A DNA stretch of 64,000 bases, taken from the NCBI GenBank assembly GCA_943736015.1, contig OX031065.1:47408992-47472991 (forward strand). The letters run 5' to 3'. The position numbers and the translations under genes were made by a program. The DNA is from Tridacna crocea. Its lineage: Eukaryota > Mollusca > Bivalvia > Cardiida > Cardiidae. Below the pieces are notes generated by a model, which was not told the origin of the DNA, did no database searches, and worked only from the letters and a program-made list of their open reading frames with translations. Shown here one piece after another: positions 1 to 64,000 of this stretch. Each line of letters starts with the position of its first letter. Position 1 is the first letter of the stretch.

Positions 1-56
1 ACTTGTTTGACCCCTTACTGCATGATATATTGGACTTCCTCTGTATTATAATATAA

Positions 57-185
57 TGTTTTTAATCAAGTGATTTCGTATTGGCCCTGTTACAGGTCCG
101 AGGTCAGCCGTATTGGCCTTGGGCCAATACCGCTGACCTCGGACCTGTATTGTGGCCAATATGAATTTACTTGATCAATGACATT
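57..185. repeat. Imperfect palindrome, about 129 bp
   Basis: The two arms (about 57-118 and 124-185) are inverted copies. Each carries ATTGGCC and GAGGTCAGC blocks, and the outer ends pair AATCAAGTGA with its mismatched complement. It is separate from the larger palindrome that follows. It looks like a fold-back transposon or its remnant; no coding is seen. Confidence 0.7.
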
Positions 186-247
186 TTTATTAATTAACTG
201 TAGGCCCAGAATCAATATGACAAACTAAGAGAAGTGAAAATAGGGTT

Positions 248-539
248 TACTAGTCACATTTCTTACTTGGTATAGTATACAGGTCATGACCCTGGCATAA
301 TACGACTTGACCTCAGATCAATACAGTTGACCTTGTATCAATATTGATGACCCGCGACCAATATAGAAATCCTTGAACGTGATTGGCTAAAAGTAAGCAC
401 ATACGCTCACACTCTTGACCAATCACGTTCAAGGATTTCTGTATCGGTCTTGGGTCATCAATATTGATACGAGGTCAACTGTCGTATTAAGTTTGGGTCA
501 CAACCTGCATACTATACGAAGTAAGAAATGTGACCAGTA
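248..539. repeat. Large fold-back palindrome, about 290 bp
   Basis: The left arm starts TAGTCACATTTCTTACTT and is mirrored by AAGTAAGAAATGTGACCAG at the right end. Arms of about 140 bp pair with a few mismatches around a short centre near 395-410. The inner arms contain CCTTGAACGTGATTGG and its complement. The size suggests a non-autonomous inverted-repeat transposon. Confidence 0.75.
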
Positions 540-639
540 TATGGTGGACTGGTTTCCTTGTATAACTTCTATATATCTAATGGTTGATTAATAATTGGTT
601 GTATTGAAGTGTAAAACTGTTTTAACAGCTTAGGTCATA

Positions 640-866
640 TCTTAGTGGTCAGTGCAGGTGGGCATATTTCTTCCTGGCTTTCTCTTACCAGTACTGACAG
701 TCTGACACAACAAACTTTCCAAGTCACTGAATATTTTTCATACATGTATCAGAAGTGAGAGGCAAAAAATTGCCAAAAGGAAAGCTTGCCTCTTCTAGAT
801 ATGGGACTCTCAACTACCAGGTCACAAGTCATATGCTAACCACAAAGCTACCCAGCCAGGCCCTGC
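640..866 (-). repeat. SINE S2 copy, minus strand
   Basis: Read on the minus strand, a tRNA-like head (GGGTAGCTTTGTGGTTAGC) is followed by a tail shared with 57108-57320. Shared tail words include CTTGGAAAG and the CCAGTACTGACA region. It is diverged. Confidence 0.45.
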
Positions 867-904
867 ATCATATGCACCTGCAGACTCAAATAAAAGCATG
901 ACTC

Positions 905-1022
905 ACTACCATGGGATTTGTCAGTGAAAGAGTAGAAAATATGGTGGGAAAAATGAGGAAATGCTGATTACCAGTATGTATTTTTTCCTTTTCCCCCCAC
1001 AATGTTTCAAAAGCCGTCTATG
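905..1022 (+). mobile_element. TH-A fragment
   Basis: It holds the central palindrome and its flanks (AGAGTAGAAAATATGGTGGG to CACAATGTTTCAAAAGCCG). The arms are diverged and both termini are missing. The right side runs straight into a SINE 3-prime half. Confidence 0.6.
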
Positions 1023-1140
1023 TCCAGGTTGTTCAAAGTCAAGGATTTGTGTTGGCCTTTCGTCTGAGCCTTCTAGGTTCGAATCCTGCCGGGTCCCTGT
1101 ATTTCTGGGGTACATTTGTTAATTTCTCTTTGTTGTGGAC
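1023..1140 (+). repeat. SINE S1, 3-prime half
   Basis: It carries the GTTGGCCTTTCGTCTGAGCC segment and a B-box-like GGTTCGAATCC, then the S1 tail (TTTGTTGTGGACTTTG). The A-box half is missing, replaced by the TH fragment on the left. Confidence 0.55.
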
Positions 1141-1352
1141 TTTGTTAATAAGAAAAGTACAAATTTATGACCTTGGTATGAAAGAAAACAAAACAAGCAC
1201 AACTTGGCTGTTTTAAACAATTTTATTAATAAACATCTGTAAGCTATCCTCAAATGTTGCAGGAACTACAGGTTATGTTTTCTACCTTTTCCCGTGGCAA
1301 CATTTGTATATACATGTACATGTATTAAGTTGTTGATTTTCATTTATCTTTC

Positions 1353-1570
1353 ACTCTTTAACAAACGATAAAATTTTAGACTTGTCAGTCCAAATTGAAA
1401 GCATTTGCAGACAACAGAATAAAATTGACTCAAAAATTGAAACTTTACTGTAGAAGTGTAGATAGCATTGTGGTAAAAGGAAAAAAATGCTGGTAACCAG
1501 CATTTTCCCCTTTCCCCACATTTTTTTCAGAAGGCTTCTTCCTCTGGGGAATGGTTTGGTAAAGAATTAA
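1353..1570 (+). mobile_element. TH-A copy, diverged
   Basis: It has the A-type left arm (AAATTGAAAGCATTTGCAG), a central hairpin with several mismatches, and right end TTTGGTAAAGAATTAA. The left TTAA has been lost to mutation. Confidence 0.75.
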
Positions 1571-1576
1571 GAAAAT

Positions 1577-1721
1577 AATCTTCTGTCTATCATGGTTTAA
1601 CTTTCAATAAACCACAGTTGTGAGTTATGAGGCATGATAAATACCTCAAGTGGTTTATTTGTTGTATCTCATAACTCACAATGTAGTTTACTGAACGATA
1701 AACCATGATAGAAAGAAGATC
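1577..1721. repeat. Palindrome, about 145 bp, between two TH copies
   Basis: Left arm TCTATCATGGTTTA ... TTGTGAGTTATGAG is mirrored by CTCATAACTCACAA ... TAAACCATGATAGA. The spacer is about 30 bp. It shares no sequence with TH. No second copy was found in the window. Confidence 0.7.
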
Positions 1722-1800
1722 ATTTCGACTCTACAATGACCTAATCAAAGGAAAACAAGTTCAAACTTTGAATGAAAATGTGGATGGAGATTATATTCCA

Positions 1801-2027
1801 TTTTCTCATTACCAAAGGACAATATTTCAGGCTTGTCCAAATCGAAAGCATTTGCAGACAACAAATTAAATGACTAAAAATTTGAAATTTGTTTTGTGAA
1901 GGGTAGAAAACATTGTGGGAAAAGGAGAAAATGCTGGTTAGCAGCATTTTCTTCTTTTCCCACAATGTTTTCTAAAGGCTTCTTTCTCAGGGGCGTCAAA
2001 AGTATGGATTGTGTGGTAATGGGTTAA
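1801..2027 (+). mobile_element. TH-A copy, near full length
   Basis: It ends GTGTGGTAATGGGTTAA. The left terminus reads TTTTCTCATTACC, so its TTAA is mutated. The core centre is GGTTAGCAGC, giving one mismatch between the arms. Confidence 0.8.
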
Positions 2028-2353
2028 ATAACATACTCCCTTACCTTACACAGATTGACGTCATAGAATGACATCACTTTACATAGAACAACATAGATTT
2101 TCCCATACTTTCATTGCACTGTGTTTATAGATCCGAATTCATGTGTCATGTCAGAATGAATAATGATAAATGAGCAAAATGTTGTAACGTTTATGTAGTT
2201 CAAGTGAATTTCCTGTATTTCTAAACATAATGGAACAGGTTATTGCATGACTCTTTCTGGGGCATAATTTGACAATCCCTAATGTTGAAAGTATTGGCAA
2301 ATGAAATACCTTGGGCTGCTAGGCTCAATTTACTGACCTTTTGCGGACAGTAT
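2028..2353. other. Stretch without recognised gene
   Basis: It is AT-rich unique-looking sequence. I see no open frame with coding character and no repeat family from this window, apart from the F hairpin that starts at its right end. Confidence 0.5.
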
Positions 2354-2400
2354 AAATCAAGATCAGACTGCACAGAACGTGCAGTCTGATCTTGATCTAC
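2354..2400. repeat. F hairpin (GATCAGACTGCA family)
   Basis: AAGATCAGACTGCAC and GTGCAGTCTGATCTT form a 15-bp perfect stem around a 5-base loop, followed by GATCTACACTTTCCG. Related copies lie at 19193, 42476, 52029, 53122 and 59106. Interval 2401-2598 shows nothing else recognisable. Confidence 0.75.
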
Positions 2401-2598
2401 ACTTTCCGATAAGGATTGTGATATTATCAGACTGCAAAGAAATTTGCCTGTTACAATGACAGGTTACCCCCAAATAAGAACTTTGAAAGCACACTGTTGG
2501 GGTATCCACTTTTGGATGACATTTTCTAATTATTAATTTAGCTGTGTACCAGTAATCCTTAATTAAACAACACAATATTAGACAAATTTCACAGTAGT

Positions 2599-2711
2599 AG
2601 TCTTTTCAAAGGTTGAAAAAAAAACAATGAGAGAGAAGGAGAAAATGGTAGTTATAGGCATTTACTCCTTTTCTACGAAATATTTTGAAAAGCCTTTTTG
2701 CCTCATGGTCA
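2599..2711 (+). mobile_element. TH-A fragment, strongly diverged
   Basis: A poorly matching core (GAGAAGGAGAAAATGGTAG / CATTTACTCCTTTTC) and AAAAGCC right flank are visible. Its right terminus abuts the TTAA of the B copy that follows. Confidence 0.45.
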
Positions 2712-2940
2712 TTAACCCTTTACCCCATAGCGTATTTCTATGGTATCTCAAATTGGCCCTAAATATCAGCAAGGATGAAGCCTTTTTTTATGGGTATATG
2801 ACACCTTTTGATAGCATAGAAAACATTGGGACAAAAGGTGAAATTGCTCGTCACGAGCAATTTCACCTTTTGCCACAATGTTTTCCAAAGACTCCTATGA
2901 ACAATGCGTAGAAATAAGTATCTATGGAGTAAAGGGTTAA
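2712..2940 (+). mobile_element. TH-B copy, full length
   Basis: TTAA at both ends, 229 bp. The left end is TTAACCCTTTACCCCATA and the right end GGAGTAAAGGGTTAA. The B core GCAAATTG/GAAATTGCTCGTCACGAGC is nearly perfect. The left half carries the B-specific segment CAGCAAGGATGAAGCC. It is non-coding. Confidence 0.9.
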
Positions 2941-3317
2941 AACTCAAGACTGTTTGGCAAAGTAATCTGGATTAACTACAGTGTACTTCAAACTGGATAA
3001 AAGCAAATACAACAAGTGAGTTTTAAAACGTCTTCGTGAAATATGTGACCCATCCGGCAAAAAGGGACCATCTGGGAATTCTGTACATCAAATAGATGAA
3101 TCAGATCAACGATAGTGCAGGTCAATTTAAAGTTGATAATTTAAAAATGACTGTATAACAAGGTACAATGACTACATTTCATACAGAAAATGTCATTAAA
3201 GCTAAAAGTGTCAAGCCTGTTCCACCTGCACAATTCGCGCAGAATGAAAAGTCCCTTGTGTGATGGGTCACACATGCATGATCAATTTGAGTGCCTTCAC
3301 AAACCAGAAAGTTAATG
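2941..3317. other. Stretch without recognised gene
   Basis: It is AT-rich sequence with no coding signature. It may hold the decayed left arm of the TH copy ending at 3477, but I cannot place that boundary. Confidence 0.4.
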
Positions 3318-3477
3318 TGCCTAGAACAACAGTATTTGTCCTTGAAAGGGTACATAACATCGTGTGAAAAGGGGATAATGCTGGTTAGCAGCATTTCTCC
3401 TTTTCCAACAATGTTTTCAGAAACTGTTTTTCATGAAAAAAGTCTTTATAACTAGGGATTATGTGGTAAAGAGTTAA
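3318..3477 (+). mobile_element. TH-A copy, 5-prime truncated
   Basis: The core (GGGGATAATGCTGGTTAGC) is diverged. The right terminus ATGTGGTAAAGAGTTAA is intact. Confidence 0.6.
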
Positions 3478-3497
3478 ACAGGTAGAAAAACATTGTA

Positions 3498-4283
3498 GAT
3501 CAAGAGGCCCAAGATGGCCCTAGACTGCTCACCTGAATTTTTGAGAGGACCATAGCAATTTTTTTTTTAAACTTTGGAAACAAAAACATTATTTTGCCAA
3601 GCTATTTTGAAAAGTTCATCTGTAAAAGTCATTTCAAAATCTGTCACCATCCCAACAATCATCACCACAGCAATGATTTTGATGAGAATTCTGGAAATAA
3701 ATTTTTGGATAGATCACCCAAGGACAATTTCTTGAAGAAGAGCACATGCTTGATAGTGACTAAAACCACAAGTCAAACAAGAGCAGCACATGCAGGTACC
3801 AACAACTGGCTACTGTTTTTTGATGGATAAAAATTTTCCTTGCAACTTTTTAGATTCACCATTTCAAAATCTGACCAGCGGTTTCAGAGAAAATGAATTT
3901 TTAAGAATTTCTTCATTTCTGTATAGTGCAAGTAGCCCCAATTCACCAGAGCCATGTTTCTAAACAGATCAAAATTTCGTGAACAAATTCTGACAAGTGT
4001 AACCCAGGGAACATCTTTGTGAAATTACTTTAAAATCTGACCTATGGTTTCAGAGAAGATTTTTAAAGAATTTCTTAAAAAAGAATTCCATTTGATGGAA
4101 TCAAATTTTGTGAACAATTTTTAAAGGAGACCTCCCAAGGAACATTCCAGCCAAGTTTGGTCCTTATCAACCCTGGGCTTTAGGAGGAGAAGATGTTAAA
4201 GAAATTGTTGATGACGGAGGGACAACAGACACACCATGATCCTAAAACCTTCCCTTGAGTACTTTGTGCTCAGGTGATCTAAA
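3498..4283 (+). repeat. Repeat P, about 790 bp
   Basis: It begins GATCAAGAGGCCCAAGATGG and ends at a CTCAGGTGATCT motif that mirrors CTGCTCACCTGA near its start. Internal blocks (ATTTCAAAATCTGACC, CCAAGGAACATTCC) reappear inverted at 62058-62520. The open frame at 3594-3830 lies within the repeat and has no recognisable domain. Confidence 0.6.
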
Positions 4284-4465
4284 AATGTATTTCTAACACA
4301 ATTCTTGAAAATCTACAAAATTTCTCCATGGGTTAAAACAGTCTTGAAATTATAATGTTTTTTCAGGCAGTAGCAGGTTAAATCTTCACTCCTTACTCCT
4401 AGCTGGAAAAACTCAGTGTGCTTCATACTGTCTTCCTGAAAATAGAAACCAAAATTCATATTGAT

Positions 4466-4694
4466 TTAACCCTTTACCACACGACAAAATTTTAGACCAG
4501 TCTAAATTGAAAGCATTTGCAGACAAAAAAATAAATGCAAGTCAAAAATTGAAATTTGTTATCAGCAAAGTAGAAAACATTGTGGGAAAAGGAGAAAATG
4601 CTGGTTACCAGCATTTTCTCCTTTTCCCACAATGTTTTCAAAAGGCTTCTTTCTCAGGGTCGTTAAAAGTCGGGATTGTGTGGTAAAGAGTTAA
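4466..4694 (+). mobile_element. TH-A copy, full length (reference copy)
   Basis: It is 229 bp between TTAA sites. Order of parts: terminus CCCTTTACCACAC; left unique arm with ATTGAAAGCATTTGCAGAC and TTGAAATTTGTT; palindrome 4569-4633 with 32-base arms around one T; right unique arm AAAGGCTTCTTTCTCAGG; terminus GTGTGGTAAAGAG. The terminal inverted repeat is about 13-17 bp. No protein is encoded. TTAA duplication and CCC termini fit a piggyBac-type non-autonomous element; this is inference, because no piggyBac transposase is in the window. Confidence 0.92.
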
Positions 4695-4703
4695 ACTCTT
4701 CTC

Positions 4704-4932
4704 TTAACCCATTACCACACAATGACGACTTTTGACGCCCCTGAGAAAGAAGCCTTTTGAAAACATAGTGGGAAAAGGAGAAAATGCTGGTAACCAGCAT
4801 TTTCTCCTTTTCCCACAATGTTTTCTACCCTTAGAGAAACAAATTTCAAATTTTCAGCCACTTCTATTTTGTCATCTGCAAATGCTTTCAATTTGGAGAA
4901 GCCTAAAATATTGTCGTTTGGTAATAAATTAA
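4704..4932 (-). mobile_element. TH-A copy, full length, inverted to its neighbour
   Basis: Starts TTAACCCATTACCACAC and ends TTTGGTAATAAATTAA. Only 9 bp separate it from the preceding plus-oriented copy, so the two form a head-to-head pair. Its right part belongs to the tandem duplication 4744-5252. Confidence 0.9.
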
Positions 4933-5252
4933 ACCCTTCAAGTGCCTTTCTCACAACAGTGGCCTCTGCAGCCAGTGAATATCTAAGATCAGACCGCATG
5001 AGAAAGAAGCCTTTTGAAAACATAGTGGGAAAAGGAGAAAATGCTGGTAACCAGCATTTTCTCCTTTTCCCACAATGTTTTCTACCCTCAGACAAACAAG
5101 TTTCAAATTTTGAGCCACTTTTGTCGTTTGCAAATGCTTTCAATTTGGAGAAGCCTAAAATATTGTCGTTTGGTAATGAGTTAAACCCTTCAAGTGCCTT
5201 TCTCACAATAGTGGCCTCTGCAGCCAGTGAAGATCTGAGATCAGACTGCATG
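4744..5252. repeat. Tandem duplication, about 255 bp unit, two copies
   Basis: Unit 1 is about 4744-5000 and unit 2 about 5001-5252. Each begins AGAAAGAAGCCTTTTG inside a TH element and ends in host-like flank AGATCAGACYGCATG. The flank between (GTGGCCTCTGCAGCCAGTGA) is present in both. Units differ by small indels and point changes, so the event is not recent. Confidence 0.85.
5000..5184 (-). mobile_element. TH-A copy made by tandem duplication
   Basis: It lacks the left terminus because the duplication breakpoint falls in the CTGAGAAAGAAG arm. The right end TTTGGTAATGAGTTAA is intact, so it arose by duplication and not by its own transposition. Interval 5253-5480 has no recognised feature. 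Confidence 0.85.
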
Positions 5253-5480
5253 TTTACTGCAGACTGACCAGTTGTCTATGCTAACCACTCTGTAGAGACA
5301 CTGTGTCCTGTAGGATTTGAAATGCAACTACTTTTCTATTCTTTTTGACAGAAAACTTCAGTTTTCTTTACTTCCCACTAATCCACTGAGCATCAAAAGA
5401 TTTCATTGTGATTGAGCTATATTGGTTGTTTGCTTTGCACTAATCAGCAGAGAAGCAAAAGATGATGGTCAAGTTGATAT

Positions 5481-5607
5481 TTAACCCTTTACCTCTTGAC
5501 AAAATTCTAGACCTGTCTGAACTGAAAACATTTGCAGATGACAGTTTCAACGTGGTCCATTTGAAATGGTTTTTCTTTGAATGGGTAGAAAACATTGTGG
5601 GAAAATT
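5481..5607 (+). mobile_element. TH-A2 left half
   Basis: TTAACCCTTTACC and the A2 segment (GATGACAGTTTCAACGTGG) run to GTGGGAAAATTG. There the sequence switches, inside the palindrome, to a K-type hairpin. The right half is missing. Confidence 0.75.
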
Positions 5608-5616
5608 GCGGGAAGT

Positions 5617-5672
5617 GTTGTGTCCGATCAGCCTACACACTCTGCTCAGGCTAATCTGGAATGACACTTTTC
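5617..5672. repeat. K hairpin
   Basis: GATCAGCCTACACA and CTGCTCAGGCTAATCTGG form an imperfect stem flanked by GTGTTGTGTC and GACACTTTTC. It resembles the other K copies at 5948 and 63431. Confidence 0.5.
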
Positions 5673-5695
5673 CTCTTTATGTAATTTGCTGTCTA

Positions 5696-5924
5696 TTATC
5701 CCTTTACTCCAAAGATACTCATTTCTACACATTTCTTCTGGGAGCCTTTGGAAAACATTGTGGCAAAAGGTGAAATTGCTCGTGACAAGCAATTTCACCT
5801 TTTGCCACAATGTTTTCTATGTTATCAAAAGGTGTCATATACATGTAAGAAACGGCTTCATCCTTGCTGTTATTTAGGGTCAATTAGAGATACCATAGAA
5901 ATGCCTTATGAGGTAAAGGGTTAA
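5696..5924 (-). mobile_element. TH-B copy, near full length
   Basis: It ends GAGGTAAAGGGTTAA. The left TTAA reads TTAT. The core has GCTCGTGACAAGC, a one-base mismatch across the stem. Confidence 0.85.
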
Positions 5925-5947
5925 AGCACAAAATCTAATGTAGTCAT

Positions 5948-6013
5948 AAAGTGCCGCCTCCGATTAGCTTGTACGGACTGCACAAGCTTACCCACAAGAC
6001 GACACTTTACACA
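5948..6013. repeat. K hairpin
   Basis: CTCCGATTAGCTTGTACGG / CTGCACAAGCTTACCC is flanked by AAAGTGCCGC and GACGACACTTTAC, giving nested inverted repeats. Confidence 0.55.
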
Positions 6014-6070
6014 AATGTCTGAATATCCCTTTTTGCCTGTTGAAAGCCATGTGTATGTACCACCTCCATT

Positions 6071-6844
6071 TTAAAGGTGGGTATTTAAAATTTTTACATC
6101 TCATCAAATGAAAAAATATACATATCACTGATATTCATATAAAAAAAATAATACAAATCATCAATAATTAAGAATCATAAAATTACAAAAAAAAATTTTT
6201 TTGATGGTGTTCCCTTAACCCTTTACCCCATAAGGCATATCTCTGGTATCTGTAATTGACCATAAAATACAACAAGGATGAAGCAGTTTCTTACGTGTAT
6301 ATGACACCTTTTGATAGCATAGAAAACATTGTGGCAAAAGGTGAAATTGCTCGTCACGAGCAATTTCACCTTTTGCTACAATGTTTTCCAAAGGCTCCCA
6401 CAAGCAATGCGTAGAAATGAGTATCTATGGAGTAAAGGGTTAAAAGGCTATGTAGCCTCTTAAGGTATTTTTAGATTTCGCGCCAAAAACCAATAAAGCA
6501 TATTGGGAATTTCATGTGACTGGTACGTGACTCATAAGGCTTAAATTCCATTACATAACAAACATTTAATAATTATTTTCCATAATGTCTTCTTCGGACG
6601 CTATGTTTGAAACTTCATCTGTTTATTCCTGTATGTAAATGAGCGAATTGATCATCTAATAATAGGATGTGTCTCCTGTTGGTGTCAACCTGGGCCGTAG
6701 TAAATCACTAATTTCTCGTGTTGTCGGATGGTTTTAAACTACTGGGGTTTTATGAATGAAAATTAATAGGCTTTGGGAGTGTAAGGATGATTTTTTTGCA
6801 TTTTTGTAAAATTTTCGACCCAAAATCTGAAGTGCCACCTTTAA
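6071..6844 (-). mobile_element. C element, minus copy, with nested TH-B
   Basis: It is bounded by TTAAAGGTGG at 6071 and CCACCTTTAA at 6834-6844. After removing the nested TH-B (6215-6443) it is about 550 bp. It shares its right TTAA with the plus copy that follows, so the two copies are perfectly abutted in inverse orientation. Confidence 0.85.
6215..6443 (+). mobile_element. TH-B copy nested in a C element
   Basis: Full length, 229 bp, with TTAA at both ends. The core GCTCGTCACGAGC is perfect. It interrupts C about 145 bp from the end and is therefore younger than that C copy. Confidence 0.9.
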
Positions 6845-7376
6845 AGGTGGCCCTTCAGAAAATTTTACAAAAATACAAAAAAATTATCCTTATACTCCCA
6901 AAGTCGTGTAATTTTCATTCATAAAACCCCATTAGTCGAAAACCATTCGACAACAACAGAAATAAGAGATTTACTACAGCCCAGGTCGACACTGAAGGGA
7001 AACACCATCTATTTTTACATCAGCTACTCACTCATTTACATATTGGAAATATATAGAAGAAGCTTCAAACGTAACATTCATAGTTCTAGACATTTGGAAA
7101 ATAATTACATGTTTGTTATGTTATGGAATTTAAGAGTAAATAGTCACATGCTACTCACTTAACCTTCCCACAATGCTTTTTTTATTTTTGGCGGAAAATC
7201 TAAAAATAGCCTAAGAGGCTACGTAGCCTTTTAAGGGAATACCACTAAAAAAATTTTTTGGGGAAACTTTATGATTCTTGATTACTGATGAATTGTATTG
7301 TTTTTTCATCTAAATTTCAGTGGTACATATATTTTTAAATTTGGTGTGATGTGAAAATTCTAAATACCCACCTTTA
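6841..7376 (+). mobile_element. C element, plus copy
   Basis: It is 536 bp from TTAAAGGTGGCCCTTCAG to ACCCACCTTTAA. Shared landmarks with 44519 and 60560: CTTATACTCCCAAAG, CATAAAACCCC, CTAAAAATAGCC and AGGCTACGTAGCC. The outer TTAA with AGGTGG termini suggests a second TTAA-targeting family. No coding frame is seen. Confidence 0.85.
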
Positions 7377-7736
7377 AATGGAAGGAGCATGAAAATAGTG
7401 TTCTTTAATTATTCAGGAAAAAAGTTTGTATACATAAATTATGTACCTCTCACTAACTCTGTCCAATGTTCATCTCAAGCTTGTCTCAATCTTGTGTTTA
7501 ACACCACTTTCAGCAGTATACCAGTTACGTCGTGGTAACTTCATACCTGTTTGCCCACTTTCTAGGTTTCGTCAGGCATACCAAAGGGCTCTGTCGCGTC
7601 ATTCTCCAGGATACGCCCATGGATACTACAGTGAAGAACACAAACAAAACCTCTAAATAACAAATCTGGAAATATGTTGGCCATGTCGTCTGTAAGTAAA
7701 TAAGATAATTGACTTGTGCATTGGCAAAAAGGGGGC
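7377..7736. other. Stretch without recognised gene
   Basis: The open frames at 7441-7656 (+) and 7525-7755 (-) overlap and have no recognisable domain. I see no repeat from the families described here. Confidence 0.4.
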
Positions 7737-7969
7737 TTAACTCTTTACCACACAATCCCGACTTTTAACGACCCTGAAAAAGAAGCCTTTTGAAAACATT
7801 GTCGGAAAAGGAGAAAATGCTGGGAAGCCAGCATTTTCTCCTTTGCCTACATTGTTTTCTATCCTTTTCAAACTAAATTTCAATTTTTCAGTCACATTTA
7901 TAAGTATAGTCGTCTGCAAATTCTTTGAATTTGGACCAGACTAAAATTTTGTCGTTTGGTAAAAGTTAA
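7737..7969 (-). mobile_element. TH-A copy, full length
   Basis: TTAACTCTTTACCACAC to TTTGGTAAAAGTTAA. The loop reads GCTGGGAAGCCAGC, where inner bases are changed on both arms relative to the reference. Confidence 0.88.
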
Positions 7970-8090
7970 TGCATCTCTTAGATACATGATACTATCCCAA
8001 GTCAATTGTGAATATATCGGAGCCACTTTTTTAAATAATTGACTTAATCATGCGGTAGAAAACCGACCGATAATGAAAAGTTTCAGCCAA

Positions 8091-8131
8091 AGTCAGCTTT
8101 TGGGACTGCACAGGCTGACCAGGGTCGATAT
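8091..8131. repeat. K-like hairpin fragment
   Basis: GTCAGCTTTTGGGACTGCAC followed by AGGCTGACC resembles half of the K stem. It lies inside the frame 8073-8333, which I regard as non-coding. Confidence 0.35.
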
Positions 8132-8398
8132 TATTAGCAGATGCATGAAGTCTCCTTTTCACAGAGCATGGCTCATATATAAGGGACAAACTCTCTACAA
8201 GACAGCACTTAATGTTGTTAGGGTTGTTCTAGTTGAAAGAATTCATGGAAAACAAATGCTGTTCAAATATGGGATTGTTCCTGTTCACAGTGTTACAGAC
8301 CACTCCTTCATGTATGGCTTTGCCCTAATTTAAATACAATACCTATCAACTGTGCTAGGGAGATATCTCTTTAGCTCAGTGGTTATGGTATTGGTCTT

Positions 8399-8627
8399 TT
8401 AACTCTTTACCACACGACAAAATTTTAGACTGGTACAAATTGAAAGCATTTCCAGACGACAAAATAAAAGTGACTGAAAAATTGAAAATTGTTCTAGGAA
8501 GGGTAGAAAACACTGTGGGAAAAGGACAAAATGCTGGTTACCAGCATTTTCTCCTTTTCCTACAGTGTTTTCGAAAGGCTTATTTCTCAGGGGCGTCAAA
8601 AGTAGGGATTGTGTGGTAATGGGTTAA
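8399..8627 (+). mobile_element. TH-A copy nested in SINE S1
   Basis: 229 bp, TTAA at both ends, inserted directly after GTATTGGTCTT of the SINE. The S1 copy near 9380 has one TTAA at this position and no element. The core shows paired change CACTG/CAGTG. Confidence 0.93.
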
Positions 8628-8777
8628 ACCTTGAAATACAAGGAAATTTGTCTGCATGGGTTCGAATCCGGCCAGATACGCTTTGTATTTCTTGCGAACT
8701 TTCATGCTTTATAAGAGAGAGGCTCGTCTGGGATTGGCCATTGAGCCATTAATCCCATTTGTTGTCGAAAAACGGAC

Positions 8778-9001
8778 TTAACCCTTTCCCAAACAATCCC
8801 TGGTTTTTACGGGTCTGGAATAGTAGCCTTTTGAAAACTTTGTGGGAAAAGGAGAAAATGCTGGTAACCAGCATTTTCTCCTTTTCCCACAATGCTACCT
8901 ATCATAGACAGAAATAATCTTTTCAGCAAGAGTTGAATTGTCGTCTGCAAATGCTTTCAGTTTGGTCTAGTGCAAAAGTTTGTCGTTTGGGAAAGAGTTA
9001 A
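8778..9001 (-). mobile_element. TH-A3 copy nested in SINE S1
   Basis: Ends are TTAACCCTTTCCCAAAC and TTGGGAAAGAGTTAA. The A3 arm is TCCCTGGTTTTTACGGGTC. It splits the S1 tail between AAAAACGGAC and GTTTTTGAGTAATC. Confidence 0.9.
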
Positions 9002-9035
9002 GGTTTTTGAGTAATCAATAAATGATAATTAAAGA

Positions 9036-9480
9036 GGGAGAGTGGTATGGGACACCACTGCTTCATGCATTGCTTTGTCCAGATTTAACCTTTTACCACA
9101 TAAGAACATTTCAGACTGATCCAAACTGAAAGCATTTGCAGTCGACACAATTCTATATGACTCAAAAAATGAAACTTGTTTCCAGCAGGGCAGAAAACAT
9201 TGTGGGAAAAGGAGAAAATGCTGGTTACCAGCATTTTCTCCTTTTCCCATTATGTTTTCAAAAGGCTTCTTTTTCAGGGTTGTGAAAACCAGGGATTGTT
9301 TGGGAAAGGGTTAAATACAATACCTAGTAGCTGTGTTCGAGAGATATCTCCTTAGGTCAGTGGTTATAGTATTGGCCTTTTAAACTTTTAAAAACAAGGA
9401 TATTTGTCTGCATGGGTTCCAATCCTGCCAAATGCAGTTTGCATTTCAGCTATGCATTTGTTGCGAACTTTCATGTTCAT
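9036..9480 (+). repeat. SINE S1 with one nested TH-A
   Basis: Head 9036-9084 (CACCACTGCTTCATGC), body 9315-9480 with TTAGGTCAGTGGTTATAG and GGTTCCAATCC. It stands head-to-tail behind the previous S1 copy. Near 9380 it has the empty TTAA site corresponding to the insertion at 8399. Confidence 0.75.
9085..9314 (+). mobile_element. TH-A copy nested in SINE S1
   Basis: TTAA ends, 230 bp, with A3-like right terminus TTTGGGAAAGGG. It interrupts the SINE between CCAGAT and ATACAATACC; the unfilled form (GGTTTAAATACAATACC) is present at 8325-8342 and 29710-29727. Confidence 0.92.
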
Positions 9481-10331
9481 AGGAACCGATTTTCAAAATG
9501 TGCATGAACGATGAAAAACACAGATGATTGTCCCAATCATAGGCTCTGGATCAGACACTGTGACGACATTCTATGTTGTGTGTGAGGCAAGATTACCCCA
9601 ACAAATGTTGAGGAAATTCGAAGCCAAAACGTCATCTACAGGCACAGGTGTGACAGGTGCAACCAAATCAGTTCATCTCAGTTTTGTACAGTCATCAAAA
9701 GTGTCCGGCAATAAAGCCAATTTTTATGTTATTATCAAGACATTGTTACAAAAGTTCCTAAATAAGAAGTTTCAAAGTAAGTCTTGGTTAAATTTTGAAA
9801 TGTGTTGTTGTTGTTGTTCATGAAATATGTTCCGTAAAAACATTTATCAGGGTTCGACATTACCTTGTTTTTCAACTGTTTTTAGCTTTAGGACTCTGCT
9901 TCTCCCCGATCAGCTATTATTATTTTATTTTAGAGTTATGCAAGCTTGGCATATTGTACACTCGTTCACTCTGTTGTCTACGTAAACATCTAAGCGTCAA
10001 AATGAAACTACGGTATTCCAAGAAAAAGAGCTAGACATAGGAAGTTTTTGCTTAAAAGTCAAAAACTCAGAAAAAATTATATTTAACAATCAGGTTAAAA
10101 TTTATGACATATCCTTGATGAAAAATAGCCCTTGGACTTCGGTCTACTAAATCTATTTTGGGTTCATTTTGGTTTTTCCACTGAAAATATTGACTACCGC
10201 GCATGCAAGTTTGACTTTCTGTAGGAGTTATTACTAAATTGTCTTTTGTTGAACAAAACTACAAATCATGTAAGCGATCTTTTATGAAGAACATGCATGA
10301 TGGGTCGCTATTCGTTACTTATGCCAAGCAT
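9481..10331. other. Stretch without recognised gene
   Basis: Open frames at 9524-9823 and 9795-10034 (+) have no domain I recognise. The first ends in a TGTTGT microsatellite run that gives a poly-Cys tail, so it is unlikely to be a gene. No family repeats are seen. Confidence 0.4.
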
Positions 10332-10560
10332 TTAACTCTTTACCAAACGACAAAATTTTAGACTGGTCCAAATTGAAAGCATTTGCAGACGACAAAATAA
10401 AAGTTATTGAAAATTTGAAATTTGTTTTGGGAAGTGTAGAAAACATTGTTGGAAAAGGAGAAAATGCTGGTTACCAGCATTTTCTCCTTTTCCAACAATG
10501 TTTTCAAAAGACTTCTTTCTAAGGGTCGTTAAAAGTAGGGATTGTGTGGTAAAGAGTTAA
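10332..10560 (+). mobile_element. TH-A copy, full length
   Basis: 229 bp with both TTAA. The core carries a fully compensated change: GTTGG on the left arm and CCAAC on the right where the reference has GTGGG and CCCAC. The stem remains perfect. Confidence 0.93.
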
Positions 10561-10784
10561 ACTGGTAATTATAAATTGTCTCCACTTTTGCACTAGGTCA
10601 TTTGGGCTAGCTGGATGCTGTCTCTACTAGCCTGATCCAATTTTTTTGCTATTAATGTTGAACCCCGTCTATGAAAGCTTGTGGTTACTATGAATCATAG
10701 TATGATGATTCAAAGGGAATTTTATTCCTTTGGACAGTTCCCTAAAATTACTATAAAGCCATGTGGGTTGAGTTTTCTCAACAC

Positions 10785-10895
10785 TGGGGCCGAACACTCA
10801 CAAACTATGGGGCTAAATCTTCTAAACCTTTGGGGCCGAATAATTTCAGTCTTTGGGGCCGAATATTCTCAAACTTTGGGGCCAAATATTCTCAT
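10785..10895 (+). repeat. Minisatellite-like repeat, about 30 bp unit
   Basis: About four diverged units contain TTGGGGCCGAA followed by TATTCTCAAAC. The open frame across it (10681-11052) is a consequence of the repeat. Confidence 0.6.
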
Positions 10896-11818
10896 AAATC
10901 AGTGGTCGTCAACCATACTAGGGCAGACTCTTCTTTTATCCGAAACTTCTGACATCCGGTTTCTAGGCTTTGTCTACTTTCATTTCAAATATCAGTATGA
11001 CAGGAAAATGAACACTCTCTTGCACTCCGGATCATTACATTTACCTCTGTAGTGGGCTCAGAAAGTAGACCGTCATTACGTCATATTTTTGTCACATGAC
11101 CATAACTCAAAATAGCTACACAAACGCCGGTGAAAGAAAGACCAATACCGATTGTTTCGTGTGCTGTTTAAGCAGCATGGGACCAATCAGACTTAAACGA
11201 TAGTTAATGAACACAAGAGGGACTTTCTGAAAAGCCTAAATATCTTTATAGGACGATAACTTGATTTTTAATCGTACAAACTTAGAGATCCAGCGGTGTG
11301 TCAAACCAGTTGTCATCATTGATGGGCGCATCTATTTTTGTTACAATCGGCGTAAGATTCTTAAAAGTGAAGAGGCTAAAAGAAAAATAGTTCCATTTAA
11401 TACAGGCAAATTCATCAGTTTGAACGCACCTATAATGTACCCAGAATCATATTTCCTTTGTCTAACTTACAATTTTACATACGAAACAGTTAAACAGTAA
11501 CAAAACATCTTTTCCTCGGTTTGACAAGATTCTTGTCATTTAGCCCATCGCAGAGATGTATGTGAGGTAACGAACGACAACTCTGCTCGGAGATTGGAAA
11601 ATGAATAGAAGAGCACCTCTACATTAAAACAGCAACACTTATTTCCATGAGATTGCCTGTACAAATGTCATCCAGTGTAATTATGGTTTAAATTGCTTGA
11701 AGTCTTCATTTATGTCGGCCATTTCGCTTTCTGACCAGATATAAAAGCTTTTGTTAAGGCTTTCGATTGACCAATCAGAGACAAGAATTGTCTGAAGGCT
11801 GAAATTATAAATTTTTAA
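10896..11818. other. Stretch without recognised gene
   Basis: Frame 11261-11500 (79 codons) is open but shows no domain or splice context that I can defend. CpG is slightly higher than in the surrounding repeats. No family repeat is seen. Confidence 0.4.
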
Positions 11819-12106
11819 TGGTCTAAGGGAGAAAACTCGTACTCAATTTTTATTCTTAAGCCTAACAGAGTTACTTCCCTTATAACGAATAAATGGCATA
11901 AAACCACAAACGAATAAATTGCGTTACGCGTGTAACGTCGGAAACGACGAGCAGAATAAAACGACTTTAACGACGATCTGAATGGATCATATATATTCTT
12001 AGAGTTTAATCATAAATGTTAAAAGTTTTCGACATATAATTATATCAGGTCTATAGAAGAAAATGCATTTTAAGATACATGTATATTGTCTCTTATTTGT
12101 ACGGGC

Positions 12107-12724
12107 AGTAGGGGAAAAGTGGGTAAATTTTGGCGGTTTTTGCAGCACCTTCTTGGAGGTTTAATTATGCGTTGTAGCGGTGGATCTGGGACAAAAGCAC
12201 TGTTTTATTCATTCAGGCTATCTTTTTATTTGCATTTCATCGGCAAGATGTCTAGTGAAATATGAGCTAAGATGTTGGGAAAGCATGTTTTTTTGAGTTT
12301 CCTGCAAAACGGGTGAATTCGGACGCAATAGGAAAAATACGGACACAAAACCGCCGAAACACGGACAAGTCAATTATCAGAGTGCAAAATTCGAACAGGT
12401 TGCAATTTTGTATTTAACCCATTACCTTATAATCCATACTTTTGACGACACTGAGAAAGAAGCCTTTAGAAAACATTGTGGGAAAATGAGAAAATGCTGG
12501 TGACCAGCATTTTTTCCTTTTCACACGATTGATGTTTAGTACCCATCACAAAAAAATAAATAAATAAATGAATAAAAATAAGAAAATAAATAAATTTTCA
12601 GTCACTTTTATTTTGTCATCTGCAAATGCTTTGGATTTGGACAAGCCTAAAATTTTGTCGTTTGGTAATAATTTTTAAAAAAATTATACCTTTGTCCGAA
12701 CTTAGCCCGGTTTTCCCCTATTCT
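12107..12724. mobile_element. Inner element within N
   Basis: AGTAGGGGAAAAGTGGG at the left and CCCGGTTTTCCCCTATTC at the right are imperfect inverted ends about 615 bp apart. A TTCGGACGCAATAGG/ACGGACA-rich interior and a nested TH copy lie between. Confidence 0.45.
12414..12678 (-). mobile_element. TH-A copy, with A-rich insertion
   Basis: TTAACCCATTACC at left; right end TTTGGTAATAATTTTTAA. An AAATAAAT-rich expansion at about 12549-12598 sits next to the palindrome, whose right arm is decayed (TTTTCACACGATTG). Confidence 0.8.
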
Positions 12725-13517
12725 CCCTCTTATTGCATTAACTCGATTGATTGATATGCTTGGGTCTTTTTTTTTTTGCTTTTACGCCACTTTCGCATTT
12801 TCTTAAGTCATGTCATTGTGACATATCACATATTCATTTATGTAATAGCTAGGTTTCTCCAGTGCTAGGCTGGGGCTCCTGATCGATCCTGCCCAAGGAA
12901 ACTCCAGTGAATCCAAGAAGAACAAACCCGGTGCCTCGAGCTAATATTTAACCTCTGTGCCAAGCAGGGCCACCATTCATCACATTTGTGAACACCTCAA
13001 AGTTCTAAGAACTTTGGGTTAACTTACAAGTACATGTAAACATGTATTTTGACATGAGATTTTTGACACCGTTTGCTCGTGATCTATGTCAGATAAGCTG
13101 TATTATCATATTACCGATATGTTGTTTTAAACAAAGAAAAATATAAAGAGGATTACACGAGTTTGAGTGTCCTGAAACAAATCTACCTTGGCACTCTCAA
13201 CTCTTGGAGTTCTATAATATAGTCAAAACTGTAATACATAGAATAAGAAATAGATCTAGATGAACAGCTCATACACGCATATTTCCGTATATCAAATTGT
13301 CGATATTCATAAACAAAATAAATTCTATTTTTTATACATATAAGTTTTCTCCAGATCCAAGAAAAATCGTATTCGTTCCGATCTTTTCTTCCAAACTTTC
13401 ATTACGTGACCCGTCTCATTCGTTTGGGGTTTTATGCCCTCCCGCGATATATGGGAGACAACTCTGGTTGGCATAAGAACAGAAGTAAGTACGAGTTTTC
13501 TCCCTTAGACCATAAAT

Positions 13518-14286
13518 CGATCAAAATTTCAAACCCTTATCTCTTCCTGTTTTTGATTGGTTAAATATTGCGTCAGACCTCCGTAGTCCACCAATCAGAT
13601 TTAACATTTCTTATTTCAGTCATTTCCGGTTCGGAAAACAAAGTTGCCGACCGGCACAAGATTAATAAAGACTCACTTCGAATGTAGATGTATGGTTAGT
13701 GACCGTTTACGTAATAAAAACTGTAACTGATGGCGCTTGATGGCATCTGTGCGGGGAACTTGAAGGGATTTGATGTCATTTTGACTGTGAACATGCATTT
13801 TCGGCGCATTTCTCTTAATTTTGAACTTGTCAGTGGCGAAAGTTGAAAATGTCTCGACCCAAATTGTTAGCACCCGTTTTCGGCAAGCACCCGTTTTCGA
13901 ACCGAAACATCATTTTTTTCACATTCTAGACAGAAAGGCGGTGTTAGTTCTTGTGAGCTGATGACATGAAAGTGGGGTGGGGGGGGGTTTAGTGTCCCTG
14001 CCAAAATACTGACCCCACAAGCAAATGAGAGTAAAATAAGTTATTTTCAATGTATGGGCTATAAGCCACATACTGAACTAAACATTCTCATGTTTGCATG
14101 TTTTTTGTTTTTTTTAAATTATTATTATTATTATTATCATTATTGCCTTATGCATGCAAAAGTAGCTCACTATTTTCTGTGTAGCCCTACTGGGAGACTG
14201 GTTTAAATCTTTACAGAGAGTAAACTGTTTGGCATTTCACGATCCTCTTTGCTTAAGACATAATAATGTACCCATACAGATGTACA
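13518..14286. other. Stretch without recognised gene
   Basis: It holds a G-run (13975-13987) and an ATT microsatellite (14119-14150). The minus frame 13673-13873 has no recognised domain. No exon can be supported. Confidence 0.4.
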
Positions 14287-14512
14287 TTTCCCTTTACCAC
14301 ACTGCAGAATTTTAGACCAGACCAAATTGAAAGCATTTGCAGACGACAATTTCATAGCAGCTCAAATGACATGTTTCTTTGATAGGTTAGAAAACATTCT
14401 GGGAAAAGGAGAAAATGCTGGTTACCAGCATTTTCTCCTTTTCCCAGAATGTTTTCAAAAGGCTTCTTCCTCGGGATAGTCAAATGTCGTCATTGTGTGG
14501 TAAAGGAATAAT
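14287..14512 (+). mobile_element. TH-A2 copy, near full length
   Basis: The left end is CCCTTTACCACAC without intact TTAA; the right end is GTGTGGTAAAGGAATAATT. The core carries a compensated change, ATTCTGG/CCAGAAT in place of ATTGTGG/CCACAAT, with a perfect stem. Confidence 0.88.
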
Positions 14513-14669
14513 TATAACACACGAAGACACATACAACAGAATTTTGAAACGTCATAATTTAGTAGCGTCACCGAAACATTAACATCTGTTTCTACATTTT
14601 ACCTCATGTTGGGATGGTTCTAACTTAGATATGATTCCGTTTGTCTAAAGATTACCTTCTGAATATTCT

Positions 14670-14733
14670 TTGTCGTCTGCAAATGCTTTCAATTTGAACT
14701 GGTCTAAAATTTTCTCGTCTGGTAACGAGTTAA
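14670..14733 (-). mobile_element. TH-A right-end fragment
   Basis: GTCGTCTGCAAATGCTTTC to TCTGGTAACGAGTTAA only. The rest is absent. Confidence 0.65.
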
Positions 14734-14792
14734 TACACACTGATAAGCAGTATACAACTTTTACAAACATCATGAGAAAGCAAACAATTTAG

Positions 14793-14952
14793 AGACCAGT
14801 AATTTCTTCTTTTCCAACAATGTTCTACAACAATTTGGGAACAGGAAAAAATGCTGGTTACCAGCATTTTCTCCATTTCCCACAAAGTTTTTAAAAGCTT
14901 TCTTTCTCAGGGTTGTTAAAAGTCTGGATTGTATGATAAAGTCTTAAAGAGT
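14793..14952 (+). mobile_element. TH-A fragment beside the transposase frame
   Basis: A core with GGAAAAAATGCTGGTTACC, preceded by a stray half-arm TTCTTCTTTTCCAACAATG, and a decayed right terminus (ATGATAAAGTCTTAA). The transposase frame starts within 15 bp of its end. Confidence 0.65.
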
Positions 14953-14965
14953 TATTTTTTACCTG

Positions 14966-15652
14966 TTGACAGCTCACACATTCTTCATGATCGAAGCAAA
15001 CTATGGGAAAAAGGTGTTGAAGACAGTGGTTAGTCACAGAAAGTGTGGGACCTGCAATTGGTGGAGAAGAAACCGGCCCACTCAAACTGTAAGGAAACAT
15101 CACTGTGTGAAGAATCATTCTGGGTGTGCCAGTTTAATGGAAAGTGTCAGTGGGACACAAGGTATAAAGGAACTTATGGAAGAAGGAACACCGGTCGAAT
15201 ACTTAGAAGGAGATGGAGATAACACTTTAGTAACAAGATTAAAGAGTGAGCTGAATTTGGATATGAAGAAAAGATTTGACAGGAATCATGTAGTGAAAAA
15301 TGTCGGCAAAAAGCTTTATGGTTTACATCATGACAAAGACACTAAACTAAGCAAAAGTGTCGTCATTCATGTTGACAAATGTTTGAAATATGCTCTTGCT
15401 AGAAATCAAGGTGACAAAGATGGCTTGGAGGACAATTTGAAGGCTCTTATACCACACCAGTTTGGTGATCATTCCTTATGCAAAGGACAATTTTGTGGTT
15501 TTGTTCCGAAGCCAGGAGAGATATACAAACACAAAAGTCTTCCATATAAATCAGCATTGAGGGATATTGGACTACGTGCTAAACTCCAAGCCATTTCTGA
15601 TCAAAGTGTAGCTTACAGCAATTTAGTTGGTTACAGTAGTTTAGTTGTTTAA
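14966..15652 (+). CDS. Partial DDE-type transposase, Mutator/Kolobok-like
   Basis: The open frame has 228 codons; the first codon shown is TTG and the first ATG is at 14987. Residues 27-60 have a CxxC (C27, C30), WW (32-33), H46, C47 and NHxG, then LMES. An acidic EGDGD block at 81-85 is followed by DRNH at 105-108, matching the D-x2-H motif after the second catalytic region in MULE/hAT/Kolobok transposases. This combination is typical of the Mutator-like domain common in molluscs and cnidarians. The first catalytic D (usually in a DGxW block) and the late E are not in the frame, so the copy is partial. CTGTTGACAG just upstream resembles a splice acceptor, so an earlier exon is possible but I cannot find it. 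Kolobok would be notable because it also duplicates TTAA. Confidence 0.55.
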   Translation: MTAHTFFMIEANYGKKVLKTVVSHRKCGTCNWWRRNRPTQTVRKHHCVKNHSGCASLMESVSGTQGIKELMEEGTPVEYLEGDGDNTLVTRLKSELNLDMKKRFDRNHVVKNVGKKLYGLHHDKDTKLSKSVVIHVDKCLKYALARNQGDKDGLEDNLKALIPHQFGDHSLCKGQFCGFVPKPGEIYKHKSLPYKSALRDIGLRAKLQAISDQSVAYSNLVGYSSLVV

Positions 15653-15984
15653 TTTCCGTTACTATGATCAGAAAATCTTGAAAACAGTACTGAAACATTT
15701 GGTCGATTGTGAAATTTATACAAAAATCCTGTATACTTGCGCTTCAAAGGAACCAATATGAATTTTATGAAATAAAGCCATTGCTACAATATTGAGTCAC
15801 TTGCTTAAAACATTTATGAGGAGAAAATGGTTGATTCTCATGAAGCGTAACTTTTGAATTTCATTAAGGTTTTGTTTTGGCATATTTTTATTAAAATTCT
15901 AAGACATGCATTTTTCATGTTTTTAGCATTCGTTTATGTACATAAAAAGTAGGAATGACTGTAATGCCCAATCATGGTTCATAA
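15653..15984. other. Stretch downstream of the transposase frame
   Basis: It is AT-rich with an AATAAA at about 15770-15775 that could be a polyadenylation signal for the preceding frame. No further conserved transposase segment was recognised. Confidence 0.35.
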
Positions 15985-16460
15985 ATTTTATTTCATGCTT
16001 TCAGGTAGGATATCAAGAAATAGCAGTGAAAATATTTTTCGATATTACATTGGTACGACCAATGAAAATACCGATTTTCATGTTCTTGTTGCATAGGTAA
16101 ATTACCAGTGCCTCACAACCAGATGGAAATATGACACCATGTACCTTACATTTCTCCCACTTGATGTAATATTGTAATGCATTGCCATGCGGGAGGGGTA
16201 CGCCACCGGGAATACCAACAAGAACAGTTGTACTGGATTTTTATAAAGCTCCTCCCAGACAGGGTTAAAAGCATGAAATAAATAGAATATTTGTTTCTTT
16301 TGGTGAAAGATCGAAATTTATTTCATCTTGTGAACACCATTGGTAATATTTTCACTTGTGGCTGTGCCACTGACGAAAATATTATTGAAGGTGCTCACTC
16401 GATGAAAGAAATTTCGATCTTTCACCAAAGAAAACAAATATCCTCTATTTGTTCTATATT
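15985..16460 (+). mobile_element. D element: compound double palindrome
   Basis: First hairpin: TTTATTTCATGCTTT (about 15986) mirrors AAAGCATGAAATAAA (about 16268). Second hairpin: GTGAAAGATCGAAATTT (about 16302) mirrors AAATTTCGATCTTTCAC (about 16409). A related copy is at 46858-47235 with the same order of parts. The frame 16291-16488 lies within it and is not a gene. Confidence 0.75.
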
Positions 16461-16613
16461 ATTTAACACCTCTCTGGTACATATATGACAAACTATGCGA
16501 ATATATCATTGTTCTGTTTTTGCATGAAATTTTGTATAAAAATTTGCATTGTGGAAAAAAATGTATGCTTTTTCAAAGAATTTAACTTTTTTTGCCAAAT
16601 CATTTAACCCATT

Positions 16614-16832
16614 ACCACACAATCCCTACTTTTGACGCCCCTGAGATAGAAGCCTTTAGAAAACATTGTAGGAAAAGGAGAAAATGCTGTTAACCAGCAT
16701 TTTCTCCTTTTCCCACAATGTTTTCTACCCTTCACAAAACAAATTTCAAATTTTCAGTCACTTTTATCTTGTCGTCTGCAAATGCTTTCGATTTGGACAA
16801 ACCTAAAGTTTTGTCATTTGGTAATGAGTTAA
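16614..16832 (-). mobile_element. TH-A copy, full length
   Basis: TTAACCCATTACCACAC to TTTGGTAATGAGTTAA. Its right TTAA (16829-16832) is also the left TTAA of the next copy. Confidence 0.9.
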
Positions 16833-17365
16833 CCCTTTACCAGATGACAACATTTTAGCCTCCTCCAAAGTAAAAGAATTTTCAGGCAATACTTTCAATA
16901 TGATTAAAGTGATGCGATTTTTCCTTGAAAGGGTAGAAAACATTGTGGGAAAAGTAGAAAATGCTGGTTACCAGCATTTTCTCCCATGGGCGGATCCAGG
17001 GGGGGGGGGATCGGGGATCCGGACCCCCCCTAGAATTTTGGCAAAAATGTGGTTATCGGATTCATGCAATGGTACTGGTTTGATATTGCACAGCATTTAT
17101 GTAAAATACAGTCATAAATTTAAAAAAAAAAGTTCTAAATGTGAAGAACTCCTCATGGTTAGAACTAGAAACGTTGACTTTTCTTGTAAACGGCTTGTAC
17201 CCACCTAAATCAGGAAATCAAAGTATTATATAACAAGACGAGTGCGTTTTTGGTGGGACCCCCCCTGAGAAAGATATCTGGATCCGCGCATGTCTCCTGT
17301 GCTTACAATGTTTTCAAAGGGCTTCTTTCTAAGGGTCGTTAATAGTGGGCATTGTGCAGTATAGT
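16829..17365 (+). mobile_element. TH-A2 copy interrupted by an E element
   Basis: The left end is TTAACCCTTTACCAG. Left and centre are intact to CATTTTCTCC, where E (16985-17292) enters the right arm of the palindrome. After E the arm resumes as TCTCCTGTGCTTACAATG. The right terminus is decayed (GTGCAGTATAG). Confidence 0.85.
16985..17292 (+). mobile_element. E element nested in a TH hairpin
   Basis: 308 bp, from CATGGGCGGATCCAGG to GGATCCGCGCATG. TCTCC flanks it on both sides, suggesting a 5-bp target duplication. The G-rich left end and CTGAGAAAGATATCTGGATC right end recur at 35770 and 36117. The open frame 16900-17208 runs across the junction and is not a gene. Confidence 0.85.
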
Positions 17366-17416
17366 ATCAATGTATCCTCTTAGACAATGCAAGCCATCCT
17401 GAAAAGAACAATTATT

Positions 17417-17644
17417 TCAACCCTTTACCCCATAAGGCATTTCTATGGTGTCTGTAATTGACCCTAATTAACAGCAAGGATGAAGCTGTTTCTTATGTGT
17501 ATATGACACCTTTTGGTAGCATAGAAAACATTGTGGCAAAGGGTAAAATTGCTCATAACGAGCAATTTCACCTTTTGTCACAATGTTTTCCAAAGGCTCC
17601 TACAAACAATGCTAAGAAATGAGTATCTATGGAGCAAAGGGTTG
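17417..17644 (+). mobile_element. TH-B copy, near full length
   Basis: Ends TTCAACCCTTTACCCC and GGAGCAAAGGGTTG, both TTAA mutated. The core GCTCATAACGAGC has one mispair. Confidence 0.85.
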
Positions 17645-17798
17645 ATCTGTGACTTTATGTCAGAAAAGTCCTTGACAGTTGGCCTGTGTTCAAGTCAGCA
17701 AAAAGGACAAATATTGTAGACCCAGTTCTTTGTTGCCAGACCTAAGATATCACACCTCCTTAGGCTCCTTATGCACGGTCATCTCTCTTAATGAATCC

Positions 17799-18027
17799 TT
17801 AACCTATTACCAAACGACAATATTTTAGACTGGTCCAAATTGAAAGCATTTGCAGACGACAAAATAAGAGTGACTCAAAATTTGAAACTTGTTTTATGAA
17901 GGGTAGAAAACATTGTGGGAAAAGGACAAAATGCTGGTTACCAGCATTTTTTCCTTTTCTCACTATGTTTTCTAAAGGCTTCTTTCTCAGGGGCATCAAA
18001 AGTAGGGATTGTGTGGTAAAATGTTAA
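17799..18027 (+). mobile_element. TH-A copy, full length
   Basis: 229 bp, TTAACCTATTACC to TGTGGTAAAATGTTAA. Right TTAA 18024-18027 is shared with the next copy. Confidence 0.92.
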
Positions 18028-18252
18028 CCCTTTACCACACAGCAAGATTTTAGACCTGTCCCAATTGAAAGCATTTGCTTATGACAGTTTCAATGTGGCT
18101 CATATGAAACGATATTTCTTTGAAAGGGAAGAAAACATTGTGGAAAACGGAGAAAATACTGGTAACCAGCATTTTCTTCTTTTCCCACAATGTTTTCAAA
18201 AGCCTTCTCTTTCATGGGTGTTAAAAGTCTTCATTGTCTGGTAAAGGGTTAA
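18024..18252 (+). mobile_element. TH-A2 copy, full length
   Basis: 229 bp. The A2 segment TTTCAATGTGGCTCATATG is well preserved. It directly follows a TH-A copy in the same orientation with a single TTAA between them. Confidence 0.92.
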
Positions 18253-18507
18253 ATGAAAACAATCTTGAAATCGAAAAACTTATTTCAGTGTCTATCATAA
18301 AAAGAGGGTTATAAGCGAAATGTGGTTTGCACACCTGTGCAAGTTTGTGAAATCTTCGATAAACCAGATGTAATGCTGCACTTATTTTGGCTTCTGTGTA
18401 CTGTAAATTTGGTCTGATGCTAATTTTTCATAGGTTTATCCTCCCTCATGTTGGGAGACGACTTTTTTCCCCCGTCACAAAATTTCTACCGTATGCCGTG
18501 TGACGGG

Positions 18508-18733
18508 TTTAGCTCTTTACCAAACAACAAAATTACAGACTGGTCCAAATTGAAAGCATTTGCAGACGACAAAATTAATCTGAAAGTTTGAAATTTGTTT
18601 TGGGAAGGGTAGAAAACATTGTGGGAAAAGGAGAAAATACTGGTTACCAGCATTTTCACCTTTTCCCAGAATGTTTTCAAAAGGTTTCTTTCCAAGGGTC
18701 GTTAAAAGTCGGGATTGTGTGATAAGAAGTTAA
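18508..18733 (+). mobile_element. TH-A copy, near full length
   Basis: The left TTAA is mutated to TTAG (TTTAGCTCTTTACC). The right TTAA 18730-18733 is shared with the following TH-A2. This repeats the A then A2 order seen at 17799-18252. Confidence 0.88.
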
Positions 18734-18989
18734 CCCATTACCACACGACAAGATTTTAGACCTGCCCAAATTGAAAGCATTTGCTGATGACAGTTTCAAT
18801 GTGGCTCATATGATATGATTTTTTTCTTTGAAAGGGAAGAAAACATTGTGGGAAAAGAAGAAAATGCTGGTTACCAGCATTTTCTTCTTTTTCCAAAATG
18901 TTTTTAAAAGTCCTCCTTTTCCTATAAAGTTTTCTAAGGCCTTCTCTTTCAGGGACGTTAAAAGCCGTCATTGTGTGGTAAAGGGTTAA
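18730..18989 (+). mobile_element. TH-A2 copy with internal partial duplication
   Basis: 260 bp, both TTAA present. The extra 30 bp repeat the TTCC..AAAGTTTTCTAAGG part of the right arm after the palindrome. Confidence 0.88.
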
Positions 18990-19192
18990 GCATTATTTCA
19001 AGCCAGAAGATTACTATTTATTCGTCAGTCTGCTGTCTGTCTGTCTGTTAGTCTTAACCAAATAACATGGCTTAACATCAGATTTACCATTCATCTCCAA
19101 AAGGGTAAACAAACTATGCCGACTGCAAAATTTCGAAAATTGCTAATTTTTGGAGATACAAAAGTTGATATATCTGTATCGGACACTGTATG

Positions 19193-19250
19193 TAAGATCA
19201 GATTGCATGTCCTGTGCAGTCTGATCTTAATATACATTGTTCGCAAAAAG
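19193..19250. repeat. F hairpin
   Basis: AAGATCAGATTGCA and TGCAGTCTGATCTT pair with one mismatch; TTCGCAAAAAGG follows as in other F copies. A CTGT microsatellite precedes at 19027-19049. Interval 19251-19534 has no recognised feature. Confidence 0.7.
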
Positions 19251-19534
19251 GTCATTGAGTAGTATTTACTCTAAACATGGAAGAAGACAGCCGGCTGGCC
19301 CGAGACTAAATAAGCTGATTTGGTTCTTAGTTTGTAAACAGTATCACAGATACCGAGATCTTGAAAGAGCCTGTTACAGGTATTTTTCTCCCTGATGGCA
19401 GTGTTGTTTTGGGTGCAAGGTTGCTGAGCAGAATTTTTTTTCTTTTAAGTACGGTATGTGTATTGCGAATAGCGCGGGATATGTCAAAGAATTTTACGCA
19501 ATAAGTACCAAAACTAATTGTTGATGCTTATTGC

Positions 19535-19764
19535 TTAAGTAAATAACACACAATAAAATTTCAGACCAGCCCACATTTTAAAGCATTTGCAGACAACAAA
19601 ATGAAGGGGACTGAAAAATTAAAATTTGGTTTGGGAAGGGTTGTAAACATTGTTGAGAAAGGAAAAAATGCTGGTTACCAGCATTTTCTCCTTTTCCGAA
19701 AATGTTTTCGAAAGGCTTCTTTCTCAGGGTCAATAAAGGTCAGGATTGTGTGTTGATGAGTTAA
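19535..19764 (+). mobile_element. TH-A copy, diverged
   Basis: The left end TTAAGTAAATAACACAC is altered; right end GTGTGTTGATGAGTTAA. The core arms have several mismatches (GTTGAGAAAGG against CCTTTTCCGAAAATG). Confidence 0.75.
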
Positions 19765-19882
19765 AATATCATGGCAAGGTGTTTACAAAGAGAATGAATT
19801 TTTATGAATTTTTATGACATTATATTATTTTCTTCATAATGACCTAGACACTGGAATGTAATGCATGGATTTATCTTTAGAC

Positions 19883-20092
19883 TTAACCGTTTATCAAACA
19901 ATCCCTGGTTTTTACAACCCTGAGATAAAAGCCTTTTGGAAGCATTGCAGGAAAAGGAGAAAATACTGGTAACAATGTTTTCTACCTTGCTGAAAACAAA
20001 TTTCAATCTTTGATTTCTCAATATTTTATTTTGTCATCTCCAGGTGCTTTGAATTTGGACCAGTCTAAAATTTTGTCGTTTGGTAAAGGTTA
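19883..20092 (-). mobile_element. TH-A3 copy, right arm of palindrome deleted
   Basis: TTAACCGTTTATCAAAC and the TCCCTGGTTTTTAC arm are intact. The palindrome stops after TACTGGTAAC and jumps to AATGTTTTCTACC, so about 20 bases of one arm are lost. Confidence 0.82.
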
Positions 20093-20215
20093 GACATAAA
20101 AGACAGAAAAAGCCATTTACCTCAAGCATTTTAACAAAATTCCACCATTTTTCCAGTGCAGTGTATCAAAACAATGACTGCCCGATTTTTCTCTGTGATT
20201 TGGAAGGGTTTACCC

Positions 20216-20362
20216 CCACTAATAACTCTTTACCAGATGATAAAATTTTAGCCTTTTACAAATTGAAAGCCTTAGCAGATGACAATTTTAGTGTGGCTCA
20301 AATGGTGCATTTTTTTTCTCTGATAGGGTCATAATCCATGTGGGAAAGAGAAAATGCTGAAG
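20216..20362 (+). mobile_element. TH-A2 fragment
   Basis: ACTCTTTACCAGATGAT through the A2 arm to GTGGGAAAGAGAAAATGCTG. The right half is missing; the break is at the palindrome centre. Confidence 0.65.
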
Positions 20363-20493
20363 ATAGTGACCGACTGCATATGCAGACTCAAAGCTTGTTC
20401 AATATCTTGTATGATACCCTGCGTTTCTTTTTCATTCTAGTATATATTTCATACACAGATTTCATTTCAGATTTAATGTATTATGCTTACTGT

Positions 20494-20714
20494 TTAACCC
20501 TTTAGCAAACAATCCCTGGTTTTTACGCCCCCGAGATAGAAGCCTTTTGAAAGCATAGTGGGAAAAGGAGAAAATGCTGGTAACCAGTATTTTCTCCTTT
20601 TCTCACAATGTTTTATACCCCGCTAGAAACAGATATCAATTTTTGAGTTACGTTTGTATTGTTGTCTGCAAGTGCTTTCAGTTTGGACCAGTCTAAAATT
20701 TGGTAAAGTGTTAT
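20494..20714 (-). mobile_element. TH-A3 copy, near full length
   Basis: TTAACCCTTTAGCAAAC to TTTGGTAAAGTGTTAT. The core is intact apart from CCAGTATT. A decayed 60-bp TH-like scrap follows to 20770. Confidence 0.85.
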
Positions 20715-20770
20715 ACCTTTAACGCAAAACAAAATTTCAGTTTAACCTAAATTGAAAGGGTTAGGGAAAA

Positions 20771-20999
20771 TTAACTCATTACCACACAAGAAAACTTTAG
20801 ACTGGTCCAAATTGAAAGCATTTGCAGACGACAAAAGAAAGGTGTCTCAAAAATAGAAATATGCTCTGGTAAGGGTAGAAAACACTGTGGGAAAAGGAGA
20901 AAATGCTGGTTACCAGCATTTTCTCCTTTTCCCACAGTGTTTTCAAAAGGCGTCTTTCTCAGGGGCGTCAAAAGTAGGGATTGTGTGGTAATGGGTTAA
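20771..20999 (+). mobile_element. TH-A copy, full length
   Basis: 229 bp, both TTAA. The stem is perfect with compensated CACTGTGGG/CCCACAGTG. The right TTAA is shared with a truncated copy. Confidence 0.93.
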
Positions 21000-21159
21000 A
21001 TGACTCAAAACTTAAACTTTGTTTCTGAAGGGGTAGAAAACATTGTGGGAAAAGAAGAAAATGCTGGTACCAACATTTTCTTCTTTTTCCACAATGTTTT
21101 CAAAAGTCATCTTTATTTTTTTGGTCATTAAAAGTCTGAAATGTAGGGCAAGGATTTAA
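20996..21159 (+). mobile_element. TH-A copy lacking its left arm
   Basis: After the shared TTAA it starts in mid-arm (ATGACTCAAAACTTAAAC) and runs to GGGCAAGGATTTAA. About 60 bp of the left arm are missing. Confidence 0.75.
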
Positions 21160-21467
21160 TTACAAAATGTGTAACTATCACTGGATCAGCACTTTTCTTA
21201 GGAAAAAAAAAAACAACTGCTTTTGAGATTCACTGAAATATAAGTTAAATAAAACAACAAAATGAATTATCAATGACAATACATGTGCTGATGATACTTT
21301 GTCTTCCCAAACGAGCACAGATAACTTTGCATTGATGGGCAACCAACTATTGTACATCTTTTGTCAATTGTGAAGATGAAGATAAGACTGTAAATCATGT
21401 GCTGATCTAAAATCCAGACTTTCTTCAAGCCAGTAAACTAAAAGCAATGGTACATGTACAGTATTAG
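21160..21467. other. Stretch without recognised gene
   Basis: It is AT-rich sequence with no frame or repeat that I can assign. Confidence 0.4.
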
Positions 21468-21966
21468 TTGTACGGTCATGGCAGGGGACTTGGAAACTTG
21501 TTCACGGCTGTGGTTAATCGTGTCGCCCCGAGCCGAAGGCAAGGTGGCGACATGATTCACCACAGCCATGAACAAGTTTCCAAGTCCCCTGCCACCTGAT
21601 CGTACAACGAATTATTATACTGCAAAGATTTACCCTTTCAAAGCGTGTTAAGCGAAATTTTCCTGTTTTTTTATTTCACGAATTGAGTATGCTGACGAAA
21701 TAGAAATTCTCTTCTGAGTGCCCCAATTCAATGAAAACTGACGTCACTGGAAACTGACGTCACTAAAACGTGCAGTTTGGTGCATAACTGTGCAGTCTGG
21801 TGATCGATCGACGCCGCCATTTCGGATGTTGTGTTGCACGTGTAGTGATGTTTACGGGGCACTCAAAAAAGAAACTGGTTTTACATGGTCTTTGCCAGGG
21901 GTCATGATATATGTTCTCAGAATGTGAACCAATCAGATCACGAGAAATTTCTTTGCAGTATAATAA
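21468..21966 (+). mobile_element. G element copy 1: palindrome plus inverted-repeat unit
   Basis: 21468-21609 is a palindrome (GGGGACTTGGAAACTTGTTC mirrored by GAACAAGTTTCCAAGTCCCC) with an unpaired centre GAGCCGAAGGCAAGG. It is followed by a 355-bp unit with ends TTATTATACTGCAAAG (21612) and CTTTGCAGTATAATAA (21951). GACGTCACTGGAAACTGACGTCAC is a short internal repeat. A second copy lies inverted at 28205-28640. The short frames here are not genes. Confidence 0.75.
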
Positions 21967-22066
21967 ACATGTATATCTTTGAAGTTTCTTCATTTACAAA
22001 GGAATCACATGTGTGTCTCCACTATAATTATTATGTAACTCCTGACCAGACAAATCCTTCTTTTCA

Positions 22067-22247
22067 ACAATCCCTTGGTTGAAGACTTGAAAATTAATTG
22101 TAGGAAAAGGAGAAAAATACTTAAAACCACTATTATCAAACTACTGTTTGAAGGACAAATTTCATAATCTAGGTAGTATCTATTTTGTTGTCAGCAAATG
22201 CTTTCAATTTGGACATTTCTAACATTTTACCATTTGGTAAAAAGTAA
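22067..22247 (-). mobile_element. TH-A copy, degenerate
   Basis: The right part GTCAGCAAATGCTTTCAATT to ATTTGGTAAAAAG is clear. The palindrome has lost its right arm and the left terminus is gone. Confidence 0.6.
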
Positions 22248-22346
22248 AAGCCATTTGAAAATTCTAGAATCATTTTACGATTATGATTACATTACAAGAC
22301 TCTTATGCTTCATTCTGTATCATATTGTATAAAATGTTATTGATCC

Positions 22347-22507
22347 TGCAGGTAAGTAGTCCGTTGAAAACCATGTAGGAAAAGGAGAAAATGCTGGTAA
22401 CCAGCATTTTCTCCTTCTCCTACACAGTTTTCCATCCTATCACAGACATGTTCCATCATGGTTTAAATTGGACTTGTCCAAAATACAGCCATTTGGTTGA
22501 AGATTAA
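22347..22507 (-). mobile_element. TH-A copy, degenerate termini, good core
   Basis: The core retains GTAGGAAAAGG and CCTTCTCCTAC, a partly compensated pair. The right part is shortened (AATTGGACTTGTCC then CATTTGGTTGAAG). Confidence 0.65.
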
Positions 22508-22634
22508 TTTGCAGCAAACATCCATGCAAACAATCCTGAAAAGTAGAGGAATAAAATTTAAAATGGTCTTATGGATGAATATTTTTTTTTCATGTACATG
22601 AAATCATTATGGCAAAAGGAGAACTAGGTGTTTA

Positions 22635-22853
22635 TTGACTCATTACCAAACGACAATATTATAGACTTGTCCAAATTTTGTCCATTTGCAGACAACAAAA
22701 TAAAAGTGACTGAAAATTTGAAATTTGTTTTGTGAAGGGTAGAAAACATTGTGGGAAAAGGAGAAAATGCTGGTTTTACCAGCATTTTCTCCTTTTTCCA
22801 CAATGTTTTCTAAAGGCTTCTTTCTCAGGAGTGTCAAAAGTGGGGATTGTTAA
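22635..22853 (+). mobile_element. TH-A copy, right terminus clipped
   Basis: The left TTGACTCATTACC has TTAA mutated. At the right it reads GGGGATTG and then the TTAA of the next copy, so GTGGTAATGGG was lost. The centre reads GCTGGTTTTACCAGC. Confidence 0.85.
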
Positions 22854-23079
22854 CACATTACCACACAATCCCTACCTTTGGCGACCCTGAGAAAGAAGCC
22901 TAATAGAAAACACTGTTGGAAAAGGAGAAAATGCTGGTAACCAGCATTTTCTCCTTTTCCCACAATGTTTTCTACCCTTCACAAAATATAGTTCAAATTT
23001 CCAGTCGCTTTCATTTTGTCATTTGCAACTGCTTTCAATTTGGACCAGTCTATAAATTTGTCGTTAGGTAAAGAGTTAA
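22850..23079 (-). mobile_element. TH-A copy, full length
   Basis: TTAACACATTACCACAC to TTAGGTAAAGAGTTAA. It sits head-to-head against the clipped copy, sharing its TTAA. Interval 23080-23275 has no recognised feature. Confidence 0.9.
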
Positions 23080-23275
23080 GCAGTGTCTTCTTATACATCA
23101 ATCATTTCAAGTGTTCTTCTGCAAATAGTATTCCTTTCTAAAAGGGCTTTTGCTTGTACTAGTATCAAAGTCCAGTTATATAAAAAGAAAAGTTAAAGTG
23201 CAGTATGACTGAAGAACACAACAAAAACTATATGGAACAAGTTTAACGCAACTCTTTACAAAACATTCTGTGTTT

Positions 23276-23481
23276 TTAACTCTACCACACAACAAAATTC
23301 TAATCTTGTCCAAATTGAAAGCATTTGCAGACGACATAACAAATGTGACTGAAAAATTGAAACTTGACTTTAGAGGAGTAGAGAACATTACCGGAAAAGG
23401 AGAAAATACTAGTTACCATTGTTTCACAAGGCTTCTTTGTATAGTTGTAAAAAGCAGGGATTGTCTGATAAAGTATGTTAA
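23276..23481 (+). mobile_element. TH-A copy, palindrome right arm deleted
   Basis: TTAACTCTACCACAC and left arm are good. The core stops at GAAAATACTAGTTACC and continues with ATTGTTTCACAAGG, removing most of the right arm. Confidence 0.8.
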
Positions 23482-23705
23482 CCCTTTCCCAAATAACAAA
23501 TTTTAAACTGTCCCAAACTCAAAAAGTTTGCAGATGACAATTTTGAATTTGATGAGAATGGCAGAAAGTTTTCCGATAGGCTAGAAAACACTGTGGGAAA
23601 AGGAGAAATTGCTCGTTACAAGCAATTTATCCTTTTCCCACAGTGTTTTCTAAAGACTTGTACTGTCGACACGTTAAAATCAGGGCTTGTTTGGGAAAGA
23701 GTTAC
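23478..23705 (+). mobile_element. TH copy with a core intermediate between A and B
   Basis: It shares its left TTAA with the previous copy. The outer stem is A-type (CACTGTGGGAAAAGGAG) but the inner stem is B-type (AAATTGCTCGTTACAAGCAATTT). The right terminus is TTTGGGAAAGAGTTAC. The left arm is distinct from both. Confidence 0.85.
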
Positions 23706-23815
23706 CCAGATGGCAAATTTTAACTTGGTCCAAACTGAAAACATTTTGCAGGCAACAAATTGAAGATGGCCCAAATCACATATTTTGTTCTTGATAGTGT
23801 AGAAAATGCTGCCTG
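23702..23815 (+). mobile_element. TH-A left-half fragment
   Basis: GTTACCCAGATGGCAAATTTT through GTGTAGAAAATGCTGCC, where the palindrome and the rest are lost. Confidence 0.55.
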
Positions 23816-23945
23816 ATCATTATCTATACCATATGGAATAGCATCTACTTACACCTACAGCATTGAAAGACTTAAAAAATCTGTCCTTGCTTTAAAAGTT
23901 TTTCTTCTATTGTACAACTTTACTTTACTTTTTACTTTTTTTTTT

Positions 23946-24176
23946 TTAAACTCTTTACTCCTTAGATACTCATTTCTACGCATTGCTTGTAAGAGCCTTT
24001 GGAAAACATTGTGGCAAAAGGTATAATTGCTTGTGACGAGCAATTTCACCTTCTTGCCACAATGTTTTCTATGCTATCAAAAGGTGTCATATAGGCATAA
24101 GGAACGGCTTCATCCTTGCTGTTATTTAGGGTCAATTAGAGATACCATAGAAATACCTTATGGGGTATAGGGTTTA
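23946..24176 (-). mobile_element. TH-B copy, near full length
   Basis: TTAAACTCTTTACTCC to TGGGGTATAGGGTTTA. The core GCTTGTGACGAGC has one mispair; CTTCTTGCC has an extra base. Confidence 0.83.
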
Positions 24177-24213
24177 TCTACATGTATCTAGAAATTTAGT
24201 CCTTTTAAAAATA

Positions 24214-25555
24214 TGAGGGACACTTTTTAAGTTCGTAGAGTAAGCCTATAACTTTTTAATGTGATTATGAAGTTGCACGATTTTTTACACAGAACTTGCA
24301 TAATCATTCCTCTCTCGAACGGTGTCATGGTATGCGGCACACGAGGGCCACATGCACGCTGCGCTGGGTATTTTCAACACCTGGTTTTTTTACACTTTAG
24401 TAAAATATAACGTTCAATATGGATGGAAAAATTTCTGAGCAAAAGGTATATTGTATGATTCGAGCACAGATCAAGTTTCCGCCAACAAAAATACATGCTG
24501 ATTTGCAAAAAGTTTATGGGAATGGTGCTTTAAAATATGCTACAGTTTGCAAGTGGGTACGTCGTTTTAATGATGGTCGGGAGTCAATTGAAAATGACCC
24601 TCGGGTGGGTAGGCTGGTTTCCGTTTTGACGGAAAAAAACGTTGCTACTGTGAAAAAGTTAATTGAGGAAGACGGACTTTATACCATGCAAGAGATAGAA
24701 GAATTAAGTGGCATTCATTTCGTCAAGTGTTTAGAAGATCTTACGTGAATGACTTGGGCTACGTAAGATCTACGCGCGCTGGGTGCCCCATTTCCTCACT
24801 GACGAGCAGAAACATTAAGTCGGGTTAGATTGCATCACAAGTTATAGAAAAATATGATAAATGTGACCCGAATCATTTGGAAGAGATAGTTACAGGTGAT
24901 GAAACCTGGATCTATCATTTTCAACCCGATTCTAAGGCTAAAAATAAGGTTTGGGTTTCATCTGAGGGCAACAGACCTGTTATTGCGCGCCATTGCAAAA
25001 CATCAAATCACATGTTGTATGCGATATTCTATGATTCGAAAGGTCCAGTCCATCAAATTCCAGTCCCAAAAGGTAGTTCTGTCACTGGAAAGTTTTACAG
25101 AGAAAATGTTCTTACTCAACTTGTTGATTTCTATCAGAAACGTAGACCGTGCACCAGTGTCTGCGGCATCTTATTACTCCATGATAACGCACCGGCCCAT
25201 AAATCCGCTACGGTACAGGAATATCTGAAAGAATCTGGGCTCGATGTCTTAGATCTTCCCCCATACAGCCCTGACCTTTCCCCCATGTGACTTTTGGTGT
25301 TCCCAAGACTAAAGAAAATGCTGGCAGGGCACTGTTTTGAATCTCGTTGTGGTATAGGCAGTGCGGTCTACCAGTGTCTGCAACATGTACCTAAAGAGGA
25401 CTACTGGGCGGTGTTCCGGAAATGGGTAGATCGGTGTAAAATGTGTGTGGAGGCAGACAGGGCATATTTCGAAGGTCTTAGATAAATAAAATTTTGATAC
25501 TTCAAGCTGTTTTAAAAAGATTGCCCTACTCTACGAACTTAAAAAGTGTCCCTCG
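24214..25555 (+). mobile_element. mariner transposon, complete ends, dead transposase
   Basis: 1342 bp flanked by TA on both sides (24212-24213 and 25556-25557). Terminal inverted repeats of about 30 bp: GAGGGACACTTTTTAAGTTC at the left and its complement at 25535-25554, with one mismatch at the outermost base. It contains one transposase pseudogene. TA target site, end sequence and D34D-type enzyme place it in the Tc1/mariner superfamily, mariner lineage. Confidence 0.93.
24419..25485 (+). pseudogene. mariner transposase, broken
   Basis: Segments in order: N-terminal DNA-binding helices from ATG 24419 (residues 1-109, with KYATVCKWVRRFNDGRES near 40-58) ending at a stop at 24748; a damaged stretch 24749-24876 with stops and at least two frame changes, in which IYARWVPHFLTDEQK can be read; then a catalytic part open from 24877 to a TGA at 25290. 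First catalytic D is in TGDETW (24898), second in LLHDNAPAH (25183). The third D lies at 25289 in a different frame (CDFW), because one base is gained just before it and one lost just after. Spacing of the last two fits D34D. The C-terminal part then resumes and ends at 25485. It cannot make active enzyme. Confidence 0.92.
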
Positions 25556-25592
25556 TACATTGCTACTGTTCATGATTATCTTGAAATGAAGC

Positions 25593-25715
25593 TTAACCTT
25601 TTACAACACAACAAGATTTTAGACCTCTCCGAATTGAAAGTATTTGCAGATGACAGTTTCAGTGTGGCTCATATAAAATTATTTTTCTATGAAAGGGAAG
25701 AAAACATAGGGTTAA
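25593..25715 (+). mobile_element. TH-A2 deletion derivative, 123 bp
   Basis: TTAACCTTTTACAACAC and left arm to GAAGAAAACATA, then directly GGGTTAA. The palindrome and the right arm are gone but both TTAA ends remain. A K-like scrap is at 25800-25830; nothing else is recognised to 25983. Confidence 0.75.
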
Positions 25716-25983
25716 TATCAAAATGCAAGTTATCAAAATGTTATGTGACAAGCTCTGTGAAAATGGGGCTAAATGCATCTGCAAAAAAATATCAATTCAT
25801 ACAAGGCTGCGCAGTCCACGCAGGCTGACAATTGTAAAAACTTTTGATTATTTTTGTCATGAATCATCGGTTGTGAGACACCTTGGATTGTATGGATCCG
25901 TAATTGTGTGAAACCTTGTTTGGTATCATGCATCACTGAGACTTGTTTCACCTCCTTTTGTCAAAGTAAGGCTCTTATACCCT

Positions 25984-26213
25984 TTAAGTCTTTACCAAAC
26001 AACAAAATATTAGACTTGTCCAAATTGAAGAGTATTTGCAGACAACAAAATAAATTTGCCTTAAACAATGACATTTGTTTTGGCAAGGATAGTAAACATT
26101 GTGGGAAAAGGAGAAAATGCTGGTAGCCAGCATTTTCACCTTCTCCCACAATGTTTTCAAAAGCTTTCTTTCTCAAGGTCGTTAAAAGTCGGGATTGTAT
26201 GGTAAAGAGTTAA
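25984..26213 (+). mobile_element. TH-A copy, full length
   Basis: 230 bp, TTAAGTCTTTACC to TATGGTAAAGAGTTAA. The core centre is GCTGGTAGCCAGC. The right TTAA is shared. Confidence 0.88.
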
Positions 26214-26403
26214 CAAACAATCGTTTAGAAAAAAAATTGTGGGAAAAGGAGAAAATGCTGGTGACCAGCATTTTCTCCTTTTCCCGCAATGTTTCTATCC
26301 TACGAGATACACATTTCAATTTTGAGGTATTTTTATTTTATTTGCTGCACATGCTTTAAATTTGGACCAATCAAAAATTTTGTTTTTTGGGTAAAGAGTT
26401 CAA
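26210..26403 (-). mobile_element. TH-A copy, left part shortened
   Basis: TTAACAAACAATCG then AGAAAAAAAATTGTGGG: the CTTTTAACGACCCTGAG segment is deleted. The core centre is CTGGTGACCAG. The right end is GGGTAAAGAGTTC. Confidence 0.8.
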
Positions 26404-26565
26404 AATTCCTGCAGCATAGTACTTTTAAAAACACAATGTGAAAAGAACCAATTATTCATTATGAGTAACTGTTTTTCTTCCATTATGTTTCCTATATCAT
26501 TCTAAAAGTATTCACTTTCTGCCTTTCTAGATCCTTTACTTTTGTTCTATCACCAGTCCTGCTGT

Positions 26566-26793
26566 TTAACTCTTTCCCACACAATCCCTACTTTTAACGA
26601 CTCTGAGAAAAAAGCCTTTTGAACATATTGTTGGAAAAGGAGAAAATGCTGGTAACCCGCATTTTCTCCTTTTCCCACAATATTTTCTGCCCTGCTGGAA
26701 ATGAGTTTCAATTTTCGAGTTACATTTTTTTGTCGTCTGCCAGTGCTCTCAATTTGGACTAGTCTAAAATGTTGTCGTTTGGTAAAGAGTTAA
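26566..26793 (-). mobile_element. TH-A copy, full length
   Basis: 228 bp, TTAACTCTTTCCCACAC to TTTGGTAAAGAGTTAA. One mispair in the core (GGTAACCCGC). Confidence 0.9.
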
Positions 26794-26836
26794 AAGAAAA
26801 GTCTATGTGATCATAAATGAGATACAGTAATTTACT

Positions 26837-27065
26837 GTAAACCCTTTACTACACGGCTTGATTCCAGACCTATCCAAGTTGAAAGCATGTGCAAATGGTA
26901 TTTGATGGTCGCTCAAATAGCACATTGTACTCTTTGATCTGTTAGAAAACAATGTGGAAAAAGGAGAAAATGCTGGAACCAGCATTTTCTCCTTTTCCCA
27001 CAATGTTCGCAAAAGGCTTCTACCCATGGGTTGTTCAAAGTCCTCACTGTGTGGTAAAGGGTTAG
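26837..27065 (+). mobile_element. TH-A2 copy, near full length
   Basis: Termini GTAAACCCTTTACTACAC and GTGTGGTAAAGGGTTAG, both TTAA mutated. The core lacks one central base (GCTGGAACCAGC). Confidence 0.85.
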
Positions 27066-27068
27066 GCA

Positions 27069-27222
27069 GCCCACAAAATTTTAGACTTTGCTTGTCATGA
27101 AAACATTAGCAGACAACAAATTGCATGAAAAAATACACTTTTTCAAAACATGAAAACAATGTGGTAAAAAGAGTAAATACAGGTTACCAGCATCTTCTCC
27201 TTTTTGCGCAAGGCTTTTACCT
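27069..27222 (+). mobile_element. TH-A fragment, degenerate
   Basis: CCACAAAATTTTAGAC, AGCAGACAACAAATTG and a decayed core (GTAAATACAGGTTACCAGC). It lies just beyond the stop codon of the PPxY membrane-protein gene and may be in its 3-prime UTR. Confidence 0.5.
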
Positions 27223-27267
27223 ATTTTATAAAAAACACAGAATTTTTGTGTACAGATTTATAATGAG

Positions 27268-27747
27268 TCACAAGATTGCATCATTTTCATTAGCTGTCTC
27301 TGGGATGGGTGTCTGTGAAACTGGCCGGCCTGTTTCTGGCAATATGAACTGTGAGTGAACTGTTGTTGGGGTGGGGGTAAGAGGTGGGGGCGGAGTTATG
27401 GGATAAATGGGCGGAGAGTATGGCGGTAATGTTCTTTGAAATGCTCTTGGCGATGATGGATTATTCCCACTGGATAAAGATGTTCGTGTAAACTGTCCAC
27501 TATATCTAAAAATGTTTTTCTTCTTCTCTTTAAAACTGTGTCTGTTGTCATGACGACGAGAAAAGGAGCACCTAGTGTTACTTCCACCACCGATAATATT
27601 TTCCATGGAGACGCTTCTTCTGAATGTAGAGGAGTGTCTTCTGGTTTTATTGAGGGCGGAGTCCTGACTCTGGGCCAATAAAATAAGAGCTGTATCATAG
27701 TTAGGGGGCGGAGTCAGACCTTCATCGGCACTTGTAAGTAACTGTAA
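27268..27747 (-). CDS. PPxY membrane protein, last coding exon
   Basis: Minus strand; acceptor TTTATATTTCAG precedes base 27747, phase 0, stop TGA at 27268-27270. It encodes 159 residues of cytoplasmic tail. Near the start is PPPNYDTAL (a PPxY site, residues about 13-17 of the exon), then a Ser/Arg-rich stretch (RRHSSTFRRSVSMENI) with possible phosphorylation sites, then a proline-rich region with PPYSPPIYP and a PPPPLTPTPT run. PPxY motifs are bound by WW domains, chiefly of NEDD4-family ubiquitin ligases. No second transmembrane helix. Phase agrees with the exon at 30392-30507. I do not recognise an exact orthologue. Confidence 0.75.
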   Translation of the reverse strand, partial: LQLLTSADEGLTPPPNYDTALILLAQSQDSALNKTRRHSSTFRRSVSMENIIGGGSNTRCSFSRRHDNRHSFKEKKKNIFRYSGQFTRTSLSSGNNPSSPRAFQRTLPPYSPPIYPITPPPPLTPTPTTVHSQFILPETGRPVSQTPIPETANENDAIL

Positions 27748-27821
27748 CTGAAATATAAATTCTGTATATGTTAAACCTTTATTACAAAATCTCAAACTTT
27801 TATTAACTCTTATGAAGGTTT

Positions 27822-27968
27822 ATAAAATCACCAGAGGAAAAAGAACAAAATGCTTACAACCAGCAATTTCTCCTAATGTTTTCGGTCTTTTCAAAGATAT
27901 TTCTCATGATCATTTGGGTAATGTTGAAATCACTGTTTGCAGATGCTTTCAATTTGGACAAGTCTTAA
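27822..27968 (-). mobile_element. TH-A copy, degenerate, intronic
   Basis: Decayed core (ACAAAATGCTTACAACCAGC) and right arm TTGCAGATGCTTTCAATTTG; the TTAA at 27965 is shared with the following intact copy. It lies in the last intron of the membrane-protein gene. Confidence 0.6.
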
Positions 27969-28194
27969 CCCATTGCCAAACGACAACATTTTAGACTGGT
28001 CAAAATTGAAAGCAATTGCAGACGACAAAATAAAAGTGACCGACAATTTGAAATTTGTTTTGTGAAAGGTGAAAAACATTGTGGGAAAAGGAGAAAATGC
28101 TGGTTACCAGCATTTTCTCCTTTTTCCACAAGGTTTTCTAAAGGCTTCTTTCTCAGGGGGCATCAAAAGTAGGGATTGTGAGGTAATGGGTTAA
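27965..28194 (+). mobile_element. TH-A copy, full length, intronic
   Basis: 230 bp, TTAACCCATTGCC to TGAGGTAATGGGTTAA. The core is perfect except for CACAAGG. Confidence 0.92.
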
Positions 28195-28204
28195 ATTTGA
28201 TTTG

Positions 28205-28640
28205 AGGTAACGAGTAATGAGTTTCCCCTTCAGGAGCCCTGTATACATGGCTACATTATCAACACAACATCCAAAATGATGGCGTCAATCAAAATTAACA
28301 TAAAGATTATGCAAAAAGCTTCATGTTTTAGCACATATTGCCAAGGTTTCCCTGACGTCAATTTTCCCTGAATTGGGGCACTCAAAAGGGAAATTCTACT
28401 TTGCATCAAGTTTTTCAACCAAAAATCAGGTAAAATCCACTAGACAAACATTGGAATGGTAAAACTTTGCAGTGTAATAAATTCCTTGTGCGGTCAGGTG
28501 GCAGAGGAAGTGGAAACTTGTTCAAGGCTATGGTGAATCATGTTGCCCTGAGCCGAAGGCAAAGTGCCTTCGGCTCAGGGTGACATAATTCACCACAGCC
28601 ATGAACAAGTTTCCAAGTCCCCTACCACCTGACTTTACAA
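28205..28640 (-). mobile_element. G element copy 2, with longer palindrome
   Basis: Inverted relative to copy 1: CAACACAACATCC (about 28260), GAATTGGGGCACTC (about 28370), CTTTGCAGTGTAATAA (28466), then a palindrome 28493-28640. Here the centre is itself palindromic (CCCTGAGCCGAAGGCA / TGCCTTCGGCTCAGGG), whereas copy 1 has the same block unpaired. Confidence 0.75.
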
Positions 28641-28756
28641 CTAATAATTTAGTAGATCCCTTATTCAGTGGTGATGCAAAAGGTTACTAATGCAAGAGTC
28701 GCATGTTTGAATGTTGACTCAGCTAAAATCATTAAAACATTTATGGATCAATCCGA

Positions 28757-28970
28757 TGGGTTTAACAACACTGAGGATGCAGATGAAGGGTTTTGAAAAC
28801 ACTGCAGGATAAGAAGACAATGCTGGTAACCATCATGTTCTTCTTCTCATAATGCTTTCTACTCTTCCAAAGATGTATCACTTCAATGGAGTGAAATTTC
28901 AATTTTAGGACTTGGAAATACTTTCAGTTTGGATGAATCTAAAATATTTCAGTCCGAGAAACACTTGGGT
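28757..28970 (-). mobile_element. TH-A copy, degenerate, intronic
   Basis: Diverged core (AAGACAATGCTGGTAACC) and right arm ATACTTTCAGTTTGGATG. Both termini are lost. Confidence 0.55.
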
Positions 28971-29089
28971 ATGACACAAGAAACAGTTTGGGTATTATGA
29001 TGGTCATCCTGACACAAGTCATTGCTTTCTCACCACTGAACATAGTTTTCAAGTGAGAAATAAGCCAATGTTATGAAATGAATGTTGTC

Positions 29090-29650
29090 CATGATAATGG
29101 TTGTTAGGGGAGACTACTCCTTCATGCATTGCTTCATCCTGATTTCTATACAATATCTAACAATTGCATAAGGGAGAACTTTTTAGCTCAGTGGTTATGG
29201 TGTTGGGTTCTTTAACCCTTTCCCAAATGACAAACTTTCTGACTGGACCAAATTGAAAGCATTTGCAGACGACAATTCAACTCTTGCTGAAAAGATGATT
29301 TCTGTTTAGGATTGGGTAGAAAACATTGTGGGAAAAGGAGAAAATGCTGGTTACCAGCATTTTCTCCTTTTCCCACAATGTTTTTCAAAAGGCTACTTTT
29401 CCAGACCCGTAAAAACCAGGGAATGTTTGGGAAAGGGTTAAACCTAAAAAAAAAAACAAAAAAAAAAATCCTATCCGCAGGGATTCAAATCCCAATTGGT
29501 GTGGTTTGTTTTTCAGCTATGCATTTTGTTGTGAACTTTCTTGTTCCTAACATGGGGGTTGGTCCAGGATTGGCCATTGAGCCATTAATATTCAATTGAC
29601 TACCCCAAAACGGACTTTCCGCCTAATATAGCTTTGAGTCATCAATAAAT
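29090..29650 (+). repeat. SINE S1 with nested TH-A3
   Basis: Head GACTACTCCTTCATGC, A-box-like TTAGCTCAGTGGTTATGG, interruption by TH-A3, an A-rich insert, then B-box-like GGGATTCAAATCCC and tail AACGGACTTTCCGCC with AATCAATAAATAATG. The insertion point is the same TTAA as in the S1 copy at 8285. Confidence 0.75.
29212..29441 (+). mobile_element. TH-A3 copy nested in SINE S1
   Basis: 230 bp with both TTAA. The A3 arm AATTCAACTCTTGCTG and CCAGACCCGTAAAAACC are well preserved. It belongs to a different subgroup from the copy at 8399, so the shared SINE site was hit twice. Confidence 0.93.
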
Positions 29651-29880
29651 AATGACTTTAAGAGGGGATGTGTTACAAGAGACCACTCCTTCATGCATGG
29701 TTTCATCCTGGTTTAAATACAATACCTATCAACTGTGTTAGAAAGAATTCTCTTCAGCTCGGTGGTTATGGTGTTGGCCTTTCATCTGGGTGTTCTAGGT
29801 TTGAATCCTACCAAGTCCCTGCAATTCTACTATGCATTTGTTCATTTGTTTCTTTGTTACAGACTTTCTTAAAAGGACTG
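29651..29880 (+). repeat. SINE S1, uninterrupted copy
   Basis: GAGACCACTCCTTCATGC, GGTTTAAATACAATACC, A-box-like TCAGCTCGGTGGTTATGG, B-box-like GGTTTGAATCC. It shows the unfilled form of the site occupied at 9085. Confidence 0.75.
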
Positions 29881-29885
29881 GTAAA

Positions 29886-30110
29886 GAAAATCGAGGAATC
29901 CATTGACCACACAGATAGGTCTTCTTTTCCCACAATGTTTTCTACCCTTGAAAGACAGAAACAATAATTTTAGTAACATAAGAAACTCAAGAAATCAACT
30001 GGCCACACAAATAGGTCTTCTTTTCCCACTATGTTTTCTACCCTTTTAAAGACAGGGTAATATAATTTACTGTCTGCAAAAGTGTTCAATTCGGTTTAGT
30101 TTGAAATTTT
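29886..30110 (-). repeat. Duplicated TH right-half fragments
   Basis: Two tandem pieces each contain ACACA.ATAGGTCTTCTTTTC and CCCACTATGTTTTCTACCC-like sequence (about 29915-29960 and 29995-30050), followed by TGTCTGCAAAAGTGTTC. It looks like a decayed tandem duplication of a TH remnant. Confidence 0.5.
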
Positions 30111-30113
30111 GGT

Positions 30114-30341
30114 TTAACTCATTACCAAACGACAATATTTTAGGTTTGTCCAAATCGAAAGCATTTGCAGACGACAAGATAAAAGTGACTGAAAATTTGA
30201 AATTTGTTTGTGAAGGGTAGAAAACATTGTGGGAAAAGGAGAAAATGCTGGTTGCCAGCATTTTCTTCTTTTCCCACAATGTTTTCTAAAGGCTTCTTTC
30301 TCGGGGGCGTCAAAAGTAGCGATTGTGTGGTAATGGGTTAA
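30114..30341 (+). mobile_element. TH-A copy flanking a coding exon
   Basis: 228 bp, both TTAA. It ends 50 bp from the exon 30392-30507. Together with 30555-30783 it forms an inverted pair around that exon. Confidence 0.92.
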
Positions 30342-30391
30342 AATTTTATCACTTAAGAAAGAGTTACGCAAGGTGGGTATTTTATGAATAC

Positions 30392-30507
30392 CTGTCTGTG
30401 TTCTGAAGTGGGCAGATACAAGTTACTGTTCATCACATCCTCGTATGAAGGCGGTGGTGCATACAAGGACGCGTTATCACAGTCCTCCGACAATGCTGTG
30501 TCTGTTC
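30392..30507 (-). CDS. PPxY membrane protein, internal exon
   Basis: Minus strand, 116 bp between acceptor ATATTTCAG (before base 30507) and donor GTATTC (after base 30392). Entry phase 1, exit phase 0, matching both neighbours. It encodes an acidic juxtamembrane stretch (GTDTALSEDCDNASLY) and a PPPSYEDV site, the first cytoplasmic PPxY motif. A CDS of this length with two agreeing junctions is unlikely by chance. Confidence 0.78.
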
Positions 30508-30554
30508 CTGAAATATACATTTGTATGTTTGTATGTTTTAGAGTTTACCGCAGT

Positions 30555-30783
30555 TTAACCCATTACCACACAATCCCTACTTTTGATGCCCCTGAGAAAG
30601 AAGCCTTTAGAAAACATTGTGGGAAAAGGAGAAAATGCTGGTAACCAGCATTTTCTCCTTTTCCCACAATGTTTTCTACCTTTCACAAAACAAATTTCAA
30701 ATTTTCGGTCACTTTTATTTTGTCGTCTGCAAATGCTTTCAATTTGGACAAACCTAAAATTTTGTCGTTTGGTAATGAGTTAA
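30555..30783 (-). mobile_element. TH-A copy flanking a coding exon, inverted partner
   Basis: 229 bp, TTAACCCATTACCACAC to TTTGGTAATGAGTTAA. It starts 47 bp from the exon acceptor. It shares TTAA 30780-30783 with the next copy. Confidence 0.93.
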
Positions 30784-31004
30784 GCCTTTCCCAAATGACA
30801 AAATTTTAGACTGGTCCAAAATGAAAGCACAAAAGACTAAATGAAAGTAACTCAAAAATTGAAATTTGTTTCCAACAGAGTTAAAAATATTTTAGGAAAA
30901 GGAGAAAATACTGGTTACCAGCATTGTCTCCTTTTCCAACAATGCTTTTAGAAGGCTACTATCTCAGGGTCGTAAAAACCAGCGATTGTTTGGTAAAGGG
31001 TTAA
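30780..31004 (+). mobile_element. TH-A3 copy, full length
   Basis: TTAAGCCTTTCCCAAAT to TTTGGTAAAGGGTTAA. The core has mispairs (ATTTTAGG against CCAACAATG). Confidence 0.88.
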
Positions 31005-31610
31005 ACAGCCCAGGTCACACATTACCGTCATTGTATCTATGCAAGTGTTTCCTCAAGTTCTCGCACCAGTCCTAACTCAACTTTCTTTCCAAGTCACAGG
31101 ACTTTTCTCACATTCCATGAGAAGTGAGAACTGAAGTCATACGGTCTCTATAGCCTCTTACTCTCTTAATATTCTTTTGTTTGTTCCATTTTATGTACCA
31201 CATCAAAGATAAATTAATATAAAACACGATCAGAAGACTGCATGTGTGTACAAATATCAGGTTTATGTCAGTGAAAATTTTAGGTCCAAAAAAGGCGTAA
31301 TAGTTTTATGTACCTGCCCTTGATAGTACCTGCCCTTGATGCCTTTTGATAGTAATCAAATTGTCCAATCAAATCCTTTACCATACAACTGAGGTCTATC
31401 AATTCTGTGAAAGAAAATTTCTGAGTCCTAGTGGTGTACTGGTTAAACCCAGAAAAAACATGAATACGTGAGCTGTTGCCAGGATATGACTGAAATAATG
31501 TTCAAAGCTGTGTAAAACACCATTCAATCAATCAATTAGTGTACAACAAGCCATTTGGTGATGGGTAAACCCTTTCACAGCAAAGCACATCCTATTTTGA
31601 TTTTTCACAG
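31005..31610. other. Intronic stretch with SINE remnants
   Basis: About 31030-31140 resembles an S2 tail on the minus strand (CAAGTTCTCGCACCAGTCC). About 31418-31530 resembles the S3 tail (TATGACTGAAATAATGTTCA). No exon is supported. Confidence 0.4.
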
Positions 31611-31672
31611 GTTAAAGATCAAAATAAGACTCACAGAATGTGCAATCCAATCCAAGATGAACAATGCTGGTA
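31611..31672. repeat. F hairpin, diverged
   Basis: AAGATCAAAATAAGACTCAC / GTGCAATCCAATCCAAGATG retains the order of an F stem with many mismatches. Confidence 0.35.
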
Positions 31673-31743
31673 ATTTTACAACTTATTTTGACAAATTTCA
31701 GTGCAGCCTGGAGGAAACAATATTCTTTTAACCAATAATTTTT

Positions 31744-31980
31744 TTAAACCTTTACCAGGTGAGAAAATTTCAGACCTGTTCAAATACACTGCATTTGCAG
31801 TCAACGATTTCATTGTACATGTAGCTCAAATTATGCAATTTTTTCTTTGATAGGGTAGCAAAAATTGTGGGAAAAGGAGAAAATGCTGGTTACCAGCATT
31901 TTTTCCTTTTCCCATGATGTTTTCACCAGCCGTCTTTTCTATGGTCTTTAAACCTTGGCATTGTGTGGTGAAGGGTTTCA
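31744..31980 (+). mobile_element. TH-A2 copy, near full length
   Basis: TTAAACCTTTACCAGG to GTGTGGTGAAGGGTTTCA; right TTAA mutated. The right end is included in the adjacent 80-bp tandem duplication. Confidence 0.85.
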
Positions 31981-32114
31981 GTTTGCATTTATATGACAAT
32001 CTAAGGTTATTTTTTCACATAAACACATGATTACTTGGCACTGAGTGGTGAAGGGTTTCAGTTTGCATTTATATGACAATCTAAGGTTATTTTTTCACAT
32101 AAACACATGATTAC
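31955..32114 (+). repeat. Perfect-length tandem duplication, 80 bp x 2
   Basis: Units 31955-32034 and 32035-32114 differ by only about two bases (TTGGCATTGTGTGG against TTGGCACTGAGTGG). The junction lies in the TH terminus. High identity suggests a recent event or an assembly artefact. Interval 32115-32431 holds one 30-bp TH-like scrap near 32360. Confidence 0.9.
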
Positions 32115-32431
32115 CACGAAAACATTTTATGTCCATTTAATACATGGATACATTACGGGTAGTATCAAATCAACATAAAGTGGGTGATTGATATAATATT
32201 CTTGGTGCTATTTACCCATATATATATTTATTTTGATACACCACTGACTATACATGTAGTTTAAGAGACGCAAAACAGAGAAGATGTAAGAAAAGAAAAA
32301 GCCTTTCCTGAATGATATGTTAAACACTGATAGAAAGAGATCAATTACTTGGTACAACAGTTGCTTCTTTTCCCACAATGTTTTGAAATGCCACTGAATA
32401 TGTGTAAAAAAAATGTAAAGAATTAAAGCAC

Positions 32432-32648
32432 TTAACCCATTAACACTCAATCCCTCCTTGGGATGGCCCCACGAAAGAAATCTTAAGAAAACATTGTGGA
32501 AGAAGGAGAAAATGCTGGTAACCATCATTTTCTCCTTTTCCCACTGTGTTCTCTACTCTTCACAGAACAAATTTTAAATTTTCAATCACTTTTATTTTGT
32601 CTTTCAATTTGGACAAGCCTAAAATTTTGTTGTTTGGTAATGAGTTAA
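32432..32648 (-). mobile_element. TH-A copy, full length, slightly shortened
   Basis: TTAACCCATTAACAC to TTTGGTAATGAGTTAA. The TCTGCAAATGC block is deleted. The core has GGTAACCATC. Confidence 0.85.
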
Positions 32649-32667
32649 GTAGCTGTAACTTATCCCA

Positions 32668-32887
32668 TGCATGACCATTTTACAAAACTTTAGACTCATC
32701 CAAATTAAAACTATCTGCAGAAAACAAATTAAATATTATTCAAATAATGAAATTTGTCTTTGATCAAACAGAAAACATTGCTGAAACAGAAGAAAATGCT
32801 GATTAATAGCATTTTCTTCTTATCCCATAATCTCAATAGGCTTCCTTCCCAGTGTAATGAAATCTCAGGATTGTGTGATAAAGGCTA
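32668..32887 (+). mobile_element. TH-A copy, old
   Basis: Left arm CAAATTAAAACTATCTGCAG and core GAAGAAAATGCTGATTAATAGC with many changes; no TTAA remains. Confidence 0.6.
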
Positions 32888-33696
32888 GCTGGCAGCCATT
32901 TTTCCTGCTTTTTTTTTAAAAAGAGTCTTTGTACAGAATAAAAGTTTGTAGCATAACATAGATTTAGTGAAACTTCTGTATGAACATGCAATTATAAATA
33001 ATTCTATTGTAGATATCTATTACAAGTTTATCATAATGATGACAGCCAATTTGAGTTCTGCCTCAACATTCTTTGAAAAAAGCAGTTATAATGGGGGGGG
33101 CCATTCTTTGAAATTAAATTATCTCCCTTGTCAGATAAACACTAAAGATATCCGAACAACAGATCGGTCCTTTTACCTGTATTACTTTGTTTGTATCCTT
33201 GGTTCCCTTGAGAATGTTGCAATAAGTATGACAATGATTTATTATGTTTGTTTAAGGTCCGCATGTAATTCAATTCAAATTCTGTTCTAATCATCAGGAA
33301 CTACTCAAACACGGATTTGTATAACAATCTAATTAGGCTTACTTACAATATTATCTCAAGAACATAGTTGTTCAGTGCAAGAAAATCAAGGATAAAATCC
33401 AAGCAATCTTCTTATCAGGACCAATACAGTTCTGGAGAAGAGTCAAGGGAAATAACTGAAGAAAGGCCCTCATTGCTGCTTCATAGAGATGAAATAATTA
33501 TTGCATGTATTAGAAGGGGAAAAAAAATCCTGTCACCAAAATTTATGACTAATCTTTTTTGTGAATGTTTTGTTGAAGACAAGTTTTGCCCAAGATGGAG
33601 GCAATTATCTTTGAAAAGGGTAGAAAACAATGACTGAAGAGGAGGAAAATGGTGATCTTTATGATTATTAATATTAACTCCTGTTCCCGTGATTTT
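32888..33696. other. Intronic stretch without recognised gene
   Basis: Frames 32967-33290 and 33368-33637 (+) run opposite to the membrane-protein gene and contain no domain I know. The tail of the second (AAAGGGTAGAAAACAATG) is TH-derived. A G-run lies at 33092-33099. Confidence 0.4.
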
Positions 33697-33925
33697 TTAA
33701 CCCTTTACCACACAGAAAAACTTCAGCCTTGTGAAAATTGAAAGCATTTGCAGATGACAAAATAAATGTGAATAAAGAATTGAAATTTGTTGAAGAAAGG
33801 GATGGAAACATTGTGGGAAAAGGAGAAAATGCTGGTTACCAGCATTTTCTCCTTTTCCCACAATGTTTTCAAAAGGCCTCTTTCTTAGGGTCGTTAAAAG
33901 TCGTGATTGTGGGGTAAAGGGTTAA
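33697..33925 (+). mobile_element. TH-A copy, full length
   Basis: 229 bp, TTAACCCTTTACCACAC to TGGGGTAAAGGGTTAA; perfect core. Confidence 0.93.
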
Positions 33926-34017
33926 GATGCACACCCCCAATACAATATCGTAAAGCTCTGTATGTATCGTACTGCTGACAGAGAGTACTAAAAAATGTGC
34001 ATCAGTACAAGCTGTCC

Positions 34018-34238
34018 ATCAACCCTTTCCTGGCTTTCCCACACAAAATCACAATTTTTGATGATTCTGAGGGAGTAGCCTTTTAAAAACATTCTGGGAA
34101 AAGGAGAAAACGCTGGTAACCATGTTTTCTACCCTTCCAAAAACAAATTTAAAATTTTGAGAGAAATTAATTTTGTCATCTGCAAATGTTTTCACAGTTA
34201 AGACATGTCTAAAATTGTATTGTTTGGTACAGATTTAA
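34018..34238 (-). mobile_element. TH-A copy, palindrome right arm deleted
   Basis: TCAACCCTTTCC at the left. The core reads AACGCTGGTAACC and then ATGTTTTCTACCC, losing about 25 bases of one arm. Confidence 0.75.
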
Positions 34239-34453
34239 CCCATTACCACACAATTCCTACTTTTGACGCCCGAGAAAGAAGCCTTTAGAAAACATTGTGG
34301 GAAAAGGAGAAAATGCTGGTAACCAGCATTTTCTTCTTTTCCCACAATGTTTTCTACCCTTCACAAAATGAATTTCAAATTTTCAGTCACTTTTATTTTG
34401 TCGTCTGCAACTGCTTTCAATTTGGACAAGTCTACAATTTTCTTGTGTGTTAA
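34235..34453 (-). mobile_element. TH-A copy, 31 bp from a coding exon
   Basis: TTAACCCATTACCACAC to TTCTTGTGTGTTAA; left TTAA shared with the previous copy. The right terminus is altered. Same orientation as 34643-34872 on the far side of the exon. Confidence 0.88.
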
Positions 34454-34484
34454 AGATTTACAGATTAAAGAAAGAACACGTTAC

Positions 34485-34610
34485 CTAAGGCCTGGTTAGC
34501 TCGCCGCTGTCTCTGTTGAAAACAATACAAAATGACTAGAAAAACAACAACCGCAAGCCCCACAACAATCATGATCAAAATCGTGTTCTGATTCATCAGC
34601 TGCTCTTCCG
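34485..34610 (-). CDS. PPxY membrane protein, transmembrane exon
   Basis: Minus strand, 126 bp, acceptor TTTGCTACAG before base 34610, donor GTAACG after base 34485; entry and exit phase 1. Translation starts EEQLMNQNT, then a strongly hydrophobic helix ILIMIVVGLAVVVFLVILYC, then a basic stop-transfer QQRQRRANQ. This is a single-pass membrane anchor; basic residues after the helix put the following exons in the cytoplasm. It joins the LDL-A exon (phase 1) and the PPPSY exon (phase 1) without a frame break. Confidence 0.8.
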
Positions 34611-34642
34611 CTGTAGCAAAAAGAAAATGGAAATAGAATTGG

Positions 34643-34872
34643 TTAATACATTACCATATAGTCCCTACTTTTGACGACCCGTGAGAAAGAAGCCTTTTAA
34701 AAACATTATGTGAAAAGGAGAAAATGCTGGTAACCAGCATTTTCTCCTTTTCCCACAATGTTTTCTGCCCTTTACAAAACAAATTTCAAATTTTCAGTCA
34801 CTTTTATTTTGTCGTCTGCAAATGCTTTTGATTTGGACAAACCTAAAATATTGTAGTTTGGTAATGAGTTAA
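34643..34872 (-). mobile_element. TH-A copy 29 bp upstream of a splice acceptor
   Basis: 230 bp, TTAATACATTACC to TTTGGTAATGAGTTAA. On the minus strand it ends 29 nt before the CAG of the transmembrane exon, so it must sit close to the branch point. Confidence 0.9.
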
Positions 34873-34906
34873 CCTACCATATAATATCATTTCTGACATA
34901 TATAAT

Positions 34907-35300
34907 AACAAGAGGGCCATGATCGCCCTGTATCACTCCACTGGCTAATAAGTGAAAACACTACATGCTAAACATTACAATATTTGACAAACTGGTTTCA
35001 AACTTGAGGAAATACAAAATTTCTTCTATAAAATCCTAAGAGAAAGTTGTGATCCCTGGGCAAGGCCAGTTTTTACTGTAAAACTATAACTACTTGAATC
35101 CTGGTGGAAGTCCACAAGATAAAGCCCATACCAAATAATACAGGTCTAGAATGTGTGGTTATAAACAAGAAGATTTTCAAAGTTTTCTCAATAAAAGGCC
35201 CTGTAAAACATGAAACCCATGAGACAGGGCTAAATTTAGTAGCCCTACTCTTTCTTATGGTTAGTCACACTTCATGCATTAGACTCTTTACAAGACCAAG
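34907..35300 (+). repeat. Repeat Q, GAGGGCCATGATCGCCCTG type
   Basis: It opens with an inverted motif AGGGCCATGATCGCCCT like the opening of repeat P, and continues as non-coding AT-rich sequence. Only one copy is seen here, so the right limit is a guess. Confidence 0.35.
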
Positions 35301-35301
35301 T

Positions 35302-35448
35302 AATTAACGACTTGTCCAAATTAAAAGCATTTTCAGGCAACAAATGAACTACATGTACCAGTATGCTTGAAATGACAGAATCTGTCTTTACAAGAAGAAA
35401 ACAATGTTTTCAAAAGCCTCCGTCCATTGGTCAATAAAGAATGCAACT
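35302..35448 (+). mobile_element. TH-A copy, palindrome lost
   Basis: AATTAACGACTTGTCCAAATT, AAAAGCATTTTCAGGC, then AGAAAACAATGTTTTCAAAAGCC: the two flanks of the palindrome are joined directly. Confidence 0.6.
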
Positions 35449-35484
35449 TCTTGGCAAAAGGTTATAAAAACTCGAAAAACTTAC

Positions 35485-35715
35485 GACATAGTTCAACACG
35501 TGCAATGCACGAGCCATCCTCGCACTGTTTCTCCCCAGTGGAGGCACACTGTGGGGACTTTGTTGTCTGCACTTTAGGGGAGTTTCGGCCCTTTCTCTGG
35601 GAGTGCACCCGCCCCAACTTGTTCTCAACCATTTCTTCCCGTCTCTTCTCCTTCCCATCAGTTTGAGGAAATATGAGATAATTCGGTGGATAAGGTGGCC
35701 TTATGCTTTCCATAC
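35485..35715 (-). CDS. PPxY membrane protein, extracellular exon with half LDL-A module
   Basis: Minus strand, 231 bp, acceptor TCTGCATTTCAG before base 35715, donor GTAAGT after base 35485, phase 1 to phase 1. It encodes PPYPPNY near its start, a long charged linker (KEKRREEMVENKLGRV), then QCASTGEKQCEDGSCIARVELC: four cysteines with LDL-receptor class A spacing. The remaining part of such a module (DC...SDE...C) is not in this exon, nor could I find it before the next exon. If the junction goes straight to 34610 the codon at the border is CCG (Pro). Upstream exons, including a signal peptide, must lie further right or outside the window. Confidence 0.72.
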
Positions 35716-35769
35716 CTGAAATGCAGAAAAATATTTTCCCACAATGATAACTGTACAAGTGGATATATC

Positions 35770-36078
35770 AAGCGCGGATCCAGATATCTTTCTCAGGGGG
35801 AGTCCCACCGAAAACGCATGAGTTCGTCGTATTATATGATACTTTGATTTCCGGATTTCAGTGGATGTAACCTGTTTACAAAAAAAAAAGCCAAAGTTTC
35901 TGAGTTCTATCCATGAAGAGGTCTCCACATTTAGAACTCTTTTTAAATTTATGACTGTATTTTACATAAATGCTGTGCAATATCAAACCAGTCCCATTCA
36001 CGAATCCGATAACCATATTTTTGCCAAAATTCCAGGGGGGGTCCGGACCCCCGGTACCCCCCTCTGGATCCGCCCATG
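35770..36078 (-). mobile_element. E element, minus copy
   Basis: GCGCGGATCCAGATATC at the left and TGGATCCGCCCATG at the right, 309 bp. It faces the plus copy at 36117 across 38 bp. Confidence 0.85.
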
Positions 36079-36116
36079 TATATGTACTGTAAATGAGTGT
36101 CAAAAATTTTAAATTA

Positions 36117-36413
36117 CATGGGCGGATCCAGAGGGGGTCCAGATCCCCCCTGGAAATTTGGCAAAAATGTGGTTATCGGATTCGTGAAATGGTACTGGTT
36201 TGATACTGCACAGCATTTATGTAAAATACAGTCATAAATTAAAAAAAAAAAAGGTTCTAAATGTGGAGACCTCCTCATGGTTAGAACTGGAAACGTAGAT
36301 TTTACTTGTAAACCGCTTCCATCCACTGAAATCTGGAAATCAAAGTATCATATAATAAGATGAGAGCGTTTTCAGTGGGACCCACCCTGAGAAAGATATC
36401 TGATCCACGCATG
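36117..36413 (+). mobile_element. E element, plus copy
   Basis: CATGGGCGGATCCAGAGG to TGATCCACGCATG, 297 bp. Internal words shared with 16985: ATGTGGTTATCGGATTC, GCACAGCATTTATG, CTCCTCATGGTTAGAAC. Confidence 0.87.
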
Positions 36414-36430
36414 AATTACATTGTACTTCA

Positions 36431-36659
36431 TTAACCCTTTACTTCATAGATACTCATTTCTACGCATTGCTTGTAGGAGCCTTTTGAAAACATTGTGGCA
36501 AAAGGTGAAATTGCTCGTGACGAGCAATTTCACTTTTTGTCACAATGTTTTCTATGCTATCAAAAGGTGTCATATACACATAAGAAATGGCTTCATCCTT
36601 GCTGTTATTTAGGGTCAATTTGAGTTACCTTAGAAATGCCTTATGGGGTAAAAGGTTAA
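36431..36659 (-). mobile_element. TH-B copy, full length
   Basis: 229 bp, TTAACCCTTTACTTCATAG to GGGGTAAAAGGTTAA. The core GCTCGTGACGAGC is a perfect stem with central change C to G. Its right TTAA is shared with a TH-A copy. Confidence 0.92.
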
Positions 36660-36883
36660 CTCTTTACCAAACGGCAATATTTTAGACTGGTCCAAATTGA
36701 CAGCAGTTGCAGACGACAAAATAAAGATAACTCAAAAATTGAAATTTGTTTCCAGCAGGGTAGGAAACATTGTTGGAAAAGGAGAAAATGCTGGTTACCA
36801 GTGTTTTCTCCTTTTCCACAATGTTTTCTAAAGGCTTCTATCTCAGGGTCGTAAAAACCAGGGACTGTTTGCTAAAAGGTTAA
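36656..36883 (+). mobile_element. TH-A copy, full length
   Basis: TTAACTCTTTACC to TTTGCTAAAAGGTTAA; A3-like right arm (GTAAAAACCAGGGAC). It abuts a TH-B copy through one TTAA. Confidence 0.9.
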
Positions 36884-36887
36884 ATCC

Positions 36888-38471
36888 TTAACAAATGACA
36901 AGTTTTAGACTGGTCCAAACTGAAAGTAGTTACAGACAACAAAACTAGAGCAGAAAATTGTCGCAAGATACGCCCGTCTTACCCCAAGTTGTAAAGCTAA
37001 GGCATGCACCAGACAAAATTCAAGTATGAAAAACGACAAAGGGAACTAACTCAAAAATTAAGCGAGCAAGAGTTATGATTCCTGTGCACTGCACTCCCCC
37101 TTGATGAGATCTATCCACCCATGAAATTTCGTAACCCTAGGTACTATACTTTTGGAGATATGCTCCGGACAAACTCAAGTATGAAAAAGAACAAAGGGCA
37201 ATAACTCAAAAATTAGGAGAGCAAAAGTTATGATTCCTTTGCACAGAACTCCCCCTGAATGAGATCTATCCACCCATGAAATTTCATAACCCTAGCTAGT
37301 ATTGTTTTGGAGATATGCTCCGGACAAAACTCAAGTATGAAAAACAACAAAGGGCAATAACTCAAAAATTAAGCAAGCAGGAGTTATGATTCCTGTGCAC
37401 TGCATTCCCCTTTGATGAGATCTATCCACCCATGAAATTTCATAACCCTAGTATGCTCCGGACAAACCTCAAGTATGAAAAACATCAAAGGGAAATAACT
37501 CACAAATTAAGTGAGCAAGAGTTATGATTCCTGTGCACTGCACTCCCCCTCGATGAGATCTATCCACCCATGAAATTTCATAACCCTAGCTAGTATAGTT
37601 TTGGAGATATGCTCTGGAAAAAATTCAGGTATGAAAAAACAACAAAGGGCAATAACTAAAAAATTAAGTGAGCAAGAGTTATGATTCCTGTGCACTGCAC
37701 TCCCCCTAGATGAGATCTATCAACCCATGAAATTTCATAACCCTAGCTAGAATAGTTTTGGAGATATGCTCCGGACAAAATTCAAGTATGAAAAACAACA
37801 AAGGGCAATAACTCAAAAATTAAGCAAGCAAGAGTTATGATTCCTGTGCACTGCACTCTCCCTAGATGAGATCTATCAACCCATGAAATTTCATAACCCT
37901 AGTTAGTATAGTTTTGGAGATGTGCTCCGGACAAAATTCAAGTATGAAAAACAACAAAGGGCAATAACTCAAAAATTAAGCAAGCAAGAGTTATGATTCC
38001 TTTGCACTGCACTCCCCCTTGATGAGATCTATCCACCCATGAAATTTCATAACCCTAGCTAGTATAATTTGGAGATATGCTCCGGACAAAACTCAAGTAT
38101 GAAAAACAACAAAGGGCAATAACTCAAAAATTAAGCGAGCAAGAGTTATGATTCCTGTGCACTGCACTCCCCCTCGATGAGATCTATCCACTCATGAAAT
38201 TTCATAACCCTAGCTAGTATAGTTTTGGAGATATGCTCCGGACAAAGAACTGGACGCCGCCCGCCCGCCCGCCACGGGTGATCCCATAATACGTCCCGTC
38301 TTCGACGGGCGTATAATAAACATGACTGAAAAATTGCAAGCTGTCCTTGGAAAGGTAGAAAATGTTGCGGACAAAGGAGAAAATGCTGGTTTCAAGCATT
38401 TGCTCCTTTACCCACAACGTTTCCAATGTCCTTCTCTTTCTGGGTCATGAAAACTCGGGGTTATGTCTTAA
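36888..38471 (+). mobile_element. TH-A copy split by tandem array H
   Basis: The left piece 36888-36955 (TTAACAAATGAC ... GACAACAAAACT) and right piece 38321-38471 (ACATGACTGAAAAATTGC to TATGTCTTAA) together make one TH copy. The 1.36-kb insert is array H. Confidence 0.78.
36956..38320 (+). repeat. Tandem array H, 8 units of about 155 bp
   Basis: The unit carries AAGGGCAATAACTCAAAAAT, GAGTTATGATTCCTGTGCAC, CTCCCCCTCGATGAGATC, ATGAAATTTCATAACCCTAG and GGAGATATGCTCCGGACAAA. Units begin near 37036, 37191, 37349, 37483, 37645, 37799, 37956 and 38109; the third interval is about 20 bp short. The array ends in a GC-rich tail (GCCGCCCGCCCGCCCGCC) and an inverted ACGTCCCGTCTTCGACGGGC. This tail suggests a mobile element with an expanded internal repeat. 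Confidence 0.9.
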
Positions 38472-38698
38472 CTCTTTGCCAAACAATCTCTGATTTTTAC
38501 GACCCAGAAATAGAAGCCTTTTGAAAACATTGTGAGAAAAGGAGAAAATGCTGGTAACCAGCATTTTCTCCTTTTCCCACAATTTTTACTACCCTGCTTA
38601 AGAGACAAATTTCAATTTTTGAGTAACGTTTATTTTGTTGTCTGTAAGCGCTTTCAATTTGGACCAGTCTAAAATTTTGTCGTTTGGTAAAGGGTTAA
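38468..38698 (-). mobile_element. TH-A3 copy, full length
   Basis: 231 bp, TTAACTCTTTGCCAAAC to TTTGGTAAAGGGTTAA; it shares the left TTAA with the split copy. One arm mispair (CACAATTTTTAC). Interval 38699-38948 includes a SINE-like scrap near 38870-38945. Confidence 0.9.
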
Positions 38699-38948
38699 AG
38701 GATTAGGGACATTTTGTTTGCGGGAAAGTTTGCAAAATGAAGACACTGGTTATATCTGGATATAACTTGTGGCAATAAACACGGACAGAAACATTTGCAG
38801 ATTTTTCACATTCATGAAATTACAAACATTTCCATAATTCAAAATTTTGCACTTCTACAGTAATTTTTGGCTTGGGCTATGCAGAGTTTTGCTTAAGGAA
38901 ACTCCCATGTAACCAAAAACCATGGGAATGTAATTCAGTATCTCCCAA

Positions 38949-39173
38949 TTAGTGCATTACCACACATTCCCAACTTTTAACAACCCTGAGAAAAGTCTTT
39001 TGAGAACATTGTGGGAAAAGGAGAAAATGCTGGCAGCCAGCATTTTCTCCTTTTCCCACAATGTTTTCTATCCTTCCCAAACCAAATTTCAATTTGTCAG
39101 TCACATTTATTTTGTTGTCTGCAAAGGCTTTCAACTTGGATCTCTAAAATTTTCTCATGTGGTAAAGAGTTAT
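38949..39173 (-). mobile_element. TH-A copy, near full length
   Basis: TTAGTGCATTACCACAC to TGTGGTAAAGAGTTAT. The centre GCTGGCAGCCAGC keeps pairing with changed inner bases. Confidence 0.88.
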
Positions 39174-39185
39174 AAATTCTAAACC

Positions 39186-39411
39186 TTTAAAATCTTTTAC
39201 TGCATAACACCATCTTTTAACAACCCTGGAAAAGATGCCTTTTAAAACCATAGTGGGGAAAAAAAGGAGAAAATGCTGGTATTTTCATGCAATGTTTCCT
39301 ACCCTATCTGCGAAAAACTGCACCAATTAATTGAGCCACAATGAAATTGTTGTCTGCAAATGCTTTCAATTTGGATGAGGCTAAAATTTTGACATTTGGT
39401 AAAAGGATAAC
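39186..39411 (-). mobile_element. TH-A copy, right arm of palindrome deleted
   Basis: ATCTTTTACTGCATAACACC at left; the core goes AAAATGCTGGTATTTTCATGC and loses most of one arm. It ends TTTGGTAAAAGGATAA. Interval 39412-39610 is AT-rich with nothing assigned. Confidence 0.7.
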
Positions 39412-39610
39412 CAGCATGCTACAGAGGATCCATATTTATTGCGGAAGATTAATTTAATTTTATTCCTTTTACATGATTATATATGACATACAATTCCATG
39501 GGAACTTTTCAAAACAAACAGACATTTTTGGTATGGTATAACTGTATTGATATCAAGTAAGGGATGGTTCTATCTCAGATCTCTGCAATGATAAAGGCTG
39601 TGCATGACCG

Positions 39611-39834
39611 CAACTCTTTACCACACAATCCCAACTTTTAACGCTCTTCAGAAAATAAAAAAGGCCTTTAAAACATTGTAGGAAAAGGAGAAAATGCTGG
39701 TAGCCAGCATTTTCTCCTTTTCCAACAAAGTTTTCCACCCTTCCCAGCACCAATTTCAATTTTTGAGTCACATTTCTTTTGTCGTGTACAGCTTTCAACA
39801 TGAAGAAGTCTAGAATTTTGTTGTTTGCTATAGA
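39611..39834 (-). mobile_element. TH-A copy, near full length
   Basis: CAACTCTTTACCACAC; core GTAGGAAAAGG / CCTTTTCCAAC; altered right end (TGTTTGCTATAGAG). Confidence 0.8.
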
Positions 39835-39837
39835 GCC

Positions 39838-40078
39838 AAAAGAGACGGCTTTTGAAAACATTGTGATGAAAGGAGAAAATGCTGCTAACCAGCATTTTCT
39901 CCTTTTCCCAGAATGTTTTCTGCTCTATCAAAGAAAAATTAAGTAATTTTTACCATCTTTAATTTGTCGTCTGCAACTACTTTCACATGGGACCCAATCA
40001 CAAACAGAAATCATCATATATGAAGTAGGTTTGTCTTCTGCAAATGCTTTCAATCTGATTGAGACTAAAATTTTGAAA
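39838..40078 (-). mobile_element. TH-A copy, degenerate, with extra internal segment
   Basis: Starts in mid-arm (GACGGCTTTTGAAAACATTG). The core is GATGAAAGG / CCTTTTCCCAG. Two right-arm blocks (GTCGTCTGCAACTAC and CTTCTGCAAATGCTTTC) suggest a composite of two copies. Confidence 0.65.
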
Positions 40079-40111
40079 CTGTAAAAGTGTAAACCCTGAA
40101 ATACATTTTCC

Positions 40112-40216
40112 CAAAATCCTTGTTAAAAAGGCACATGAAAACATTGTAGAAAAGGAGAAAATACTTATGTCCAGCATTTTCTCTTTTTCCCGCAACATTT
40201 TCTACCCTTGTATGGA
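40112..40216 (-). mobile_element. TH-A core fragment
   Basis: AAAAAGGCACATGAAAACATTG, a diverged core, and TTTTCTACCCTTG; no termini. Confidence 0.6.
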
Positions 40217-40227
40217 GACGCCCTTAC

Positions 40228-40457
40228 TTAACCCGTTACCACACAGTCCCTACTTTTGACGCCCCTGAAAAAGAACACTTTTAGAAAACATTGTGGGAAA
40301 TGGAGAAAATGCTAGTAACCAGCATTTTCTCCTTTTCCTTCAATATTTTCTACTCTTCACAAAACAAATTCCAAATTTTCAGTCACTTTTATTTTGGTGT
40401 CTGCAAATGCTTTCGATTTGGACAAGCTTAAAATTTTGTCGTTTGGTAATGAGTCAA
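40228..40457 (-). mobile_element. TH-A copy, full length
   Basis: TTAACCCGTTACCACAC to TTTGGTAATGAGTCAA (right TTAA mutated). Confidence 0.88.
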
Positions 40458-40464
40458 GCCACAA

Positions 40465-40702
40465 TTAACTCTTCATGAAACAACAAAATTTTAGACTTGT
40501 TCAAATTGAAAGCATTTAATTTTGCAGACAACAAAAGAAGTGTGACTAAAAAGAGGAAAATTAGTTTGGGAAGAGTTGATGATATTGTGAGGAAAAAGGA
40601 AAATGCAAGTTACCAGCATTTTCTCTTTCTTCCACAGTGTTTTAAAAATCTTTCTCTCCCAGGGCTGTCAATAGTTGGGATTACCATGGTGTTAAGGGTT
40701 AG
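40465..40702 (+). mobile_element. TH-A copy, diverged
   Basis: TTAACTCTTCATGAAAC; duplicated CATTTAATTTTGCAG in the left arm; decayed core (AAATGCAAGTTACCAGC); end GGTGTTAAGGGTTAG. Confidence 0.75.
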
Positions 40703-40731
40703 AAGCAATATTTTCTTTACGCCCTTTGGTG

Positions 40732-40946
40732 CACCATGAATGCCGACTTTGAATGACCCACGGAAACCGCCTGAAAGCATTGTAGGAAAAGGAGAAAATG
40801 CTGGTAAACAGTGATTATTCCTTTTCTCTCCATGTCTTCTACTCTATCAAAGAAAGCTGCACCATTTGAGCCACATTGAAATTGTCATCTGCAAATGCTT
40901 TCAATTTGGACCAGGCTAACCTTTTGTCATTCTTGTAATGGCTTAA
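40732..40946 (-). mobile_element. TH-A copy, diverged
   Basis: GCACCATGAATGCCGAC at left; core GTAGGAAAAGG with a decayed right arm; right arm GTCATCTGCAAATGCTTTC; end TCTTGTAATGGCTTAA shared with the next copy. Confidence 0.75.
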
Positions 40947-41171
40947 GTCTTTACCACACAATCCAGACTTTTAACGACCCTGAGAAAGAAGCCTTTTGAA
41001 AACATTGTGGGAAAAAGAGAAAATGCTGGTAACCAGCATTTTCTCCTTTTACCACTATGTTTTCTATCCTTCCCAAACCGGATTTCAATTTTTCAGTCAC
41101 AATTATTTTGTCGTCTGCAAATGCTTACAATTTGGACAAGTCCAAAATTTTGTCATTTGGTAAAGGGTTAA
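40943..41171 (-). mobile_element. TH-A copy, full length
   Basis: 229 bp, TTAAGTCTTTACCACAC to TTTGGTAAAGGGTTAA. Core with minor changes (GGGAAAAAGAG). Confidence 0.92.
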
Positions 41172-41199
41172 ATAGGAAAAATTTCAAAATTCTGCTGTA

Positions 41200-41525
41200 T
41201 TGACTGATAAATGTTAAGCACAGTTTTCAACTTTATCTCAGTTACTAGTATATCATGGTGCCAAGTTCACCTATCGATGCTTTCGGGGAGTCTCTTTTAC
41301 CAGTACTATGGAACAATATTCTTTCCTAGCCACTGGCTACTTTCCCATGTTACTGTCATTGGTTGAAACAAGAGATGGGTGAGAGAGGAATCAATCCTAT
41401 CACAGTGACTATCATCAATCCACAGAAAGAAATTTGTAGAGCTGAGGTTCGAACCTGCTACCCCTTGTTTTCAAGTCCTGTACGCTACCGACTGAGCCAT
41501 TCAGGGCTCAGCTTTGCTGTATTGT
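41200..41525 (-). repeat. SINE S3, minus strand
   Basis: On the minus strand the tRNA-like head reads AATGGCTCAGTCGGTAGCGT (A box) and GGTTCGAACCTC (B box), followed by a body with TGATAGTCACTGTGATAGG and GGTGCACC-like tail next to AACTGAGATAAAGTTGAAAA. It shares its body with 46225 and 56565. It is not a tRNA gene: there is no acceptor-stem pairing and a long non-tRNA body. Confidence 0.65.
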
Positions 41526-41608
41526 AAAGGGTAAATGTTCTCGAAGGAGTTCAGCACTGAAAATAATCACCGACAAGTCAGATAGTCCATCAACACAAAG
41601 CATGAAGT

Positions 41609-41838
41609 TTAACCCATTACCACACAATCCCTACTTTTGACGCCCCTGAGAAATAAGCCTTTAGAAAACATTGTGAGAAAAGGAGAAAATGCTGGTAACC
41701 AGCATTTTCTCCTTTTCCCACAATGTTTTCTACCCTTCAAAAAAACAAATTTTAAATTTTCAGTCACTTTTATTTTGTTGTCTGCAAATGCTTTCAATTT
41801 GGACAGGTATAAAATATTGTCGTTTGGTAATGGGTTAA
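41609..41838 (-). mobile_element. TH-A copy, full length
   Basis: 230 bp, TTAACCCATTACCACAC to TTTGGTAATGGGTTAA. Confidence 0.93.
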
Positions 41839-41914
41839 GATTGGGCAGACAGACTAATGGACATATTGTAAGCATCAGGAAATCTAAGGGGAATACTTTT
41901 CCCATGTAAGGATA

Positions 41915-42146
41915 TTAACCCTTTACCCCATAAGGCATTTCTATGGTATCTCTAATTGACCCTAAATAACAGCAAGGATGAAGCCGTTTCTTTATATGTG
42001 TATATGACATCTTTTGATAGCATAGAAAACATTGTGACAAAAGGTAAAATTGCTCATCACGAGCAATTTCACTTTTTGCCACAATGTTTTCCAAAGACTC
42101 CTACATGCAATGTGTAGAAATGAGTATCAATGGAGTAAAGGGTTAA
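41915..42146 (+). mobile_element. TH-B copy, full length
   Basis: 232 bp. The core GCTCATCACGAGC has one mispair. Right TTAA 42143-42146 is shared with a TH-A copy. Confidence 0.9.
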
Positions 42147-42381
42147 CTCTTCACAGAATGACAAAATTTTAGACCAGTCCAAGTTGATTAAGCATTTGCA
42201 GATTACAAAATACTAGGAAACGAGACTGATTTTAAAATCAAAATTTGTTTCAGGAAGGGTAGAAAGCATTGTAGGAAAAGTAGAAAATGCTTGCTACCAG
42301 CGTTTTCTCCTTTTTTTGTCATGTTTTCAAAGGACTTTTCTGTCAATGTCATTAAAAGTCAGATTGCGTGGTAAACTTTAA
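42143..42381 (+). mobile_element. TH-A copy, diverged
   Basis: TTAACTCTTCACAGAATG to GCGTGGTAAACTTTAA. The core is decayed (TGCTTGCTACCAGCG). Confidence 0.8.
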
Positions 42382-42475
42382 TCCTGCTAAACAAATTCGT
42401 ATAGAAATTTCAAGCCAACCCAAGTTTTTCATTTGAACAATTTTATTTGGGGAAAGATATCTCCTAATCGGAAAG

Positions 42476-42540
42476 TGTAGATCCCAGATCAGACTGCATG
42501 TTCTATGCAGTCTGATCTTAATCTACACTGTCTGCAAAAT
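42476..42540. repeat. F hairpin
   Basis: CAGATCAGACTGCATG / TATGCAGTCTGATCTT flanked by GTAGATC and AATCTACAC; an outer stem of GTAGAT...ATCTAC is also visible. Confidence 0.75.
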
Positions 42541-42574
42541 GTCAGTGAGATCTGCTTGACAGCATAAAGGTTAA

Positions 42575-42802
42575 TTAACCCATTACCACACAATCCCTCC
42601 TTTTTTGCCCCTGAGAAAAAAGCCTTTTGAAAACACTATAGGAAAAGGAGAAAATGCTGGTACCCAGCATTTTCTCCTTTTCCCACAGTATTTTCTTCCT
42701 GTCCAAGAACAAATTTCAATTTTTCAATCACCTCTATTTTGTTGTCTGCAAATGCTTTCAATTTGAACCAGTCTAAAATTTTGTCGTTTGGTAATGTGTT
42801 AA
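42575..42802 (-). mobile_element. TH-A copy, full length
   Basis: 228 bp, TTAACCCATTACCACAC to TTTGGTAATGTGTTAA. The outer stem CACTATAGG/CCCACAGTA is partly compensated. Confidence 0.9.
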
Positions 42803-42854
42803 GCTATTGTGACATTATTGTCCTGAAGATCTGAACATCTAAAAATGTAGTCTA

Positions 42855-43226
42855 TTAACCCTTTACCAAATGGCAAAATTTTAGACTGGTCCAAATTGAA
42901 AGCGTTTACAAATGACAAAATGAATGTGACTAAAGAATTAAAATTTATTTTAGGAAGGGAAGAAAACATTTTGGGAAAAGGATAAAAATGCTGGTTATGG
43001 ACCTGGTGGGTGATTATGTAACATTTTTCAAAATGTCAGAAGCAATTAGGTATTGCTTTATCATTTCATTAACCTAATTCTTGAGTTACAATGTCACAAT
43101 CTGAAAAAACTCTGTAGAAAAGCATACAAGTGTGGATTTGTAAAATATCACACAAATAAATAAGCCCAAAATTAATTGTAGCCAGTGTTTTATCCTTTTC
43201 TCACAATGGTCTCAAAAAGTTTTCAA
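42855..43226 (+). mobile_element. TH-A copy interrupted at the palindrome centre
   Basis: The left half runs to ATGCTGGTTA (about 42999). About 180 bp of unrelated sequence (TGGACCTGGTGGGTG...) follow, then GCCAGTGTTTTATCC and the right flank to CAAAAAG. The break is at the loop of the hairpin. Confidence 0.7.
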
Positions 43227-43249
43227 TGTCTGCCTCAGGGCTCAGGTTT

Positions 43250-43553
43250 GTTCAAACTACGAATTAATTTATATGACAAATTTTCAGTCGCTTTATATTG
43301 TCTGCAAAATTTAATACTTGCGATTAGGACAAGCCTGAAATATTGTTGTATGGTATTATGATAATACATGAGAAAGAAGCCTTTAGAAAACATCGTGGAA
43401 AAAGGAGAAAATGTTGGTAACCAGCATTTTCTCCTTTTCCCACAATGTTTTCTATCCTTTTCCCACAATGTTTTCTATCCTTTACAAAACAAATTTCAAA
43501 TTTTCAGTCGCTTTTGTAGATAAATGGACAAGCCTGAAATATTGTTGTCTGGT
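43250..43553 (-). mobile_element. Composite of TH-A fragments with a short tandem repeat
   Basis: First an isolated right end (TTTCAGTCGC ... GTTGTATGGTAT), then a copy lacking its left end from GAGAAAGAAGCC. The piece TCCTTTTCCCACAATGTTTT is doubled with CTA between at 43430-43478. Confidence 0.7.
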
Positions 43554-43641
43554 TGAAATAGCAACATTTTGGCTTTTATGATCAAATTGAAAATTTCATT
43601 TTAGTTACTTTTTATTTTAGTATTTGGCAGGATAGGGGCTA

Positions 43642-43722
43642 AATGTGACTCAAAACAGAAAATTTGTCTTTTAAAATGAGGAAAACATGCAGGAAAAGGA
43701 GAAAATGCTGGTGAACACACAT
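43642..43722 (+). mobile_element. TH-A fragment
   Basis: AATGTGACTCAAAACAG to GGAGAAAATGCTGGTGAAC: left arm plus one palindrome arm only. Confidence 0.5.
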
Positions 43723-43734
43723 TCTTTTTTTGAT

Positions 43735-43870
43735 AAATAAAATTTCAAGCCTCAGCCATGACACACAATTTATCCCAAAAACTTTCCCTGGGCAATGTAA
43801 TTCAGATCCCCAGCCTTTACCACTCAATGTCCAGGAACTGAATACGTAAGATGCCACCATGTCATGACTG
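43735..43870 (-). repeat. SINE-like fragment
   Basis: On the minus strand: GACATTGAGTGGTAAAGGC and GGGGATCTGAATTACATTG, tRNA-head-like, then GCCCAGGGAAAGTTT. The overlapping frame 43639-43902 is not a gene. Interval 43871-44057 has no feature. Confidence 0.4.
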
Positions 43871-44057
43871 TTTCTGTATAACAAATTTTTCAACAATATC
43901 ATTAATGTAGCAATGCATCGCTAGTTATTTATTATTGGCTCCTTTCACAATATTAATATCTATTTATTGCATGTCTTTGCTGCCTTGCAAAATATTGCTG
44001 AAACAAGGTTCAGCCCTAACAGAGCAATAAATTACATGTATGTCATAATTCCTATCA

Positions 44058-44287
44058 TTAATTCATTACCAAAAAACAGTATTTTAATTTTGTTCAAATC
44101 AAAAGCATTTTGCAGACAATAAAATAAAAGTGAGTGAAAATTTGAAATTTGTTTTGTGAAGGGTAGAAAACATTTTGGGAAAAGGAGAAAATGCTGGTTA
44201 CCAGCATTTTCTCCTTTTCCCACAATATTTTCTAAAGGCTTCTTTCTTAGGGTCGTCAAAAGTAAGGATTGTGTGGTAACGGGTTAA
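44058..44287 (+). mobile_element. TH-A copy, full length
   Basis: 230 bp, TTAATTCATTACC to GTGTGGTAACGGGTTAA. Core perfect except ATTTTGGG/CCACAATA. Confidence 0.9.
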
Positions 44288-44518
44288 TCCCATTAATCAA
44301 ACATGTGACCTAAGACTTACAAGCATTCTCTGTTATCAGCTATTAGCTACTGGTATAGGCAGGTTGTGAGTTGTATGTTGAAAGTGACAAAACATCACTT
44401 TTAAAACCGAAGAGAGAAAACAGAATGAAAACTTTCTACATCATTTACTTATGGATCTAGGATATAAGTCAAACACTAACCTCTTCACTCTAGTACACAA
44501 TCCCACATGAAAACAACC
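44288..44518. other. Stretch without recognised gene
   Basis: Unassigned AT-rich sequence between a TH copy and a C element. Confidence 0.4.
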
Positions 44519-45066
44519 TTAAAGGTGGCCCTTCAGATTTTGGGACGAAACTTTTACAGAAATGCAAAACAATCATCCTTATACTCCCAACGCCTTTTAA
44601 TTTTCATTCATAAAACCCCAGTAGTCGAAAAGCATCCGACAACACGAGAAATTAAGATTTACTACAACCGAGGTTGACACCAATGGGAGACATGTTCTAT
44701 TTTTAGATGATCAGTTCGCTCTTTTACATACAGGAATATGCAGACGAAGTTTCAAACATAGCGTCCGAAGAAAACATTATGGAAAATAATTATTACATAT
44801 TTGTTATGTAATGGAATTCAAGCGTTATGAGTCACGTGCCAGTCACTTGACATTCCCAAAATGCTTTATTGATTTTTGGCGCGAAATCTAAAAATAGCTA
44901 AAGAGGCTATGTAGCCTTTTCAGGGAACAACATCGACAAAAATTTTTTCTAGTAATCTTATGAATCTTAATTATTGATAATTTGCGTTATTTTTTCATAT
45001 GAATTTCAGTGATATATATTTTTTTTAATTTGGTGAGATGTAAAAATTCTAAATACCCACCTTTAA
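44519..45066 (+). mobile_element. C element, plus copy
   Basis: 548 bp, TTAAAGGTGGCCCTTCAG to ACCCACCTTTAA. No nested TH. A 50-bp TH-like scrap follows to about 45120. Confidence 0.85.
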
Positions 45067-45188
45067 TTTAGACCAGTCAATTTAGACCAGTTTAATTTTT
45101 TTTGAGTGGTAAATAGTTGACAAACAGTCAAGTGTTAAAAAGACAATGTAAGGAAACCAGCTTTTATGGAAAAAGGTGAAAAAGCTAA

Positions 45189-45499
45189 TTAGTTCTTTAC
45201 CACATAATCCCGACTTTTAACACCTCTGGGAAAGAAGTCTCTTGAAAACATTGTGGAAGAAAGGAGAAAATGCTGGTTAACAGCATTTTCTTCTTTTCCC
45301 ACAATGTTTTCTCCCTTAGTTTAGTTTAAACATATTTATTTAATTGTAATAATTGATTACAAAAGGATGGGACGAAAGCTAACGAAAGCTTATAAAGTCA
45401 AAGAAAAATTGCACCATTTGAGCCACAATGAAATTGTCAACTGCAAATGCTTTCAATTTTGATGAGACTAAAATTTCGTCATATGGTATAAAGAGTTAA
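45189..45499 (-). mobile_element. TH-A copy with an 80-bp insertion
   Basis: TTAGTTCTTTACCACAT, good core with GTGGAAGAAAGG, then about 45320-45400 inserted (TTTAGTTTAAACATATTT...), then right arm AACTGCAAATGCTTTC and ATGGTATAAAGAGTTAA. Confidence 0.8.
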
Positions 45500-45615
45500 C
45501 CTACAAGGTTTTCTACCCACTATGAGACAAATCTAACATTTCTGGCCTGTTATTTTGTCCTCTGCCAACACTTTAAATTTGGACAAGTTTTTATATTTTG
45601 TCATCTAATAAGTGA
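45496..45615 (-). mobile_element. TH-A right-half fragment
   Basis: After a shared TTAA: GGTTTTCTACCCACTATGAG, CCTCTGCCAACACTTTAAAT, ATCTAATAAGTG. Left arm and palindrome are missing. Confidence 0.55.
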
Positions 45616-45618
45616 TAA

Positions 45619-45845
45619 AAGAACTCTTTATCAAACAATGAAATTCAAACACAACTGAAAGCATTTGCAGACCATAAAATTAATGTTATTCAGACACTGA
45701 AATTTACTTTTGGGCAAGTAGAAAACATTGTGGGGAAAAGGTGAAAATGCTGGTTACCAGCATTTTCTCCTTTTCCCCACAATGTTTTCAAAAGCTTTCT
45801 TTCTCAAGGTCGTGAAAACTCAGGATGGTGCGGTTAAGGGTAAAG
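45619..45845 (+). mobile_element. TH-A copy, diverged termini
   Basis: GAACTCTTTATCAAAC to GTGCGGTTAAGGGT. The core has one extra G on the left arm and one extra C on the right (GTGGGGAAAA / TTTTCCCCAC), a compensated insertion. Confidence 0.8.
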
Positions 45846-45957
45846 TCCTAATGGCAATCTCTCTTACCACATAAAATCTCTGATACATACTGTAATAAAT
45901 ATTCAAATGTCAAGTGCGTCTCATATTCTTATGCACTCTTTAGCTAGCAATATATCT

Positions 45958-46186
45958 TTAACCCTTTACTTCATAGATACTCATTTCTACACATTGCTTG
46001 TAGGAGCCTTTGAAAACATTGTGGCAAAAGGTGAAATTGCTCGTGATGAGCAATTTCACCTTTTGTCATAATGTTTTCTATGTTATCAAAAGGTGTCATA
46101 TACACATAAGAAATGGCTTCACCCGTGCTGTTTTTTTTTGGGTCATTTAGCGATACCATAGAATGCCTAATGGGGTAAAGGGTTAA
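45958..46186 (-). mobile_element. TH-B copy, full length
   Basis: 229 bp, TTAACCCTTTACTTCATAG to GGGGTAAAGGGTTAA. The core GCTCGTGATGAGC has one mispair. Confidence 0.9.
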
Positions 46187-46694
46187 GACTTTTCAAAGTT
46201 GAAAACTTCTGCAGAAGACCACAATGATTCATTGATTGATTGCTTGGTAATTAACACCATTTTCAACATTATTTCAGTTATACTGTGGCGGCCAGTGCAC
46301 CTATCCATGCTTTCCTTTACCCGCACTAATGCCTAATGGCACAGTTTTCTTTCCATGCCACTGGCTGCTTTCCCACATAACTATTGTCGAGACAATGGTC
46401 AGCACTAAGATGTAGACTGAGAATCCTGTCGCAATGACTATCATCCATCCTGGAAAAGAAAGTGACCGAGCCAGGAATCGAACCCACGACCTTGATTCTA
46501 ACATCTGAGCTTCCGGGGCTTGAGGAAGACTGAACTGAAAGTGATACAAATGAAGCAGAGTTTATCCACAGGATAGAAAGCATAGTGGGAATAGGAGAAA
46601 ATGCTGGTAACCAGCATTTTCTCCTTTTCCCATTATGTTTTCAGTCTTTTCTCTCAGGATCGTTAAAACTCTGGACTATGTGATAAAGGGTTAA
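46187..46694 (+). mobile_element. TH-A copy split by SINE S3
   Basis: Left scrap 46187-46224 (AAAGTTGAAAACTTCTGCAG) and right part 46571-46694 (GGATAGAAAGCATAGTGGG to TGATAAAGGGTTAA) fit one copy; the SINE lies between. Confidence 0.6.
46225..46565 (-). repeat. SINE S3, minus strand
   Basis: Minus-strand head GGAAGCTCAGATGTTAGAAT and GGGTTCGATTCCTGG boxes, body CATTGCGACAGG, tail GGTGCACTGGCCGCCAC and TAACTGAAATAATGTTG. Its ends fall within a TH element. Confidence 0.65.
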
Positions 46695-46730
46695 ACCTTC
46701 CTACTTAATCATCACCTATTTTCATCATCC

Positions 46731-46840
46731 TCAGGAAGGATACTTTTGAAAACATTCTGGTAAAAGCAGAACATGTCAGTATATATAACCAGCATTTTCT
46801 TCTTCCCTTCCTTTTCCTTTTTGATCCTACCAAAGGTATA
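46731..46840 (-). mobile_element. TH-A core fragment
   Basis: AGGATACTTTTGAAAACATTC and a core expanded at its centre (GTCAGTATATATAACCAGC). Confidence 0.5.
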
Positions 46841-46857
46841 TCCTATTGATGAATGTA

Positions 46858-47235
46858 AATTATTTCATGCTTTGCAGTAGGATATCAAGAAAAATTTTTT
46901 CGATCTTACACTGGTATGACCAGTGAAAATACCGATTTTCATGTTCTTGTTGCCCAGGTTAATTGCAAGTTGCTATGCGGGAGGGGTGCGCCACGGAGAA
47001 TAACTGTACTGGATTTTGATAACGCTCCTTCCAGAAAGGGTTAAAAGCATGAAATAAATAGAATATTTGTTTTTTTAGGTGAAGGATCGAAATTTATTTT
47101 ATCTCGTGAACACCATCGGTAATATTTTCACTTGTGGCTGCACCACTCGTGAAAATATTACCAATGATGTTCACTTGATGAAATAAGTTTCTATCTTTCA
47201 CAGAAAAAAACAAATACCCGGTATTCTCTATTTCT
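46858..47235 (+). mobile_element. D element, second copy
   Basis: TTATTTCATGCTTTGCAG, GAAAATACCGATTTTCATG, GGGAGGGGTGCGCCAC, AAAGCATGAAATAAATAG, then the second hairpin (GTAATATTTTCAC / GTGAAAATATTAC) in the same order as 15985-16460. About 100 bp shorter. Confidence 0.75.
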
Positions 47236-47308
47236 TTGGAATTGGACAAGTCTAATAACAAACCATTAAATTTATGTCATGTCTGAAATGAAAGCATGTG
47301 CAAACATA

Positions 47309-47512
47309 TTAATCCTATACCAAACAATCTCTGGTTTTATGACCCCTGAGATCCATGCCTTTTGAAAAAATTATTGAAAACCAGCATTTTCTCCTTTTCC
47401 CACAGTGTTTTCTACCTGCTAGAAACAAATTTCACTTTTTGAGCTACATTTGTCTCTGCAAGTGCTTTCAGTTTCGACCAGTCTAATTTTTTGTTGTTTG
47501 GTAACAAGTTAA
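47309..47512 (-). mobile_element. TH-A3 copy, left palindrome arm deleted
   Basis: TTAATCCTATACCAAAC to TTTGGTAACAAGTTAA. The core starts only at ATTATTGAAAACCAGC; about 30 bases of the left arm are gone. Confidence 0.8.
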
Positions 47513-47529
47513 AAGCTGGTGCTATTATG

Positions 47530-47685
47530 GAAATTGTCTGTAAAAGTATAGAAAAGTGTAGAAAACCTTGTGGGAAAAGGAGAAAATACTGGATACCAGC
47601 ATTTACTCATTAACCAACAAAATTTTCAAAAAGCTTTTTTACTCAGGATTGCTTTAATTCACTGAATTTTGTGGTGAGGTGGTAA
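47530..47685 (+). mobile_element. TH-A copy, degenerate
   Basis: AAAAGTGTAGAAAACC, core with ATACTGGATACCAGC, end GTGGTGAGGTGGTAAC. No left arm. Confidence 0.6.
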
Positions 47686-47798
47686 CACTAGTCAGCCAGG
47701 CATGAAATTTCCCGACATGCATTTTTTCAAAGCCTAGCCATCAGCCAATTCCTCCTGTTACTACACTGTTATCATGACTTTTCATCTGTTGCACCCTA

Positions 47799-48027
47799 TT
47801 CAACTCTTTACCACACGACAAAATTTTAGACTGGTTCAAATTGAAAGCATTTGCAGACGACAAAATGAAGCTGACTGAAAAAATGAAATTTGTTTTAGGA
47901 AGGGTAGAAAACACTGTGGGAAAAGGAGAAAATGCTGGTTACCAGCATTTTCTCCTTTTCCTACAGTGTTTTCAAAAGGCTTACTTCTCAGGGCGTCAAA
48001 AGTAGGGATTGTGTGGTAATGGGTTAA
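47799..48027 (+). mobile_element. TH-A copy, full length
   Basis: 229 bp; left TTCA for TTAA; right GTGTGGTAATGGGTTAA. The stem has compensated CACTG/CAGTG. Confidence 0.9.
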
Positions 48028-48152
48028 TGTTGAATACAGATTTTTTTACGAGGACATAATTGAAGGTAATGAGGATGTTTTCCATCAAGAAGCAATGGGA
48101 ACAGACTGTTACACTAAAGCCCCCATCACACCAAACTAAATCTTAGAACTTC

Positions 48153-48363
48153 TTAACTCTTTATCACATGACAAAATTTTAGACTGGTTCAAATTGAAAA
48201 CATTTGCAGACGACAAAATAAAGGTGACTGAAAAATTGAAATTTGTTCTAGGAAGGGTAGAAAACACTGCGGGGAAAAGGAGAAAATGCTGGTTCCCACA
48301 GTGTTTTCAAAAGGCTTCTTTCTCGGGGGCGTCAAAAGTAGGGATTGTGTGGTAATGGGTTAA
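48153..48363 (+). mobile_element. TH-A copy, palindrome right arm deleted
   Basis: TTAACTCTTTATCACAT to GTGTGGTAATGGGTTAA. The core jumps from ATGCTGGTT to CCCACAGTG, removing about 20 bases of the right arm. Confidence 0.88.
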
Positions 48364-48562
48364 CTCTTTAACCACACGATAAAATCTTAAACTTGTCCAG
48401 ACTCAAAGACAATATAAACGTGCCTCAAATAATGAAATTTGCCTTTGATAGGATAGAAAACAATGTGGGAAATGGTAACCAGCATTTTCTTCTTTTCCCA
48501 CAATGTTTTCAAAAGGTTTCTTTCCCGGGGGTGTCAAAACTAAGGATTGTGTGGTATGGGGT
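48360..48562 (+). mobile_element. TH-A copy, palindrome left arm deleted
   Basis: It shares the left TTAA. AATGTGGGAAATGGTAACC shows loss on the left arm this time. Right end GTGTGGTATGGGGTTTA. Confidence 0.82.
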
Positions 48563-48662
48563 TTACCCCATCCTGACATTATCGGAAAATAGGTTGCTGC
48601 CAGGGTAGAATGTGTAAGTTTGGCCTAATAATGCCTGAAGCCCCTGTCTCAACAAACCAGAG

Positions 48663-48858
48663 CCCGTATTCACCAACCATTCTTGAGAATATTCTTAGTT
48701 TTATTCTCCTAGATTTTCTACGTTTGTAAGTAACACAATTTCTGATTGGCTAAACCATTCGGTTTAGCCAATCAGAAGTTGTGTTGCTTACAAATGTAGA
48801 AAATTCTGGAGAATAGGACAAAGAACGTTCTTAAGAATGGTTGGTGAATACGGGTCCT
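48663..48858. mobile_element. I element, palindrome about 195 bp
   Basis: CCCGTATTCACCAACCATTC mirrored by GAATGGTTGGTGAATACGGG; the centre is TGGCTAAACC / GGTTTAGCCA. Nearly the whole element is stem. A sister copy is at 63655-63840. Confidence 0.85.
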
Positions 48859-49471
48859 AGAAAAAACTTACCCTAGTCAACAAAATCGTATAAAGGGCCG
48901 TGGTTGGGATAGGATGTGTAATTTCGGTTGGTAAAATGTTAATAATGCACCGCCAATCAGTGCCCCTCAGCACTGCATCTCTAACAGGATAGACGTACTA
49001 CACTTCCTTGTGTAGTATTTCCATACCGACAATTTTCCATCCTTTGACCGCATTTACATTGTCGTTTGCTAATGCTTTCAATATGGACACATCGTACGTT
49101 GGTGTTTGGTACATTTCTGTTTATCGTACATCAGAAGAATGTTCTTTATGGTTCTCATGCGTTGCACTTCCATTTTATTCGGTACAAGCCCGTTATTTGT
49201 ATGGCAATATCCGTTTTTAGACCATTTATTATCCAGAACATATCCGGTAAATGTGCGTTTTTTCCGTTACTCGTACTGTTGTTGTGTGGCTTCTTCGCTC
49301 CACACACCGATTGCGTGAACCTCGAGTGGCTGACATGAACTTTTGCATGTTTTTGTCCCCCTTTTCCCCTGTTACATATCCGTAAGCCGGTCTGACCAAG
49401 CCTTCAATCACATTTGTTTCAATGAATGCAAATGCTCTCAATTTGGAATAGTCCAAAATTTTGCTGTTTGG
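48859..49471. other. Stretch with TH scraps and a possible small ORF
   Basis: 49033-49110 and 49404-49474 are right ends of TH-A minus copies. Between them, an ATG at 49201 opens 45 codons with a hydrophobic run (PLLVLLLCGFF) like a signal peptide; a minus-strand frame overlaps it. CpG is somewhat higher here. I cannot support an exon. Confidence 0.35.
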
Positions 49472-49699
49472 TTAACCCTTTCCCAAACAAGAAACTCTTG
49501 GACCAGACCAATTTGAAAGCATTTGCAGTCGACAATTCAACTCTTGCTGAATAGATGATTTCTGTCTATGATAGGGTAGAAAACATTGTGGGAAAAGGAG
49601 AAAATGCTGGTTACCAGCATTTTCTCCTTTTCCCACAATGTTTTCAAAAGGCTACTATTCCAGACCCGTAAAAACCAGGGATTGTTGGGAAAGGGTTAA
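49472..49699 (+). mobile_element. TH-A3 copy, full length
   Basis: 228 bp, TTAACCCTTTCCCAAAC to TTGGGAAAGGGTTAA; perfect core. The left TTAA is shared with an older right-end fragment. Confidence 0.93.
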
Positions 49700-50170
49700 G
49701 AGTTTGGTCTATATTTCTAGTCAAAAGGACAAACATAAATATTGGATATTTCAAGATTGTTTGGTCTAGCTAAGAGAAAGTTGGAGGAAGCAGATTAAGG
49801 ATCAGATAGTATACATTCTAATCATAAATAACATGCAGTCCGATCTTGATTTGCACTATTTGTGAAAGGATCTGATAATTGGCAAAAAAAAAAGCAAAAA
49901 GCAAAATACAGGTACACAAAAATATGATACCTTAATTGTAAATAAACCAGTTAATCTACAAAAATTAACAAAATTCAGAATTCCAGTAACCCTAAAATCC
50001 ATATTATAAACAAAACAAGATGATTTCGTAGATCTATTTTTAGCATCTCTGTTGGTCATGCGTAGAAATTCTATCCAAGTTGTACACTCATTTTACCTAT
50101 CTTACAACAGAATGGAAAACTACTTTCGCAAAAAAAACCTGATACAGGGTAATTTTGGATTTTTCCACTC
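49700..50170. other. Stretch without recognised gene
   Basis: Half of an F hairpin is at about 49832-49866 (ATGCAGTCCGATCTTGAT). The remainder is AT-rich and unassigned; frames here are not convincing. Confidence 0.4.
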
Positions 50171-50400
50171 ATTATCACTTTATCACGTAATCTGGAGTTT
50201 TAACAACCTTATAGAAGAAGGCTTTTGCAAACATTGCGGACAGTGGAGAAAATGCCAGTAACTGGCATTTTCTCCTTTACCCACAATGTTTTCTATCCTT
50301 CCAATCCAAGAATGAATTCCAATATTCGAGTTAAATTTATTTTGTTGTCTGCAAATTTTTAAAGCTTTCAACCTTGACAGTCAAAAGTTTTGCCCTTTTT
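50171..50400 (-). mobile_element. TH-A copy, diverged but with a compensated loop
   Basis: CTTTATCACGTAATCTGG; core AAAATGCCAGTAACTGGCATTTT-type: two adjacent stem positions are changed on both arms relative to the reference. Right arm GTTGTCTGCAAATTT. Confidence 0.75.
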
Positions 50401-50544
50401 ACTGTTCAACAAAATTTTGGATTTATTCAGATTAAAAGTTTTTGATGAGGAAAGGTAATAAAATGTACCGGTCGATGCCTTGAATGTAAATTTTTATTTT
50501 GATGTAGGAAAAAGATGTTATGCTGTCTTTTTCTTAGATTCTTA

Positions 50545-50800
50545 GATTTGTATTAGAGTTTAATGCCATTTTAACAGCAAAGATCACAAACACCACAGTT
50601 AGTACACCAATGGATGTGTTTCCTAGCATTCTCACACCAGCACTGACACAACTCCCTTTCGAAAGCCACTGACTTCTTTTCTTATACAACAGAGGTAAGA
50701 GGAAAGTGTCACTAGAGAGAAAGTTTACCCCATCCTGCAGGTATCTGACTTGCAATCACTGACACGAGTCAAATACACTAAACAATAAGCTACAGTGCCA
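50545..50800 (-). repeat. SINE S2, minus strand
   Basis: Minus-strand tail words CTTTCGAAAGGGAGTTGTGTC and GTGCTGGTGTGAGAATGC match 57108-57320 and the fragment at 640. The head is decayed. Confidence 0.45.
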
Positions 50801-50814
50801 GGCCTCATGATCCT

Positions 50815-51308
50815 TTAACTCATAACCAAAAAACAAAATTCTAGATTTATCCAAATCAAAAGCATTTGTAGACCCAAAAAAGCATCCTCGGATACCGCGG
50901 GGTCTCCCTATTTGCTACGCTACATCGACCCTGGGACAATTGACTGATAAAACTTTAAATCAGTCGCCGAAAATCGATACGAAACGTCATAGCGTACAGT
51001 ACACCCGCCCATCACAAAATGATGATGGAACCAATGAAAAGCCAGCATTCGGCCAGCGGTAAAGCGAGGGAAATACAACTAATTGTCCCAGGGGTCGATG
51101 TAGCGTAGCAAATAGGGAGATCCTGGGGTATCCGAGGATGCAAAAAAGGAAGTGACTGAAAATTTGAATTTGTTTTGTTAAGGGTAGAAAACATTGTGGG
51201 AAGAGGAGAAAATGCTAGTTACCAGCTTTTTCTCCTCTTCCCACAATATTTTCTAAAGGCTTCTTTCTCAGGGCCATAAAAAGCAGGGATTAAGTGGCAA
51301 TGGGTTAA
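50815..51308 (+). mobile_element. TH-A copy interrupted by fold-back element J
   Basis: TTAACTCATAACC and left arm to 50881, then J, then AAGTGACTGAAAATTTG to GTGGCAATGGGTTAA. The core has compensated GGGAAGAGG/CCTCTTCCC. Confidence 0.88.
50882..51141. mobile_element. J fold-back element, 260 bp
   Basis: Terminal inverted repeats of about 60 bp: GCATCCTCGGATACCGCGG at left, and its near-complement CCTGGGGTATCCGAGGATGC at right; ATTTGCTACGCTACATCGAC pairs with GTCGATGTAGCGTAGCAAAT. AAAAAA on both sides may be the target duplication. No coding; single copy seen. Confidence 0.88.
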
Positions 51309-51345
51309 TAAGTTGTCTGGTATACGGTAAACTTTCATAGTGCTT

Positions 51346-51570
51346 CACTCTATAATCAAAGTTGTAGGTTTGTCTTAATCAAAAGCATTTGCAAATGACA
51401 AAAGAACAGTGACTGAAAATTTGAAATTTGTTTTGTGAAGGGTAGGAAACATTGTGGGAAAAGGAGAAAATGCTGGTTACCAGCATTTTCTCCTTTTCGC
51501 ACAATCTTTTCCAAAGGCTTCTTTCTCAGGGTTGTCAAAAGTAGGGATTGAATATGTAATAATGGGTTAA
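51346..51570 (+). mobile_element. TH-A copy, left terminus decayed
   Basis: CACTCTATAATCAAAG at left; good core; right end with a small duplication (GAATATGTAATAATGGGTTAA). Confidence 0.83.
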
Positions 51571-51768
51571 TGACCATTAGAAAGCAGCCAATTGAAAACA
51601 TTGTGGGAAAAGAAAAATAATGCTAGTAACAAGCATTTTCTCCTTTTCCCATAATGTTTTCTATGCCACCAAACAAAATCGCATCATTTTAGCCAAAATG
51701 AAATTATTGTCTGCACATATTCGCAATTCCCGAAAGTCTAAAATTTTGTCTTCTGGTAAATGGGTTAA
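51567..51768 (-). mobile_element. TH-A copy, left arm shortened
   Basis: TTAATGACCATTAG; core GGGAAAAGAAAAATAATGC; right end TCTGGTAAATGGGTTAA. It shares a TTAA with both neighbours. Confidence 0.78.
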
Positions 51769-51975
51769 CTCTTTACCACACAACAAAAATTTACAACTAG
51801 TCCAAATGAAATTTCTTAGCATTTGCTGACAATAATTTAAGTATGACTAAAATGAAAGAATCTTTTCCTCAAAGGCCAGAATACAGTGTGCACAGCATTT
51901 TCTCCTTTTCCAACAATATTTTAATGATTTTTTTTCTCAATATCCATGAAAGTCTTGAATGTACTGCAAAGATTT
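51765..51975 (+). mobile_element. TH-A copy, palindrome damaged
   Basis: TTAACTCTTTACCACAC; the left arm is intact; the core goes from AGAATACAGTG to CACAGCATTTTCTCC, losing the left stem arm. The right end is decayed. Confidence 0.7.
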
Positions 51976-52028
51976 CAAGGCTGTAAATTTTGTAATGATA
52001 TACTGAATATTGTGAACAATCTAACAAT

Positions 52029-52096
52029 GTAGATCCAAGATCAGACTGCACAATCTGTGCACTCTGATCTCATCTGTACACTCTGATCGATGTACC
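52029..52096. repeat. F hairpin with duplicated arm
   Basis: AAGATCAGACTGCACAA / CTGTGCACTCTGATCT followed by a second GTACACTCTGATC: the right arm is repeated. Confidence 0.65.
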
Positions 52097-52126
52097 CTAT
52101 CTGTATAAGTAGTACAATATAAGTTC

Positions 52127-52362
52127 AAGGCTAAATCCTTCACAACACAATCTAGAGTTCTAACAACCCCGAGGAACACTGTTTTTGAAAACATTGTGGG
52201 CAAAGAAAAATTAAAATGCTGGTAACCAGCATTTTTCCTTTTCCCACAATGTTTTTTTTAAACTATCACATCAATTTTGTCATTTTGGCCACCTATACTT
52301 GGTCATCTGCAAAGCTTTCAATTTGGGCCAGTGTAGGATAGCTTAGTTTGATAAAGAGTTAA
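52127..52362 (-). mobile_element. TH-A copy, diverged
   Basis: AAATCCTTCACAACAC to TTTGATAAAGAGTTAA; core GCAAAGAAAAATTAAAATGC against GCATTTTTCCTTTTCCCAC. Confidence 0.78.
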
Positions 52363-52591
52363 CCCTGTACCTAGTGACAAAATTTTAGACCAGTCCACAT
52401 TGAAAGCATTTGCAGAAGACAAAATAGATGTAACTCAAAAAAAAAATGAACTTTGTTTCAAGTAGGGTAGAAAACATTGAGGGAAAAGGAGAAAATGCTG
52501 GTTACCACCATTTTCCCCTTTTCCCACAATGCTTTCTGAAGGCTTCTTTCTCAGGGTTGTCAAAAGTAGGGATTGTGTGGTAATGGGTTAA
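52359..52591 (+). mobile_element. TH-A copy, full length
   Basis: 233 bp, TTAACCCTGTACC to GTGTGGTAATGGGTTAA. Left TTAA shared. Core with CCACCATTTTCCCC. Confidence 0.88.
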
Positions 52592-52743
52592 AGGGTAAAT
52601 ATTGAAATATGAGACGGCCAATTTCCATATTTTTCTCGAGTTCCATCAGTCTGTTTCAGTCTTCCATTAGGCCAAAACGAAACATATATGCGGTTCCGGT
52701 TACCACCTATAATCTGTGTAACATCTAATATGGCAAGTCGTTT

Positions 52744-52975
52744 ATGAAAACTCTTTACCTAGCGACAAAATTGTAGACTGGTCCAAATTGAAAGTAGTTG
52801 CAGACAACAACATGAATGTACCTAAAAAATTGAATTTTGTTTCTAGCAGAGTAGAAAACATAGTCGGAAAAGGAGAAAATGCTGGTAACCAGCATTTTCT
52901 CCTTTACCCACTTTGTTTTTTAAAGGCTTCTATCTCACTGTTGTAAAAACCAGGAATTATTTGGTAAAGGATTAA
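52744..52975 (+). mobile_element. TH-A copy, near full length
   Basis: ATGAAAACTCTTTACC to TTTGGTAAAGGATTAA. The loop is CTGGTAACCAG although the element is in plus orientation, so the central base is inverted. Confidence 0.83.
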
Positions 52976-53121
52976 TTTAGACGTGCCTGGAATTTTGTCT
53001 TCAGGGAGATAATTAAATTGCATAATAAATGACATGAAAATTTGCAGCTTATTTTAGTAATATTCAACAGTTACATCATTTCATTTTTTTTTTCAGGGAA
53101 TATTCGTCTATACTGTGCACT

Positions 53122-53172
53122 GTAGATACAAGATCAGGCTGCATGTTCTGTGCTGTCTGATCTTAATTTAAA
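53122..53172. repeat. F hairpin
   Basis: AAGATCAGGCTGCATG / TGTGCTGTCTGATCTT; two mismatches but compensated CTG/CTG context. Confidence 0.65.
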
Positions 53173-53246
53173 CCATCTTGAAAAGCCTTCAGAGTCAGGC
53201 TGAGCAGTTATACAATGGGGTCACTGCTGTTTTCACTAGTATTATA

Positions 53247-53786
53247 CGAGGTGTGATAAAAAAGTTCTCAGCCCTAAGTGCTTCAGATAACCAGAAAATC
53301 CGGTCATTACTTTTCAATATAATCTCTCTTCAAGGCAATGCACGTTGTCCATCTCTGTTCAAACTTGCTTATCCTGTTCAAACTTGCTTATCCCTTCCAA
53401 ATATAAGTCTTTTTCCTGGTCCCCCAAGTACTCGTTCACTGCCTCTGACACCTTCATTGCTTCTAGACTGTGTTCCACGAAGGATGGATTTCAATTTTGG
53501 AAACAGATAAAAGTCAGAAGGGGCCATATCAGGAGAATATGGGGGGGGTGAGGAAGGACTTCGAATCGGCATTCAGTCTTAGCAGTCATGGCAAATTGCG
53601 ACGTGTGAGCAGGCACACAGTCCTGCAAGAGCAGAACACCTTGAGTCATTTTTGCAAGTTTGACACCAGTGTCAAAAAAGCTCTCCAAATGATTTTCAAT
53701 TAGATAGAATGACAGACTGAACAAGATTTTTGTCCATTGAAATGCCTCGAAGTGTATCAGGCCAAGAACATTCTGATCACACCTTG
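53247..53786 (-). mobile_element. mariner transposon, internally deleted
   Basis: 540 bp flanked by TA (53245-53246 and 53787-53788). Ends CGAGGTGTGATAAAAAAGTT and AACATTCTGATCACACCTTG are imperfect inverted repeats. The minus strand keeps only the C-terminal catalytic part: GVLLLQD (second D, in LLQDCVPAH) and, after a frame change at a G-run (53541-53547), PPYSPDMAPSDFYLFPKLKS with the third D. The DNA-binding domain and first D are deleted. It differs in ends and protein from the mariner at 24214, so it is a separate family. Confidence 0.88.
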
Positions 53787-53923
53787 TATAAGATCCATTT
53801 AAATCTAAAAGCCAGTGTACATTCTGATCTGTTTATAGCTTGCTTGCCAGTACTGAAACCACTGGACGGAAAGGCAAGACTTATATCTATGTCATTTTTA
53901 TCAGTTGTTGACAAGACTTAAAA

Positions 53924-54156
53924 TCTTTAGTAAACCACGACAATTTCAAATGTACCAAACTAAAGGCATTTTGCAGAAGACAAATGTGGCTCAAAAATGG
54001 AATTTTTAATTGTATCATTTGTCTAACATAGGAACTAGAAAACATGTAGGAAAATAGCTAAAAAATGTCAGTTACCAGCATTTTGTCTTTTTCCCACAAT
54101 GTTTTCAAATGCTTTTCTCTTAGGCGTTAAAGGTTGCAATTGTTTGGTAAAGAGTT
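53924..54156 (+). mobile_element. TH-A copy, diverged
   Basis: ATCTTTAGTAAACCACG to TTTGGTAAAGAGTTG; the core has many changes (AATAGCTAAAAAATGTCAG). Interval 53787-53923 is unassigned. Confidence 0.7.
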
Positions 54157-54290
54157 GTACTTTCTACCACATTAAAAAGTTTGAACTCGTCCAGATTCAA
54201 ACTGTTTGCAGATGATAAAACAGCTGAAGTGATGAAATAATAGCCTTTGAATAGGTAGAAAACATTGTAGGATATGGAGAAAATGATAGC
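54157..54290 (+). mobile_element. TH-A left-half fragment
   Basis: TTTCTACCACATTAAAAAG through AGGATATGGAGAAAATGATAG, then the sequence turns into an F-like scrap (AATCTCAGATCAAACAGC). Confidence 0.55.
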
Positions 54291-54348
54291 TGTCAGAGTA
54301 AATCTCAGATCAAACAGCATACATTATTGTGATAGGTATCTCACAGAT

Positions 54349-54583
54349 TCACCCTTTACTAAATAGTAAACAGTCCCTGAGTTTCATGACCGTAATTAGG
54401 AAGCCTTTTGAAAACATCGTGGGAGAAGGAGAAAATGCTGGTAACCAGCATTTTTTCATTTTCCCACAATGTTTTTCTACCTTTCTCGAAACAAACTTCA
54501 ATGTTGGAGTCAGATTTATTTTGTCATCTGTAAATGCTTTCAATTGGATGAGTCTAAAATGTTATCGTTTGGTAAAGAGTTAA
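54349..54583 (-). mobile_element. TH-A copy, near full length
   Basis: TTCACCCTTTACTAAAT to TTTGGTAAAGAGTTAA. The core includes GGGAGAAGGAG. Confidence 0.85.
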
Positions 54584-54719
54584 CTCATTACCAAACGACA
54601 AAATTTAAGACTAGTCCAAATTGAAAGCATTTGCAGACGACAAAATAAAAGTGACTGAAAATTTGAAATTTGTTTTCTGAAGGGTAGAAAACAGTAGGGA
54701 TTGTGTGGTAATGGGTTAA
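54580..54719 (+). mobile_element. TH-A deletion derivative without palindrome, 140 bp
   Basis: TTAACTCATTACC and left arm to GGGTAGAAAACA, then GTAGGGATTGTGTGGTAATGGGTTAA-type terminus. The palindrome and the CTTCTTTCTC arm are cleanly missing; otherwise the copy is nearly unmutated. Confidence 0.9.
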
Positions 54720-54893
54720 ATATTAAATAAGCAAGCTAGAGAAGTTAATAAGGTCGAGGGTTGGACCTGTAAACTTCAAGTCATGTGCCACTTGAAGCTG
54801 TGTGTTCCAGTCCAACATCTGGTCATCGAAAATTACTAAATCTATAAAGGCTTTTGAGATGTTAAACTGAAGTTCAGTGTGACTGTGTCATGT
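54720..54893. other. Short unassigned stretch
   Basis: It contains an inverted motif ACTTCAAGTCATG/TGCCACTTGAAG near 54775-54797. Possible SINE tail; not resolved. Confidence 0.3.
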
Positions 54894-55028
54894 TGACCCT
54901 TTCCCAAACAATACCTAGTTCTTATGACCCAGGGGAAAAAGCCTTCTGAAAACATTTTGGGAAAAGAAGTAAATGCTGGTAACCAGCATTTTCTCCTATT
55001 TCCATGATGTTTTCTACTCTTCTATAGT
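54894..55028 (-). mobile_element. TH-A3 copy, right part missing
   Basis: TTGACCCTTTCCCAAAC through a near-complete core to TTTTCTACTCTTC; the right arm is absent. Confidence 0.75.
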
Positions 55029-55073
55029 CAAGTAATTTAGGATGCGCCAGTACCTTGCACTATCCTCAGTAAC

Positions 55074-55302
55074 TTAACCCTTTACTAAACAATCCCTGGT
55101 TTTTATGACCCTGAGAAAGAAGGCTTTAGAAAACAGTGTGGGAAAAGGAGAAAATGCTGGTAACCAGCATTTTCTCCTTTTCCCACAATGTTTTCTACCC
55201 TTCACCAAACAAATTTCAAATTCTCAGTCACTTTTATTTTGTTGTCTGCAAACGCTTTCAATTTGGATAAGCCTAAAATCTTGTCTTTTGGAAATGAGTT
55301 AA
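55074..55302 (-). mobile_element. TH-A copy, full length
   Basis: 229 bp, TTAACCCTTTACTAAAC to TTTGGAAATGAGTTAA. Interval 55303-55499 is unassigned. Confidence 0.9.
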
Positions 55303-55499
55303 CCAAGCAGACTTCAAAGGGCATTGCCCATAATGTTAGAACTACTAGTTGTATCTATAAATAGACATAAAATCAATCAACTCGGATTAAATCTAGACTA
55401 ATAAAGTCTTACTGATGCACAAATATGACAGTTTACTGACCCCGATATCCAACTCTATGGGGTATACCCATATGAAATTCATTTTCAATACCTGCATTT

Positions 55500-55740
55500 A
55501 TTTACTCTTTACTGATCAATCCTAGGTTTTCATGACACTATGGAAAAGCGCTTTCAGGAGAAACTGAAACAATGTGGTCGCAAGGTTTTTCTGCATGATT
55601 GTCCGCAATGTTTTTGTCCTTCCTCGGACAGATGTCATCATTCTAGTCATAATAACAGTTTTGTCACGTACCAACTTAAGGATTGCATGTTGAACTAAAA
55701 TTAACCCCCCCACCCCCACACACACAGACACACACACAAC
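55500..55740 (-). repeat. Old TH-like remnant followed by CA microsatellite
   Basis: TACTCTTTACTGATCAATCC and ACAATGTGG/CCGCAATG hint at an old TH copy. 55703-55738 is a C-run with (CA)n. Confidence 0.4.
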
Positions 55741-55764
55741 CCTGGTGAGTGAAGGAGAAAATAC

Positions 55765-55966
55765 TTAACTCCTTACCAATTGACAAAATTGTAGACCAGT
55801 TGGTCCAAATTGAAAACAACTTGCAGACAATAAATTAAGCGTAACTCAAAAAATGAAATTGTAGGCAAAGGAGAAATTGCTGGTTACCAGCATTTTCTCC
55901 TCTTCTTGCAATGTTTTCAAGTCTTTCTTTCTCAGAGTTATTAAAAGTCTGGATGGTGTGGTAAAG
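55765..55966 (+). mobile_element. TH-A copy, left stem arm deleted
   Basis: TTAACTCCTTACC; AAATTGTAGGCAAAGGAG shows loss of GGGTAGAAAACAT; end GTGTGGTAAAG. Confidence 0.75.
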
Positions 55967-56127
55967 AAAAACAAAATGTTGCACAAATAAGGTACCTTTT
56001 TTTCTTTGACTGGAAAGAAGACATTGGGGTAAAAAGGAGATAATGCTGGATACCAACTTTTTATCCTTTTCCTACAATATTTTCAGAAAGCCTCTCTGTG
56101 AGGTTCATGAACACTCAGGGATTATGC
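55967..56127 (+). mobile_element. TH-A2-like fragment
   Basis: TTCTTTGACTGGAAAGAAGAC, core GAGATAATGCTGGATACC, right flank GAAAGCCTCTC and GGGATTATGC. Confidence 0.55.
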
Positions 56128-56208
56128 TATGTAAATAGGTTCCCATTATACAGGAAGTTCATTGACAAGGTCAAGGGGTGAACAGTCTGACATGTTTTCT
56201 CCCAGCGA

Positions 56209-56395
56209 CTCTTTACAGTGGAACAAAATTCTAGACGCATCCGAATTGGTAGCATTTACAGTAGACACATAAAATGTTGCTAAAATTACAGGGGTTGTCA
56301 AAAAACAGTAAAGTGAAATAAGGGACATTGAGAAAAGTGTTGTATACCAGCATTTTCCTTTCACCAACCAATGTTTTTTCCCAGGAATTTGACAT
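56209..56395 (+). mobile_element. TH-A copy, very old
   Basis: GACTCTTTACAGTGG, CTAGACGCATCCGAATTGG, TACCAGCATTTTCCTTTCACC. A short inverted pair GGAATTTGACATTCTATA / GAATGTCAAATTCC lies downstream (56389, 56495). Confidence 0.45.
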
Positions 56396-56564
56396 TCTAT
56401 AACTAAAGTAAATTGTAAAATAACGGGAAAAAAAATCTCCCCTATATAATATAAACTATTTTTTCTTTTCATATTTTATCATTTATTTTGGTCAAAGAAT
56501 GTCAAATTCCTGTGGTTTTCTGTTGTTAACTTTTGTTTGTTTAAAAACGCAGTATTGTAGGGTA

Positions 56565-56816
56565 AATGGTTACATACTCTGGTTATTTGGGATTCCTGGA
56601 TCGGCCATTTTTTTCCCCGGCCAATTTCTTTCTGAGTATTGACGATAGTCATTGCAACACAATTAATTCCTCTCCGACTGCTGGTTATTGTTTAGACAAA
56701 AACAGCCAGCGGCTTGGAAAGAACATCATACAGAGTACTTGTAAAAGAGACTAAAGGTGAGTTAGGATAGGTGCACCGGTCACCGTGATATAACTGAAAT
56801 AATGTTGAAAACAGTG
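56565..56816 (+). repeat. SINE S3, plus strand
   Basis: ATTGACGATAGTCATTGCAAC, CCAGCGGCTTGGAAAG, GGTGCACCGGTCACC and tail TAACTGAAATAATGTTGAAA. The head is decayed. It ends exactly at the TTAA of the next TH copy. Confidence 0.6.
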
Positions 56817-57033
56817 TTAACTCATTACCACAAAATCCCTACTTTTGACGACCCTGACTGAGAAAGTAGCCTTTAGAAAACATTGTGTGAAAAGCAGAAA
56901 ATGCTGGTAACCAGCATTTTCTCCTTTTCCCACAATGTTTTTTACATTGCACAAAACAAATTTCGTATTTTCAGTCACTTTTATTCTTTTGATTAGGACA
57001 AGCCTAAAATATTGTCGTTTAGTAATGAGTTAA
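56817..57033 (-). mobile_element. TH-A copy, full length
   Basis: 217 bp, TTAACTCATTACCACAA to TTTAGTAATGAGTTAA. The TGTCGTCTGCAAATGC block is deleted. Confidence 0.88.
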
Positions 57034-57107
57034 ATAACATACATTAAATCAACCTATTGTTATACAAACATAAGGGGTCATACTGGAATTTGTTTATTAT
57101 GAATAAT

Positions 57108-57320
57108 CCACCAGGTCTGGAAGCTCAGTGGTAAACTTAAGATCTGACTCCTGACCTAGTGGCTGTGGGATCAATACCTGGTTGAGGCAAATGTTTTTTC
57201 CTACAATTTTCTCCCTTTCATATCTGATGCATGTGAAAGAGTAGCCAGTGGCTTGGAAAAAAGGTTGTGTCAGCACTGGTGCGAGAAAGTCAGGAAACAC
57301 AGATGTAGGTGTTCTCTCCA
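57108..57320 (+). repeat. SINE S2, plus strand
   Basis: Head GGAAGCTCAGTGGTAAAC (A-box-like) and GGGATCAATACCTGG (B-box-like), body TTCCTACAATTTTCTCCC, tail GCCAGTGGCTTGGAAAA and AGCACTGGTGCGAGAAAG. Confidence 0.6.
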
Positions 57321-57357
57321 GCCTCTAAGTCAACTTGAGCTGTTAAAACAGAATTAA

Positions 57358-57583
57358 TTAACCCTTTCCGAAACAACAAACTTTTGGACTGAACCAAATT
57401 GAAAGCATTTGCAGACGACAATTCAACTCTTGCTGAAAAGATGATTTCTGTCTATGATAGTGTAGAAAACATTGTGGGAAAAGGAGAAAATGCTGGTTAC
57501 CAGCATTTTCTCCTTTTCCCATGTTTTCAAAAGGCTTCTATTCCAGACCAGTAAAAACCAGGGATTGTTTGGGAAAGGGTTAA
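57358..57583 (+). mobile_element. TH-A3 copy, full length
   Basis: 226 bp, TTAACCCTTTCCGAAAC to TTGGGAAAGGGTTAA; CACAA missing from the right stem arm. Confidence 0.92.
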
Positions 57584-57734
57584 GGAATGAAGAGAATTTT
57601 GATTTTTTTCATAGAGGTATGAAAAAAAACAATGACAGTGTATGAAACTGTGAAAGGGTTTAATACAAAAGTTTGATTAGGTTTTTTTTTTCATATCTTC
57701 ATGAAAATAAATTTTTTTCTTCATTCCCTATAAT

Positions 57735-57905
57735 TTAACCCTTTACTCCATAGATACTCATTTCTATGCATTATATTGTGGCAAAAGGTAAAATTGCTTG
57801 TCACAAGCAATTTCACCTTTTGTCACAATGTTTTCTATGCTATCAAAAGGTGTCATATACACATAAGAAACAGCTTCATCCTTGCCTTATGGGGTAAAGG
57901 GTTAA
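57735..57905 (-). mobile_element. TH-B copy, shortened
   Basis: 171 bp with both TTAA. Flank blocks are deleted on both sides. The core GCTTGTCACAAGC is a perfect stem with compensated C-G to T-A change against other B copies. Confidence 0.88.
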
Positions 57906-58486
57906 TATAGACAACATACGCCCACAGAAATAATTCAAACTGCATTCATTTTCTTTAGTTTTTAAATGTAAGCTTGGAGTTTCTAAAGTTTCATGTATCA
58001 GACACAGTTGCTGTTTATTTCGGATTTCAGCAATTGTGTTAGATCTATTTAATTTCGGGAATAAACTAGGGACCGAATAAAGTATGCAGTCAGCCAGTGT
58101 AACTATGAATTTGTAATGACAGTGAGAAAGGAAGGCATTCGAAATCAAAGCAAAAAAGAGAAAGTGCTGGTGACCAAGAAAGTTTTCTGCCCTTCAAACA
58201 ACAAATTTCCAGAAATCACTAAGAGCAGATGTTCTGAGCAAACTTTACCTTGTCAAATAAACAATTCTGAAATGAAAAAGCAAACCAAGTTCTTTTTTGA
58301 ATGTATGGTTGCTGATCATATTAGCCAGAGCCCAAACTATTCCAATATTGTTTTTGCAAAAAAAAAAATTTCATCTGACAATAAAAATTAACAGTGATCA
58401 GTAAAATTCAAATCTATGGCTTCACAGAGCCAGCACTGTGAAGTCAATCAAGGAAGAAAAGTGTGACTGGAAACCACAACCCCCCA
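57906..58486. other. Stretch without recognised gene
   Basis: 58119-58210 is a poor TH-A scrap (AGAAAGTGCTGGTGACC, TTTTCTGCCCTTCAAAC). The two frames at 57876-58391 are not supported as exons. Confidence 0.4.
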
Positions 58487-58699
58487 TTAACTCATTACCA
58501 GACAACAAAATTTTAGACTTGTCCAAATCGAAAGCATCTGCAGACGACAAAATAAAAGTGATTGAAATTTGTTTTATGAAGAAAACATTGTGGGAAAAGG
58601 AGACCAGCATGTTCAGTTTTTTCACCTTTTCCTACAATATTTTCTACAGGCTTCTTTCTAAGAGTCATCAAAAGTAGGGATTGTGTGGTAATGGGTTAA
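58487..58699 (+). mobile_element. TH-A copy, palindrome damaged
   Basis: TTAACTCATTACCAGAC to GTGTGGTAATGGGTTAA; the core has lost AAAATGCTGGTT on the left arm. Interval 58700-58981 is unassigned (frame 58742-58984 has no domain). Confidence 0.82.
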
Positions 58700-58981
58700 T
58701 AATAGTCACAAAACCAAGCGCTAAAAACCAGAATTCAAGTTTTGGCACCAAGCCAGCTTAGCAACCAACTACAATCAATGCTGGGATTTCTCAATGATCG
58801 ATTATCAGAATTGGTAGCCAAAACCAAACAACTTTTGACTATAGTCAATCATCTGCCCACCACTAGTTACAATACTACTCCCCCTCCTGATTTTTCTAGA
58901 GTAACCAACTCCCCCTCTAGTACCTATGGACTGCTGGTGCCGCTATTCCTTGTTCACCAATTGACCTCATCATCAATGAAA

Positions 58982-59093
58982 TAAATCAAGGGAGAAAAAT
59001 GAGCCCGACGTGGGTCTCAAACCTATGACCCCTGGAACACTAAAACCACATGTCTGCCAACTGACCTAGGCGGGCATCTGGTCATATTATATT
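58982..59093 (-). repeat. tRNA-related SINE fragment
   Basis: Minus strand: CCTAGGTCAGTTGGCAGAC (A-box-like) and GGTTTGAGACCCAC (B-box-like), about 45 nt apart. No acceptor stem; not called as a tRNA gene. Confidence 0.5.
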
Positions 59094-59105
59094 AGGGGAG
59101 TGTAT

Positions 59106-59158
59106 CAATCAAGATCAGACTGCACAAAAATGCAATCTTGTCTTTGATAGATAGGCTA
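59106..59158. repeat. F hairpin, diverged
   Basis: CAAGATCAGACTGCAC / ATGCAATCTTGTCTTTG with several mismatches and ATTCCGCAAAATATTCC following. Confidence 0.5.
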
Positions 59159-59476
59159 TTCCGCAAAATATTCCAGCCAAAATGACTAAGTTGTTTCATC
59201 CAATGTCCTGGCCAAGTTGAATTAAATAAGTATAAATCTATTGCGTGACAGTAAGTGTCAAGGTGAGAGGTGAGATACAGCCTTCATGCATTTCTCTACC
59301 TTATAAACCCTCTCCCCCCCCTCCCCCCCCACTAGTAGGCACTACCAAATTAGTCCAACCATATCTAGGTAATGCTTAGTCTTTCCGTATAAAGGGCGGT
59401 TTCATGACAAGAAAAAAATCGCTAATAAAACATAGAAAAAAACCTTACCAGCAAGTACGAAGTCATGCCAGCATGC
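59159..59476. other. Stretch downstream of the dynein-like exon
   Basis: It contains a C-run region (59310-59331). No polyadenylation signal for the minus strand is clear. Confidence 0.35.
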
Positions 59477-59708
59477 CTACTGCTTTTCCTCTGTTTTTTT
59501 TTTTTCAGACATCCGTAAACATCCTAACAGGATGAGCTCCGATTGTTTCCGAAAATACAACAACAACAACTTGCTCTCTACAATGGAGGTTATAGCACCT
59601 CCCGCGTAAACATCCCAAACAGTTCCATCACTTCTCTGCGTCATGTGGTATTTGATATCTGAAAGCAGTCCAGGTATTTCACACTGTGTTTCAAATGCTT
59701 TGACAGCT
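59477..59708 (-). CDS. Dynein light chain-like protein, last exon
   Basis: Minus strand; acceptor TTTTGGTTCACAG before base 59708, stop TAG at 59477. It encodes AVKAFETQCEIPGLLSDIKY, then MTQRSDGTVWDVYAGGAITS and VESKLLLLYFRKQSELILL. Order and character match the LC8/DNAL4 fold: an amphipathic helix, a T-V-W...GG strand region, and the E-x-K-hydrophobic-YF C-terminal strands. Such proteins dimerise and bind dynein intermediate chains or other partners; DNAL4 types are axonemal. An A-run near the 3-prime end (59492-59505) makes the last residues uncertain. A second possible acceptor (TTTTAACAG at about 59754) would add 15 codons. Upstream exons were not found. Confidence 0.5.
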
Positions 59709-59754
59709 CTGTGAACCAAAATGAAGACAGCAAATGAACTGTCGGTATCCTGTT

Positions 59755-59846
59755 AAAACGTCCCACAGTCAAAACGTCCCACTTTGGTTAAAACGTCCCC
59801 TATAATTTCCATTCCAAATTTGTTAAAATGCCCCCTTTAGACGTCC
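59755..59846. repeat. Irregular repeats of AAAACGTCCC
   Basis: TTAAAACGTCCCACAG, CAAAACGTCCCACTTTGG, TTAAAACGTCCCCT, TTAAAATGCCCCC and AGACGTCCCC occur at irregular spacing, just upstream of the dynein-like exon on the minus strand. Confidence 0.65.
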
Positions 59847-60153
59847 CCGTATATCTTATTCAAGTTACTAGTCTAATCTTGTATGATCGTTTCAGAAAAC
59901 TTTCAAATTTGATGTTTAACATTATGCTATTGTCATGTATTGTTACAGGTCGTTGAATTTTAACCCTTATCCTGCCGAACTTAAAGTTATAAGAGGCACA
60001 ACATTAATTTTCAAGAAGCCTTAAGACATTCAGCGTAGTTGATATGACCTGAATCAATATTCGATATTATTGCATAGTTCTTCAATTCCAGACTACCCTT
60101 ATGCATATTGATCCTTTTTTTTTACTATTTAAGCCAATTAGTATCAAGATTGT
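59847..60153. other. Stretch without recognised gene
   Basis: AT-rich; no exon or family repeat recognised. Confidence 0.4.
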
Positions 60154-60382
60154 TTAACCCTTTCCCAAACAATCCCTGGTTTTTACGGGTCAGAAATAGA
60201 AGCCTTTTGAAAACATTGTGGGAAAAGGAGAAAATGCTGGTAACCAGCATTTTCTCCTTTTCCCACAATGTTTTCTACTCTATCATATAGAAAAATCATC
60301 TTTTTAGCGACTGTTAATTTGTCATCTGCAAAATGCTTTCAGTTTGGTCTGGTCCAAATTTTGCTATTTGGGAAAGGGTTAA
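60154..60382 (-). mobile_element. TH-A3 copy, full length
   Basis: 229 bp, TTAACCCTTTCCCAAAC to TTTGGGAAAGGGTTAA; perfect core. Confidence 0.93.
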
Positions 60383-60559
60383 TGTAGGCTAATTAGAATC
60401 TATATTTATATACCTAGGCTAAGGGTTAAGTGGTTAAGTCTCCCTACATGAATGTAGATTTGATATGCTCAAACGCCTTCTAGACTAGCTTACACTACAC
60501 GCCTCCATTACTGCAGTGTTTTGAGATAACTGAATTGTTTTAGTGTGTAAAGTTTCCAT

Positions 60560-61082
60560 TTAAAGGTGGCCCTTCAGAATTTTGGGCGAAAATTTTACAA
60601 GAATATAAAAATATCATCCTTATACTCCCAAAGCCTTATAATCGTCATTCATAAAACCCCAGTAGTCGAAAACCATCCAACAACAAGGGAAATTAGAGAT
60701 TTACTACAGCCAAGGTTGACATTGACGGGAAACACGTTTTATTTTACATGACCACCTGGCTCATTTTCATACTGGAAAAACACAGACGGAGCTTCAAACA
60801 TGGCGTCCGAAGAAGATATTATGAAAAATAATAACATGTTTGTTATGTAATGGAATTTAAGCGTCATTAGTCACACAATGCATTTTTTGTTTTTGGCACG
60901 AAATCTGAAAATAGCTTAAGAGGCTACGTAGCCTTTTAAGGGAATACCATCAAGAAAATTTTTTTTTCATAATTTTATGATTCTTTTTTATTGATGATTT
61001 GTATTGTTTTTCATATAAATTTCAGTGATATATATATTTTTTGATTTGGTGTGATGTGAAATTTCTAAGTACCCACCTTTAA
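60560..61082 (+). mobile_element. C element, plus copy
   Basis: 523 bp, TTAAAGGTGGCCCTTCAG to ACCCACCTTTAA. The frame at 60566-60751 is within the element. Confidence 0.85.
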
Positions 61083-62057
61083 CCATCATCCAAAGAATCT
61101 GAAGTCTTGTCTACCACGTGAATGAAACAATTTCATAAGACAGTAAGAAAAGAAAAAATGCAAGTAATCAGCATTTTAATCTTTTCCAATTTTGTTTCTC
61201 GACAAAGTATGTTTTTCTAAGTGGAGCAAAGAAGGAAAAGTGCAATCACTGTTTACTGTGTTTTGCCCATTTAGAGGAACACTAGTTGACCATGTATGTA
61301 TACCTAAATGAGTTAATCGGACATAAATAAAAAGCAGCTGCAAAGGACAAGTCTATTATGGCTTTGTCCCTATGGTGGTTACGGTCTCGGAAAGTATAAC
61401 AGGAACGGGAGATCGTGTGTTACCGGCATTTCCTAATTCTCACATAACGGTCAAGTCCATTTCGTCCAGTGTCCTGTAAACATGGGATGGTTTGGTAAAG
61501 GGCAGACTTGGTTCAGTCTGTTAATTTTCATTTTTCATATTCTGCCATAATGGCACACTGTTAGGATCATACTGGGCTTATTCCATTCACCTTTTTTGGC
61601 ACAGTGTTCTGGAAAACTGTCTTAGAATGTGTGAATGGAGTATTTCAGAATGCATACTTTGTTCTGGAACTATGTTCTAAATGGAACATTTTGGGAACAG
61701 TGTTTTAATACCAAAATGAATGCACATTGCCATGATGGCTGTTGCAAGAGCCACTGTCGTAGCTGTGTTTGTGGAGGATATGATTAGCTGCAGAGAGGGA
61801 GTAGAGACAAGTCTACAGTAGTGTGCTCCTGCTTATGGCATTCTTATCACAAAAAAAGACATTTGCAAGTTTCGCAATGAAAAATTGTCTGTCTTTCAGC
61901 CATCTTGTATCACCTAGCAATTGTTCAGCAGGTGCCTTGCACCTCGATTAAGTTAGAACAGTCAGAACGTGTTCTGAAGAATGCGGCACAGTGTTCCAAA
62001 ATACTTCATTGATCTAGAAACGTTCGGTGCGTTCGGAGTAGCGAAAGAAATATGCCC
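61083..62057. other. Stretch without recognised gene
   Basis: 61125-61195 is a faint TH-like core. 61565-61760 and 61950-62010 hold scattered copies of AGTGTTC(T/C)GGAA and its complement, suggesting an old inverted structure. No exon is supported. Confidence 0.4.
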
Positions 62058-62520
62058 AATGTGTCCATCGTGCGACATCCTTCATGCGTCGTCTGTTGTC
62101 AACAATTTCTGTAAACATCTCCTCCTAAACCATTAGATTAATTTAGACCAAACTTGGCTGGAATGTTCCTTGGGATGTCCTCTTTAAAAATTGTTCACAA
62201 AATTTGATTCCATCTAAAACTCTGGTAGCCATGGCAACCAAATAGAATTTTTCAAGATATTCTTTAAAAATCTTCTATGAAACCACATGCCAGATTTTGA
62301 AATAATTTCACAGGAATGTTCCTTGGGTGACCCTTTTCAAAAATTGTTGGCGAAACTTTGATTGGATCCGTCAAGAAACATAGCTCTGGTGAATGAGGAC
62401 TACTTGCACTTTACAGAAATGAAGAAATTCTTAAAAATACTTCTTCTCTGAAAGGGCTGGTCAGATTTTAAAATGATTTCACAGAGATATTCCTTTGGCG
62501 ACCCTTTTCAAAACTTGTTC
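62058..62520 (-). repeat. Repeat P, partial minus copy
   Basis: TGTTGTCAACAATTTCTGTAA, CCAAACTTGGCTGGAATGTT and CATAGCTCTGGTGAATGAGG are complements of blocks in 3498-4283; the first 300 bp of P are missing. Confidence 0.6.
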
Positions 62521-63021
62521 GCATTATCTTTTCAATTAAAGTTTATGGTCAGATGTAATGTTACCTTGAACATGTATATTACCGGTATATAGTTAAAAGT
62601 AGATCTATTCCAAAAACTTTGTTTTTTTCTTCCCAACTTGAAAAATGCTGTGGGACTCAATGAGCGCTAAATCAAAATAAGTTTTCTGACAAGCACTTAG
62701 TCGATGGAACTCAGTCAAAGACTGCCATGGGAAAAAATGATATGCCACAACACATTCATGACTGCCAATATGTGGTTAATATACAACCTGTTTATAACTA
62801 TCAATATGTGGTTAATATATATATAGATATCTGAGTCAAGGTTCTATCTATTAAATACTGAAGGAAAAAAATTTAGCAATAAATTTCAAAGTAACACCAC
62901 TTACTGAAAAGCAATTGTTAAAGTCCAAACCTTATACACAGAGTATGCATGTGGACTGGGGTTAGCCCCATAGGATTTTTATGTGCTATTGTCTATCAGA
63001 GTTCTCAGAAACGCCAATACT
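62521..63021. other. Stretch upstream of the nibrin exon
   Basis: A short direct repeat, TATCAATATGTGGTTAATAT against TGCCAATATGTGGTTAATAT (62766 and 62799), is the only structure seen. Nibrin exon 1 was looked for here and not found. Confidence 0.4.
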
Positions 63022-63071
63022 GTCGTCTGATTTGGATAGGTCTAAAATTTTGCCATGTGGTAAAGGGTTAA
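63022..63071 (-). mobile_element. TH-A right-end fragment
   Basis: GTCGTCTGATTTGGATAGG to ATGTGGTAAAGGGTTAA; TTAA shared with the B fragment. Confidence 0.65.
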
Positions 63072-63152
63072 CCCCTCACTCCATAGATACTTATTTCTAC
63101 ACATTGCTTGTAGGAGCCTTTGGAAAATATTGTGGCAAAAGGTGAAATTGCT
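63068..63152 (-). mobile_element. TH-B left half, ending at the palindrome centre
   Basis: TTAACCCCTCACTCCATAG through GTGGCAAAAGGTGAAATTGCT, then the T-rich tract of the nibrin acceptor. Exactly one palindrome arm remains. Confidence 0.8.
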
Positions 63153-63172
63153 TTTTTCCCTTTTTTCATCAG

Positions 63173-63306
63173 ATACAAAATATTCAATACTGGGTAGTAA
63201 AGTCTACATTGTTGGGAGACGTGATTGCGATATATTGGTAACTGGAGATGCGTCTGTAAGCCGCAAACATGCAGAATTATCAGCGTCACACCCAGAGGCA
63301 AATTTG
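63173..63306 (+). CDS. NBN: Nibrin (NBS1) exon encoding the FHA core
   Basis: Plus strand, 134 bp; acceptor CCCTTTTTTCATCAG ends at 63172 and donor GTAGGT starts at 63307. Entry phase 1, exit phase 0. Translation TKYSILGSKVYIVGRRDCDI then LVTGDASVSRKHAELSAS: the FHA signature GR ... SxSRxHAEL, including the Gly-Arg and Ser-Arg-x-His residues that contact phosphothreonine. Nibrin is the regulatory subunit of the MRE11-RAD50-NBS1 DNA break repair complex; its FHA domain binds phosphorylated partners such as MDC1 and CtIP. As I recall, exon 2 of human NBN also has 134 bp and the same phases. The other exons are not identified; exon 3 should lie beyond the window. Confidence 0.8.
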
Positions 63307-63430
63307 GTAGGTTGTTGGTGAATTAATGTAATCCATTATTTACAGTATACAGTATATTATTATGATACTAGTATACTTCTCAAACTTCATCCTTTGCACC
63401 ATGCCAAAAGGGGTATTCTAACTTAAAATG

Positions 63431-63617
63431 CGTAAATTGTTGTCTTGGATTAGCCTGTGCAGTTGGCAGCGCAGGCTAATCCGAGACGGCCCTTTACCGC
63501 TACATTAGACTTTGTGCTATTTTAGACTTGCGTGAAACAGAATGTACATAAAAACTGAAAGTTTCATGTTGGATCAGGCAGCACAAGCTGATCAAAGACG
63601 ACACTTGTGCAAATATC
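63431..63617. repeat. Two K hairpins in tandem
   Basis: First: GTCTTGGATTAGCCTGTGCA / CGCAGGCTAATCCGAGAC (63441-63488). Second: GGATCAGGCAGCAC / AAGCTGATCAAAGACGACAC (63571-63617). In the presumed second nibrin intron. Confidence 0.65.
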
Positions 63618-63654
63618 CAGATGCCCCTTTTCCAGTTTTATATTGAATTTACCT

Positions 63655-63840
63655 AGTGCCGTATTCACCAACCATTCTTTAGAACCTTCTTTGTCTTATT
63701 CTTCAAGGTTTTCTGACAGTAAAAGTAACAGAACTTCTGATATGGTTTAGCCAATCAGAAGTTCTGTTGATTTCACACTATCAAAATTCTGAAGAATAAA
63801 ACTAAGAATGTTCTCAAGAATGGTCGGTGAATACGGACCC
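63655..63840. mobile_element. I element, second copy
   Basis: GCCGTATTCACCAACCATTC mirrored by GAATGGTCGGTGAATACGG; central ATGGTTTAGCCAATCAG. Compared with 48663 the centre has lost one TGGCTAAAC arm. Confidence 0.82.
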
Positions 63841-64000
63841 TGGTTTCGAAAAGGCCTGCTTCTCAGGGTCTTAGAGATTTTGTAGAGGCAAATTTCAGAC
63901 AATAGCTCTCTCAACCTTCGTAAAGCATTTCTACCAGACTGTGACATCAATTGTGGATTATAAAATAAGGACTGTAACCTATCTTCCTGAGTAAATTAAA
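63841..64000. other. Right edge, unassigned
   Basis: AAAAGGCCTGCTTCTCAGGG at 63848 resembles a TH right arm, but no core is present. No exon is seen before the end of the window. Confidence 0.35.

Follow-up and report, generated by a model that had tools for sequence, protein, structure and literature searches.

The 64,000-nucleotide stretch of Tridacna crocea DNA analyzed here (“the window”) raises the question of why the two arms of a palindrome carried within a miniature transposon have changed together. The palindrome (TH) is 67 nt long, consists of two 33-nt arms and a 1-nt spacer, and lies centrally (element positions about 107-173) inside a 229-bp, TTAA-bounded piggyBac-like MITE. The 229-bp consensus of 383 aligned hits has TTAA at its start and end, and 13 oriented seeds of 224-230 bp each run from TTAA to TTAA, the pattern used to pick the seeds itself containing TTAA. 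The sequence CCCTTTAC(C/T) forms the right end of family A and both ends of the family B seeds, and CTCTTTACC is the majority left end of family A; ends starting with CC[C/T]T after TTAA are described as a hallmark of piggyBac-like MITEs (PMC2872659). The element is a piggyBac-like MITE. Like the coral CMITEs it has a conserved internal module, which is palindromic here, and by its length it is below transposase coding size. The genome contains 118 matches to the piggyBac transposase family. The flanks of one of these 118 matches (1.5 kb on each side) held one fragment of the A right end and no TH, and no autonomous partner carrying TH was found at that single locus.

The 35-nt core of TH has 166,719 perfect matches genome-wide, and the TH columns are largely retained, with 265 of 271 end-to-end copies missing fewer than 20 of the 67. 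A perfect TH is predicted to fold along its whole length as single-stranded DNA (-37.2 kcal/mol, z -16.6). The letters of individual copies were taken from the window and from a 358-kb genome sample. Locus L001, which overlaps the window, was removed before counting, hits of ≤60 bits were dropped together with copies in which an arm had <30 of its 33 letters, and tandem arrays were removed (L032, and in later analyses also L041). For tests on family A only, 24 B-like and third-class copies were removed, and the haplotype grouping and the per-pair table still include six L032 repeats and the B copies. Copies in the window are listed in Table 1.

Table 1. TH copies and their elements in the window (window coordinates; the last column gives element starts quoted in an earlier note).
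Feature	Position	Strand	Details	Quoted element start
Family A element	10332..10560	+	TTAA to TTAA; TH 10439-10505; mirrored GTTGG/CCAAC, 0 unpaired positions	
Family A element	4466..4694	+ (strand from left module)	TH 4573-4639 perfect, equal to family consensus	
Family A element, subfamily A25 (CACTG/CAGTG)	20771..20999	+	TH 20878-20944, 0 unpaired positions	
Family A element, subfamily A25	8399..8627	+	TH 8506-8572, 2 unpaired positions	
TH of A25 element	47907..47973	+	1 unpaired position	47799
TH of A element	14390..14456	+	Mirrored ATTCTGG/CCAGAAT, 0 unpaired positions	14287
TH with 34-nt arms	45721..45789	+	G inserted in left arm, C inserted in right arm; 1 unpaired position besides this mirrored inserted base	45619
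TH	51187..51253	+	Mirrored GGGAAGAGG/CCTCTTCCC; 3 unpaired positions	50815
TH	50227..50293	-	Two adjacent mirrored changes; 6 unpaired positions	50171
TH of family B element	2819..2885	+		
TH of family B element	6322..6388	+		
TH of family B element	5751..5817	-	One-arm change at CpG	
TH of family B element	36486..36552	-		
TH of decayed B element	57769..57835	+ (strand inferred from spacer base)	GCTTG/CAAGC; 6 unpaired positions	57735
TH, third haplotype class	23584..23650	+	Outer arms like A25; inner arms partly like B	
TH, perfect family consensus	49579..49645	+	Full-length DNA hairpin in fold prediction	
TH, perfect family consensus	30610..30676	-	Palindrome reaches 35-nt arms here (30608-30678)	

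The earlier note, made from the sequence alone, had claimed that every difference in the arms is mirrored and that two-arm covariation is therefore strict. The mirrored changes that it named at nine places were all present on reading, with the TH lying further in than the quoted element starts, and its statement that families A and B differ by mirrored changes was also borne out (four pairs differ and all four are mirrored, using the consensus of a four-copy B cluster). The claim of strictness is false. Among 350 changed TH pairs in the 85 full-TH copies of the window, only 39 are mirrored, while 294 are changed in a single arm and 17 are doubly changed but non-complementary, and strict covariation was rejected on account of this predominance of single-arm changes. 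Arms without any mismatch occur in only 9 of the 85 copies. Even at the nine named places, only three (10332, 14287, and 20771) lack an unpaired position, and the other six also hold unmirrored differences (Table 1). At 57735, GCTTG/CAAGC sits on a B-core CpG in both arms, so that two independent deaminations can explain it.

TH covariation is nevertheless real. In the window, 61 THs are free of gaps and insertions (57 distinct rows); they have 41 cells changed on both sides, where 500 shuffles gave 7.5 ± 2.6 and slid controls 6-16. TH thus exceeds both controls, as a pairing-constrained stem would. In 332 copies from the window and sample, a set including B copies and six repeats of the L032 array, 197 mirrored pairs were counted against about 41 expected (summed per-pair expectations). 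Genome-wide counts at pair 14 gave 1,065 both-changed copies, 781 of them mirrored, although independence predicts 216.5 both-changed copies in all. The three mirrored types at this pair number 579, 188, and 14 against rough independence expectations of about 54, 31, and 3. Double changes that do not match are likewise about twice as frequent at this pair as expected (284 versus roughly 128), which indicates that rates differ between copies. The covariation check that the earlier note had proposed for all copies in the genome has in this way been carried out in part, on the letters of the 358-kb sample and on whole-genome counts at 2 of the 33 pairs, one of them with a full table.

The mirrored excess is concentrated in little-changed copies. 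When copies were grouped by their number of single-arm changes, leaving out the types 25T>C and 21G>T and, for the headline strata, 29 query-picked copies, the 108 copies with 0-2 single-arm changes had 14 mirrored changes of 11 kinds against 1.2 expected (0 of 1000 shuffles), and copies with 3-5 had 21 against 7.1 (0 of 1000 shuffles). Old copies showed no such excess (17 versus 13.3 expected with 6-9 single-arm changes; 10 versus 16.4 with at least 10). Mirrored changes were already present in copies with no single-arm change at all (4 in 44 copies, and 4 in 29 without the query-picked copies).

These strata bear on the possibility that the arms are copied onto each other, by template switching at a hairpin (quasi-palindrome correction) or by gene conversion between the arms, whether in the germ line or in the course of transposition, in which case the stem need not matter. 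Such copying has been documented at hairpins and quasi-palindromes (PMC8794818; PMC7202029; PMC3820800), and several observations agree with it: each of the three mirrored types at pair 14 is above its rough expectation, one base is inserted in both arms of the same TH (45721-45789), and transversions are equally common in mirrored and single changes (19 transitions to 16 transversions among mirrored changes in copies with ≤5 single-arm changes, versus 584 to 546 among single-arm changes). The mirrored excess per copy also climbs, from 0.09 to about 0.2, as single-arm changes increase to five. However, it is absent from copies with at least six, so that the growth with age expected of template-switch correction acting in place is not seen, and the presence of mirrored changes at zero single-arm changes also argues against copying. 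Mirrored indels are rare (3 versus 146 single-arm indels in 330 copies, 41 copies with odd arm lengths having been skipped), and one of the three is a central deletion. Pair 9 is almost of one type: the 32 both-changed copies for which letters were available comprise 27 C.G, 1 G.C, 0 T.A, and 4 non-matching. The ratio of the mirrored types at pair 14 is 74:24:2, compared with about 50:38:12 for single-arm changes (a small sample) and about 61:35:3 for their product, although this argument from type proportions is weakened because the C.G type creates CpGs and because lineages multiply.

The spacer offers another view of the same process, as inversion mediated by a hairpin would exchange its T for A. 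Of the 34 spacer changes, 18 were T>A, a larger share than the 34% at T sites of the body (p 0.03) or the 30% at T sites within TH (p 0.005); without query-picked copies the figure was 16 of 31 (p 0.06 and 0.03, respectively). The carriers are scattered among the copies, and this mild surplus is what copying through a hairpin would give, but spacer-A and spacer-T copies are equal in mirrored changes (0.17 per copy each). Taken over all of these observations, arm copying appears somewhat unlikely as the explanation of the mirrored excess. Copying linked to transposition, or compensation at the RNA level, is possible.

Compensation of the latter kind would arise if a transcript of the element folded into a hairpin that aids propagation. 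The covariation pattern is of the kind used in support of RNA helices, and at G.C pairs right-arm C>T changes outnumber left-arm G>A changes (255 versus 179, with B copies and the tandem array included), which would place the tolerated G-U side on one strand. On the other hand, A-T pairs show no matching bias in the summed per-pair counts, and mirrored changes have no transition bias, being about as often transversions as single-arm changes are, and thus give no sign of G-U steps. No Rfam family was found in the window at gathering scores, and a DNA element that moves by cut and paste does not require an RNA form. We therefore regard an RNA stem as improbable.

The variants shared among copies indicate which changes have been passed on. 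None of the 43 single-arm variants, each present in at least 7 copies, was body-coherent (smallest p 0.06), whereas two mirrored variants were: 25T>C, carried by 19 copies (p 0.002), and 7A>T, carried by 4 (0 of 500). In a larger set, mirrored 21G>T was also body-coherent (8 copies, at least 5 of which were from query-picked loci). Body coherence was not found for mirrored 27C>T and 14G>A (4 copies each) or 2G>A (3 copies), and 13G>A (5 copies) reached only p 0.026. As none of the common single-arm changes marks a body lineage and two mirrored changes do, the single-arm changes appear to be mutations that recur once copies have inserted. Consistently, variants common to several copies are depleted in TH relative to the body and singletons are not (singletons to variants in at least 3 copies, 61:37 in TH and 83:166 in the body; odds ratio 3.3, p 1e-6; 3.1, p 9e-6 in an earlier version).

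Diverged body clusters carry either an unchanged TH or three or four mirrored pairs, save one. A 12-copy cluster has an unchanged TH and a body consensus differing at 34 of 162 positions, and an 8-copy cluster has three mirrored TH pairs and a body consensus differing at 46 of 162 positions. The exception is a three-copy cluster with two unmirrored consensus differences; its members include the copy at 14290, in which pair 23 itself carries a mirrored change. A tree built from the body assigned 64 single-arm changes to internal branches, along with 8 mirrored ones and 2 in which both sides had changed without matching; several of these are reversals, as weak resolution predicts. The tree does not show a hard filter against single-arm changes, and it is indecisive since changes that are terminal in the 251-copy sample may be internal genome-wide. 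The lineage-level evidence is thin and consists of two or three body-coherent mirrored variants together with family B and the third class.

The mirrored differences could also reflect founder effects alone, a few sources having happened to carry them in a neutral TH. Few haplotypes hold most of the mirrored copies, and subfamily linkage gives many body columns a covariation as strong as that of the TH pairs. This account is nonetheless very improbable given the 11 mirrored kinds among copies with 0-2 single-arm changes, the genome-wide mirrored excess at pair 14, the depletion of shared variants in TH, and the lack of any body-coherent variant among the 43 single-arm ones.

The explanation that we favor, at close to an even chance, is that matched TH arms are needed, or are strongly helpful, for a copy to beget new copies. 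TH is a conserved module in the interior of a non-autonomous piggyBac-like family that has been very successful. After insertion, each arm would mutate freely, leaving one-arm mismatches in most copies, and copies with such a mismatch would seldom give rise to new ones. A mirrored double change restores the matching of the arms, and hence mirrored changes would be those that found lineages. Matching demanded at the source is favored because the body-coherent variants are mirrored, the common single-arm changes are scattered, shared TH variants are depleted, and mirrored changes occur at zero single-arm changes. Of the two readings offered in the earlier note, that of a needed stem accordingly fits better, recast as a demand on source copies, and that of arms copied onto each other has less support.

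We infer that selection on pairing is the cause and that the pairing acts as DNA, most likely, we propose, by extrusion of a cruciform or hairpin. The central 67-bp palindrome may extrude to form a hinge in a short, stiff 229-bp DNA whose ends the transposase must draw together; alternatively, the extruded TH may be a structure displayed to a transposition factor. The broader proposal, that proliferation depends in cis on a DNA structure of the internal palindrome (a cruciform or hairpin hinge) beyond the ends, with the decayed copies acting as a natural mutational scan, is at present unlikely.

Matched arms could also be two identical sites for a dimeric DNA-binding protein that change together, such as the transposase cysteine-rich domains that bind palindromes in piggyBac. 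The piggyBac and piggyBat ends likewise contain palindromic sites, to which a transposase dimer binds with two domains (PMC11707139). Moreover, the terminal repeats of the TH family covary at 2 of 12 positions (52 versus 25.6 and 13 versus 2.3 expected), and mirrored evolution by itself is therefore no proof of a stem. However, the palindromes described for piggyBac and piggyBat are 14-19 bp long and near the tips (PMC11707139), unlike TH, which is long, central, and, in young copies, almost perfect. In copies with ≤5 single-arm changes, 24 kinds of mirrored change are spread along the arms, which fits pairing better than base-specific contacts, and we give the half-site account little credence.

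MITEs are commonly viewed as needing little beyond their ends. In this family of well over 100,000 copies, few parts of the element are kept as well as the 67-nt TH, and most of the changes spreading with it are arm-matched. If pairing is needed, which copies spread is determined by an internal DNA structure, and the huge copy number allows selection on a DNA stem to be separated from arm copying, a long-standing difficulty with covariation.

Bacterial REPINs contain palindromic parts. They are also short, high-copy mobile DNA, in hosts different from that of the TH element (PMC3116915). In the open-licence literature on internal palindromes or hairpins in MITEs, only the report on Acropora coral CMITEs was close; these are likewise small TTAA-flanked, piggyBac-like families with differing ends and a common, strongly conserved internal region (Wang et al., 2010; PMC2872659). 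That region is 75 nt long and more conserved than the ends, tandem arrays occur, and the authors suggest a role in transposition. Its relevant passages mention no palindrome or arm covariation and the term hairpin is absent from the text, in contrast to the 67-nt palindrome of TH. No homology to family A was found for the published 60-nt internal CMITE consensus, its best match being 7 nt long (E 0.57), and the consensus had no match at E 0.01 in the 358 kb examined. Hairpins maintained by template switching also keep their pairing through mirrored changes and raise the same question of copying versus compensation (PMC8794818), but they are RNA genes, and TH belongs to a mobile element with a mirrored excess in little-changed copies rather than old ones. 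Palindromes in hairworm mitochondrial coding sequences have arms that remain identical while the sequence changes, for which the authors consider arm conversion; the arms of nearly all the long repeats match perfectly there (PMC6649704), whereas most copies of TH contain mismatches.

The T. crocea genome assembly comprises 1.05 Gb in 31 contigs, and the 64 kb of the window contain many copies of a 229-bp element with TTAA at each boundary and with ends CTCTTTACC or CCCTTTACC, resembling piggyBac-like MITEs. Near the middle of the element lies TH, a palindrome with 33-nt arms and a 1-nt spacer, the latter being T in 205 of the 240 family A copies whose body (the element outside TH) aligns well. 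A profile search of 358 kb (the window and 49 other stretches) gave 481 non-overlapping matches, 308 of them >90 bits, and the full TH is present in 332 of the 383 matches >60 bits. Exact matches to the 35-nt core with spacer T number 166,719 across the genome (83,579 + 83,140). At the first pair beyond the 33-nt arms, the stem is lengthened by a right-side T pairing with A in 64 copies >120 bits, and A.A is found in 163 copies. Two sampled stretches, L032 (period ~1.67 kb) and L041 (~1.64 kb), are tandem arrays with one TH copy in each long unit.

The earlier note described TH covariation as strict, every change on one arm being mirrored by the complementary change on the other. All nine mirrored changes that it named are present on reading their THs, but six of these nine THs also have unpaired positions, and the family B example at 57735 sits at CpGs. 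Among changed pairs in 85 window copies, 39 are mirrored, 294 are single-arm, and 17 are doubly changed without a match. Covariation above chance is nonetheless borne out, with 41 cells changed on both sides compared to 7.5 in shuffles and 6–16 in slid controls, in which arm columns are paired out of register (61 window copies put in, 57 distinct). In the 332 copies, mirrored pairs number 197, those changed on both arms without a match 72, and single-arm ones 1,138, whereas slid pairings give 65–93 both-changed in all. Key tests were rerun without 29 copies that came from a one-element query, and the age, inheritance, and shared-variant results below are those reruns unless stated otherwise.

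Pair 14 (G.C) was counted genome-wide in copies whose 35-nt core is otherwise perfect. Of these, 166,719 keep the consensus pair, 5,542 differ in the left arm alone, 6,514 in the right arm alone, and 1,065 in both arms, against 216.5 under independence; 92% of changed pairs are single-arm. The both-changed pairs comprise 579 A.T, 188 T.A (including a small tandem array on contig C8), 14 C.G, and 284 non-matching, against rough expectations of 54, 31, 3, and 128 based on the spectra of 23 and 27 single-arm changes in the local sample. Mirrored types are thereby 5 to 11 times and non-matching types 2.2 times the expectation, and measured against the non-matching excess, each of the three mirrored types remains 2- to 5-fold enriched, C.G on just 14 copies. 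At pair 9, both arms are changed in 273 copies, with C.G 27, G.C 1, T.A 0, and non-matching 4 among the 32 matches listed with letters. The outer pair 23 has a non-consensus base in 12,799 arms that are otherwise perfect, and two adjacent plus/minus pairs are mirrored among the ~100 matches listed.

When checked against the rest of the element, covariation is no weaker between body columns, owing to subfamily linkage. With average-product correction applied in A-like copies, 3 of 33 TH pairs fall in the top 1% of column pairs and 11 of 33 in the top 5%, compared to 0 and 0–3 for slid pairings. Terminal repeats covary too, at 2 of 12 positions (positions 8 and 11 of the family A ends when counting starts at the first T in TTAA, with 52 versus 25.6 and 13 versus 2.3 expected). 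On the body tree, internal branches carry 64 single-arm changes, along with 8 that are mirrored and 2 in which both arms changed without a match, and terminal branches carry 35 mirrored and 36 non-matching, where slid pairings give 26–39 both-changed in all.

Copies were divided into age strata by their number of single-arm changes, leaving out the two commonest A mirrored types. Mirrored changes number 14, of 11 kinds, versus 1.2 expected with 0–2 single-arm changes (108 copies), 21 versus 7.1 with 3–5 (86 copies), 17 versus 13.3 with 6–9 (46 copies), and 10 versus 16.4 with at least 10 (27 copies); the 29 copies with zero single-arm changes have four. In a test outside the reruns that used a simpler expectation, each copy had an initial excess of 0.09, which stayed at 0.09–0.22 up to nine single-arm changes and then disappeared. 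The excess is already in copies with few single-arm changes and gone in old ones, so much of it is older than insertion, and single-arm changes build up afterwards.

Copying of one arm onto the other, whether infrequent or tied to transposition, may also give mirrored changes, and template switching is described as a known source of compensatory pairs (PMC8794818). If arms were copied in this way, mirrored changes should become more numerous as copies age, their types should be proportional to single-arm ones, and spacer inversions should occur. The rise in excess per copy from 0.09 to about 0.2 would suit some copying in young copies, but an age-related rise is not seen in old copies, which argue against a lasting effect. 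Mirrored types also fit single-arm proportions poorly at pairs 9 and 14, with the caveat that lineages multiply and one type makes CpGs. Spacer inversion is mildly present, as 18 of 34 spacer changes are T>A, more than of any other type. T>A accounts for 34% of changes at T sites in the body (p = 0.03) and for 30% in TH (p = 0.005), and without query-picked copies the spacer count is 16 of 31 (p = 0.06 and 0.03). Carriers of the spacer T>A are scattered, with bodies not alike (p = 0.52). However, these copies are not richer in mirrored changes, having 0.17 per copy, the same as those with spacer T.

Inheritance was examined in 227 copies with good bodies by comparing carriers of a variant with divergence-matched random copies. 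None of the 43 single-arm variants in at least seven copies had carriers more body-alike than controls (smallest p = 0.06), whereas carriers were more alike for mirrored 25T>C (19 carriers, p = 0.002) and 7A>T (4 carriers, 0 of 500 random sets). For mirrored 13G>A (5 carriers), p was 0.026. Carriers of mirrored 27C>T (4 copies), 14G>A (4), and 2G>A (3) were not more body-alike than these controls; those of 21G>T (8 copies) were alike in the larger set, but most of the eight were query-picked. Among body clusters with at least three copies, from an analysis outside the reruns, the TH consensus is unchanged in five besides the main one, including a 12-copy cluster whose body consensus differs at 34 of 162 positions. 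An 8-copy cluster differing at 46 of 162 has three mirrored TH pairs, four such pairs mark the B cluster, whose 4 copies were aligned to the A profile, and a 3-copy cluster has two unmirrored differences, giving 7 mirrored and 2 unmirrored in total. The 20–43% body divergence of diverged clusters is a range of single-copy means, own later mutations included. In 107 copies near the A consensus, with the terminal 16 body positions removed, once-only variants per site are 0.92 in TH versus 0.64 in the body, and variants common to at least three copies are 0.56 versus 1.28 (61:37 versus 83:166; odds ratio 3.3, p = 1e-6; 3.1, p = 9e-6 in an earlier version with 116 clustered copies). These frequencies point to a constraint on TH at the source copy rather than after insertion.

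With a simple filter, mainly matched copies would found new ones, and mirrored changes would be chance double hits. The yield would be ~33 × 0.0005 per copy and round, estimated from the pair-14 rates with no fitted model, and the level of 0.1 per copy seen in young copies would be attained after a few rounds. Single-arm changes on internal tree branches are the result fitting a hard filter least, and because of them we call the proposed matched-arm requirement strong, short of absolute.

Transitions and transversions are 19:16 in mirrored and 584:546 in single-arm changes, and because this mix is alike there is no sign of G-U steps among mirrored changes. At G.C pairs of TH, right-arm C>T exceeds left-arm G>A (255 versus 179, sums over the 332-copy set), a strand asymmetry. 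The window has no Rfam family match at gathering scores.

Of known cases, the coral CMITEs come closest. They are described as piggyBac-like MITEs with a common conserved internal region (PMC2872659), and sequence homology of the element to them was tested and is absent. PiggyBac ends carry palindromic transposase sites, which as described are short, unlike TH (PMC11707139). The piggyBac transposase family is represented in the genome by at least 118 matches (e.g., contigs C10:28376412, C18:30428954, C3:66851558, and C4:69349889). Several groups among them share the same score, with open frames 492, 593, or 624 aa long, as expected of recent copies.

Inverted repeats in the window and a tandem array on contig C8; "other" repeats have 49–191-nt arms
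Location	Feature	Details
window 4466-4828	pair of family A copies in head-to-head orientation	inverted repeat, 125-nt arms, 9 nt between, 94% complementary
window 6626-7048	other long inverted repeat	
window 48663-48854	other long inverted repeat	
window 28481-28645	other long inverted repeat	
window 21479-21594	other long inverted repeat	
window 47064-47216	other long inverted repeat	
window 16284-16444	other long inverted repeat	
window 63659-63836	other long inverted repeat	
window 323-482	other long inverted repeat	
C8:35638712-35639048	three pair-14 T.A cores	151-bp spacing, short-unit tandem array

There seems to be at least one further palindromic family in the window, because the inverted repeats at 21479-21594 and 28481-28645 have a common CTTGGAAACTTGTTCA-type arm. 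A GATCAGAC(T/C)GCA-type motif also recurs at 2356-2396 and near 4985, once as a 41-nt palindrome.
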